DNA of 64,000 nt from Diprion similis (lineage: Eukaryota; Arthropoda; Insecta; Hymenoptera; Diprionidae). The number at the start of each line of letters is the position of its first letter. Position 1 is the first letter of the stretch. The stretch covers positions 4,802,001-4,866,000 of the forward strand of contig NC_060117.1 in NCBI RefSeq assembly GCF_021155765.1, read 5' to 3'. This document shows positions 1 through 64,000 of this stretch, piece after piece. A program made the position numbers and the translations under genes. The notes beneath the pieces were generated by a model. The model worked only from the letters and a program-made list of their open reading frames with translations, searched no databases and was not told the DNA's origin.

Positions 1-2736
1 CTTTGAGAAGTGCTGCAATTAATTCTTTAGGGTACTATTCCGACGTGATTTTGCGAGAGGAATCGATTAATCGCAGTCCCGATACGCTGCGAGCAACACC
101 TGCAAAGTTACAGCCGAAAAACTGCAGATTTTTATCGTCATTTCTCTGCTGCTGGTCCTAGGCTATTTTTCATGTGTTTTCTGAGTTCCTGGGCGTCGAA
201 TTAGTCTAAAAAGCGTCATACGGATCGATTCCCAGACAAAAGATTTTTCGGCCAAAAAAAATCCCAGGCTAACCCCTTTGCATTTTTGGCGAAAATTTCG
301 ACGACTTTGAGAAGTGCTGCAATTAATTCTTTAGGGTACTATTCCGACGTGATTTTGCGAGAGGAATCGATTACTCGCAGTCCCGATACGCTGCGAGCAA
401 CACCTGCAAAGTTACAGCCGAAAAACTGCAGATTTTCATCGTCATTTCTCTGCTGCTGGTCCTAGGCTATTTTTCATGTGTTTTCTGAGTTCCTGGGCGT
501 CGAATTAGTCTAAAAAGCGTCATACGGATCGATTCCCAGACAAAAGATTTTTCGGCCAAAAAAAATCCAAGGCTAACCCCTTTGCATTTTTGGCGAAAAT
601 TTCGACGACTTCGAGAAGTGCTGCAATTAATTCTTCAGGGTACTATTCCGACGTGATTTTGCGAGAGGAATCGATTAATCGCTGTCCCGATACGCTGCGA
701 GCAACACCTGCAAAGTTACAGCCGAAAAACTGCAGATTTTCATCGTCATTTCTCTGCTGCTGGTCCTAGGCTATTTTTCATGTGTTTTCTGAGTTCCTGG
801 GCGTCGAATTAGTCTAAAAAGCGTCATACGGATCGATTCCCAGACAGAAGATTTTTCGGCCAAAAAAAATCCAAGGCTAACCCCTTTGCATTTTTGGCGA
901 AAATTTCGACGACTTTGAGAAGTGCTGCAATTAATTCTTTAGGGTACTATTCCGACGTGATTTTGCGAGAGGAATCGATTAATCGCAGTCCCGATACGCT
1001 GCGAGCAACACCTGCAAAGTTACAGCCGGAAAACTGCAGATTTCCATCGTCATTTCTCTGCTGCTGGTCCTAGGCTATTTTTCATGTGTTTTCTGAGTTC
1101 CTGGGCGTCGAATTAGTCTAAAAAGCGTCATACGGATCGATTCCCAGACAAAAGATTTTTCGGCCAAAAAAAATCCAAGGCTAACCCCTTTGCATTTTTG
1201 GCGAAAATTTCGACGACTTTGAGAAGTGCTGCAATTAATTCTTTAGGGTACTATTCCGACGTGATTTTGCGAGAGGAATCGATTAATCGCAGTCCCGATA
1301 CGCTGCGAGCAACACCTGCAAAGTTACAGCCGGAAAACTGCAGATTTCCATCGTCATTTCTCTGCTGCTGGTCTTAGGCTATTTTTCATGTGTTTTCTGA
1401 GTTCCTGGGCGTCGAATTAGTCTAAAAAGCGTCATACGGATCGATTCCCACACAAAAGATTTTTCGGCCAAAAAAAATCCAAGGCTAACCCCTTTGCATT
1501 TTTGGCGAAAATTTCGACGACTTTGAGAAGTGCTGCAATTAATTCTTTAGGGTACTATTCCGACGTGATTTTGCGAGAGAAATCGATTAATCGCAGTCCC
1601 GATACGCTGCGAGCAACACCTGCAAAGTTACAGCCGAAAAACTGCAGATTTTCATCGTCATTTCTCTGCTGCTGGTCCTAGGCTATTTTCCATGTGTTTT
1701 CTGAGTTCCTGGGCGTCGAATTAGTCTGAAAAGCGTCATACGGATCGATTCCCAGACAAAAGATTTTTCGGCCAAAAAAAATCCAAGGCTAACCCCTTTG
1801 CATTTTTGGCGAAAATTTCGACGACTTTGAGAAGTGCTGCAAATAATTCTTTAGGGTACTATTCCGACGTGATTTCGCGAGAGGAATCGATTAATCGCAG
1901 TCCCGATACGCTGCGAGCAACACCTGCAAAGTTACAGCCGAAAAACTGCAGATTTTTATCGTCATTTCTCTGCTGCTGGTCCTAGGCTATTTTTCATGTG
2001 TTTTCTGAGTTCCTGGGCGTCGAATTAGTCTAAAAAGCGTCATACGGATCGATTCCCAGACAAAAGATTTTTCGGCCAAAAAAAATCCCAGGCTAACCCC
2101 TTTGCATTTTTGGCGAAAATTTCGACGACTTTGAGAAGTGCTGCAATTAATTCTTTAGGGTACTATTCCGACGTGATTTTGCGAGAGGAATCGATTAATC
2201 GCAGTCCCGATACGCTGCGAGCAACACCTGCAAAGTTACAGCCGGAAAACTGCAGATTTTCATCGTCATTTCTCTGCTGCTGGTCCTAGGCTATTTTTCA
2301 TGTGTTTTCTGAGTTCCTGGGCGTCGAATTAGTCTAAAAAGCGTCATACGGATCGATTCCCAGACAAAAGATTTTTCGGCCAAAAAAAATCCAAGGCTAA
2401 CCCCTTTGCATTTTTGGCGAAAATTTTGACGACTTTGAGAAGTGCTGCAATTGATTCTTTAGGGTACTATTCCGACGTGATTTTGCGAGAGGAATCGATT
2501 AATCGCAGTCCCGATACGCTGCGAGCAACACCTGCAAAGTTACAGCCGAAAAACTGCAGATTTTCATCGTCATTTCTCTGCTGCTGGTCCTAGGCTATTT
2601 TTTATGTGTTTTCTGAGTTCCTGGGCGTCGAATTAGTCTAAAAAGTGTCATACGGATCGATTCCCAGACAAAAGATTTTTCGGCCAAAAAAAATCCAAGG
2701 CTAACCCCTTTGCATTTTTGGCGAAAATTTCGACGA

Positions 2737-3952
2737 CTTTGAGAAGTGCTGCAATTAATTCTTTAGGGTACTATTCCGACGTGATTTTGCGAGAGGAATC
2801 GATTACTCGCAGTCCCGATACGCTGCGAGCAACACCTGCAAAGTTACAGCCGAAAAACTGCAGATTTTCATCGTCATTTCTCTGCTGCTGGTCCTAGGCT
2901 ATTTTTCATGTGTTTTCTGAGTTCCTGGGCGTCGAATTAGTCTAAAAAGCGTCATACGGATCGATTCCCAGACAAAAGATTTTTCGGCCAAAAAAAATCC
3001 AAGGCTAACCCCTTTGCATTTTTGGCGAAAATTTCGACGACTTCGAGAAGTGCTGCAATTAATTCTTCAGGGTACTATTCCGACGTGATTTTGCGAGAGG
3101 AATCGATTAATCGCTGTCCCGATACGCTGCGAGCAACACCTGCAAAGTTACAGCCGAAAAACTGCAGATTTTCATCGTCATTTCTCTGCTGCTGGTCCTA
3201 GGCTATTTTTCATGTGTTTTCTGAGTTCCTGGGCGTCGAATTAGTCTAAAAAGCGTCATACGGATCGATTCCCAGACAAAAGATTTTTCGGCCAAAAAAA
3301 ATCCAAGGCTAACCACTTTGCATTTTTGGCGAAAATTTCGACGACTTTGAGAAGTGCTGCAATTAATTCTTTAGGGTACTATTCCGACGTGATTTTGCGA
3401 GAGGAATCGATTAATCGCAGTCCCGATACGCTGCGAGCAACACCTGCAAAGTTACAGCCGAAAAACTGCAGATTTTCATCGTCATTTCTCTGCTGCTGGT
3501 CCTAGGCTATTTTTCATGTGTTTTCTGAGTTCTTGGGCGTCGAATTAGTCTAAAAAGCGTCATACGGATCGATTCCCAGACAAAAGATTTTTCGGCCAAA
3601 AAAAATCCAAGGCTAACCCCTTTGCATTTTTGGCGAAAATTTCGACGACTTTGAGAAGTGCTGCAATTAATTCTTTAGGGTACTATTCCGACGTGATTTT
3701 GCGAGAGAAATCGATTAATCGCAGTCCCGATACGCTGCGAGCAACACCTGCAAAGTTACAGCCGAAAAACTGCAGAATTTCATCGTCATTTCTCTGCTGC
3801 TGGTCCTAGGCTATTTTTCATGTGTTTTCTGAGTTCCTGGGCGTCGAATTAGTCTAAAAAGCGTCATACGGATCGATTCCCAGACAAAAGATCTTTCGGC
3901 CAAAAAAAATCCAAGGCTAACCCCTTTGCATTTTTGGCGAAAATTTCGACGA
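2737..3952 (+). repeat. Higher-order repeat block of four monomers (copies 10-13)
   Basis: Four consecutive monomers with a recognisable order of variants: GATTACTCGC in copy 10, then CTTCGAG with TTCTTCAGGG and CGCTGTCCC in copy 11, GTTCTTGGGCG in copy 12, and GAGAGAAATCG with AGATCTTTCGG in copy 13. The same order recurs 2,432 bp (eight monomers) later. The first two variants also occur in copies 2-3. Confidence 0.88.
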
Positions 3953-5168
3953 CTTTGAGAAGTGCTGCAATTAATTCTTTAGGGTACTATTCCGACGTGA
4001 TTTTGCGAGAGGAATCGATTAATCGCAGTCCCGATACGCTGCGAGCAACACCTGCAAAGTTACAGCCGAAAAACTGCAGATTTTCATCGTCATTTCTCTG
4101 CTGCTGGTCCTAGGCTATTTTTCATGTGTTTTCTGAGTTCCTGGGCGTCGAATTAGTCTAAAAAGCGTCATACGGATCGATTCCCAGACAAAAGATTTTT
4201 CGGCCAAAAAAAATCCCAGGCTAACCCCTTTGCATTTTTGGCGAAAATTTCGACGACTTTGAGAAGTGCTGCAATTAATTCTTTAGGGTACTATTCCGAC
4301 GTGATTTTGCGAGAGGAATCGATTAATCGCAGTCCCGATACGCTGCGAGCAACACCTGCAAAGTTACAGCCGGAAAACTGCAGATTTTCATCGTCATTTC
4401 TCTGCTGCTGGTCCTAGGCTATTTTTCATGTGTTTTCTGAGTTCCTGGGCGTCGAATTAGTCTAAGAAGCGTCATACGGATCGATTCCCAGACAAAAGAT
4501 TTTTCGGCCAAAAAAAATCCAAGGCTAACCCCTTTGCATTTTTGGCGAAAATTTTGACGACTTTGAGAAGTGCTGCAATTGATTCTTTAGGGTACTATTC
4601 CGACGTGATTTTGCGAGAGGAATCGATTAATCGCAGTCCCGATACGCTGCGAGCAACACCTGCAAAGTTACAGCCGAAAAACTGCAGATTTTCATCGTCA
4701 TTTCTCTGCTGCTGGTCCTAGGCTATTTTTTATGTGTTTTCTGAGTTCCTGGGCGTCGAATTAGTCTAAAAAGTGTCATACGGATCGATTCCCAGACAAA
4801 AGATTTTTCAGCCAAAAAAAATCCAAGGCTAACCCCTTTGCATTTTTGGCGAAAATTTCGACGACTTTGAGAAGTGCTGCAATTAATTCTTTAGGGTACT
4901 ATTCCGACGTGATTTTGCGAGAGGAATCGATTAATCGCAGTCCCGATACGCTGCGAGCAACACCTGCAAAGTTACAGCCGGAAAACTGCAGATTTTCATC
5001 GTCATTTCTCTGCTGCTGGTCCTAGGCTATTTTTCATGTGTTTTCTGAGTTCCTGGGCGTCAAATTAGTCTCAAAAGCGTCATTCGGATCGATTCCCAGA
5101 CAAAAGATTCTTCGGCCAAAAAAAATCCAAGGCTAACCCCTTTGCATTTTTGGCGAAAATTTCGACGA

Positions 5169-6384
5169 CTTTGAGAAGTGCTGCAATTAATTCTTTAGGG
5201 TACTATTCCGACGTGATTTTGCGAGAGGAATCGATTACTCGCAGTCCCGATACGCTGCGAGCAACACCTGCAAAGTTACAGCCGAAAAACTGCAGATTTT
5301 CATCGTCATTTCTCTGCTGCTGGTCCTAGGCTATTTTTCATGTGTTTTCTGAGTTCCTGGGCGTCGAATTAGTCTAAAAAGCGTCATACGGATCGATTCC
5401 CAGACAAAAGATTTTTCGGCCAAAAAAAATCCAAGGCTAACCCCTTTGCATTTTTGGCGAAAATTTCGACGACTTCGAGAAGTGCTGCAATTAATTCTTC
5501 AGGGTACTATTCCGACGTGATTTTGCGAGAGGAATCGATTAATCGCTGTCCCGATACGCTGCGAGCAACACCTGCAAAGTTACAGCCGAAAAACTGCAGA
5601 TTTTCATCGTCATTTCTCTGCTGCTGGTCCTAGGCTATTTTTCATGTGTTTTCTGAGTTCCTGGGCGTCGAATTAGTCTAAAAAGCGTCATACGGATCGA
5701 TTCCCAGACAAAAGATTTTTCGGCCAAAAAAAATCCAAGGCTAACCACTTTGCATTTTTGGCGAAAATTTCGACGACTTTGAGAAGTGCTGCAATTAATT
5801 CTTTAGGGTACTATTCCGACGTGATTTTGCGAGAGGAATCGATTAATCGCAGTCCCGATACGCTGCGAGCAACACCTGCAAAGTTACAGCCGAAAAACTG
5901 CAGATTTTCATCGTCATTTCTCTGCTGCTGGTCCTAGGCTATTTTTCATGTGTTTTCTGAGTTCTTGGGCGTCGAATTAGTCTAAAAAGCGTCATACGGA
6001 TCGATTCCCAGACAAAAGATTTTTCGGCCAAAAAAAATCCAAGGCTAACCCCTTTGCATTTTTGGCGAAAATTTCGACGACTTTGAGAAGTGCTGCAATT
6101 AATTCTTTAGGGTACTATTCCGACGTGATTTTGCGAGAGAAATCGATTAATCGCAGTCCCGATACGCTGCGAGCAACACCTGCAAAGTTACAGCCGAAAA
6201 ACTGCAGATTTTCATCGTCATTTCTCTGCTGCTGGTCCTAGGCTATTTTTCATGTGTTTTCTGAGTTCCTGGGCGTCGAATTAGTCTAAAAAGCGTCATA
6301 CGGATCGATTCCCAGACAAAAGATCTTTCGGCCAAAAAAAATCCAAGGCTAACCCCTTTGCATTTTTGGCGAAAATTTCGACGA
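5169..6384 (+). repeat. Higher-order repeat block, second copy (monomers 18-21)
   Basis: Repeats the diagnostic substitutions of 2737-3952 at an offset of exactly 8 x 304 bp. The neighbouring variant ATTGATTC recurs at monomers 9, 16 and 23, an offset of seven, so one monomer was gained or lost between the blocks. Similar orderings reappear near 13.1-13.7 kb and 20.4-21.6 kb. Confidence 0.87.
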
Positions 6385-9300
6385 CTTTGAGAAGTGCTGC
6401 AATTAATTCTTTAGGGTACTATTCCGACGTGATTTTGCGAGAGGAATCGATTAATCGCAGTCCCGATACGCTGCGAGCAACACCTGCAAAGTTACAGCCG
6501 GAAAACTGCAGATTTTCATCGTCATTTCTCTGCTGCTGGTCCTAGGCTATTTTTCATGTGTTTTCTGAGTTCCTGGGCGTCGAATTAGTCTAAAAAGCGT
6601 CATACGGATCGATTCCCAGACAAAAGATTTTTCGGCCAAAAAAAATCCAAGGCTAACCCCTTTGCATTTTTGGCGAAAATTTTGACGACTTTGAGAAGTG
6701 CTGCAATTGATTCTTTAGGGTACTATTCCGACGTGATTTTGCGAGAGGAATCGATTAATCGCAGTCCCGATACGCTGCGAGCAACACCTGCAAAGTTACA
6801 GCCGAAAAACTGCAGATTTTCATCGTCATTTCTCTGCTGCTGGTCCTAGGCTATTTTTCATGTGTTTTCTGAGTTCCTGGGCGTCGAATTAGTCTAAAAA
6901 GCGTCATACGGATCGATTCCCAGACAAAAGATTTTTCGGCCAAAAAAAATCCAAGGCTAACCCCTTTGCATTTTTGGCGAAAATTTCGACGACTTTGAGA
7001 AGTGCTGCAATTAATTCTTTAGGGTACTATTCCGACGTGATTTTGCGAGAGGAATCGATTAATCGCAGTCCCGATACGCTGCGAGCAACACCTGCAAAGT
7101 TACAGCCGGAAAACTGCAGATTTTCATCGTCATTTCTCTGCTGCTGGTCCTAGGCTATTTTTCATGTGTTTTCTGAGTTCCTGGGCGTCAAATTAGTCTC
7201 AAAAGCGTCATACGGATGGATTCCCAGACAAAAGATTTTTCGGCCAAAAAAAATCCAAGGCTAACCCCTTTGCATTTTTGGCGAAAATTTCGACGACTTT
7301 GAGAAGTGCTGCAATTAATTCTTTAGGGTACTATTCCGACGTGATTTTGCGAGAGGAATCGATTAATCGCAGTCCCGATACGCTGCGAGCAACACCTGCA
7401 AAGTTACAGCCGAAAAACTGCAGATTTTCATCGTCATTTCTCTGCTGCTGGTCCTAGGCTATTTTTCATGTGTTTTCTGAGTTCCTGGGCGTCGAATTAG
7501 TCTAAAAAGCGTCATACGGATCGATTCCCAGACAAAAGATTTTTCGACCAAAAAAAATCCAAGGCTAACCCCTTTGCATTTTTGGCGAAAATTTCGACGA
7601 CTTTGAGAAGTGCTGCAATTAATTCCTTAGGGTACTATTCCGACGTGATTTTGCGAGAGGAATCGATTAATCGCAGTCCCGATACGCTGCGAGCAACACC
7701 TGCAAAGTTACAGACGAAAAACTGCAGATTTTCATCGTCATTTCTCTGCTGCTGGTCCTAGGCTATTTTTCATGTGTTTTCTGAGTTCCTGGGCGTCGAA
7801 TTAGTCTAGAAAGCGTCATACGGATCGATTCCCAGACAGAAGATTTTTCGGCCAAAAAAAATCCAAGGCTAACCCCATTGCATTTTTGGCGAAAATTTCG
7901 ACGACTTTGAGAAGTGCTGCAATTAATTCTTTAGGGTACTATTCCGACGTGATTTTGCGAGAGGAATCGATTAATCGCAGTCCCGATACGCTGCGAGCAA
8001 CACCTGCAAAGTTACAGCCGAAAAACTGCAGATTTTCATCGTCATTTCTCTGCTGCTGGTCCTAGGCTATTTTTCATGTGTTTTCTGAGTTCCTGGGCGT
8101 CGAATTAGTCTAAAAAGCGTCATACGGATCGATTCCCAGACAAAAGATTTTTCGGCCAAAAAAAATCCAAGGCTAACCCCTTTGCATTTTTGGCGAAAAT
8201 TTCGACGACTTTGAGAAGTGCTGCAATTAATTCTTTAGGGTACTATTCCGACGTGATTTTGCGAGAGGAATCGATTCATCGCAGTCCCGATACGCTGCGA
8301 GCAACACCTGCAAAGTTACAGCCGGAAAACTGCAGATTTCCATCGTCATTTCTCTGCTGCTGGTCCTAGGCTATTTTTCATGTGTTTTCTGAGTTCCTGG
8401 GCGTCGAATTAGTCTAAAAAGCGTCATACGGATCGATTCCCACACAAAAGATTTTTCGGCCAAAAAAAATCCAAGGCTAACCCCTTTGCATTTTTGGCGA
8501 AAATTTCGACGACTTTGAGAAGTGCTGCAATTAATTCTTTCGGGTACTATTCCGACGTGATTTTGCGAGAGAAATCGATTAATCGCAGTCCCGATACGCT
8601 GCGAGCAACACCTGCAAAGTTACAGCCGAAAAACTGCAGATTTTCATCGTCATTTCTCTGCTGCTGGTCCTAGGCTATTTTTCATGTGTTTTCTGAGTTC
8701 CTGGGCGTCGAATTAGTCTAAAGAGCGTCATACGGATCGATTCCCAGACAAGAGATTTTTCGGCCAAAAAAAATCCAAGGCTAACCACTTTGCATTTTTG
8801 GCGAAAATTTCGACGACTTTGAGAAGTGCTGCAATTAATTCTTTAGGGTACTATTCCGACGTGATTTTGCGAGAGGAATCGATTAATCGCAGTCCCGATA
8901 CGCTGCGAGCAACACCTGCAAAGTTACAGCCAAAAAACTGCAGATTTTCATCGTCATTTCTCTGCTGCTGGTCCTAGGCTATTTTCCATGTGTTTTCTGA
9001 GTTCCTGGGCGTCGAATTAGTCTAAAAAGCGTCATACGGATCGGTTCCCAGACAAAAGATTTTTCGGCCAAAAAAAATCCAAGGCTAACCCCTCTGCATT
9101 TTTGGCGAAAATTTCGACGACTTTGAGAAGTGCTGCAATTAATTCTTTAGGGTACTATTCCGACGTGATTTTGCGAGAGGAATCGATTAATCGCAGTCCC
9201 GATACGCTGCGAGCAACACCTGCAAAGTTACAGCCGAAAAACTGCAGATTTTTATCGTCATTTCTCTGCTGCTGGTCCAAGGCTATTTTTCATGTGTTTT

Positions 9301-12300
9301 CTGAGTTCCTGGGCGTCGAATTAGTCTAAAAAGCGTCATATGGATCGATTCCCAGACAAAAGATTTTTCGGCCAAAAAAAATCCCAGGCTAACCCCTTTG
9401 CATTTTTGGCGAAAATTTCGACGACTTTGAGAAGTGCTGCAATTAATTCTTTAGGGTACTATTCCGACGTGATTTTGCGAGAGGAATCGATTAATCGCAG
9501 TCCCGATACGCTGCGAGCAACACCTGCAAAGTTACAGCCGGAAAACTGCAGATTTTCATCGTCATTTCTCTGCTGCTGGTCGTAGGCTATTTTTCATGTG
9601 TTTTCTGAGTTCCTGGGCGTCGAATTAGTCTAAAAAGCGTCATACGGATCGATTCCGAGACAAAAGATTTTTCGGCCAAAAAAAATCCAAGGCTAACCCC
9701 TTTGCATTTTTGGCGAAAATTTCGACGACTTTGAGGAGTGCTGCAATTAATTCTTTAGGGTACTATTCCGACGTGATTTTGCGAGAGGAATTGATTAATC
9801 GCAGTCCCGATACGCTGCGAGCAACACCTGCAAAGTTACAGCCGAAAAACTGCAGATTTTCATCGTCATTTCTCTGCTGCTGGTCCTAGGCTATTTTTCA
9901 TGTGTTTTCTGAGTTCCTGGGCGTCGAATTAGTCTCAAAAGTGTCATACGGATCGATTCCCAGACAAAAGATTTTTCGGCCAAAAAAAATCCAAGGCTAA
10001 CCACTTTGCATTTTTGGCGAAAATTTCGACGACTTTGAGAAGTGCTGCAATTAATTCTTTAGGGTACTATTCCGACGTGATTTTGCGAGAGGAATCGATT
10101 AATCGCAGTCCCGATACGCTGCGAGCAACACCTGCAAAGTTACAGCCGAAAAACTGCAGATTTTCATCGTCATTTCTCTGCTGCTGGTCCTAGGCTATTT
10201 TTCATGTGTTTTCTGAGTTCCTGGGCGTCGAATTAGTCTAAAAAGCGTCATACGGATCGATTCCCACACAAAAGATTTTTCGGCCAAAAAAAATCCAAGG
10301 CTAACCCCTTTGCATTTTTGGCGAAAATTTCGACGACTTTGAGAAGTGCTGCAATTAATTCTTTAGGGTACTATTCCGACGTGATTTTGCGAGAGGAATC
10401 GATTAATCGCAGTCCCGATACGCTGCGAGCAACACCTGCAAAGTTACAGCCGGAAAACTGCAGATTTTCATCGTCATTTCTCTGCTGCTGGTCCTAGGCT
10501 ATTTTTCATGTGTTTTCTGAGTTCCTGGGCGTCAAATTAGTCTCAAAAGCGTCATACGGATCGATTCCCAGACAAAAGATTCTTCGGCCAAAAAAAATCC
10601 AAGGCTAACCCCTTTGCATTTTTGGCGAAAATTTTGACGACTTTCAGAAGTGCTGCAATAAATTCTTTAGGGTACTATTCCGACGTGATTTTGCGAGAGG
10701 AATCGATTAATCGCAGTCCCGATACGCTGCGAGCAACACCTGCAAAGTTACAGCCGAAAAACTGCAGATTTTCATCGTCATTTCTCTGCTGCTGGTCCCA
10801 GGCTATTTTTCATGTGTTTTCTGAGTTCCTGGGCGTCGAATTAGTCTAAAAAGCGTCATACGGATCGATTCCCAGACAAAAGATCTTTCGGCCAAAAAAA
10901 ATCCAAGGCTAACCCCTTTGCATTTTTGGCGAAAATTTCGACGACTTTGAGAAGTGCTGCAATTAATTCTTTAGGGTACTATTCCGACGTGATTTTGCGA
11001 GAGGAATCGATTCATCGCAGTCATGATACGCTGCGAGCAACACCTGCAAAGGTACAGCCGAAAAACTGCAGATTTTCATCGTCATTTCTCTGCTGCTGGT
11101 CCTAGGCTATTTTTCATGTGTTTTCTGAGTTCCTGGGCGTCGAATTAGTCTAAAAAGCGTCATAGGGATCGATTCCCAGACAAAAGATCTTTCGGCCAAA
11201 AAAAATCCAAGGCTAACCCCTTTGCATTTTTGGCGAAAATTTCGACGACTTTGAGAAGTGCTGCAATTAATTCTTTAGGGTACTATTCCGACGTGATTTT
11301 GCGAGAGGAATCGATTAATCGCAGTCCCGATACGCTGCGAGCAACACCTGCAAAGTTACAGCCGAAAAACTGCAGATTTTCATCGTCATTTCTCTGCTGC
11401 TGGTCCTAGGCTATTTTTCATGTGTTTTCTGAGTTCCTGGGCGTCGAATTAGTCTAAAAAGCGTCATACGGATCGATTCCCAGACAAAAGATTTTTCGGC
11501 CAAAAAAAATCCAAGGCTAACCCCTTTGCATTTTTGGCGAAAATTTCGACGACTTTGAAAAGTGCTGCCATTTATTCTTTAGGGTACTATTCCGACGTGA
11601 TTTTGCGAGAGGAATCGATTAATCGCAGTCCCGATACGCTGCGAGCAACACCTGCAAAGTTACAGCCGAAAAACTGCAGATTTTCATCGTCATTTCTCTG
11701 CTGCTGGTCCTAGGCTATTTTTCATGTGTTTTCTGAGTTCCTGGGCGTCGAATTAGTCTAAAAAGCGTCATACGGATCGATTCCCAGACAAAAGATTTTT
11801 CGGCCAAAAAAAATCCAAGGCTAACCCCTTTGCATTTTTGGCGAAAATTTCGACGACTTTGAGAAGTGCTGCAATTAATTCTTTAGGGTACTATTCCGAC
11901 GTGATTTTGCGAGAGGAATCGATTAATCGCAGTCCCGATACGCTGCGAGCAACACCTGCAAAGTTACAGCCGAAAAACTGCAGATTTTCATCGTCATTTC
12001 TCTGCTGCTGGTCCTAGGCTATTTTTCATGTGTTTTCTGAGTTCCTGGGCGTCGAATTAGTCTAAAAAGCGTCATACGGATCGATTCCCAGACAAAAGAT
12101 TTTTCGGCCAAAAAAAATCCAAGGCTAACCCCTTTGCATTTTTGGCGAAAATTTCGACGACTTTGAGAAGTGCTGCAATTAATTCTTTAGGGTACTATTC
12201 CGACGTGATTTTGCGAGAGGAATCGATTAATCGCAGTCCCGATACGCTGCGAGCAACACCTGCAAAGTTACAGCCGGAAAACTGCAGATTTCCATCGTCA

Positions 12301-15300
12301 TTTCTCTGCTGCTGGTCCTAGGCTATTTTTCATGTGTTTTCTGAGTTCCTGGGCGTCGAATTAGTCTAAAAAGCGTCATACGGATCGATTCCCACACAAA
12401 AGATTTTTCGGCCAAAAAAAATCCAAGGCTAACCCCTTTGCATTTTTGGCGAAAATTTCGACGACTTTGAGAAGTGCTGCAATTAATTCTTTAGGGTACT
12501 ATTCCGACGTGATTTTGCGAGAGGAATCGATTAATCGCAGTCCCGATACGCTGCGAGCAACACCTGCAAAGTTACAGCCGGAAAACTGCAGATTTTCATC
12601 GTCATTTCTCTGCTGCTGGTCCTAGGCTATTTTTCATGTGTTTTCTGAGTTCCTGGGCGTCGAATTAGTCTAAAAAGCGTCATACGGATCGATTCCCAGA
12701 CAAAAGATTTTTCGGCCAAAAAAAATCCAAGGCTAACCCCTTTGCATTTTTGGCGAAAATTTCGACGACTTTGAGAAGTGCTGCAATTGATTCTTTAGGG
12801 TACTATTCCGACGTGATTTTGCGAGAGGAATCGATTAATCGCAGTCCCGATACGCTGCGAGCAACACCTGCAAAGTTACAGCCGAAAAACTGCAGATTTT
12901 CATCGTCATTTCTCTGCTGCTGGTCCTAGGCTATTTTTCATGTGTTTTCTGAGTTCCTGGGCGTCAAATTAGTCTCAAAAGCGTCATTCGGATCGATTCC
13001 CAGACAAAAGATTCTTCGGCCAAAAAAAATCCAAGGCTAACCCCTTTGCATTTTTGGCGAAAATTTCGACGACTTTGAGAAGTGCTGCAATTAATTCTTT
13101 AGGGTACTATTCCGACGTGATTTTGCGAGAGGAATCGATTACTCGCAGTCCCGATACGCTGCGAGCAACACCTGCAAAGTTACCGCCGAAAAACTGCAGA
13201 TTTTTATCGTCATTTCTCTGCTGCTGGTCCTAGGCTATTTTTCATGTGTTTTCTGAGTTCCTGGGCGTCGAATTAGTCTAAAAAGCGTCATACGGATCGA
13301 TTCCCAGACAAAAGATTTTTCGGCCAAAAAAAATCCAAGGCTAACCCCTTTGCATTTTTGGCGAAAATTTCGACGACTTCGAGAAGTGCTGCAATTAATT
13401 CTTCAGGGTACTATTCCGACGTGATTTTGCGAGAGGAATCGATTAATCGCTGTCCCGATACGCTGCGAGCAACACCTGCAAAGTTACAGCCGAAAAACTG
13501 CAGATTTTCATCGTCATTTCTCTGCTGCTGGTCCTAGGCTATTTTTCATGTGTTTTCTGAGTTCCTGGGCGTCGAATTAGTCTAAAAAGCGTCATACGGA
13601 TCGATTCCCAGACAAAAGATTTTTCGGCCAAAAAAAATCCAAGGCTAACCACTTTGCATTTTTGGCGAAAATTTCGACGACTTTGAGAAGTGCTGCAATT
13701 AATTCTTTAGGGTACTATTCCGACGTGATTTTGCGAGAGGAATCGATTAATCGCAGTCCCGATACGCTGCGAGCAACACCTGCAAAGTTACAGCCGAAAA
13801 ACTGCAGATTTTCATCGTCATTTCTCTGCTGCTGGTCCTAGGCTATTTTTCATGTGTTTTCTGAGTTCCTGGGCGTCGAATTAGTCTAAAAAGCGTCATA
13901 CGGATCGATTCCCAGACAAAAGATTTTTCGGCCAAAAAAAATCCAAGGCTAACCCCTTTGCATTTTTGGCGAAAATTTCGACGACTTTGAGAAGTGCTGC
14001 AATTAATTCTTTAGGGTACTATTCCGACGTGATTTTGCGAGAGGAATCGATTACTCGCAGTCCCGATACGCTGCGAGCAACACCTGCAAAGTTACAGCCG
14101 AAAAACTGCAGATTTTCATCGTCATTTCTCTGCTGCTGGTCCTAGGCTATTTTTCATGTGTTTTCTGAGTTCCTGGGCGTCGAATTAGTCTAAAAAGCGT
14201 CATACGGATCGATTCCCAGACAAAAGATTTTTCGGCCAAAAAAAATCCAAGGCTAACCCCTTTGCATTTTTGGCGAAAATTTTGACGACTTCGAGAAGTG
14301 CTGCAATTAATTCTTTAGGGTACTATTCCGACGTGATTTTGCGAGAGGAATCGATTAATCGCTGTCCCGATACGCTGCGAGCAACACCTGCAAAGTTACA
14401 GCCGAAAAACTGCAGATTTTCATCGTCATTTCTCTGCTGCTGGTCCTAGGCTATTTTTCATGTGTTTTCTGAGTTCCTGGGCGTCAAATTAGTCTCAAAA
14501 GCGTCATACGGATCGATTCCCAGACAAAAGATTTTTCGGCCAGAAAAAATCCAAGGCTAACCACTTTGCATTTTTGGCGAAAATTTCGACGACTTTGAAA
14601 AGTGCTGCAATTAATTCTTTAGGGTACTATTCCGACGTGATTTTGCGAGAGGAATCGATTAATCGCAGTCCCGATACGCTGCGAGCAACACCTGCAAAGT
14701 TACAGCCGAAAAACTGCAGATTTTCATCGTCATTTCTCTGCTGCTGGTCCTAGGCTATTTTTCATGTGTTTTCTGAGTTCCTGGGCGTCGAATTAGTCTA
14801 AAAAGCGTCATACGGATCGATTCCCAGACAAAAGATTTTTCGGCCAAAAAAAATCCAAGGCTAACCCCTTTGCATTTTTGGCGAAAATTTCGACGACTTT
14901 GAGAAGTGCTGCAATTAATTCTTTAGGGTACTATTCCGACGTGATTTTGCGAGAGGAATCGATTACTCGCAGTCCCGATACGCTGCGAGCAACACCTGCA
15001 AAGTTACCGCCGAAAAACTGCAGATTTTTATCGTCATTTCTGTGCTGCTGGTCCTAGGCTATTTTTCATGTGTTTTCTGAGTTCCTGGGCGTCGAATTAG
15101 TCTAAAAAGCGTCATACGGATCGATTCCCAGACAAAAGATTTTTCGGCCAAAAAAATTCCAAGGCTAACCCCTTTGCATTTTTGGCGAAAATTTCGACGA
15201 CTTCGAGAAGTGCTGCAATTAATTCTTCAGGGTACTATTCCGACGTGATTTTGCGAGAGGAATCGATTAATCGCTGTCCCGATACGCTGCGAGCAACACC

Positions 15301-18300
15301 TGCAAAGTTACAGCCGAAAAACTGCAGATTTTCATCGTCATTTCTCTGCTGCTGGTCCTAGGCTATTTTTCATGTGTTTTCTGAGTTCCTGGGCGTCGAA
15401 TTAGTCTAAAAAGCGTCATACGGATCGATTCCCAGACAAAAGATTTTTCGGCCAAAAAAAATCCAAGGCTAACCACTTTGCATTTTTGGCGAAAATTTCG
15501 ACGACTTTGAGAAGTGCTGCAATTAATTCTTTAGGGTACTATTCCGACGTGATTTTGCGAGAGGAATCGATTAATCGCAGTCCCGATACGCTGCGAGCAA
15601 CACCTGCAAAGTTACAGCCGAAAAACTGCAGATTTTCATCGTCATTTCTCTGCTGCTGGTCCTAGGCTATTTTTCATGTGTTTTCTGAGTTCCTGGGCGT
15701 CGAATTAGTCTAAAAAGCGTCATACGGATCGATTCCCAGACAAAAGATTTTTCGGCCAAAAAAATTCCAAGGCTAACCCCTTTGCATTTTTGGCGAAAAT
15801 TTTGACGACTTCGAGAAGTGCTGCAATTAATTCTTTAGGGTACTATTCCGACGTGATTTTGCGAGAGGAATCGATTAATCGCTGTCCCGATACGCTGCGA
15901 GCAACACCTGCAAAGTTACAGCCGAAAAACTGCAGATTTTCATCGTCATTTCTCTGCTGCTGGTCCTAGGCTATTTTTCATGTGTTTTCTGAGTTTCTGG
16001 GCGTCAAATTAGTCTCAAAAGCGTCATACGGATCGATTCCCAGACAAAAGATTTTTCGGCCAGAAAAAATCCAAGGCTAACCACTTTGCATTTTTGGCGA
16101 AAATTTCGACGACTTTGAAAAGTGCTGCAATTAATTCTTTAGGGTACTATTCCGACGTGATTTTGCGAGAGGAATCGATTAATCGCAGTCCCGATACGCT
16201 GCGAGCAACACCTGCAAAGTTACAGCCGAAAAACTGCAGATTTTCATCGTCATTTCTCTGCTGCTGGTCCTAGGCTATTTTTCATGTGTTTTCTGAGTTC
16301 CTGGGCGTCGAATTAGTCTAAAAAGCGTCATACGGATCGATTCCCAGACAAAAGATTTTTCGGCCAAAAAAAATCCAAGGCTAACCCCTTTGCATTTTTG
16401 GCGAAAATTTCGACGACTTTCAGAAGTGCTGCAATTAATTCTTTAGGGTACTATTCCGACGTGATTTTGCGAGAGGAATCGATTAATCGCAGTCCCGATA
16501 CGCTGCGAGCAACACCTGCAAAGTTACAGCCGAAAAACTGCAGATTTTCATCGTCATTTCTCTGCTGCTGGTCCTAGGCTATTTTTCATGTGTTTTCTGA
16601 GTTCCTGGGCGTCGAATTAGTCTAAAAAGCGTCATACGGATCGATTCCCAGACAAAAGATTTTTCGGCCAAAAAAAATCCAAGGCTAACCCCTTTGCATT
16701 TTTGGCGAAAATTTCGACGACTTTGAGAAGTGCTGCCATTTATTCTTTAGGGTACTATTCCGACGTGATTTTGCGAGAGGAATCGATTAATCGCAGTCCC
16801 GATACGCTGCGAGCAACACCTGCAAAGTTACAGCCGGAAAACTGCAGATTTTCATCGTCATTTCTCTGCTGCTGGTCCTAGGCTATTTTTCATGTGTTTT
16901 CTGAGTTCCTGGGCGTCAAATTAGTCTCAAAAGCGTCATACGGATTGATTCCCAGACAAAAGATTTTTCGGCCAAAAAAAATCCAAGGCTAACCCCTTTG
17001 CATTTTTGGCGAAAATTTCGACGACTTTGAGAAGTGCTGCAATTAATTCTTTAGGGTACTATTCCGACGTGATTTTGCGAGAGGAATCGATTAATCGCAG
17101 TCCCGATACGCTGCGAGCAACACCTGCAAAGTTACAGCCGAAAAACTGCAGATTTTCATCGTCATTTCTCTGCTGCTGGTCCTAGGCTATTTTTCATGTG
17201 TTTTCTGAGTTCCTGGGCGTCGAATTAGTCTAAAAAGCGTCATACGGATCGATTCCCAGACAAAAGATTTTTCGGCCAAAAAAAATCCAAGGCTAACCCC
17301 TTTGCATTTTTGGCGAAAATTTCGACGACTTTGAGAAGTGCTGCAATTAATTCTTTAGGGTACTATTCCGACGTGATTTTGCGAGAGGAATCGATTAATC
17401 GCAGTCCCGATACGCTGCGAGCAACACCTGCAAAGTTACAGCCGGAAAACTGCAGATTTCCATCGTCATTTCTCTGCTGCTGGTCCTAGGCTATTTTTCA
17501 TGTGTTTTCTGAGTTCCTGGGCGTCGAATTAGTCTAAAAAGCGTTATACGGATCGATTCCCACACAAAAGATTTTTCGGCCAAAAAAAATCCAAGGCTAA
17601 CCCCTTTGCATTTTTGGCGAAAATTTCGACGACTTTGAGAAGTGCTGCAATTAATTCTTTAGGGTACTATTCCGACGTGATTTTGCGAGAGAAATCGATT
17701 AATCGCAGTCCCGATACGCTGCGAGCAACACCTGCAAAGTGACAGCCGAAAAACTGCAGATTTTCATCGTCATTTCTCTGCTGCTGGTCCTAGGCTATTT
17801 TCCATGTGTTTTCTGAGTTCCTGGGCAACGAATTAGTCTGAAAAGCGTCATACGGATCGATTCCCAGACAAAAGATTTTTCGGCCAAAAAAAATCCAAGG
17901 CTAACCCCTTTGCATTTTTGGCGAAAATTTCGACGACTTTGAGAAGTGCTGCAATTAATTCTTTAGGGTACTATTCCGACGTGATTTTGCGAGAGGAATC
18001 GATTAATCGCAGTCCCGATACGCTGCGAGCAACACCTGCAAAGTTACAGCCGGAAAACTGCAGATTTTCATCGTCATTTCTCTGCTGCTGGTCCTAGGCT
18101 ATTTTTCATGTGTTTTCTGAGTTCCTGGGCGTCAAATTAGTCTCAAAAGCGTCATACGGATCGATTCCCAGACAAAAGATGTTTCGGCCAAAAAAAATCC
18201 AAGGCTAACCCCTTTGCATTTTTGGCGAAAATTTCGACGACTTTCAGAAGTGCTGCAATAAATTCTTTAGGGTACTATTCCGACGTGATTTTGCGAGAGG

Positions 18301-21300
18301 AATCGATTAATCGCAGTCCCGATACGCTGCGAGCAACACCTGCAAAGTTACAGCCGAAAAACTGCAGATTTTGATCGTCATTTCTCTGCTGCTGGTCCTA
18401 GGCTATTTTTCATGTGTTTTCTGAGTTCCTGGGCGTCGAATTAGTCTAAAAAGCGTCATACGGATCGATTCCCAGACAAAAGATTTTTCGGCCAAAAAAA
18501 ATCCAAGGCTAACCCCTTTGCATTTTTGGCGAAAATTTCGACGACTTTGAGAAGTGCTGCAATTAATTCTTTAGGGTACTATTCCGACGTGATTTTGCGA
18601 GAGGAATCGATTACTCGCAGTCCCGATACGCTGCGAGCAACACCTGCAAAGTTACAGCCGAAAAACTGCAGATTTTCATCGTCATTTCTCTGCTGCTGGT
18701 CCTAGGCTATTTTTCATGTGTTTTCTGAGTTCCTGGGCGTCGAATTAGTCTAAAAAGCGTCATACGGATCGATTCCCAGACAAAAGATCTTCCGGCCAAA
18801 AAAAATCCAAGGCTAACCCCTTTGCATTTTTGGCGAAAATTTCGACGACTTTGAGAAGTGCTGCAATTAATTCTTTAGGGTACTATTCCGACGTGATTTT
18901 GCGAGAGGAATCGATTAATCGCAGTCCCGATACGCTGCGAGCAACACCTGCAAAGTTACAGCCGAAAAACTGCAGATTTTCATCGTCATTTCTCTGCTGC
19001 TGGTCCTAGGCTATTTTTCATGTGTTTTCTGAGTTCCTGGGCGTCGAATTAGTCTAAAAAGCGTCATACGGATCGATTCCCAGACAAAAGATTTTTCGGC
19101 CAAAAAAAATCCAAGGCTAACCCCTTTGCATTTTTGGCGAAAATTTCGACGACTTTGAGAAGTGCTGCAATTAATTCTTTAGGGTACTATTCCGACGTGA
19201 TTTTGCGAGAGGAATCGATTATTCGCAGTCCCGATACGCTGCGAGCAACACCTGCAAAGTTACAGCCGAAAAACTGCAGATTTTCATCGTCATTTCTCTG
19301 CTGCTGGTCCTAGGCTATTTTTCATGTGTTTTCTGAGTTCCTGGGCGTCGAATTAGTCTAAAAAGCGTCGTACGGATCGATTCCCAGACAAAAGATTTTT
19401 CGGCCAAAAAAAATCCAAGGCTAACCCCTTTGCATTTTTGGCGAAAATTTCGACGACTTTGAGAAGTGCTGCAATTAATTCTTTAGGGTACTATTCCGAC
19501 GTGATTTTGCGAGAGGAATCGATTAATCGCAGTCCCGATACGCTGCGAGCAACACCTGCAAAGTTACAGCCGGAAAACTGCAGATTTCCATCGTCATTTC
19601 TCTGCTGCTGGTCCTAGGCTATTTTTCATGTGTTTTCTGAGTTCCTGGGCGTCGAATTAGTCTAAAAAGCGTCATACGGATCGATTCCCAGACAAAAGAT
19701 CTTTCGGCCAAAAAAAATCCAAGGCTAACCCCTTTGCATTTCTGGCGAAAATTTCGACGACTTTGAGAAGTGCTGCAATTAATTCTTTAGGGTACTATTC
19801 CGACGTGATTTTGCGAGAGGAATCGATTAATCGCAGTCCCGATACGCTGCGAGCAACACCTGCAAAGTTACAGCCGAAAAACTGCAGATTTTTATCGTCA
19901 TTTCTCTGCTGCTGGTCCTAGGCTATTTTTCATGTGTTTTCTGAGTTCCTGGGCGTCGAATTAGTCTGAAAAGCGTCATACGGATCGATTCCCAGACAAA
20001 AGATTTTTCGGCCAAAAAAAATCCAAGGCTAACCCCTTTGCATTTTTGGCGAAAATTTCGACGACTTTGAGAAGTGCTGCAATTAATTCTTTAGGGTACT
20101 ATTCCGACGTGATTTTGCGAGAGGAATCGATTAATCGCAGTCCCGATACGCTGCGAGCAACACCTGCAAAGTTACAGCCGGAAAACTGCAGATTTTCATC
20201 GTCATTTCTCTGCTGCTGGTCCTAGGCTATTTTTCATGTGTTTTCTGAGTTCCTGGGCGTCGAATTAGTCTAAAAAGCGTCATACGGATCGATTCCCAGA
20301 CAAAAGATTTTTCGGCCAAAAAAAATCCAAGGCTAACCCCTTTGCATTTTTGGCGAAAATTTCGACGACTTTGAGAAGTGCTGCAATTGATTCTTTAGGG
20401 TACTATTCCGACGTGATTTTGCGAGAGGAATCGATTAATCGCAGTCCCGATACGCTGCGAGCAACACCTGCAAAGTTACAGCCGAAAAACTGCAGATTTT
20501 CATCGTCATTTCTCTGCTGCTGGTCCTAGGCTATTTTTCATGTGTTTTCTGAGTTCCTGGGCGTCGAATTAGTCTAAAAAGTGTCATACGGATCGATTCC
20601 CAGACAAAAGATTTTTCGGCCAAAAAAAATCCAAGGCTAACCCCTTTGCATTTTTGGCGAAAATTTCGACGACTTTGAGAAGTGCTGCAATTAATTCTTT
20701 AGGGTACTATTCCGACGTGATTTTGCGAGAGGAATCGATTAATCGCAGTCCCGATACGCTGCGAGCAACACCTGCAAAGTTGCAGCCGGAAAACTGCAGA
20801 TTTTCATCGTCATTTCTCTGCTGCTGGTCCTAGGCTATTTTTCATGTGTTTTCTGAGTTCCTGGGCGTCAAATTAGTCTCAAAAGCGTCATTCGGATCAA
20901 TTCCCAGACAAAAGATTCTTCGGCCAAAAAAAATCCAAGGCTAACCCCTTTGCATTTTTGGCGAAAATTTCGACGACTTTGAGAAGTGCTGCAATTAATT
21001 CTTTAGGGTACTATTCCGACGTGATTTTGCGAGAGGAATCGATTACTCGCAGTCCCGATACGCTGCGAGCAACACCTGCAAAGTTACAGCCGAAAAACTG
21101 CAGATTTTCATCGTCATTTCTCTGCTGCTGGTCCTAGGCTATTTTTCATGTGTTTTCTGAGTTCCTGGGCGTCGAATTAGTCTAAAAAGCGTCATACGGA
21201 TCGATTCCCAGACAAAAGATTTTTCGGCCAAAAAAAATCCAAGGCTAACCCCTTTGCATTTTTGGCGAAAATTTCGACGACTTCGAGAAGTGCTGCAATT

Positions 21301-24300
21301 ATTTCTTCAGGGTACTATTCCGACGTGATTTTGCGAGAGGAATCGATTAATCGCTGTCCCGATACGCTGCGAGCAACACCTGCAAAGTTACAGCCGAAAA
21401 ACTGCAGATTTTCATCGTCATTTCTCTGCTGCTGGTCCTAGGCTATTTTTCATGTGTTTTCTGAGTTCCTGGGCGTCGAATTAGTCTAAAAAGCGTCATA
21501 CGGATCGATTCCCAGACAAAAGATTTTTCGGCCAAAAAAAATCCAAGGCTAACCACTTTGCATTTTTGGCGAAAATTTCGACGACTTTGAGAAGTGCTGC
21601 AATTAATTCTTTAGGGTACTATTCCGACGTGATTTTGCGAGAGGAATCGATTAATCGCAGTCCCGATACGCTGCGAGCAACACCTGCAAAGTTACAGCCG
21701 AAAAACTGCAGATTTTCATCGTCATTTCTCTGCTGCTGGTCCTAGGCTATTTTTCATGTGTTTTCTGAGTTCCTGGGCGTCGAATTAGTCTAAAAAGCGT
21801 CATACGGATCGATTCCCAGACAAAAGATTTTTCGGCCAAAAAAAATCCAAGGCTAACCACTTTGCATTTTTGGCGAAAATTTCGACGACTTTGAGAAGTG
21901 CTGCAATTAATTCTTTAGGGTACTATTCCGACGTGATTTTGCGAGAGGAATCGATTAATCGCAGTCCCGATACGCTGCGAGCAACACCTGCAAAGTTACA
22001 GCCGAAAAACTGCAGATTTTCATCGTCATTTCTCTGCTGCTGGTCCTAGGCTATTTTTCATGTGTTTTCTGAGTTCCTGGGCGTCGAATTAGTCTAAAAA
22101 GCGTCATACGGATCGATTCCCAGACAAAAGATTTTTCGGCCAAAAAAAATCCAAGGCTAACCCCTTTGCATTTTTGGCGAAAATTTCGACGACTTCGAGA
22201 AGTGCTGCAATTATTTCTTCAGGGTACTATTCCGACGTGATTTTGCGAGAGGAATCGATTAATCGCTGTCCCGATACGCTGCGAGCAACACCTGCAAAGT
22301 TACAGCCGAAAAACTGCAGATTTTCATCGTCATTTCTCTGCTGCTGGTCCTAGGCTATTTTTCATGTGTTTTCTGAGTTCCTGGGCGTCGAATTAGTCTA
22401 AAAAGCGTCATACGGATCGATTCCCAGACAAAAGATTTTTCGGCCAAAAAAAATCCAAGGCTAACCCCTTTGCATTTTTGGCGAAAATTTCGACGACTTC
22501 GAGAAGTGCTGCAATTATTTCTTCAGGGTACTATTCCGACGTGATTTTGCGAGAGGAATCGATTAATCGCTGTCCCGATACGCTGCGAGCAACACCTGCA
22601 AAGTTACAGCCGAAAAACTGCAGATTTTCATCGTCATTTCTCTGCTGCTGGTCCTAGGCTATTTTTCATGTGTTTTCTGAGTTCCTGGGCGTCGAATTAG
22701 TCTAAAAAGCGTCATACGGATCGATTCCCAGACAAAAGATTTTTCGGCCAAAAAAAATCCAAGGCTAACCACTTTGCATTTTTGGCGAAAATTTCGACGA
22801 CTTTGAGAAGTGCTGCAATTAATTCTTTAGGGTACTATTCCGACGTGATTTTGCGAGAGGAATCGATTAATCGCAGTCCCGATACGCTGCGAGCAACACC
22901 TGCAAAGTTACAGCCGAAAAACTGCAGATTTTCATCGTCATTTCTCTGCTGCTGGTCCTAGGCTATTTTTCATGTGTTTTCTGAGTTCCTGGGCGTCGAA
23001 TTAGTCTAAAAAGCGTCATACGGATCGATTCCCAGACAAAAGATTTTTCGGCCAAAAAAAATCCCAGGCTAACCCCTTTGCATTTTTGGCGAAAATTTCG
23101 ACGACTTTGAGAAGTGCTGCAATTAATTCTTTAGGGTACTATTTCGACGTGATTTTGCGAGAGGAATCGATTAATCGCAGTCCCGATACGCTGCGAGCAA
23201 CACCTGCAAAGTTACAGCCGAAAAACTGCAGATTTTCATCGTCATTTCTCTGCTGCTGGTCCTAGGCTATTTTTCATGTGTTTTCTGAGTTCCTGGGCGT
23301 CGAATTAGTCTAAAAAGCGTCATACGGATCGATTCCCAGACTTGAGATTTTTCGGCCAAAAAAAATCAAAGGCTAACCACTTTGCATTTTTGGCGAAAAT
23401 TTCGACGACTTTGAGAAGTGCTGCAATTAATTCTTTAGGGTACTATTCCGACGTGATTTTGCGAGAGGAATCGATTAATCGCAGTCCCGATACGCTGCGA
23501 GCAACACCTGCGAAGTTACAGCCGAAAACCTGCAGATTTTCATCGTCATTTCTCTGCTGCTGGTCCTAGGCTATTTTTCATGTGTTTTCTGAGTTCCTGG
23601 GCGTCAAATTAGTTTCAAAAGCGTCATACGGATCGATTCCCAGACAAAAGATTTTTCGGCCAGAAAAAATCCAAGGCTAACCACTTTGCATTTTTGGCGA
23701 AAATTTCGACGACTTTGAGAAGTGCTGCAATTAATTCTTTAGGGTACTATTCCGACGTGATTTTGCGAGAGGAATCGATTAATCGCAGTCCCGATACGCT
23801 GCGAGCAACACCTGCGAAGTTACAGCCGAAAAACTGCAGATTTTCATCGTCATTTCTCTGCTGCTGGTCCTAGGCTATTTTTCATGTGTTTTCTGAGTTC
23901 CTGGGCGTCGAATTAGTCTAAAAAGCGTCATACGGATCGATTCCCAGACAAAAGATTTTTCGGCCAAAAAAAATCAAAGGCTAACCACTTTGCATTTTTG
24001 GCGAAAATTTCGACGACTTTGAGAAGTGCTGCAATTAATTCTTTAGGGTACTATTCCGACGTGATTTTGCGAGAGGAATCGATTAATCGCAGTCCCGATA
24101 CGCTGCGAGCAACACCTGCGAAGTTACAGCCGAAAACCTGCAGATTTTCATCGTCATTTCTCTGCTGCTGGTCCTAGGCTATTTTTCATGTGTTTTCTGA
24201 GTTCCTGGGCGTCGAATTAGTCTAAAAAGCGTCATACGGATCGATTCCCAGACAAAAGATTTTTCGGCCAAAAAAAATCCAAGGCTAACCCCTTTGCATT

Positions 24301-27239
24301 TTTGGCGAAAATTTCGACGACTTTGAGAAGTGCTGCAATTAATTCTTTAGGGTACTATTCCGACGTGATTTTGCGAGAGGAATCGATTAATCGCAGTCCC
24401 GATACGCTGCGAGCAACACCTGCAAAGTTACAGCCGAAAAACTGCAGATTTTCATCGTCATTTCTCTGCTGCTGGTCCTAGGCTATTTTTCATGTGTTTT
24501 CTGAGTTCCTGGGCGTCGAATTAGTCTAAAAAGCGTCATACGGATCGATTCCCAGACAAAAGATTTTTCGGCCAAAAAAAATCAAAGGCTAACCACTTTG
24601 CATTTTTGGCGAAAATTTCGACGACTTTGAGAAGTGCTGCAATTAATTCTTTAGGGTACTATTCCGACGTGATTTTGCGAGAGGAATCGATTAATCGCAG
24701 TCCCGATACGCTGCGAGCAACACCTGCGAAGTTACAGCCGAAAACCTGCAGATTTTCATCGTCATTTCTCTGCTGCTGGTCCTAGGCTATTTTTCATGTG
24801 TTTTCTGAGTTCCTGGGCGTCGAATTAGTCTAAAAAGCGTCATACGGATCGATTCCCAGACAAAAGATTTTTCGGCCAAAAAAAATCCAAGGCTAACCCC
24901 TTTGCATTTTTGGCGAAAATTTCGACGACTTTGAGAAGTGCTGCAATTAATTCTTTAGGGTACTATTCCGACGTGATTTTGCGAGAGGAATCGATTAATC
25001 GCAGTCCCGATACGCTGCGAGCAACACCTGCGAAGTTACAGCCGAAAACCTGCAGATTTTCATCGTCATTTCTCTGCTGCTGGTCCTAGGCTATTTTTCA
25101 TGTGTTTTCTGAGTTCCTGGGCGTCGAATTAGTCTAAAAAGCGTCATACGGATCGATTCCCAGACAAAAGATTTTTCGGCCAAAAAAAATCCAAGGCTAA
25201 CCCCTTTGCATTTTTGGCGAAAATTTCGACGACTTTGAGAAGTGCTGCAATTAATTCTTTAGGGTACTATTCCGACGTGATTTTGCGAGAGGAATCGATT
25301 AATCGCAGTCCCGATACGCTGCGAGCAACACCTGCAAAGTTACAGCCGAAAAACTGCAGATTTTCATCGTCATTTCTCTGCTGCTGGTCCTAGGCTATTT
25401 TTCATGTGTTTTCTGAGTTCCTGGGCGTCGAATTAGTCTAAAAAGCGTCATACGGATCGATTCCCAGACAAAAAATTTTTCGGCCAAAAAAAAACAAAGG
25501 CTAACCACTTTGCATTTTTGGCGAAAATTTCGACGACTTTGAGAAGTGCTGCAATTAATTCTTTAGGGTACTATTCCGACGTGATTTTGCGAGAGGAATC
25601 GATTAATCGCAGTCCCGATACGCTGCGAGCGACACCTGCGAAGTTACAGCCGAAAACCTGCAGATTTTCATCGTCATTTCTCTGCTGCTGGTCCTAGGCT
25701 ATTTTTCATGTGTTTTCTGAGTTCCTGGGCGTCGAATTAGTCTAAAAAGCGTCATACGGATCGATTCCCAGACAAAAGATTTTTCGGCCAAAAAAAATCC
25801 AAGGCTAACCCCTTTGCATTTTTGGCGAAAATTTCGACGACTTTGAGAAGTGCTGCAATTAATTCTTTAGGGTACTATTCCGACGTGATTTTGCGAGAGG
25901 AATCGATTAATCGCAGTCCCGATACGCTGCGAGCAACACCTGCGAAGTTACAGCCGAAAACCTGCAGATTTTCATCGTCATTTCTCTGCTGCTGGTCCTA
26001 GGCTATTTTTCATGTGTTTTCTGAGTTCCTGGGCGTCAAATTAGTCTCAAAAGCGTCATACGGATCGATTCCCAGACAAAAGATTTTTCAGCCAGAAAAA
26101 ATCCAAGGCTAACCACTTTGCATTTTTGGCGAAAATTTCGACGACTTTGAGAAGTGCTGCAATTAATTCTTTAGGGTACTATTCCGACGTGATTTTGCGA
26201 GAGGAATCGATTAATCGCAGTCCCGATACGCTGCGAGCAACACCTGCGAAGTTACAGCCGAAAAACTGCAGATTTTCATCGTCATTTCTCTGCTGCTGGT
26301 CCTAGGCTATTTTTCATGTGTTTTCTGAGTTCCTGGGCGTCGAATTAGTCTAAAAAGCGTCATACGGATCGATTCCCAGACAAAAGATTTTTCGGCCAAA
26401 AAAAATCAAAGGCTAACCACTTTGCATTTTTGGCGAAAATTTCGACGACTTTGAGAAGTGCTGCAATTAATTCTTTAGGGTACTATTCCGACGTGATTTT
26501 GCGAGAGGAATCGATTAATCGCAGTCCCGATACGCTGCGAGCAACACCTGCGAAGTTACAGCCGAAAACCTGCAGATTTTCATCGTCATTTCTCTGCTGC
26601 TGGTCCTAGGCTATTTTTCATGTGTTTTCTGAGTTCCTGGGCGTCGAATTAGTCTAAAAAGCGTCATACGGATCGATTCCCAGACAAAAGATTTTTCGGC
26701 CAAAAAAAATCCAAGGCTAACCCCTTTGCATTTTTGGCGAAAATTTCGACGACTTTGAGAAGTGCTGCAATTAATTCTTTAGGGTACTATTCCGACGTGA
26801 TTTTGCGAGAGGAATCGATTAATCGCAGTCCCGATACGCTGCGAGCAACACCTGCGAAGTTACAGCCGAAAACCTGCAGATTTTCATCGTCATTTCTCTG
26901 CTGCTGGTCCTAGGCTATTTTTCATGTGTTTTCTGAGTTCCTGGGCGTCAAATTAGTCTCAAAAGCGTCATACGGATCGATTCCCAGACAAAAGATTTTT
27001 CGGCCAGAAAAAATCCAAGGCTAACCACTTTGCATTTTTGGCGAAAATTTTGACGACTTTGAGAAGTGCTGCAATTAATTCTTTAGGGTACTATTCCGAC
27101 GTGATTTTGCGAGAGGAATCGATTAATCGCAGTCCCAATACGCTGCGAGCAACACCTGCGAAGTTACAGCCGAAAACCTGCAGATTTTCATCGTCATTTC
27201 TCTGCTGCTGGTCCTAGGCTATTTTTCATGTGTTTTCTG

Positions 27240-28180
27240 AGTTCCTGGGCGTCAAATTAGTCTCAAAAGCGTCATACGGATCGATTCCCAGACAAAAGAT
27301 TTTTCGGCCAGAAAAAATCCAAGGCTAACCACTTTGCATTTTTGGCGAAAATTTCGACGACTTTGAGAAGTGCTGCAATTAATTCTTTAGGGTACTATTC
27401 CGACGTGATTTTGCGAGAGGAATCGATTAATCGCAGTCCCGATACGCTGCGAGCAACACCTGCGAAGTTACAGCCGAAAAACTGCAGATTTTCATCGTCA
27501 TTTCTCTGCTGCTGGTCCTAGGCTATTTTTCATGTGTTTTCTGAGTTCCTGGGCGTCGAATTAGTCTAAAAAGCGTCATACGGATCGATTCCCAGACTAA
27601 AGATTTTTCGGCCAAAAAAAATCCAAGGCTAACCACTTTGCATTTTTGGCGAAAATTTCGACGACTTTGAGAAGTGCTGCAATTAATTCTTTAGGGTACT
27701 ATTGCGACGTGATTTTGCGAGAGGAATCGATTAATCGCAGTCCCGATACGCTGCGAGCAACACCTGCAAAGTTACAGCCGAAAAACTGCAGATTTTCATC
27801 GTCATTTCTCTGCTGCTGGTCCTAGGCTATTTTTCATGTGTTTTCTGAGTTCCTGGGCGTCGAATTAGTCTAAAAAGCGTCATACGGATCGATTCCCAGA
27901 CAAAAGATTTTTCGGCCAAAAAAAATCAAAGGCTAACCACTTTGCATTTTTGGCGAAAATTTCGACGACTTTGAGAAGTGCTGCAATTAATTCTTTAGGG
28001 TACTATTCCGACGTGATTTTGCGAGAGGAATCGATTAATCGCAGTCCCGATACGCTGCGAGCAACACCTGCGAAGTTACAGCCGAAAACCTGCAGATTTT
28101 CATCGTCATTTCTCTGCTGCTGGTCCTAGGCTATTTTTCATGTGTTTTCTGAGTTCCTGGGCGTCGAATTAGTCTAAAAA
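27240..28180 (+). repeat. Displaced satellite segment, first copy
   Basis: Carries rare private variants: CCAGAAAAAATCC (27,308), CAGACTAAAG (about 27,594), ATTGCGACG (27,702), AATCAAAGG (27,926) and AAAACCTGCAG (28,085). All recur 2,736 bp (nine monomers) downstream, at 29,976-30,916. Sharing of private variants over three consecutive units indicates block duplication, not independent mutation. Confidence 0.85.
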
Positions 28181-29975
28181 GCGTCATACGGATCGATTCC
28201 CAGACAAAAGATTTTTCGGCCAAAAAAAATCCAAGGCTAACCCCTTTGCATTTTTGGCGAAAATTTCGACGACTTTGAGAAGTGCTGCAATTAATTCTTT
28301 AGGGTACTATTCCGACGTGATTTTACGAGAGGAATCGATTAATCGCAGTCCCGATACGCTGCGAGCAACACCTGCAAAGTTACAGCCGAAAAACTGCAGA
28401 TTTTCATCGTCATTTCTCTGCTGCTGGTCCTAGGCTATTTTTCATGTGTTTTCTGAGTTCCTGGGCGTCGAATTAGTCTAAAAAGCGTCATACGGATCGA
28501 TTCCCAGACAAAAGATTTTTCGGCCAAAAAAAATCAAAGGCTAACCACTTTGCATTTTTGGCGAAAATTTCGACGACTTCGAGAAGTGCTGCAATTAATT
28601 CTCTAGGGTACTATTCCGACGTGATTTTGCGAGAGGAATCGATTAATCGCAGTCCCGATACGCTGCGAGCAACACCTGCAAAGTTACAGCCGAAAAACTG
28701 CAGATTTTCATCGTCATTTCTCTGCTGCTGGTCCTAGGCTATTTTTCATGTGTTTTCTGAGTTCCTGGGCGTCGAATTAGTCTAAAAAGCGTCATACGGA
28801 TCGATTCCCAGACAAAAGATTTTTCGGCCAAAAAAAATCCAAGGCTCACCCCTTTGCATTTTTGGCGAAAATTTCGACGACTTTGAGAAGTGCTGCAATT
28901 AATTCTTTAGGGTACTATTCCGACGTGATTTTGCGAGAGGAATCGATTAATCGCAGTCCCGATACGCTGCGAGCAACACCTGCGAAGTTACAGCCGAAAA
29001 CCTGCAGATTTTCATCGTCATTTCTCTGCTGCTGGTCCTAGGCTATTTTTCATGTGTTTTCTGAGTTCCTGGGCGTCGAATTAGTCTAAAAAGCGTCATA
29101 CGGATCGATTCCCAGACAAAAGATTTTTCGGCCAAAAAAAATCCAAGGCTAACCCCTTTGCATTTTTGGCGAAAATTTCGACGACTTTGAGAAGTGCTGC
29201 AATTAATTCTTTAGGGTACTATTCCGACGTGATTTTACGAGAGGAATCGATTAATCGCAGTCCCGATACGCTGCGAGCAACACCTGCAAAGTTACAGCCG
29301 AAAAACTGCAGATTTTCATCGTCATTTCTCTGCTGCTGGTCCTAGGCTATTTTTCATGTGTTTTCTGAGTTCCTGGGCGTCGAATTAGTCTAAAAAGCGT
29401 CATACGGATCGATTCCCAGACAAAAGATTTTTCGGCCAAAAAAAATCAAAGGCTAACCACTTTGCATTTTTGGCGAAAATTTCGACGACTTCGAGAAGTG
29501 CTGCAATTAATTCTCTAGGGTACTATTCCGACGTGATTTTGCGAGAGGAATCGATTAATCGCAGTCCCGATACGCTGCGAGCAACACCTGCAAAGTTACA
29601 GCCGAAAAACTGCAGATTTTCATCGTCATTTCTCTGCTGCTGGTCCTAGGCTATTTTTCATGTGTTTTCTGAGTTCCTGGGCGTCGAATTAGTCTAAAAA
29701 GCGTCATACGGATCGATTCCCAGACAAAAGATTTTTCGGCCAAAAAAAATCCAAGGCTCACCCCTTTGCATTTTTGGCGAAAATTTCGACGACTTTGAGA
29801 AGTGCTGCAATTAATTCTTTAGGGTACTATTCCGACGTGATTTTGCGAGAGGAATCGATTAATCGCAGTCCCGATACGCTGCGAGCAACACCTGCAAAGT
29901 TACAGCCGGAAAACTGCAGATTTTCATCGTCATTTCTCTGCTGCTGGTCCTAGGCTATTTTTCATGTGTTTTCTG

Positions 29976-30916
29976 AGTTCCTGGGCGTCAAATTAGTCTC
30001 AAAAGCGTCATACGGATCGATTCCCAGACAAAAGATTTTTCGGCCAGAAAAAATCCAAGGCTAACCACTTTGCATTTTTGGCGAAAATTTCGACGACTTT
30101 GAGAAGTGCTGCAATTAATTCTTTAGGGTACTATTCCGACGTGATTTTGCGAGAGGAATCGATTAATCGCAGTCCCGATACGCTGCGAGCAACACCTGCG
30201 AAGTTACAGCCGAAAAACTGCAGATTTTCATCGTCATTTCTCTGCTGCTGGTCCTAGGCTATTTTTCATGTGTTTTCTGAGTTCCTGGGCGTCGAATTAG
30301 TCTAAAAAGCGTCATACGGATCGATTCCCAGACTAAAGATTTTTCGGCCAAAAAAAATCCAAGGCTAACCACTTTGCATTTTTGGCGAAAATTTCGACGA
30401 CTTTGAGAAGTGCTGCAATTAATTCTTTAGGGTACTATTGCGACGTGATTTTGCGAGAGGAATCGATTAATCGCAGTCCCGATACGCTGCGAGCAACACC
30501 TGCAAAGTTACAGCCGAAAAACTGCAGATTTTCATCGTCATTTCTCTGCTGCTGGTCCTAGGCTATTTTTCATGTGTTTTCTGAGTTCCTGGGCGTCGAA
30601 TTAGTCTAAAAAGCGTCATACGGATCGATTCCCAGACAAAAGATTTTTCGGCCAAAAAAAATCAAAGGCTAACCACTTTGCATTTTTGGCGAAAATTTCG
30701 ACGACTTTGAGAAGTGCTGCAATTAATTCTTTAGGGTACTATTCCGACGTGATTTTGCGAGAGGAATCGATTAATCGCAGTCCCGATACGCTGCGAGCAA
30801 CACCTGCGAAGTTACAGCCGAAAACCTGCAGATTTTCATCGTCATTTCTCTGCTGCTGGTCCTAGGCTATTTTTCATGTGTTTTCTGAGTTCCTGGGCGT
30901 CGAATTAGTCTAAAAA
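29976..30916 (+). repeat. Displaced satellite segment, second copy
   Basis: Second copy of the 27,240-28,180 segment, offset 2,736 bp. To its left, two adjacent three-monomer (912-bp) blocks share TTTTACGAGA (28,321 and 29,233) and TCTCTAGGG (28,600 and 29,512). TCTCTAGGG appears again at 31,032, five monomers further on. Confidence 0.85.
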
Positions 30917-31867
30917 GCGTCATACGGATCGATTCCCAGACAAAAGATTTTTCGGCCAAAAAAAATCAAAGGCTAACCACTTTGCATTTTTGGCGAAAAT
31001 TTCGACGACTTCGAGAAGTGCTGCAATTAATTCTCTAGGGTACTATTCCGACGTGATTTTGCGAGAGGAATCGATTAATCGCAGTCCCGATACGCTGCGA
31101 GCAACACCTGCAAAGTTACAGCCGAAAAACTGCAGATTTTCATCGTCATTTCTCTGCTGCTGGTCCTAGGCTATTTTTCATGTGTTTTCTGAGTTCCTGG
31201 GCGTCGAATTAGTCTAAAAAGCGTCATACGGATCGATTCCCAGACAAAAGATTTTTCGGCCAAAAAAAATCCAAGGCTCACCCCTTTGCATTTTTGGCGA
31301 AAATTTCGACGACTTTGAGAAGTGCTGCAATTAATTCTTTAGGGTACTATTCCGACGTGATTTTGCGAGAGGAATCGATTAATCGCAGTCCCGATACGCT
31401 GCGAGCAACACCTGCAAAGTTACAGCCGGAAAACTGCAGATTTTCATCGTCATTTCTCTGCTGCTGGTCCTAGGCTATTTTTCATGTGTTTTCTGAGTTC
31501 CTGGGCGTCGAATTAGTCTAAAAAGCGTCATACGGATCGATTCCCAGACAAAAGATTTTTCGGCCAAAAAAAATCCAAGGCTAACCCCTTTGCATTTTTG
31601 GCGAAAATTTCGACGACTTTGAGAAGTGCTGCAATTAATTCTTTAGGGTACTATTCCGACGTGATTTTGCGAGAGGAATCGATTAATCGCAGTCCCGATA
31701 CGCTGCGAGCAACACCTGCAAAGTTACAGCCGAAAAACTGCAGATTTTCATCGTCATTTCTCTGCTGCTGGTCCTAGGCTATTTTTCATGTGTTTTCTGA
31801 GTTCCTGGGCGTCGAATTAGTCTAAAAAGCGTCATACGGATCGATTCCCAGACAAAAGATTTTTCGG

Positions 31868-32175
31868 CTAAAAAAATTCAAGGCTCACAACTTCAAATTT
31901 TTCGCGAAATTAATGGCGAATCTATCAAATGCTGCAAATTATACACTCACACATCATTTCGACTGATTCTTGCGAGAGAACGCGATTAAGTGCAGTCCTC
32001 ATACGCTGCGAGCATCTGATAAAAAATACGAATACAATCATACGAAAAACAAGGAATTTTCTCAACACCTCTCCAACTCTTGGTCCAACGCTATTTCAAA
32101 CGTCTTTTTCGCATCCTTCAGCATATAATCAGTTTTAAAAGAGCTGACGACGACAACTCCGGACAAAAAAATCCT
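31868..32175 (+). repeat. Diverged edge monomer of the satellite
   Basis: The sequence continues in register with the array but is strongly diverged. Recognisable monomer words include AATGCTGCAAATTA, CTTGCGAGAGAACGCGATTA, CTCATACGCTGCGAGCA, CTTGGTCCAACGCTATTT and AAAAAGAGCTGACG-like text. Decay at the array edge is typical of satellites, where homogenisation by unequal exchange is least effective. The homology fades near 32,175. Confidence 0.85.
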
Positions 32176-32795
32176 GGAGTGTAAGATTCGCAAACAAAAA
32201 CATTCCTTTTCTCTTGCAGCGATAAGAGCACTGGCCAAAATGTATGACCATTGCACAGGGTTATCGAAAAGATGGTGAAGAAAAATTACAAACTCTTAGT
32301 CATCAAACTTCAGTTATTTATTAAATATGCCCGAATTGTCGTACAAGTGTTTGGGTGTCAGTGTGTAGTAATATATCCAACAAGCTACTTTATAGTATAA
32401 TAATGACTGACAAAAATAAATTCACAATTGTTATTGAACATCACATACCTTATTATATACATTATCATAAAACACACCTTATTTCCAGCAAAATATGAAA
32501 AATATAATATCAGATAGTCATTGTCGTAGTATAGTGAGTACAGTTCAAACTCAAGCTCGCGTACATACGCATATGTTGCACCTCCGCAGATTACGATATA
32601 TTATCTATGATATTGTATTGTCACTATTCTCTTAACCTCGATGGAAAAATATACACAAATAATTGAATTTTTCCATATTAAATTCGCATTTTGACAGCTG
32701 TCGCTCCTCGATGATTTCAACGTCTTTTTTTGAATTGTTAAGGACGATCAGTCAAGAAAGAGTTGTATGACTAGAATCACAGATGAAATGGTTTG
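32176..32795. other. AT-rich spacer between edge monomer and relic monomer
   Basis: No gene recognised. Short open frames here have no coding character. I see no terminal repeats that would mark a transposon. Confidence 0.6.
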
Positions 32796-33005
32796 TGCTT
32801 CAAATTTTGTAAAAAAAAAGTGTTTCCACTTCGGATTTCAAATTATGCCAGAATTAATTCTAAGACGCATCACATCGACGTGATTTTGCGAGAAGACATG
32901 ATTGGGCGCAGTCGGAAGAAGCGAAAGACTTCTTCTCGTCATTTCTCTGCTGTTGGTCCTACGCTGTTTTTGATGTCATCTCCACGTTCCTAGAGTTCCA
33001 GTCTT
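32796..33005 (+). repeat. Isolated degenerate satellite monomer
   Basis: A single partial monomer outside the array. It matches GAATTAATTCTAAGACG, the ATCGACGTGATTTTGCGAGA word, the GGGCGCAGTC word, TCGTCATTTCTCTGCTG and TTGGTCCTACGCTGTTTTT, in the same order and orientation as the consensus. About 100 bp of the unit is missing or unrecognisable. An open frame of 66 codons across it is incidental. Confidence 0.82.
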
Positions 33006-33593
33006 TAGTTTAGAATTAGTTTTACTCTCTAATGCCACGAAAATAATATCGCTGAATGAAAAATGAACTGAAGCGATTTTCTCCTATAGATCCTTCAAAT
33101 AACTTATAATTGTATCAACGTATGCATGCATACATATTATTACAATCAATTCTAAGGTTTAAAATTCTTTATCGGAAAAATTCAGTGATATCGACTATCG
33201 AAAGGGAAATGTCGGTCTTTGCGACATATCGACGTAACCTGCCTAAAATATCATTTGAACTAAATAGTAGATACTTGCAAGATGCACGTCACTCTGACGG
33301 TGATTTACCTTGTAATTGCCTGATAGTCTTATCAATAAGGTCTATTAGCTTATCACGATATTGACCTTCTCTCCATGTCTATCATCAACATACTCACATG
33401 ACCGAAGTCTATCAATAATGAAAATATACGAATAAAGTAAATCAAGGAAAATAAAATTGGAGGTTAGTAAAGGCATCACGATGTAAACACAACACATTCC
33501 TACTTGAAAAGAATTATTCAATACTCACAATTCCCATCCCCCTTATTTGAAAATTAATTAAATTCCACAGCCACGATTCGACAATCACAAACA
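33006..33593. other. Upstream region and 5' UTR of IntS11
   Basis: AT-rich region just upstream of the IntS11 start. It includes TATCGAC/TATCGAAAG words near 33,188-33,235 that resemble, but do not match, the insect DRE motif TATCGATA. The transcription start cannot be placed. An 84-codon open frame on the plus strand at 33110-33364 shows no family resemblance and is not called. Confidence 0.45.
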
Positions 33594-35559
33594 ATGCCTG
33601 ACATCAAAGTAACGCCTCTTGGCGCCGGCCAAGACGTGGGCAGGAGTTGCATTCTGGTTACCATGGGAGGTAAAAACATAATGCTGGACTGCGGTATGCA
33701 CATGGGATTCAATGACGAGAGAAGGTTCCCGGACTTCTCATACATAGTGCCTGAGGGGCCAGCCACTAACTACATCGACTGTGTTATCATCTCGCACTTT
33801 CACCTGGATCACTGCGGGGCACTACCCTATTTCACAGAAATGGTTGGCTACACAGGTCCGATCTATATGACCCACCCGACCAAAGCGATCGCCCCAATTC
33901 TCTTAGAGGATATGCGGAAGGTGGCGGTGGAGCGAAAGGGCGAGAGCAACTTCTTCACTTCTCAAATGATCAAGGACTGCATGAAGAAGGTAGTCGCCGT
34001 TACGCTGCACCAGTCAGTCATGGTTGACCCTGAACTGGAGATAAAGGCCTATTACGCAGGGCACGTGCTGGGCGCTGCAATGTTCTGGGTTCGTGTGGGT
34101 TCGCAATCAATCGTCTACACCGGTGACTACAACATGACTCCAGATCGGCATCTAGGAGCTGCTTGGATCGACAAATGCAGACCAGATCTCCTGATATCAG
34201 AATCGACGTATGCCACGACCATCCGAGACTCGAAACGATGCAGGGAGAGGGATTTCTTGAAAAAGGTGCACGAGTGCATCGATAGAGGCGGCAAGGTTCT
34301 CATACCAGTATTCGCTCTCGGGCGTGCCCAGGAGCTCTGCATACTGTTGGAAACTTATTGGGAAAGGATGAACTTGAAGGTGCCTGTGTATTTCGCCCTC
34401 GGTCTGACGGAGAAGGCTAACAATTACTACAAGATGTTTATCACGTGGACCAACCAGAAGATAAAGAAAACGTTTGTGCAGAGGAATATGTTTGATTTTA
34501 AGCATATAAAGCCCTTTGACAAGTCCTACATTGATAATCCTGGCGCCATGGTGGTCTTCGCTACTCCTGGGATGCTGCATGCTGGACTATCATTGCAGAT
34601 TTTTAAGAAGTGGGCACCGAACGAAGCCAATATGGTCATTATGCCTGGGTTCTGCGTCCAGGGGACGGTCGGTCACAAAGTTTTAAACGGCACTAAACGC
34701 ATTGAGTTTGAAAATCGGCAGATCGTCGAGGTCAAAATGGCTGTCGAATACATGTCGTTCTCAGCTCACGCTGATGCAAAAGGCATCATGCAGCTGATTC
34801 AGTATTGCGAACCTAAGAACGTAATGCTCGTTCATGGTGAGGCTGCAAAAATGGAATTTCTAAAGGAGAAAATAAGGCAAGAATTTGGCACCAGTTGCTA
34901 CAATCCTGCCAATGGAGAGACGTGCGTTATTTACACTACTGCCAAAGTTCCTGTTGATGCCTCGCTTGCTCTTCTGAAAGCTGAGGCAAAGAGATATTCT
35001 GCTCTACCTCCAGATCCAAAAAGAAGAAGGCTGCTACATAGTGTATTAATGTTGAAGGAAGACGGTGTTTGTCTAGTTGATGCTGATGAGGTAATACACT
35101 GATATCTACCATAAGTCATTCCACATTTTCATCATTTCCTTCATGATGTAAATACAGTTTTCAAACATTTTTCAAAATACTTAATATAAATGATTGCATA
35201 TTTTCAATCGTGATAAAGTTAGTAAAAATCAAAATGTAACTTTGAATCATGTTAAAATTGATTTCCAGGTTGCCAGGGCAGCAGGAATCACAAGGCATGT
35301 AGTAAGATTCACATCTACAGTACAAATAAGGGATCCAGGTCCAGCCCACGCGACAACACTCAAGCTCTTGCAACCACTGAAGGAAAGATTAGTAGGGTGG
35401 ACGGTACAACTCACTGATGGTTCGATATCAGTAGAATCAGTATTGGTCAAAGTCGAAGGAGGTGAAGATGAGTCCAAGAGTGTATATGTTTCCTGGACGA
35501 ATCAAGACGAAGATTTGGGAAGTTACATTCTTGGCTTCTTGCAAACAATGCTCAACTGA
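33594..35559 (+). CDS. IntS11: Integrator complex subunit 11 (RNA endonuclease)
   Basis: Two coding exons, 33594-35090 and 35269-35559, joined after ...DADE with an intact frame (GAG|GTAATA ... TTCCAG|GTTGCC); 595 residues, close to the roughly 600 of animal IntS11. IntS11 is the metallo-beta-lactamase/beta-CASP nuclease of Integrator, cutting nascent snRNA, enhancer RNA and promoter-proximally paused mRNA in the nucleus. The zinc motif HFHLDH is at residues 68-73, with further ligands in [14 protein letters not shown] and, in the C-terminal part, FSAHAD and LVHGE. The glutamate of ESTYATT is present. The C-terminal exon carries the domain that pairs with IntS9. The start [10 protein letters not shown] fits the family's usual beginning. 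Nothing is truncated. The satellite array ends about 1.7 kb upstream. Confidence 0.97.
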
Positions 35560-35938
35560 ACTCTTTTTATCGAATTTCTATGAAAGATTTTTATACACAA
35601 GATTTTGTATACAAATTGTGCTTGTGCACGAACATATAGATATATAAGATTGTTGGCTTGTTGGTATTTGTAAAAAGTCAACGTGATTGTACTTCAAACA
35701 ATCAACTCAAGTTCATCTTCATTAAAATTTATTGATTTATAAGAAGTGTATTTTACAATTGGCTGTATCTTGCTCAGGAATCAAGGCAAGCAATGTTCAT
35801 ACAATTCTTCTGATGTACATACATATCGCGTCATTGTATGATGGTAATGATAATTGCATAAAGCACTATCTTTAAAGCGTGCTTCACCGAATCATATTTT
35901 CCTAAAATTAGCTCTGTACATAAACCCAAATAAATTCA

Positions 35939-35944
35939 ATAATT
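35939..35944 (+). terminator. Candidate poly(A) signal of IntS11
   Basis: AATAAA 380 bp downstream of the IntS11 stop, within AT-rich sequence. No better canonical hexamer was noticed closer to the stop. Confidence 0.45.
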
Positions 35945-36540
35945 CATATGCCGCTGAGATAATGTTTCCTTGATTAAAAAAAAAAATCGACTTACAGTAG
36001 ATTTCCCAACTACTGACCCTTTTCGAATACACTATTTTAACTATTTGGTGGAAAATTAAAAAATATCAATTTACAACTTTCAGTGATAATACTGAATACA
36101 GCATATTGGAAAAGTGAAAGCTCAATAATTGCGGCATCTACCATAAGGATTACATTGCTAAATAAATTGAGTACTGAATATAACAATTCAACACGTTCCT
36201 AATTTTCAATATACACAGTCGGATTTGAAAATTCACGCAAAAGTACAAGTTCTCAGCTGGAAACTCATCTAAATAACTATCTACAAATATGCCTGGTTCA
36301 GTTCCTTGAAAAAATTCGTTTAAAATAACGGGGAATTGTGGGTAATCATTGAACAACGAGGAATTCATTCTCATGCTTTGCGATTTCGTTGTTTTATTGC
36401 AAAAGGATTAATTATGGATTAGATTAAGTAAAAAATTTGAAAAACTCAATTTACACGCGTGACCGGCTATCTAGCGGATAAAATGAGTGCTGTCGAAAGT
36501 TACTCTTTACTCTTCATACTCTATGCATCAGTCATTTAAG
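35945..36540. other. Intergenic between IntS11 and ATP synthase epsilon
   Basis: AT-rich. A 74-codon minus-strand open frame (36150-36374, beginning MRMNSSLFNDYPQ) is the only item of note. It has no recognised domain, no clear splice context and no partner exon, so it is not called as a gene. Confidence 0.5.
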
Positions 36541-36649
36541 ATGCGTTCCGAAAAACACCCAAAGATAAAGGCAGAGCTAATCAAAAACACGGCAGCGCAA
36601 AAGAGATAAAGAATTATTGACTGCGCTGGGATCTAATTTCGGAACGCAC
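36541..36649 (+). repeat. Short TIR-like interspersed element, copy 1
   Basis: Bounded by TGCGTTCCGAAA and TTTCGGAACGCA, a perfect 12-bp inverted pair. The interior (CAGAGCTA, CAGCGC, GAGATAAA, GCGCTGG in order) is shared with the reverse complement of 62,300-62,425. No convincing target-site duplication. It lies about 120 bp upstream of the ATP synthase epsilon start, so it may sit in the promoter. Confidence 0.7.
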
Positions 36650-36770
36650 CTTTAGAAGAGCAGAATACTATTTCCGGTAATAATTCTGATAGCTCTTCCC
36701 CGATCAGTGTCTGCCGTTTGGTTGATTGAGATATTTTCTGAAGTAAACTTGACGTTAAAGAGAAATAAAG

Positions 36771-38673
36771 ATGAGCGCGTGGAGGCAAGCTGGACTTAAG
36801 TAAGTTTATGCGCATTATTTATTGTTGGGATAAAAGTAGTCCAGTGATCTATGCCACAAAAGTTCAGCTGAAATTTCGTTTCACCGATTTTTTCTGCATA
36901 AGTTATGTAACCTAACATAATATGAAATTAATTGTTTAAGGTGTAAACTTGAATACTACATTGGTGTTAATTATTTCAGCTACATCAACTACTCGCAAAT
37001 CGCCGCTAAGCTCGTTCGGCGTGCTTTGAAGCCTAACTTTAAAACAGATGCTCTCAAGCGGGATGATTCTACCGTCAAGTTCACCCAATGGAAAGATGGC
37101 AAAGCAATCAGTAAGTTGTCTATTTTTTATTATCCTCGGCTGGTCGTTCTATTTTACAAGTATAATTTACCTGTCACTCTAATTAATCAAATTTATATTT
37201 AAGATATTTCTTACTGAATGGAAATTAAAATTAACTTATTGATTTTGCTCATCTTCGTCCACTTTGTATACACAAATATAATTTATCAACACAATTTGAC
37301 CCAGAAAAGAGTCGTTGATGTCCATTCATTTGTTTTTGGCAGCGCTAAAGCACAACTGGAATTTACCAATTAACCTGATTACACAATTCCGTTGGTATTC
37401 CAATGAATAGGTAAACAGTTTACTTGGAACATGGAATAATCAGCCCTGTGTTACATAGTTACATATTATTAATCAAATTTCCAATTTGAGCATTTTAACT
37501 TGTTTTAAAAGGTCATTGAAATAATTTGGTAAGCCAGTTTTGTAATTTAAAAATCATTCAATTCATTGTTATTCATTTATTTCGATCTTGTGACTTTGAC
37601 CAAAGAGCTAATTTTACTATGGATAAAAGATTAATTGTAAAAAAATAGCTACGAATATTTTTTTTCTATCAGAAAATGTACGATCTCCAATTTAGTCTTT
37701 ATTCATTAATAAATATTAAAATGGGAACAATATACCTTTAAAATTCGTGATCAGTTGGAAATATTGCCTTCTGATTCAATCACAGTAGTTAAAGGACTAA
37801 AAATTCAAGTGTACTCCAAAGATTTTCACAAAATACTGACAATATGACTCGTAATTTTAATATTCATGATTTCTGTTATCTGAGTAATTTTGTACCTTTT
37901 ACAGCCGATAAATACTAAAGTCATCAATACGTAAGTTTATAGTTTCAAGTGTGATAAAACAAAAAACGCAAGTACTTGCATTTTGAAATTTTGTGAAAGT
38001 GTGAACTCATCTGTTATAATAATAATAATTAATTTATTCAATTACTAGTATCTGTATGACCATTAATCATGCATGGGACTTGATTGCAATTTTGTGAAAA
38101 CTAACTAACCATCTGATCCAAGATTTTAAGCAACCGTTACTTTATTCCAAGCAATCAACAATTGATTACTGAATTAATACCATTTGAAGGCATGTAATAT
38201 CTGTTGAGAAATAAGTTTTTTTTCTCTAAAACTGATAAAGCCCTGAATAATTTTTGAAAAATTTGATTGCTGATTTATTTAAACTTCAGTAAAATTTTAA
38301 CATGTTTATTTTATTTTACAGTGGTAAAATCCTCACCCAACTTCCAGTTCTTTTGCAGCTGTATATAGTCATCTGACCAGGCTACATCTTGACTATTGGA
38401 TTCATAGTCTTCACCATTTGTCTTATTACCCTATTACATCGCCCTTGCGTGTATCGGATTATGTGCATAATAGTTAACAAGGAGTAGAAAGTCCCTGTCA
38501 TGATCGAATAGCCAAAGTAGCCTGGTTCTGTCAGTTAAATAGATGAAAATCTACAGTTATAATAGTACTAATCAATAGTATGATAAACTAATAAATATAA
38601 AAAAATATTGAAAAAAAAAAGGTTGAATTAACTAATTTCTTTTAAAAATTAATAACTTTGTTTCAGAGCAATA
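36771..38673 (+). CDS. ATP5F1E: ATP synthase F1 subunit epsilon (stunted-like)
   Basis: Small central-stalk subunit of mitochondrial F1Fo ATP synthase, anchoring gamma and delta to the c-ring. Exon 1 (36771-36799) encodes MSAWRQAGL and exon 2 (36980-37110) continues NYINYSQIAAKLVRRALKP to FTQWKDGKAI; both match the family closely. The intron is GTAAGT...TTTCAG. Exon 2 ends in phase 1 at A|GTAAGT, and three good acceptors can supply the end: 37905-37918 (tail TDKY), 38322-38369 (MVKSSPN... tail), and 38667-38673 (tail KQ, followed by AATAAA at 38767). The coordinates here take the last one; with it the protein is about 55 residues. In Drosophila the homologue stunted also makes C-terminal variants and is reported as a ligand of Methuselah. 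The identity is secure; the last exon is not. Confidence 0.88.
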
Positions 38674-38766
38674 AACTACAACATTGTGGCACCATAGGGC
38701 AATTCACCTGATGAATGCGGGTCGATTAAGAGTAATTCATGTATGATAATACCAGTTGTTATGTAA

Positions 38767-38772
38767 AATAAA
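38767..38772 (+). terminator. Candidate poly(A) signal of ATP synthase epsilon
   Basis: AATAAA about 95 bp after the KQ-type stop. Another AATAAA at 38590 could serve the middle alternative exon. Confidence 0.5.
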
Positions 38773-38795
38773 CACATCTTCACACAACCAGTAAA

Positions 38796-38801
38796 TTTAT
38801 T
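38796..38801 (-). terminator. Candidate poly(A) signal of NELF-C/D
   Basis: TTTATT on the plus strand is AATAAA on the minus strand, 50-80 bp beyond the NELF-D stop. Cleavage a little downstream would overlap the plus-strand 3' end of ATP synthase epsilon. Confidence 0.5.
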
Positions 38802-38849
38802 CTCTCGGTTCTCCATGAGCACAGCCGTCTCTGTTCTTTAAACGTCATC

Positions 38850-41800
38850 TCACAGCCGTGCCGCTGTGTGCTTTGCAGTGAACTAGAAAAAAATAAGGAA
38901 ATGAATAGTACAACACTGCATAAAGATAAATACTTCGACGGCATTTAATTTGACGACATAATGCTGGCCAAACAAACCTATGAACTCAGAAACAAGATCG
39001 TTATCACCATCGCCGCGCATCGTGCCTGTTATTTCATCATCTTCCACCATAGGTAGAAATAGTTGGATAAATTCCGGAGTGTATGGCGGTGCAATAGCCT
39101 CTAGAACCTGAAATGCAGATATAAATTTAGTACGGATATAAAAAAACACAGATTGTTTGAAAAAACAAATCAGTGCTTACCTCGGTGACAAAGTATCTAA
39201 TAAGAGAAACGTCAGTGTCGCTGCGCTGCCAGCACTGCTTAATATAGCATACGACAGGGACGACACATCCTCGACTTAATAAATTAACCATTCGGTCTAT
39301 CAGCATCTTTTTCATCTCCAACTGAAATATTTAAGTTTGACAAATATTAATTCGTTCAATAATTTGTTGTAAGAAGGCTTGCAAACTGTGGAAAATTGTG
39401 GAAAATCTGCCATACTCTAAAAACTACGATAAAAATATAACAACTGGTAACTAAATATTCACCTGAACAAGTATTTCGAGTTCATCCTGCTTGCTCTCGA
39501 ATAACTGAACCAAGAGTTGAAGAACTTTTGGATGTAAGAGAGGATGACAGGCTACAACCTCGTCCAGAAGAGCCAAATGTATAGGACAGTGTTCCGTACT
39601 CAATTTAAAATACGATGGTTCTGTGACAGTACATGCAACCCATCTGATCACACCTACGCTTACCACGGGAAATCTGTAATTACACATTTTATGGTTATCC
39701 ATTACTCATTCGTTTCGAAATTATGAAGCGAATGAATACTTTGAGCTCAGGTTATGCTTACCTAATGCACTGATACAGCGTATTCAACTCGGCAATCAGT
39801 TCGGTTGAACCCTTATTGATATTGCATATGTTATGAACTTTCTCGATGGCTTGCATCGTTGTTTTTAATTCATCTTTATTGATCTTCCGTTGTGTTCCCT
39901 TTTTGGCTGGTGTTTCGCACACACTAGCTGCATATGCCAGTAAGTTAATATACTTTGATTTATGCTCTGGGTTTACCTTTACTCCTGGCTTGAATAGAGC
40001 ATCAACCAATAATTCTGTAGAATATTATACGTCAATGAATATAGTCAATAAATAATTGTCTTGATTTGCAAAAAATAGATTTCCTTCAATGGAACAACTT
40101 CAAAATTCTCTAAAAAACCTTCCAATTTTCACAGAATTTCTAAAAGATCAAAGTGGATTGCTACCTTGCCAATATATATGAATCCAAAATTGACAATCAT
40201 TGCTTAAACCGTTTTTGGAAATTGATCATCACAGACTCATCTTGATACATAAAACATTCTTAGTTCGGTTCAAACTTTTCTACAAAGAATAAAATTTTGT
40301 TAAACTTGGAAGTTTTCTAAATACTCGGTTTTTATAGCTTCTTATTCTATAATTATCCGTCCTATTTAGCTTTTATAACTAGCATGATTTATAAACAAGA
40401 ATAACAGAATTAGGCGATTGAATGTTTACCTAAGAATTGAGGATTCCGAATCAATTCAACTGGAGGAGGTTCTGGATTGGAGTAATTCCTGAACAATACT
40501 GTTATATCCGCCGGATTTAAAGTGTTTCGTGATAACATCGAACCTAAGGCTTGACAAGCGCTTGGACTACCAGCTGCCCCATTTAATGCCATTGTTATGG
40601 GAGTCACGTCATGACGGCTGAAAACATATTCATTGTAATGTATCATTAGATGATATTAACCACAAATAAGAGTGAATAATATTTCTTACTTTTGTTGAGC
40701 GCACTTCGTAATCTCTTGTGAAAGTCGTTTCATTGTAAAACCGCCCCGAGGTTCTTGTGCTAAAATTTGTAACAATACTTGACTATACACATATGTATGT
40801 TGCCCATGACAAACCATTTTCTGTAAGTAAAATTTGAAAGATCATGAGTGATGTTTATGATTTTTTCAGTCTAAAATAAATATTATTCTTTTACTCTTAT
40901 TACGAGGGACCACCTACAGCACATTCCTGTATGCTAGATTGCCAGTCCTCGGTATTTTGAAGGAACCCTGCAATGGCAGTTTTTAATACTCTCGAGAATA
41001 CTTCTATTTGCTGTGCAGCCGTTGAAATGCTTGTTATTTCTCCTTGGAATCCAGCATCGGATATAAGCTGAGAAGAAAGTCATAATTGAAGTGGATTATT
41101 TGATAACTTTCTATGTAGAGCATACATGCTAATTTTATATTCCATTATTTTTCGATTATTAAATACTGAGAAGCTTGAACAAACTTATAAGCAGGGTAAA
41201 TAAATATTTTACATATTCTAATTAAGTATAGTTATGATTACTCACTTTTATCGTAAAATTTAACATCAAGCAGTCTGGATATTCTTCGGCAAGTCTATAA
41301 ATTAGTGAACGCCAAGTAGGATGTTGTATCATTTCTGTTAACCATGCTGGAGTCTGTGAGGTAAAACAGAAATTTATTTACAAAATGAAATATTTCAAAA
41401 TATTTGAACTAAGAACGAATCTGATATGGGAAGAAAATTATAACTCACTTCACCCTCCTCAGTGAAAATTTTGTCAGCCTTTTTTGGATCAAACGTTTTA
41501 AGAATCATGTCTTTGAGATTATTTTCTACCATAGCTTGAACATCCGTTACTTTTACACCGGCAAGAATCAACCATTCGGCCAGAAGATTTGCCATCTGAG
41601 CACATGCCGTATAATTTTGAGACAATAATTCAATAACTTGTTCGGGATTACCACCTGCTTGAAAATATCTGCAAGAAAATAACCAGTTGAGTTGATTTTT
41701 ACATGCTTCATCAAGTGTGGATAGGCTTACTCTCGTGCGAACGATCAATCGTAAGACCGAATAAATACAATTATACCAAAATGAAGTGAAAAAAAAATTA

Positions 41801-42027
41801 AATAGGAATTGTAAATACTGTGACCTCTCGTTTTGATAGTCTCACCGTTTCAATTGAGTAAATATTCCAGGCTCCATGATGTAGTCTGGTGTTTTAAATT
41901 TATCCAAACATTCTTTAAGAACATCTTGAGGGTTGTCCGTTCCATCGTCACCTCCAAAGTCATCTGGGCCACCTCTGCCCATGTCGTCTCCCCATCCTCC
42001 TCGATCCTCATCGTAATCAGTCTCCAT
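38850..42027 (-). CDS. NELFCD: Negative elongation factor C/D (TH1)
   Basis: Subunit of the NELF complex, which with DSIF holds RNA polymerase II in promoter-proximal pausing; nuclear. Exons in transcript order: 42027-41846, 41668-41449, 41353-41246, 41067-40918, 40820-40690, 40617-40430, 40014-39762, 39673-39463, 39321-39181, 39107-38934, 38882-38850. All junctions keep frame; about 596 residues, against roughly 580-590 in fly and human. Hallmarks in order: acidic glycine-rich N-terminus, [107 protein letters not shown]. The last 51-bp intron is uncertain: unspliced, the protein ends at 38883 with a hydrophobic tail (602 residues). The start has an in-frame ATG at the family's usual acidic beginning. 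Confidence 0.96.
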
Positions 42028-42653
42028 CTAGGATATCGAACACTTTAATGCCGAGTAATTTTTTGCTTATTTAATATTTAATAAAAATTAGAATTAGGTG
42101 AGAGAATTTTAAACAAATTAGTGAACGCCAATTTGGATTAGAGTTTCAAAGATTGTTTGAGGATTCGTAATAGATAATTGTCAGTCAAATAGGAATGCGT
42201 ATCATCTATGCAAGCGATACATAAAACTGAGGTGCAATAAATTAGCTTACAAGAAATGATGGAGGTTATAAACAAGAAATAAAGATTGTATTAACTGAGG
42301 CAATGTTTGTTTTCATAACAAACCAACAGCAACTATCAAGCTAAAGCAATCATTAAATTTGAGGTTAGAAATGTATTTGATGGAGAAAAGTAGCTCCAAA
42401 CTAGAGAAAATAGACAGTAATCAGGAGGAAATCACACATTCAGTTGCAGTAGAAGTATATCTATATCTCTAGGTGTATAGATTCAAAATTATAGAGTTTT
42501 ATTGAATAAAATCAAGATTCTTACATCTCGCGCGTCAAATTGTGTCAACCTTTTCCCTCACAAATGCTTGTTATCTTGTTATGTATGTACAGCATGTACA
42601 GTCATGAATTACAGCCCCCACAAAACAGAGTTCAGTCGATCACCTCCATCTTG

Positions 42654-42664
42654 GCCGCCATTTT
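42654..42664 (-). promoter_or_regulatory. YY1/Pho-like motif
   Basis: GCCGCCATTTT reads AAAATGGCGGC on the minus strand, matching the YY1/Pho core. It lies about 630 bp upstream of the NELF-D start codon and may mark its promoter. A related GCAGCCATTTTGG is at about 58,705, 140 bp upstream of the PP2C-like start. Confidence 0.35.
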
Positions 42665-44137
42665 GTGACGGAGAAAAATTGCGGAAAATTTTGAAAACAA
42701 AATCGGTAAAAACGTAACAAATAAACAATTACAAGTTATTTTTTAACAAAAATGATGATTAAGATATTTAAAAAAGAAATACTTGCAACATTATCGTAGT
42801 TAACAAACATTATCCAGTGAGAATGATGATGATGTTCGTGAATAGAACGAACTAAGTGACTCGGTCGGTAAAACAGAACTACTGCATCACATCTGGTGAT
42901 TTTTTGTTTCAACGGTTTCAACCGTTTCAACACAGTGCAGGTCGACGAAATGCAACCCGATTATACTCTTCTGCATTCGATTATTCATCGGACGTGAAGT
43001 GCAAATTCAAATTTCAGTTGTCGCTGGGTCATCGCGCGCGTCCAGTTCATCCAATTTAGTTGTCATCTGCGCCTGGTGCGCTTGGTTGTGCGTCGTCCGG
43101 AGGAGCTATGATACGTCGATCATAACCTCATTAATAATTTTCCAGTATAATTGGATTCCCCCCGTAATCGTCATGTAAGCTTTTTTTTTTTTTCATGTAA
43201 AACCGAGAATCCAATTGTTGTGATCGTTCGTCGTCAAAGAACCTATTGCGAACTGTGCTTTTCACGGTACATAATTCAAAGGGTGTATCAACTGAGTACT
43301 TATTCCTAAATGTCAACAATATTTCTGACAGTTCGGTCTGCCATCATCCTCGTGATTGCATCAATTAAAAGTTCAATATTTCCAGTTCTAGTAAAGAATC
43401 GCGCAACGGAACGACGACATGACCATTTGATGCAAATAAATAAATCATTGGTATGTACAGTTCTAAACGTTTTCCACCAATTTCAATGAATTTTAGTTCC
43501 AATTTCCCAATGTTTTCATGAATGTAACTGACACAGGTAAAACCCAAAATTTTCATATCTCTACTCTTTTCCAAACGGTTGCATAAATACAAAAACTTGT
43601 AGCTTGACGAAGAAAAATTCAAACATACGATCTTCGATTCGTGAAGTCTAATTAATTTGTATTAGAAAACAATATTCGTAATGTTTCAATTCATGGCTTG
43701 AAGAAGAATCATATCATTGATTCCATATGTTATATTGGATCTTAAGTGATCAGAAATTGGATCAACAATCTTACAAGGCGATTGAAAACCTCTAGTGTGC
43801 TATAAGTAGGTACTTAGGAAGCCAAAAGTATTTGTAGGATGTGATTTGGTATCGATGAGACCTTTGTTGCCACGTTTCAAGCAGAGCTAGCAGTCTTATC
43901 ACTCGTGTACTCGATAACATTATTTGCAGATGTTTATTGTATCCAGGTTACAGATCGAGACAAACTTCTTCGTAGAGCTTTAATTTCTAAAACAATCAGA
44001 TTGAAACTGGTAATCAAATTATCGATATGAACTTGGATTTGATGGCAATCATTGCTTCAAGACAAATAATCGATTCTTACTACTGATAATTCAAAAAGTA
44101 TAGATACAATACTTCTTAGTTCTGTAGCATTTACGTT

Positions 44138-44160
44138 AAAAAAAAAAAAAAAAAAAAAAA
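44138..44160 (+). repeat. Poly(A) tract, 23 nt
   Basis: Uninterrupted A run in intergenic DNA. It could be the tail of a retroposed sequence, but I see no recognisable body upstream and no target duplication. Confidence 0.8.
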
Positions 44161-44696
44161 TGTACAATGAAAATTTGATATTTAAGTAATCGTCGTCAAT
44201 TGTATTTTTAAACGCTGAGTAAAAAAGCTAGTCCAAGTCGTAGGTATAATTTGTATAGTCAGGCTACAATAGACTGTATCAATATATTGACCTCAAGTCC
44301 CTGAATAGGTGCCTGAATTCAGATAAGTATGCTATTGTGAAGAGTAACACACAGTGTTCACCAAAGCTTACTTGACAAGGTATCGAAGGTATATTATATC
44401 TAGACTTGAACAGCGGATCTTTCAATTTCTCTTTCACAATGTTATCTATTTTTACTCGTGTTTACTCGGTTGTGTCTTCGTCGTGACAAAAGAATTTCAA
44501 GTACCTTAAAGCCAACGAAATTGTTTGTTTAATGTGAGCTGAAGCGATCTTTGGTAATACATAATTCATTTGAAATTATGATCCAAACATCTTAGAGAAA
44601 CGGAAAAACGAAATTTCAAATTTTCTTCTATTTTTGTGGGGAAAATTTTTTCGCGTTTATACTCGTTTGACTGATATTCAGATAATGGATGTATAC

Positions 44697-45491
44697 TAGG
44701 GTGATTCAAAATAAAAAAAATAATTTTTTTTTTTTTTTTTTTGCAGAAACAGGCTTAAAAATTTGAGCTCTTAATATTAATATTAAGATGCTCCTCGTCG
44801 CACTTTTCTATTTTCCATAAGAATAAGACGGAAAAAATGGATTTTGCTCTTTCTGATTTTTATGACTAGCCAACGACGCGTCGTACAGAAAATTCATAGA
44901 CATATTTTGGTAGAAAATTGAACGCTCTAGAAAAAAGATCTCTTGTCATTTTTTGATGAATCTACTCTTTCAAAAGTTATCTAGGGTCAAAAATTGACCC
45001 CCTATAACTTTTTAAAGATTAGATTTATCAAAAAATGACAGTAGACCTTTGTAGAGCGTTCAATTCCCAACAAAACTGTATTCATGAATTTTCTGCATAA
45101 CGCATCGTTAGCTAGTTATCAAAATTTGAAGGAGCAAAAATCATTCTTCCCGTGTTATTCTTATGAATAAAAATTGACCCAAGATAACTTTTGAAAGAGT
45201 AGATTTATCAAAAAATTACAAGAGATCTTTTTTCTAGAGCGTTCAATTTTCTACCAAAATATGTCTATGATTTTTCTGTACGACGCGTCATTGGCTAGTC
45301 ATAAAAATCAGAAAGAACAAAATCCATTTTTTCCGTCTTATTCTTAAAGAAAATAGAAAAGTGCGACGAGCAGCATCTTAATATTAATATTAAGAGCTCA
45401 AATTTTTACAGGCTTACTTTTATACCTAAATAAAACTTTTAAGCCTGTTTCTGGAAAAAAAAAATTATTATTTTTATTTTGAATCACCCTA
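44697..45491. mobile_element. 795-bp foldback MITE with perfect 8-bp TSD
   Basis: The ends TAGGGTGATTCAAAATA and TATTTTGAATCACCCTA are perfect terminal inverted repeats, flanked on both sides by ATGTATAC (44689-44696 and 45492-45499). Arms of roughly 300 bp pair almost throughout (GAGCTC, TTAATATTAATATTAA, CGACGCGTCGTACAG, TTGAACGCTCTAGAAAAAAGATCT). The right arm has an extra segment of about 37 bp. The centre (about 45,001-45,174) is a diverged direct copy of the right arm. No transposase frame. The 8-bp duplication suits a hAT-type (or P-type) mobiliser; this is inference. Confidence 0.93.
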
Positions 45492-45499
45492 ATGTATAC

Positions 45500-46157
45500 T
45501 GTGTATAATTTCATGCGCATCAATATTCTCCGTACTAAGCTCAAATTTATGGGCATAATTTATCACCTGTACGAAATATTGATCCATATATCAGTCTGCA
45601 ATTGAATACTTTATGTCAAACGCTACATTATTATATTGATACTGCTTATTTTGAAAGACATTCTCTCCTGCGTACTCTCACGCAATCCATTCATGAACAT
45701 TTGTACGCATCGCATGACTCAACAATAACATAATATAAGCTCAATAGAATAATCAACCCCAACATTTGTTGGATCAGTCTATTATCTCTGATTGTATCTC
45801 ATCTTTTCATTCAATCCTCCGGATCTTTCTACGTGAATTGATTCTTTCAATGTATTCTTTATTACTTCTATTCTATCCGTTTGATTTGATTATTATTTTA
45901 TAAAAGGTTTCTTTTTTTTTTTTTTTTTCCCTCCCCCAAGGTGTTCAGAGCAAAATTGTTTTGATTTTCGTGCCTTATTATTAGCAATAAACTTCCGAAA
46001 GTTCGTGCCTAAGTTTTTTGAATTTTTACTCGTTAATTTAGACACCTGGCAACATTAATAACAAAATATAGATTACAAATTTACATAAATTTCCTTTACA
46101 AATATCAATTTTGTGATTTTTGTTATACAAATTTTTCAAAAGGAGTTCGATTTTCAG
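45500..46157. other. Intergenic or NIM1K 5' intron
   Basis: AT-rich with a long T tract at about 45,909-45,928 followed by CCCTCCCCC. No gene or repeat recognised. It ends at a possible splice acceptor, TTTTCAG|GAGTATT (exon from 46,158), which would bring a 5' UTR exon to the NIM1K start. Confidence 0.4.
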
Positions 46158-46191
46158 GAGTATTCATCGTCGGTGACAAAATAAGTAATAA

Positions 46192-48520
46192 ATGAGGTCA
46201 TCCAATATCTGCGTACCTGGTTCCGTTCCTCTGGAATCACCCTTGCAAAATGAAAATTTTATGTCGAAAAGCGACGGACCCATGGATCCAATGGAAGATA
46301 TGCAACGATTGCGTAACGTCACGCTCAGCAAAACTGTCGGCCTGTACAGATTGCGCGGGGATCTTGGATCCGGGAATTTTTCCAGAGTCAAAATGGCCAT
46401 TCATCATCCGACTAATGGTCAGTACATTTGCTTTATCTCATGCGAGACCAGTGTGGAGGTAAATATGACGTTTCTGACATTCAGTAAGCCTTCGATCATA
46501 ACTTTGAAATGCGTGATCACTTTTTTTCAAAATAGTTCATAGCATCGTCTTGCGTTAGTTTTTCATTTTATAATTTCCCTTAAGATCCCTTAAAAAAGGA
46601 AAAAAAATATCATCTAATACAAGTATTGATAATATTTGCACAAGCAACGTTAGAAAGTAAAACCCATAAACGGCGGCTTTAAGATTGATTTGAAATTTCA
46701 GAACGTGTGGCGATTAAAATATTGGATAAAACGAAACTTGATGAAAAAACACGAAAGATGTTGGCCAGAGAGATAGCTACTATGGAAGGAATTTGCCATC
46801 CACATGTGATACGATTGTTCGAAGTTGTTGAAACGTATGCAAGAATCTATCTTGTTACCGAATATGCATCTGGTGGTGAACTTTTTGAGAAGATCTCCGT
46901 TCAGGGGAGATTAAAAGTACGTTTATTACTTACTAACGAATTAGAATTGAAAGATTTTTAGAGACTGGAAACATTTGAAAATTCATGAATATTATATTTT
47001 ACATAATACACAACTTTCAGGAAGAAGAAGCGAAGCCGTTATTTGTACAAATTTTATCTGCGGTAAAATATATGCATACCCTGGGTTTCATCCATAGGGA
47101 CATCAAAGCAGAAAACGTTTTCTACGCAGGACCTGGTAAGGTAGATTCTCACGCGTATCCGCCATTTTGTAATGATAGAATTTTCAGTAAAAAAAGTAAT
47201 GGCCTTTCGTTCGCACCTTTACACGCTGTTCCGAATTGCGAAATATTATTTTCCGAAATTGGAAAAATTCGAAACACTATGAAGATTGGAAATCACGGAG
47301 AACATCGTTTGTGGATAAAATGACACCAAAGCTAACAGCCGCTACTTCCAGCTCCATGACTCTGATACTAGAGCGTGGTTCGCAGCTGATGGTTCGGCTG
47401 TTGGCCTCAATATCATATTATTTACACTCCCATTATCTTATATTGCACAATTGTTGGTAATAAGACTTTGAGATTCAGAATAACGAGTATATTTTAGACA
47501 CGTAGCAATGCGATATTGACCGATAAAAAGTGTTGAGAAGAATGCGAGGTATCGAGTGACTTTGACAAATTTTTGTTACCTTTACTATAACATTTTGATT
47601 TAAGGTCTGATAAAACTGGGAGATTTTGGATTCAGTACACGTCTTACCGATGGGCCTGATCAGGTTTTGAAGACTTTTTGCGGTAGTCCACCATACGCAG
47701 CGCCAGAATTGTTTCGGGATGAATCATATCTGGGGCCGTACGTTGATATTTGGGCACTGGGAGTATTGCTGTACCTGGTAGTTACCGGCACGATGCCTTT
47801 TCGCGCCCGCACTGTTCTTGGTCTTAAAACTCTGATACTTGAAGGAAAGTTTGTCACTCCTGACCACGTCAGTCTGCCTTGCCAATCGTTGATTTGTAAG
47901 TTCGTTTCCACTGATCAATTGTACAATTATTAAGCGGCGCCTTAAAGTTCTTGGAAGTACCAAAAAAGCTTATTCTTGATACAGTGATTACATGTGCAAA
48001 TTGCTCGATAGGTGGATTGCTGTGTCAAACGCCTTTGGAAAGGTTGACGATTGATCAGATGCTGGCGAGCGAATGGCTCAAAGATACTACCGTACCTGCA
48101 CATACTCCGTTTCAAGATTGTCTTTTATTGCCTACGATTACCAGCGATCCTAATCAGGTATGTGTATACAATAGTCTTTGCATCGGACAGAAATTTGGTA
48201 AAAACACTGAATGTGAAATTTTGTATTTCAGGAGTAATCTGGTTTATTTATAAGGTGCGTCATTTTTATTTCAGATTCCTGGAATCGAACGTGTTGCTCG
48301 ATTAATGCTGGAAAAATTAGGTATAGATGGAACTTTATTAGCGACGCATGCCGACAAAGGTCCGAGGTCCAGTGTAATTGGCACATACAGGATAGTTGTG
48401 CACAGATTAACGAAACCTCCGCGAAACCAGGTGCAACCAGACACGTCGAGTGTCCCGAAAACATCGCAGTCGTTAATGACTAAGAAAGGACTAAAATCCA
48501 AGATGTGTTCGATATTATGA
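46192..48520 (+). CDS. NIM1K: Serine/threonine-protein kinase NIM1 (AMPK-related)
   Basis: Exons 46192-46417, 46702-46916, 47021-47135, 47605-47895, 48012-48157, 48275-48520; phases agree and the product is 412 residues (human about 436). AMPK-related kinase, expected to be activated by LKB1. The glycine-rich loop is GDLGSGNF (56-63), the ATP lysine is in VAIK (K81), the catalytic loop is HRDIKAEN (D174), DFG starts at D192, and the activation loop [14 protein letters not shown] carries T209, the expected LKB1 site. The protein ends in KMCSIL, like the human protein's CSIL end, a good identity marker. All catalytic residues are present, so it should be active. The acceptor of exon 5 (CTCGATAG|GTGG) is weak but required by homology. 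The first in-frame ATG after an upstream TAA sets the start; a 5' exon is probably noncoding. Confidence 0.94.
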
Positions 48521-48549
48521 TCACTGGATGGATCAGTAAAAGCAGCATG

Positions 48550-48555
48550 AATAAA
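48550..48555 (+). terminator. Proximal poly(A) signal candidate of NIM1K
   Basis: AATAAA 30 bp after the NIM1K stop codon. A second AATAAA at 49189-49194 lies in a hairpin loop and could serve a longer 3' UTR. Confidence 0.4.
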
Positions 48556-51500
48556 TGTTGAAACTTATTACTTGCATGTCATAAGAAGGTAGAATTCTTC
48601 ACTATGAAAATGGAGAAACTTTGGTTTGAAGAGTCTAAAATTCCTCAATAATTCAAATTGATCAGTCGTTAGTGACTGGCATTAGGAATAAGAATTTGGG
48701 ATAGAAGTTTCCAAAATCAAGCTCAAACAGTAGTTTCATTTGATCGAAGAAAAATTTTGAGAGTGTTTGTCGGGGACAGAGCTATTGGCCAGCTCTCGGC
48801 AGCCCTGATCGCCCGTATCATGCAGTAGTAGTAATAAGCTCGTGTAGAAACGTACCAAAAATGTTCTAAAACTGAGGTCACAGTTTAAACTGTGCTTGAA
48901 CGATATTACATGATGAATTATAAAGTATAAACGTTATCAGATACTATTGCTCATCAACATTATTACTATTATAACTTTTGACAGTGCGTATATAATCACT
49001 CTCGTCGTTATTTGTAACTCTCGAGGTATGTATGTACATATCAGGAACTGCTTCTCAGTGATTGATCACGTTTACAATCTTATTAATAATGCTATGCGTC
49101 TTACTGTCAAATGCACTTTAATTTATTTTCATATTTCATCATAATCTTTATCTATTTATTTATATTTCAAGTAGCATTCGAGTTGTACAATAAAGTACAA
49201 CTTGACTGTAACTTTAAAGTTAAATATAAAAATTACCGCTTCATTTTTTAATAAGTCATAATTTAGTGTAAATCCATATATTTAACTCTGAAGTTAACGT
49301 TAAGTTAAAATCAAGACCACCGCATAAGCCTAGCTTAAGGAATATTCAATTCGATTGAAAATGATTTTACGCAAAAATTTCAGTTTCCTGTGTGAATAAT
49401 ATGCACACAATAGATGGAAAGAACTGACTGTGGGTAGAACATTATCCAAATAATACACAAAGCTTATACCAAAAAGCGAAAGAGAGTTGTCCTCGGATAA
49501 ATTATCCTTAGATAGTTGCAGTACTTTCCTGTACTTAGTACAAATGAATGTTATCTCGTAAAGAGGTTTAGTATTAGCGTGGTAGCGTTATACTTGTACA
49601 TATTTTTGAGGCCGTAAGATACTATTTTCACTGTATAGAAGCACCGATTTATCGACTTGAATTTAAAGAAATTCTCGTTCAAACTCAATGTGGCGGTTAC
49701 ATTTCACGTTTTGTTGAATTTAAAACGGAAATACTATTTCTTTTAAAGCCTTGAATCTGTATCCGAGCAAGTCCGTATCGAAATGGCTTTTATAGCATTA
49801 AGAGCTATTATAGTAGGTGTATATTAGTTGTTGTATATACCTTAAATTTATATTTTTGGTCAAATTTTTATGTATTTTCTGTCCTCTCTTTAATGAACTT
49901 TCTCACTAATTGCATCTTTCGATGTGCCGCAAGTGAAAAAAATTGTGCATCTATAAGACTGAGACTTGGCGTACCATTTTTTGCAAGTGGAATCTCTCAA
50001 AATATCTATTGAATTAGATTGAGAGTCAAATATTTTGTGTAGAAACATTATTTGTTTTTTTAAAGTCAATTTTCGTCTTTATTTCATCAATTTATATCAT
50101 AATTTCGTTTCCAAGGTGGCCGTGCATATTCAAATTTAAGGTATATACACATATATTTGTGTATACAATAATAAACAATGTAGTTGCTGGACAAACTACA
50201 AAAAATTATAAATAATAAGATTTTCCATAAGTAATCTTTCCCTTGGATTACATGCATGGCGCTGGCGCAATGTAAACGTATATTCAAGAAAATTGAATCA
50301 ATGTTAAGACACTATTTTCTAGATATTTTTCCTCAAGTTAACCCTACGAATTCCATATTCCATGGGTAGAAATTTGATTCGCATGAATAATGATGATATA
50401 TAATAAATGTGACAATATGAAATTTCAAATTCTATAAAAAATGGCTTTCAGTGTAATACGATTTTGTAATAAACTGTTGAACATGAGCTTTGATTCCTTA
50501 GTCGATGTATGAAAAATTTGTTGACACGTAATTATGCACATAAGCATATATTTCTTTAACTAAGTTTACACGAAAAGGCTCGAGTTCAATGATTTTCAAG
50601 ATAATAATTTCGCTGTGCGCAATCCTTTGAGAATTTATGCAGTGTTTTAAAAATCGCAAAACTCGTTAATAAACTGTCAACTTCAGTGAATAAGATGTGA
50701 TTTTTCATTTCTCTGGGAGAATGTGATATCAGTAAAAAGTGTCAACAATCTATGACTGTACATACATGATCAATTATGAAAAAAGTGAAAAGGAAATATG
50801 AAAAATTAACGCAGTGCGGAAATATATGCAGCTGATAAATTCTTACACACTTCATTTGAGAATAAAATTTTCTACACCATTTTTCGCAAGTAAGACTCGA
50901 AATTCTAACTATTGTGCTGCTGTTTCGATATAAATTAATTTTAATTACGCCTACTTTTTATCATATATAATATGTGTTACATAGTTATTGTTGTATATAT
51001 ATAATAGAATGCAAGATGTGATAATATCGAATATACTCAATGTTCCCATAAAAGTTTTGAATTTATTATAGTCCAAAACGATTATACTTGTTTTACAGGA
51101 TGAAACTTGTAAATACCTAGTATTATTCAATAATAATAAGTTCTGCAACAATTCTTCTGCTAATGGAATTTCTGGACAAAGTAAAAAATCTCCGAAATCA
51201 GCATGTTTTGGCATTTTGTAGACAGTATTTACCCAAGATGCGCAGCAAATAATTCTTTCACATTTCCATTATTGGTCAAATTAGAAAGGAAAGAATAGTA
51301 CTTTTGATGTTCTTTTTATCGTCTGGTGACGCACTTTATTTCTTTCTTTATCGGAATTACTGAAAGGTCGATGATGCGCTTTGTCGTTTAGTAGACAGAC
51401 ATCGATATGCAAATTTTTTTTGCTCCTGCTATATACTCGTGTCGAGCTGAAGCGTTCGAACGCTCACAAATATCCTTTGAGAGTCGTTGGAGTTTGTATG

Positions 51501-54192
51501 GATTCCGTAATCAATAGAAAAACGTCAGCTTGTAAGATTGTAATGATTGAATTCTGCTTCTCGGATAGCGTTTAGATCCCAAAACTCAGAGTGGAAATCT
51601 GTACAGCATTGGGTTTAACTTTTACGTGGAGTAAATACGTAAGATTTACTCCAGAATGAACCACTAGTGCTGAAAATTTTAGCATTCTGCGTCTCTGTTA
51701 GACTGTTCGTTTGATCATAAGCTTTTTCAACGCTTGAGATTAGTTTTAGAGATCATCCTAAATACGTCGTTTGACATACGAGTAATTATTAAGTTCCGTA
51801 ACTGCAATAGATTATTATTTTTCCTCTTGTCTAGTTATTTAATCCTGAGGATTCTATGAAAATCTGCTATTACTCAAAATAATTTGAATCTTTAAATTTT
51901 TTATATTCCTAGGGAAAATGGATTTCTTTCATACGGTTCAGTTATTGATACAAATGCGTACTAATTGTATAGTTTACTACAAAACCCAGTGTCGTTAAAA
52001 TTTTTTGTTCAAGTATAAAATTTATTATTATCGACAGTGAGCTTCTTTGGTTGTATTACGATTTGAATTTACTCACGAATTTCACTTCCTCGAAAAAATC
52101 ACTAAATTTCATCACCAACATTATTCTATAATTAAAACTGGTCAACAAAAGTGTTTTCTCATAAATTTTGGCATCAACTTCCATTACCAAAGAGACCTTC
52201 TCGATCTTGCCAAATTATTTTTCAACATCACAATCCTAATGTTTGTGAAATTCAAATAATACCTTTGTTTACTTTCAATTGAAATAAAAAGATTGTATAA
52301 CACTACAGTTAAGTTGAAGATCACTTTACCTAAATAAATTTATTGGCTGATTATTATTTTCGAATTTATTATCCTTAGTAATAAGTAAATTTTATTAAAT
52401 ATATAAGCGGATTTTATTATCATTATTATTATTATATATTATATTGTACAAAAAAGAAAACATAAGTTTACGAAAATAACACAAGGACTGGGCAGTGTTC
52501 TATTATACATGTATATTAGTTGCGGAATAATTTGGCTGCTTCGATGTACACTTTCGTTACGTCGGAGCGAACGATACGACATTAGAATAGTAATTCAATA
52601 TCATATATTGCTTACACTTTATAAACTGTAGCTGATTAAGCACAGGATGTCCCTTTGTAAGTGTAAAACTATGATGGATTATTGTTTGCAAATGTTACAT
52701 TTTGTTATCTTCTTTTTCTTCGTAACTAAACATCAATGTTACATTTGTCTTTTAAGGAATACTGAAATTAATTTTCTTTAAATACTAACATGACCATCCA
52801 TGTATCACGTAATCAATTTGGGCAGTTGGACAAAAGTTTGTGCCGATTCATACGCAGGAAGATCCTTGCATGAAAGATTTTTATACTGGAATATGTGTAT
52901 AATATAAGTATTAATTTAAATAATTACTTTTTAGTATCAAATAGTTGACTACGTTGCTGTCAATATTATCTGCACTACATACTTCAGAGAGTTTCATAAT
53001 TTTATATATGAATATAGTTTCTGTCTTTGAAATTTTATCAGAATGGTAAGTAAAAGTCTACATAAAAATGAACGATGGGAAATGGTGAAAAATCATTGAC
53101 AACAAAAGATCAATGTAATTAGAATGAATGCTAAAAATCAGCGTGGAAAATAAAAATCGTACTTTGTGTGTTTGACAGAATTATTTCAAAAAAATTAAAT
53201 TTAGAGCACAAATTGTAATTCGTAACGTTTGTCTTTTGCAAGTCGCTTTACAATGATTATAAAATTATTAAATAAACTACAACTTTTTAGATCGTACGTA
53301 TTACGAACTATAAAATAGGACTCATAAATTCTAAGATATTCCTACCAGTTTAACAATGCAATCTCTTGATTTGTTGTTGCAGTTGTTACTTGCTCGTTAA
53401 ATTATCATATTAATAGCTGCTAACTGTGAAATGGACAAAGGACCGGACTCTAGACCTTGTATTCTAAACGAATTTACTGTGGTTTTTTCTTTCTTCTTCT
53501 CAGATAAAATGAGAAAACAAGAAATGTCTGTGAAAAAAAACAATTTCCAATGAATTAAACTTCTTTTCAATTAATTAAAAGCAAAATACAACTCATGAGA
53601 ATTTCAAAGCTTACTTCAAAAAACGATAACTTAAAAAAGAAAAAAACAATCATCGTCGAATCTCAATTAGAATCTAATAAAAAGTGCAAATGACACAAAA
53701 GTCTGTAATATGTTGCAAATTTTAATTTCCGGATAAAATTAGGCATTTGAACATCAAATTTTCGAGAATAAGTGAAAAAAATTTCAATCAATTTAATAAC
53801 GGTTTTTTTTTTTTTTTGTTTTTTTTTTCTTTTTGTTACATTACTATCACAGAAAAAATCAAGGATAAATTCGCTATAAAAGTAGAATCTGGAGCCTGAT
53901 CAAATGGTATGAATTGCTTCATATGCAGTCTGGTGTGGCGTAATAGCTTCGATTCAGTGATATCGATTCCATGTACAGAAATGTCGAACCGCCTAACGTC
54001 TTGCGCGGTTTTTCCTAATCCAAAGAATAACTTTCACCGTTTCTAACGCACAATATATACAAATAATTATACATGGTATATGGCGACTACCTTAGTTCAT
54101 CGAGAATCATACTATAAACGTTATTATCTTGTAAAAATAAAAATACTTCCTATTTATACATGTACACTCTATACATACAATTTTATGAACAA
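48556..54192. other. 5.6-kb gene-free interval between two convergent genes
   Basis: AT-rich throughout, with many stops in all frames. It presumably contains the long 3' UTRs of NIM1K (plus) and the PP2C-like gene (minus). Notable items: the hairpin at 49181-49202, a 14-bp palindrome TAACTTTAAAGTTA near 49,210, an ATT/ATA-rich microsatellite at about 52,415-52,445, and T-rich tracts at about 53,804-53,838. An 87-codon minus-strand frame at 50951-51214 (MPKHADFGDFLL...) has no recognisable family. Confidence 0.55.
49181..49202 (+). repeat. Perfect 8-bp hairpin with AATAAA in the loop
   Basis: AGTTGTAC, loop AATAAA, GTACAACT. The stem is perfect and the loop is exactly the poly(A) hexamer. 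It lies about 660 bp past the NIM1K stop. Confidence 0.7.
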
Positions 54193-57100
54193 CTAAAGAT
54201 CGGTATCAGATTCGGTATACTGACCAACTGTGTACGCTACGACAGTTGCATGATCTAGTTTACCCGGTACCATTGAAATCTTCTCCAGCATTTTCTTGCG
54301 CCGATTTCTTTGCTCCAATTTTGATAATTGGATCATGTGACCATCTTTTTGCTGAGCATAATACAGATCTGGATCTTCTAGAATTCGACGTTTCGCAGCT
54401 GTGATCCTCACCTTGAATACAATTGTAATAATTCACTTAAAGAGAACAATTTCAATTTAAAAAATCTAATCCATCCAAACGTGGGTGATAGTTGTTTTAA
54501 AAGGAACATTAGACGGATCGCTTAGACTCGAGCAAGGCTTCGATAACCGTCGTTTCTTTACAGCTGAATGGTGAAATTTTCAAGAAGAAAATAATCTCAA
54601 TTTTAAAATATCTAAAGTGGCACGTAAACTCCGATAGCATCATCAAAAGTGCAGCAGATACAAGTGCAGATGGAATTGCCGAGATGAATAGGAATTATTC
54701 TACAGCAAAGTTTCTCGAGTTAACAAACTTACCGCAAAGTCGAGAAGTAATTCGCAAAGACGTTTAGCATTATCGCAAGGCGGTCCTTCTCCGGATACTC
54801 CTCGCCTCAACAAATCCTCCATTCGCAAGAGAGTGAGCTCGTGCCTTTGATAAGCCTCAACGACGGGTAATCCATTATTGCTACTACCGATCGAATCTGA
54901 CCTTCTTAAATTCTCGGCAGACTTGCGACGAGTTCTAGTCCTACTCTGGCCCTCATGCTTGACACTTTTATCGGAACTCGCAGTGTTATTGGTAGGTAAT
55001 ATGGCAAATTTTCCCACTACAGGATCAAAGTTATCCGATATTCCGTCGCTGGTTAAAAATACTATATCGCCTTTTTCCACCTCTGTCATAGACAAAGTCA
55101 GATTATTCAACTCTGGATTAGAACCATCGACTGGACCCAAAGCTCCCAATGCATCTCGCATATCTCGCATGCAATGAATGTCGTGAGAGCCTTGTGTTAT
55201 CTCTCTTACGCCCGTTCGTCTGTGAAGAATTATATTTGAGTAAGCGGAAAAGTATTTATTAATTAATTTCATTTTATACTCTAGAAATTTTTACCCTTTT
55301 GTTTTTACCTGGAATAAACGTAGGCCAAACTGTCCCCAACGTTACACGTACACGCGACGTACCTTTCGGTACGACAATTTGACCCAGAGTTGTTACGCAG
55401 CAGAGGTAGTACGGCACAAACTGTTAGAGTCGTCAGCATTCCTTGCTCTTGTAGAATGAGAGAATGTGCCGAGTGAAAGGAGCGTAGCAAAGCTACGAAC
55501 ACATCCCGAGTAGTAGTTACTCCGCAGCCTGGTGCCGACGAGAAAAGGGCCTTGTTCAGGTATTCTATACTCCCGTGCACCGCTGCTCGAGCGGCAATGC
55601 TTGCTTTTGGGCCTAGAATACAAAAGCGAAGAGTAATAATTGTAGATAATTCTTGTTCACTGTGCTGACATTTATGAATCGGATAAAATGTATTGTCAAA
55701 ATTATACCCCAGTTAACGCCATCAGCGAGTCCCAAAACAGCAGCCTTCGGTCTAGCCGAAATACCAAAACAATCAGCAATTGGTTCTCCGTTGTTGATAT
55801 TCGTCGTCGGATTCTTTTCATACAGGGTGGTCGCTACTCCGTAGGCTAAATCGTGAGGCCTGAACCAGTCTGATACGCAAGCTATTTCACCGTCAGATGT
55901 TGTACCTAAACACACATTTGGATATCCATTAGAATTGATCGGCAACAATTTCCACGTTTTTGTCTTCTATTTAATTTACTGAACATCGCCAATGCATGGA
56001 AATGTTTATTCTCTGACTGGTCTACAGTTGTTGTCACCCTTACCCCACTATTTCGACAATCGTTCATAATTTGCAAAGTGTCAAGAGTACAACTACTACT
56101 ATAGAATTGTTCGACGTAATAAAATTCCATGCAAAACAGAGAATAAATAATTACAGATCTTACAATTAGATGTAGAAAATACATAACTATTTTCCAAGCA
56201 TTCTGCTTGATACTAGCAAATAGTTCGAGCATTTGGATAAAGTCACTGAAAGTATAAAGATATGCACAACTTCCAGCAGAATTTCAGTCCTTTTAACTAA
56301 AAAACTAAGAGTCACAGATCGAACACGTTGATAGTGGTTATTTATTTCCAGTTACCACTTTTAACAAATAGTTTCTGGCTAGGGATTGAATGTCATTGCA
56401 TAAATAAATGCATCCCTTGCTAGCTTAGAATACCGATTAAAAGTATACGAATATCACTGCTGATCCGAAGTAAATAGGATCACTAGATGTTTGGATTTTA
56501 AGATACTTTGGTTTCTATTGAACCAGGAAACATGCTTAAATAAATATTCTTCAATATACTAATACAATTTTCTTCATTCTTCCAATACTCTACGAATACA
56601 ACCCGCTATTGTTTATCATTGTCATTTTTCCATACCCTGCATTCTGCAAGTTTTATAAATGCCCTAAACTTGTGAGTAAATGTATCTGTAAAGAAATATT
56701 ACTAAACATGCAACTACAATGATTTCAGCCAGTATAAAAACATTCTAAGCATATCATTCGATGCCTAGAAAATGAGTAAATCTACCATCACTATCAATAA
56801 TCTACTCTATCTACGTACTTACAATGGATATGAAGTGATAGTTATGTACAGTGCATTACGATGTGCTTTAAATAATAAATTTCATAACTATCGTGATGAT
56901 ATAGGCATGACGATGATGATGATCATAATAATAATAATAATAATACGAATAAAAGTAAATACTATTATCGTGGCAGCAATAATAACGAAAATTATATCGG
57001 GTTGCAATAATGGGCTTATTAATTTTCCATTAGCATATTGAAGGTTTCCAGCACATGCAGATAATGCAAGGATAAACACCTTTTTTTGCCTTGCGAAACG

Positions 57101-58562
57101 GAGCTGGAGCACTTTTTGATTTCCTCAGTGGATTCATCTCGGAAGCAAACTCAGACGGTGGTGGAATTATGTCGTTTTTGAAATTCCCTTCCTTGGAAGC
57201 ATCCGCAATATCATTGCTTATGTTTTCATCATTAAACTGCAAAGCATTGTCATTCAGACTATCGTCAAAGCTTACGTTTGTCTGTTTCGTGGGTATGAAT
57301 GTACTTTCTGGGATGAAACTGGTCGTTTCGAATGTAAAGTGTTCTTTGGATGTAAGACTGAACTGAAAATTGTCCAACTTTTCTTTGATTTTAGCATCGT
57401 AATCAATCGTATCTTCTAATTTGGAGGTTGAATCTTCGGCGACCATACCATCCGTTAATAAATTATCAATATTTTGGCTAGGCAGTCCTCTGACTCCCAT
57501 ATCGGATTGATCCCTCGATTTGTTATAATTTTTGCAGCCATCATCCAACAGATCAGTCTGTTCATTATTGCAATTGGATTCCAAACTATCCAACAAGTTT
57601 TCATTAGAATACTTGGAATCTGGGTCGTATAACTTTCCAGCGGCGCGAATTTTGATAGAACTGTTGTCGATGGGACAAGGCGGGGAATCGCTTGGACGAA
57701 TCATAAACCATCGATCGTGAGCCACAGAGAATATACAGTCCATTGATGTGTTTACTGTATTCAATACACGCATTGCTGATTTCAAAATGTAAAAAAGCTT
57801 TTCCCTATTTCTTCGATACAGATAACTTACAATGTAATATAAATAGTTCATTTTAACACGCATTATTATGATACTAGAAACAAAAGCAAACGTCAACTCG
57901 CCAAACAATTATGTAAGAATTCTTATGAAAATTTATATTTATTTGTGAGTCTTCAATCTTGCTTAAAACAGATCTGATGTTTCGTAATACATACCAGTTC
58001 TTTCATGTTCGGACTGTTCCAAAATATCAATGTAGTCAACGTCTGGATCGCTGATACTTAAATGTCGCTGCTTTAAGTTTACCGTAGTCAAACCCCGATC
58101 GGGGCCTGTTAAAGCTGCAAATACTTCCCCGCCATTATCCAAGGTACATAATGGATACGATGGAAGTTCCTCTGGATTACGCCCATGCAATATTACCGGA
58201 CCTTCCATCTTAATCTCCAATCTACATAAATTAGAATAAGTGTCATCCAAAATGTCTTCTCTAATCTTAAAACAGAAACTTAAAAGAGACTCACAATGTT
58301 GTTGACAATATCAACAATTGTGAAAACAGTCTAACAAATAATGAATGAACTAATTTGATTAAATGTATGTACTGTAAGTGATTGAATAAACGTACCCATT
58401 GAGGTATCGAGTTATGAAACAACCGGCAGGGAGGTCCTGTGGAACATTTCTAGGACTACGTGGAGACGATTCACCGTGTCCGATATTCTCTACAGCAGCA
58501 GCAAGGTTGCTGACAGACAGCTGACGCATAAATCCAGCAACGCGTTTTCGTAAACTCGGCAT
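54193..58562 (-). CDS. PP2C-like domain protein (Drosophila CG9801 type)
   Basis: Exons in transcript order: 58562-58396, 58221-57995, 57775-57080, 55905-55708, 55612-55309, 55219-54733, 54411-54193; all junctions keep frame, giving 765 residues. The first roughly 360 residues are family-specific and mostly polar. The C-terminal half is a PPM/PP2C fold: GLADGVNWG (metal Asp, D425), a LTVCAVLP strand, ACTCNVGDSLAYV, DIVFLTSDGISDNF, and finally KLDHATVVAYTVG. The last motif has His after the conserved Asp where active PP2Cs have Asp or Asn. A Ser/Arg-rich insert (about residues 600-630) interrupts the domain. Substrate unknown. Whether it is catalytically active cannot be told; the aspartates seen suggest it may be. 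Intron 3 is long (1,174 bp) and holds an ATA microsatellite. Start: MPSLRKRVAGFMRQLS, the first ATG in frame. My link to CG9801 is from memory of that family. Confidence 0.88.
56911..56955 (+). repeat. GAT/ATA trinucleotide microsatellite
   Basis: Imperfect (GAT)n then (ATA)n run inside the third intron of the PP2C-like gene. It opens a spurious isoleucine-rich reading frame. Confidence 0.75.
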
Positions 58563-58961
58563 TTTAATAATCAATGTATTACTTCAGGTTCCTTAAATCA
58601 AACAACTGACACATTTTATCACAACTTCTAATACTGTCAAATGGAAATAACGAAGAGATGACGGAGCAAAGGCATTTTTTTAATCACACAACCAACTTGT
58701 GTCAGATACTTATAGCAGCCATTTTGGAAAGAATGTCAAATCAACGATGGGTAGATAGGAATAGGAAACGGAAAAGAAAACGAATTCCCACTTCAGATAT
58801 ACTGGGATGGTTGAATAAATGGAATCAACTTCGTTCACGTGTTTCCGATTTTAACCGCTGGGGGCGCTGTGTGACAATATCGTTGATCTCTCCCCCCTCC
58901 ACACGATAGATTCGAAACCGGTACTTTCAAATGATTAGTTTTCTTTATTAACGAAAAATAG
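58563..58961. other. Upstream region of the PP2C-like gene
   Basis: Probable promoter and 5' UTR of the minus-strand gene. It contains GCAGCCATTTTGG at about 58,705. A plus-strand 83-codon open frame from 58,658 has no family resemblance. Confidence 0.4.
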
Positions 58962-58969
58962 ATAAAAAC

Positions 58970-59580
58970 TAGGGGTGTGCGAATAATTCGAACTTACGAA
59001 TTATTCGTTCCGAATCAAATAATTCGAAAGTTCCCGAATAATTTGAAAAAATTCGAATAATTCAAAAAATTTCGAATTTCAAATTGTAGACATATAATAG
59101 AAGAAAATGACTAAGTTAATTATTTTTTTTTTTCATGAATGAAAAATTAAAAAAATGTATAAAAAACTTGGAGAAATTAATTTCGAGAATTTTAAAACAT
59201 TGCATGTATAACCTTTTTCTTTTAGATTTTTTTCAAACCAAAATTGATAATTATAAAAACCAAAATGAATTGAAAAGATCTTTAGCCAGTATTAGTTTTT
59301 AGATTTTTATGTTACTAACAGAGATGAAGATATATTGAAATTGAGCAATTGCTTTTGTTTTCACCGGGTAATTGATTTTTAATCAAAAATTATATTATTC
59401 GTAAGTAGAATATTTTGATACATGATGTAATGGAATTTAAATTGGAAACAATAGAAAATCCAGTGATATTTCGATAATTCACGAATAGTTCGAATTATTA
59501 GATTTTTTTCGAATTATTCGACGAGTTTCGAATCGAATATTAATATTCGATTCGATTCGCTCGATATTCGCACACCCCTA
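58970..59580. mobile_element. 611-bp hAT-like MITE
   Basis: TAGGGGTGTGCGAATA at the left and TATTCGCACACCCCTA at the right are perfect 16-bp terminal inverted repeats. Flanks ATAAAAAC (58962-58969) and GTAAAAAC (59581-59588) match at 7 of 8 bases, fitting an aged 8-bp target duplication. The subterminal parts are rich in CGAATAATTCGAA-type palindromes. The AT-rich interior has no transposase. Length of duplication and terminus style suggest hAT. Confidence 0.9.
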
Positions 59581-59588
59581 GTAAAAAC

Positions 59589-60038
59589 CATTGGAATAAA
59601 TTCAGACCTGAATTTGAGGTCATTGAGTTCAATGCCTCTCGAGTTTAAGCATTTTTCTACTCGCTAGAGAGCCTTCTTGCAAAACATTCTTCGCGACGTT
59701 TTGATTGCTTAGACCGCTGACCGTATCCCAAAAGAATAAGACCGAAAATAAAACGGTAAAAATTATATTTGAATGATCAGTGGAGTCAAAGAAATGAATG
59801 CAACATTTATGATCTCTGAAATTATGCATTATGAGATCTATTTTGTACATGTATGTTAGAAAACTTTTTCCTCAAAGAGTTTCTCTTTTTTTTTTTTTAG
59901 ATTTTTTTCTTTAAGTTTTGGCATTTTCAATGTAGTAAGGATAATTGAGTAACAACACTCAAATGTGCCTCATCGTGACGGCTAACATAGTATGAATAAA
60001 TTATATAATTATTGAAGCACTAATAATGTATTACATTG
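59589..60038. other. Interval between MITE and DPH2 3' end
   Basis: Contains a 73-codon minus-strand frame (59629-59850) with one hydrophobic segment (IIFTVLFSVLFFW) and fairly coding-like codons after it. An acceptor-like TTTCAG precedes it, but no upstream exon or homologue is recognisable. Left uncalled. Confidence 0.4.
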
Positions 60039-61878
60039 TCATGTTTCCTTCTTCATCGGTTCATTTTCATAAGCCATTGGCAACCCAATGCGGCCTTTAG
60101 TTGCGATTTTAACAGGATCCTGCCCTAACTTCTGTTCGAGTCCTTGCCAACTTCTGTTGAGTAAATAGTCGGCTCCACCCTTTCCGATCGCAACAGTGCC
60201 AGCTGACTTGGACACTAATTCCCCCATACCATTGACTGGAGACTCGTCGTTAGTTAAATTTCTGATAGATCCAGAAATTAGTGATACGTCTGAGTCATTT
60301 GAAGTTTCAAGAGGTACATAATTAAGTCCTGTGGATAGGATATGCCGAAAGTCCATGCAATATTGCGTTGAGAATGCTCTTGAAGCGTTGAACGCTATTT
60401 CCACTTCGAAAGGTGTTAACATTGGTTTGAAGAAGTCTCTCGAATCGTATACAAGGTTTTCTGGACAAGCTATTACCACAAACGCATCCATCTATAATAC
60501 AGAATAGATTCACCATTATATAAGTGTAATCGTCGTAGGATAGTATTAAAAAGTAATAATTAAAGTGAGCTATATTTACCTCAGGGAAATTAGCCAATTT
60601 TGCTGGATTTGGTTTGCCAACGCATACAATATAGCTCTTTTTATTTTTTTGTTTAAGTACGTTTTTTACAGCTGCAATTGATTCTAGGTAATTTTTTATG
60701 CCCAGCGTCGCCACCACTATACCGACAACACGAGCATCCTTTAATTTCTCGACTAGATATCTCCTTCTTTTAAGCCATATTGAATCACTTGCCGTAAAGT
60801 GCACAATTTTGCTACCATCGAAATGACACCAACTTTCAACAGCTATTCCTAAGGCTAAGTTGTTCAAGGTTTTTCCATTTGGACCTAAGAAAATGGCCTT
60901 GTAGTCCTTTATATTGTAACCAGCATCCAACTTGTAACTTCGGCCAAGAAAAATTTTACTGTCCACTTCACCGGAGTCCGTATACCTCGCGTTAGAGGAA
61001 CAATTCAACTTGGTGAGAGTAAAATTTTTGTACGTAGGTCTCAGAGTGTTATAAATGCATTCTGTAAAAAATGTTTAAAGATTTTTTAGTATTATATGCT
61101 ACTAATTTACAAAACTTTAGGTGCCTGTGAAATATATCATTAAACAGAAATATTCACCAGCTAGATGAGCGTAAGACACGTCATAGAAAAACAAAATCCT
61201 CTCCTCTTCAGTTTTAAAATATTGCTTAAACTCGGTAACAAATAATCGTATGTCAAGTTGTTGCTTAGGCAATATGTGAAAGACTGGTAATCGGCTTGTA
61301 GGATTAAGACAGGCGTGTCCAAAATGTACGATGCCATCTGCATTGACATGCTGTGCCGTGACTTCGTCTACGCAACAACTTCCGTACGACGAATCTCCCA
61401 AAATATAGACATTCTTGTTCAAACGCTTTTCCAATCTTAAAGCTATCTCGACAGAATCTGGCAAAAGTGAATCTGGGAACTGCAGACATACCTGTAAATT
61501 GAAACAATGAAAAAAATTTAATATTCAAAGCAATGTTACTTTTATCAATTAATATTCATGCAATTGGAATTATTTCAATAACTTGACATAAAATTAATAA
61601 AACGTGCTACAAAATATAATTATTAAACGGATCAAGGAACTTGTCGAATGGTCGGGCCGCAAATGAAAATTAGAAAAATGAATCACGAATGAAGAGGTAT
61701 TAATTCTCCACAACCGACTGACCTTTTCAAGTAAATTATTGTTGATCCATTCAACACATACATCCAAATCATATTGAGAATCCAAATTTTCAGGCAATGT
61801 TTTAGCTGGCAGACCATCGACTTCGGCAACTCGTTGTAAAACTGCTTGTTCGTTGCTACTGAAATCTGCAGCTGGCAT
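60039..61878 (-). CDS. DPH2: Diphthamide biosynthesis protein 2
   Basis: Exons 61878-61723, 61491-61158, 61061-60580, 60491-60039 (transcript order), in frame, 474 residues (human about 489). DPH2 pairs with DPH1 in the non-classical radical-SAM enzyme that transfers the 3-amino-3-carboxypropyl group of S-adenosylmethionine to a histidine of translation elongation factor 2, the first step of diphthamide synthesis in the cytosol. Visible features: GDSSYGSCCVDE (C91/C92), IVHFGHACL (C113) and VVIACPEN (C333), the positions of the iron-sulfur ligands in eukaryotic DPH2, plus VCLQFPDSLL near the start of exon 2. The C-terminal part holds the RSWQGLE signature seen in this family. The start MPAADFSSNEQ is the first ATG of the open frame. 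Nothing is truncated. Confidence 0.96.
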
Positions 61879-62299
61879 TTTGGATATTAATTATTGTACA
61901 AAATAATACGTGAGAGAAATTGAAATTACAATCTCGTCATTGATTTCAAATAATGTCTATTGTTGCACAGACTTCAAAGTGCCAGATTAGAGAATATGAC
62001 ATTTGGTAAAAACAAACAGCATGCGAATCGGGAATCGCATGAGAGGTTCTGCGAATTATTATTGCGCTTCTTTTTCGAGGCTATAAATACAAAAAATCCT
62101 CACAATATTTTTCACACGAAACTTTCAATTACTGCGGGCAAACGTCTCGATGTGCCTCGTATATTCAATCGTGCAGGTATCGTACACCCGTACGAACACA
62201 TGGTTGCGTATATTTCGCGGGGTACGTGAGCCGCAGCGCGATGGCAATGGCCTCACATCTTTGACAACTTGCGCAATGACGAATTTCACTAGATCTGGG
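61879..62299. other. DPH2 upstream region
   Basis: Likely DPH2 promoter and 5' UTR. An 89-codon plus-strand frame from 61,960 shows no family resemblance. Confidence 0.4.
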
Positions 62300-62425
62300 G
62301 TGCGATCCGATATTAACTTCCAGCGCTGCCAACAATCTTTTATCTCCTTCTCGCTACCAAGTTTGTGTGTAGCTCTGTCTCTGTCCTAGGGAACTTTAGC
62401 GCTGTGAAATAATTTCGGAACGCAC
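62300..62425 (-). repeat. Short TIR-like interspersed element, copy 2
   Basis: The reverse complement begins GTGCGTTCCGAAAT, passes CAGAGCTA, GTAGCGAGAAGGAGATAAA and GGCAGCGCTGGA, and ends ATCGGATCGCAC, collinear with 36,541-36,649. One end has diverged (GTGCGATCCGAT). It lies about 420-550 bp upstream of the DPH2 start. Confidence 0.68.
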
Positions 62426-62623
62426 GTTTCGTTTTCGTTTCAACTGGCGGAATTGTTCGAAAATTTTATTTTAAAAGATGAACGTAATTACTGATAGTAC
62501 AGTAAATAATTATTAGGTCATGACCGTTATCACAAAATCGAGACAAAAGAATAGTATTTGTGATATCTATTACATAAGAGTCTCAATTTAATTGAATTCT
62601 TGCCGATGAAAACGGCGATTAAT

Positions 62624-62640
62624 GGGGGGGGGGGGGGGGG
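62624..62640 (+). repeat. Poly(G) tract, 17 nt
   Basis: Uninterrupted run of 17 G in AT-rich DNA. It could form a G-quadruplex or could be a sequencing or assembly artefact. Confidence 0.8.
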
Positions 62641-62881
62641 CGTAGTCAATTTTAACGCTGTCGTATAATCTCGAATTATCCTAACGAACGTACCTGAAAC
62701 GCAAAAACGGGAATAACAGTCCCATTCTACATGCAATTCTGAACAAAACAACCTCAATACATTTTCATTTAACGCAAACATAAAGAAATAGCATGATTTT
62801 CACGAAATCGCAGTAGTATAAATACGTAGAAATTAAACAACTTCCTGCACTCGTTACAAAAGATAGTATTTTTTAATTGTT

Positions 62882-63189
62882 GGGGGAAGGGTCATTGGTA
62901 GTCTAAATCCAGAATTTCAACCAGATTTTGTAGTATTTTCAGCCACCATCTTGAGTTTATAATCTAATTTGTCTTTGTCGAATAATCCCCCTGCTCTCAA
63001 CTTTGCATTAAAAATGGTCATAAGTAAACTTGAAGGAAATTTAATTCTCTACAACTTTGAGCTAAATAATTTTTGCCTATGATCGACATTTTCCGAACGA
63101 AATTCATATAAATTCAAGATGACGACCGAAGGTATTACGGAATCTGTTCGAAATTCGAAACTTGGACTACCAATACCACTCCTGCCCCC
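62882..63189. repeat. 308-bp foldback repeat
   Basis: The left end GGGGGAAGGGTCATTGGTAG pairs imperfectly with the right end (reverse complement GGGGGCAGGAGTGGTATTGG...). GGTAGTCTAA pairs with TTGGACTACC, and further inside ACCATCTTGAGTTTAT pairs with ATAAATTCAAGATGACG. So the arms are imperfect inverted repeats of about 90 bp. No coding frame and no clear target duplication. Confidence 0.75.
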
Positions 63190-63565
63190 TCACCCTTCAG
63201 CTACAAAAAATTAAATAGTGATACCGAAAAATTCAAATTTTAGGTGTTCCTTTTTGTCCACTGCGACTGAACTAAACGCCAACTGAACCAGTCAAAACGT
63301 AGCTTTAACCGGACTCCTGTATGAAAAATTGTTGTAATGGGAAAAATGCGCTTTTTGAGATAAAACTGATCGTCGTGAATCGGCACTAGTGTGCGAATCA
63401 TTAAGCTTCGCCGATAAAATTTTTTTAATAAAAATATCAGGTATATAAAATAAAAATAGAAATGATTTCCGTTCAACATATTTTTTATAGACATTTTATA
63501 GAAAAAACGTTATTGAAAAAGATAAATACATTTTAGCGAAGGTACAAAACAGAGTGGCATATATA
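63190..63565. other. 3' flank of the right-edge gene
   Basis: AT-rich, no gene or repeat recognised. It presumably includes the 3' UTR of the minus-strand gene ending at 63566. Confidence 0.5.
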
Positions 63566-64000
63566 TTATAGACAATCCAGTCTGTACAATGAATCAGTAA
63601 AGCGATATGGTAGAAGCAAGTCTTTGTGTACGAAATGTAAATTAAAATTACGTGCAGGTTTCTGATGAACACTATACCCGGAATCCCATCTGATAATTTC
63701 AAATTGAAAGTTTGGGCGGTGCAATTCAAGCTTTGATCTGCAAATTGAGAATATATAAAAAATATGAAATGATGCGATAAATATAATAAGGTATAAAAAA
63801 TAATTACAGAATAGGTCATAAATCAAAAAATAAAAAATACTTTCTAAATACGTTGAACCAAAAATGATGATCCATTTGCAATAAAATTACCTCTGTAAAA
63901 CGGTCTTGAGTTTTTCGCAACATGCTTGAGTGATTCCTTGGATTTCATATATAAATAAAACCAGCTCACACGACTGTACTAGATTTTTTATGGGCAATAC
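63566..64000 (-). CDS. C-terminal exons of an unrecognised protein (partial)
   Basis: Two exons in transcript order: at least 64000-63891, then 63737-63566. The donor CAGAG|GTAATT and acceptor AATTTGCAG|ATCAAAG join in phase (AG+A, Arg) to give at least 93 residues ending in TDSLYRLDCL and a TAA stop. The upstream exon is open from the very edge of the window, so the gene continues beyond it. Visible text: LVLFIYEIQGITQACCEKL, then RSKLELHRPNFQFEIIRWDS, then HFVHKDLLLPYRF. Composition is balanced, without low complexity, and reads as a real protein. I do not recognise the family and assign no function. Confidence 0.62.

Follow-up and report, generated by a model that had tools for sequence, protein, structure and literature searches.

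The first 31,885 positions of the window, a 64,000-nt stretch of contig NC_060117.1 (C13) of Diprion similis, form a satellite array (1..31885; all window features given here lie on the forward strand) of 104 complete units and a partial last unit, which extends leftward beyond the window to C13:4792547. Tandem Repeats Finder reported a single array at 1-31885 with a period of 304, 104.9 copies, 98% matches and 0% indels. All 104 complete window units were exactly 304 bp long and in strict register, as were 135 of the 135 units measured across the whole array of about 136 units (window plus leftward extension). These results bear out the regular, indel-free 304-bp spacing described in the first-pass annotation; the array that it placed at 1..31867, with about 105 copies, is real and proved to be longer.

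The "many substitutions" that had been noted between copies amount to a mean of 3.04 per window unit relative to the consensus (range 0-7, n=104), such that units do differ, by about 1% from the consensus and about 1.8% from one another. Variable positions occupied 82 of the 304 columns, with 93 distinct substitution alleles and 74 distinct unit sequences among the 104. A higher-order period was absent from the window array, the mean pairwise difference being flat over lags 1-59, and an internal dimer (2 x 152) was rejected on the basis of a best half-to-half score of 18 compared to a shuffled mean of 20.6. Searches of the window for RNA families and tRNAs found none. The run of eight A (A8) at 254..261 of the first unit, which repeats every 304 bp, was intact in 95 of the 104 complete units, substituted in nine and changed in length in none, consistent with the earlier statement that it is altered only by substitution. 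A substitution in the base just after the run makes it read as nine A in unit 84 (position 25,486), and in the partial 105th unit, just past position 31867, it is 1 bp shorter.

At its left edge the array is undecayed and abruptly abuts unrelated DNA, with no older remnant. The right edge carries a decayed satellite copy (31927..32109; 68% identity, with indels) and more decayed pieces (32690..33000; 63-80% identity), in which decay has gone too far for a call between the 304-bp and 312-bp length classes discussed below. The array adjoins a gene encoding a metallo-beta-lactamase/beta-CASP/RMMBL protein (33594..35102), the product of which is presumably IntS11-like.

The genome-wide monomer search called for in the first-pass annotation placed a window-type 22-mer at 11,407 sites with up to one mismatch, and a word common to the related 312-bp types occurred 9,825 times. 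Among the matches listed, the window type was present on at least nine contigs, which are unmatched to chromosomes, and C13 alone carried several arrays, at 3.42, 4.80, 5.76, 6.03 and 6.25 Mb. The window consensus and those of eight sampled window-type stretches (on C1, C5, C9, C11, C13 and C14) differed from one another by 0-0.7%. The repeats thus lie head to tail in arrays, are present in high copy at many places and evolve in concert, as expected of satellite DNA. Divergence between the window family and other families was 11-16%, compared to about 1% from the consensus inside the window array, and the 312-bp families were 5-16% apart from each other and from the window type. Another 304-bp family, L032, was 11.2% from the window family with no indel between them. 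Differences among five family consensus sequences were clumped along the monomer (2 of 5000 shuffles reached the value), a measure inflated by an 8-bp block. Within-array alleles did not avoid the conserved part of the monomer, although this test is weak because that part comprises only 14 sites. A literature search, with and without Hymenoptera as a term, found no paper on a 304-bp satellite. Elsewhere in the assembly, the mitochondrial COX1 gene on C45 has an open frame under the invertebrate mitochondrial code.

Length changes are rare in this satellite, not forbidden. Units of 303 or 305 bp made up 9 of 631 units from eight sampled arrays, a count from single-anchor segmentation that misses shifts wherever the anchor was lost and that took only 8 units from the C11 array at 3.87 Mb; re-segmentation of one 10-kb locus in that array gave 304 bp in 32 of 32 units. 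A scan with 19 tiles detected +8-bp shifts near three edges, one +9 shift and one 1.9-kb insertion. Genome-wide, A-run words comprised 11,287 A8, 43 A7 and 55 A9, and in one array a 305-bp (A9) variant had come to occupy 36 of the roughly 163 units. One related array had a stable 312-bp unit (24/24), and two other 312-type arrays varied from 310 to 313 bp. A strict form of the proposed constraint on unit length is not supported: there are 303- and 305-bp units, the 305-bp variant has spread, and the family includes an array with a stable 312-bp unit.

Eight edges of 304-bp arrays were seen. At five of them the array gives way, with register kept exactly, to 312-bp-type units (C1 at 4.31, 6.09 and 2.92 Mb, C11 at 8.93 Mb and C14 at 6.55 Mb); at a sixth (C13 at 3.42 Mb), a truncated unit of unreadable length class is nearest the 312-bp type L029. 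The monomers at the C1 2.92 Mb and C11 8.93 Mb junctions are chimeras, in which the first diagnostic sites are mostly 312-like and later ones 304-like. At C1 6.09 Mb, one 312-type unit is sandwiched among 304-type units. At C1 2.92 Mb, a 304-bp patch is flanked on both sides, with 312-bp-type units to the left and, from 2928738 rightward, 312-type word matches at mostly 312-bp spacing.

We propose that homologous exchange in register has probably put a young 304-bp variant in the place of an older 312-bp satellite. The genome would thus hold one satellite family with two unit lengths, in which the 312-bp form is being displaced from within by the 304-bp form (some 11,400 copies over nine or more contigs), presumably through unequal crossing over and gene conversion. 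Homologous, in-register recombination would keep unit boundaries and spacing exact, and a recent spread of the 304-bp form would explain why units are only about 1% apart and why length variants have seldom arisen or persisted. The near identity of sampled arrays on six contigs, together with the older, decayed and longer units retained at several edges, supports the very recent homogenisation suggested in the first-pass annotation. From these patterns we infer the timing of the change, its molecular route and its direction (from 312 to 304). Several observations count against the model. The window array has no older remnant on its left and its right edge is unassignable to a length class. Within-array diversity does not cleanly make the 312 type older, since substitutions per unit at three 312-type loci (5.6, 10.3 and 9.1) overlap the range at eight window-type loci (0.6-6.3). 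The existence of L032 indicates that the 304-bp length itself is old. Finally, the model does not predict a low indel:substitution ratio; recency alone should not lower it, and the first-pass annotation may therefore have been right that something remains unexplained.

Inside arrays, indels look scarce relative to decayed copies: the 631 units held 5 distinct indel alleles and 305 substitution alleles, compared to indel:substitution ratios of 57:812, 64:840, 22:453 and 31:768 in decayed flanking copies, depending on which of four gap costs was applied (Fisher p=0.0003, 0.0001, 0.03 and 0.06, respectively). This could reflect a recombination or repair filter that rejects or corrects length-mismatched units more than substituted ones, such that arrays would lose more indels than mutation and recency account for. 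The lack of any indel between the window family and L032 fits such a filter, as does the ratio of 2 indels to 23 point mutations in a bumblebee pedigree (PMC5854123), although that ratio is based on two indels and has wide published limits. The outcome of the array test hinges on gap cost, its control consists of 12 non-independent edge stretches hand-chosen from the edges seen (looser blastn gap tallies, one of which had a stiffer gap cost and shows fewer gaps, were kept out), and a filter sits poorly with the spread of the 305-bp variant. We regard the filter as a rather unlikely explanation; recombination may, at most modestly, add to the loss of indels. With similarly low confidence, one could imagine that the 304-bp variant sweeps 312-bp arrays by an exchange that rejects length mismatch and tolerates substitutions, that the recombination machinery rather than chromatin keeps unit length, and that the retrotransposon described below has specialised on a monomer site common to both length classes. 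Comparing the indel:substitution ratio inside arrays with that outside them is a simple way to ask whether unit length is policed by recombination.

Other explanations appear less probable still. A single recent burst, for example of rolling-circle copying and insertion, could have built the window array on site without replacing anything, which would suit its abrupt, undecayed left edge; the decayed copies on the right and the in-register meetings with older units in other arrays, two of them via chimeric monomers, make this quite unlikely. Selection on unit length, through two phased nucleosomes per unit or centromeric chromatin, would account for 304 bp persisting across 11% divergence of two families, and the nucleosome phasing raised earlier finds some echo in a weak AA/TT/TA signal of the window consensus, with a period near 9.9 bp (reached by 5 of 500 shuffles). 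That signal was absent from four related family consensus sequences (98-207 of 500 shuffles), half-units lack similarity, and the length variants and 312-bp-type arrays described above run counter to such selection, which we consider improbable. Erasure of length variants during assembly or polishing is the most doubtful explanation, given that 98 A7/A9 variants persist among 11,385 run words, that other arrays retain 1-bp indels and that the window units have kept so many distinct sequences.

Satellite turnover is commonly inferred from end states. Replacement of the 312-bp by the 304-bp form would place the stages of a takeover side by side in one genome: an old variant persists alongside a new one, the two meet in register, in two places through a chimeric monomer, and an old array contains a patch of the new form. 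The mode of variant spread would thereby be directly testable. Complex satellites under concerted evolution include Tribolium TCAST and Drosophila 1.688, and the present satellite resembles them in that a unit of a few hundred bp forms long, internally homogenised tandem arrays on many contigs, here adjacent to a gene, but differs in its two coexisting length classes, one apparently displacing the other. Primate alpha satellite shows layered expansion, with younger homogeneous repeats inside and older diverged ones at the edges. The same arrangement of interior and edges is seen here, but a contig can carry several distinct arrays, and the window array lacks a higher-order repeat.

At least 20 of the 31 copies listed for a non-LTR retrotransposon are joined to the satellite at the same exact position: in 19 cases an exact 3' junction word lies no more than 41 bp from a listed copy, and one further junction has a variant tail. 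In the first unit of the window this position corresponds to CTAAC at 269..273, where the 3' end of the element joins in other arrays; within the window the array is free of such insertions. Reverse transcriptase (PF00078) was identified in the L014 copy (E=5.1e-41) and the L039 copy (E=8.4e-40). The longest frame read, of 800 aa and from a 5'-truncated copy, had no endonuclease family match at E up to 1. Known target-specific non-LTR retrotransposons include those of the R1, R2 and TRAS/SART types. Like the present element, such retrotransposons have a reverse transcriptase and join a repeated target at a fixed 3' junction (PMC4640811), but the target here is a complex satellite monomer, with the same position used across independent insertions.

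Analysis of the 269-Mb, 60-contig assembly identified a single array of period 304 bp at positions 1–31885 of the window, with 0% indels in Tandem Repeats Finder (TRF) output. All 104 units were in register when cut at 304 bp, bearing out the strict, indel-free spacing described in the first-pass annotation. These units carried a mean of 3.04 substitutions each; variation fell in 82 columns and yielded 74 distinct unit sequences. The earlier observation that the A8 run of the unit is altered by substitution alone also held for the 104 units, in which the run was intact in 95, substituted in nine and changed in length in none; a partial 105th unit, just beyond the previously assigned end, has an A run 1 bp shorter. 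The array is real and well kept but longer than the extent of 1–31867 originally assigned to it, reaching leftward past the window start to position 4792547 of C13, the contig on which the window spans 4802001–4866000; with this left flank included, all 135 measured units are 304 bp. The closest gene, at 33594–35102, encodes a beta-CASP metallo-beta-lactamase protein, presumably IntS11.

Consensus sequences of the window and of eight window-type stretches sampled on C1, C5, C9, C11, C13 and C14 were 0–0.7% apart. A second 304-bp family (L032, C9:4663001-4671000, at 4.66 Mb) differed from the window consensus by 11.2% with no indels. Three fetched loci of relatives have a unit of about 312 bp (exactly 312 bp in 24 of 24 units of L029, 310–313 bp in L030 and 311–313 bp in L031), and these were 15.5–16.1% diverged from the window and 5.4–14.1% among themselves; a word of the 312-bp types occurs 9,825 times. 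In the consensus comparison, the difference between 312 and 304 bp is one 8-bp block.

Assignment of each unit at the array loci to its nearest family placed 304-type units inside the arrays and other types at the edges. Five of the eight edges of 304-bp arrays seen (C1 at 4.31, 6.09 and 2.92 Mb, C11 at 8.93 Mb and C14 at 6.55 Mb) showed an exact-register transition to 312-type units, with +8 shifts. The edge at C13 3.42 Mb holds a truncated unit closest to L029 whose length class is unreadable, the right edge of the window array has satellite pieces too decayed to assign, and at its left edge there are no such pieces. Of the first seven diagnostic sites in the junction unit at C1 2.92 Mb, six match the 312 type, and the sites beyond them are 304-like apart from one that matches neither type; mosaic units akin to it occur at C11 8.93 Mb, and at C1 6.09 Mb one 312-type unit is flanked by 304-type units. 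Also at C1 2.92 Mb, beyond a 304-bp patch and a retrotransposon insertion, matches of the 312-type word begin at 2928738, and eight of their first nine intervals are 312 or 624 bp. Homologous exchange would be expected to keep register, unlike random insertion of a new array. Recent in-register replacement of an older 312-bp satellite by a young 304-bp variant would mainly explain the 304-bp spacing, and is probably the main explanation of the window array. Our confidence is slightly reduced by within-array diversity, which was 0.6–6.3 substitutions per unit in the eight window-type loci and 5.6, 10.3 and 9.1 in the three 312-type loci, overlapping ranges, so that diversity alone cannot date the two classes.

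A strict constraint on unit length was not supported, a constraint of this kind being one of two possibilities raised in the first-pass annotation: units with 1-bp indels, A7 and A9 words and 312-bp relatives are all present, and 304 bp is not obligatory. In eight sampled arrays, 1-bp indels occurred in 9 of 631 units (five of 305 bp and four of 303 bp), tracing to five distinct alleles. A tile walk recovered the same 1-bp indels in the sampled arrays, together with +8-bp shifts close to three array edges, a +9 shift once and a 1.9-kb insertion inside one array. Exact run words across the genome, which count the window type and the L032 family combined, numbered 11,287 for A8, 43 for A7 (eight clusters at a 50-kb cut) and 55 for A9 (11 clusters), making run-length variants 0.86% of these words. 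At C11:10565654-10614937, the 305-bp A9 variant is present in 36 of about 163 units, 2–12 units apart, and all 35 A9-to-A9 intervals equal a multiple of 304 plus 1, indicating no compensating deletion. An A7-rich array at C13:3635916-3666127, near 3.65 Mb, has 21 A7 units among the matches listed; one A7 each fits 15 of its 20 intervals, with further length changes in the other five. Nucleosome phasing is unneeded to account for the spacing. The AA/TT/TA period near 9.9 bp in the window consensus, matched by 5 of 500 shuffles, would be a weak sign of such phasing; in the other four family consensi no AA/TT/TA period stands out against shuffles.

Under neutral turnover, substitutions and indels would lie on the same unit genealogies, so recency should reduce both equally. 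Distinct alleles within arrays comprised 5 indels and 305 substitutions, compared with indel:substitution counts of 57:812, 64:840, 22:453 and 31:768 in decayed copies bordering arrays (12 stretches), a ratio that varies with the four gap costs used (Fisher p = 0.0003, 0.0001, 0.03 and 0.06, respectively). For the window, 0 indels versus 93 substitution alleles gave p = 0.0004 under a 1:11.5 null and p = 0.04 under a 1:28 null. The ratio of 1:11.5 is the indel:point ratio given for a bumblebee pedigree, based on just two indels (PMC5854123); for a Chironomus midge, 25 of 51 mutations are given as indels, 21 of these 25 in A/T runs (PMC6121839). The arrays likely have an indel deficit beyond recency, of a size that is not secure, and there may be a mild bias against indels.

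5′-truncated copies of a non-LTR retrotransposon with a (TAAAC)n tail sit in further arrays of the satellite elsewhere in the genome (L014:4737-6595, L035:3613-4930, L039 at about 2896-5610, and L040). Two 5′-truncated copies in C1 arrays, 98% identical over their common part and with the (TAAAC)n tail, abut the satellite at an identical CTAAC (monomer positions 269–273), and reverse transcriptase (PF00078) was found in the longer of these and in a third copy on C5. A 341-bp query from the 3′ part of the element listed 31 places. Exact junction words numbered 12 with a 304-type flank and seven with a 312-type flank, all 19 at most 41 bp from one of these places; eight more 312-flank words with one or two mismatches lie far from all 31 and were left out of the count. 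Together with L040, an additional copy with a variant tail, these junctions indicate that at least 20 of the 31 listed copies use a single satellite position, the remaining 11 including several distant relatives (68–79% identity or short). A title search of a limited literature collection found no report of an element targeting a complex satellite monomer, and the known targets listed in PMC4640811 include no complex satellite, except that YURE weakly prefers a U2-derived one. In each of the four copies retrieved together with flanking sequence, the surrounding DNA is satellite.

Elsewhere in the assembly, a 25-kb contig carries COX1, whose frame stays open when read with the invertebrate mitochondrial code. 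A COX1-like fragment in nuclear sequence (L034, C7:8182164-8182700), with a 200-aa open frame under code 5, may be a nuclear insertion of mitochondrial origin.
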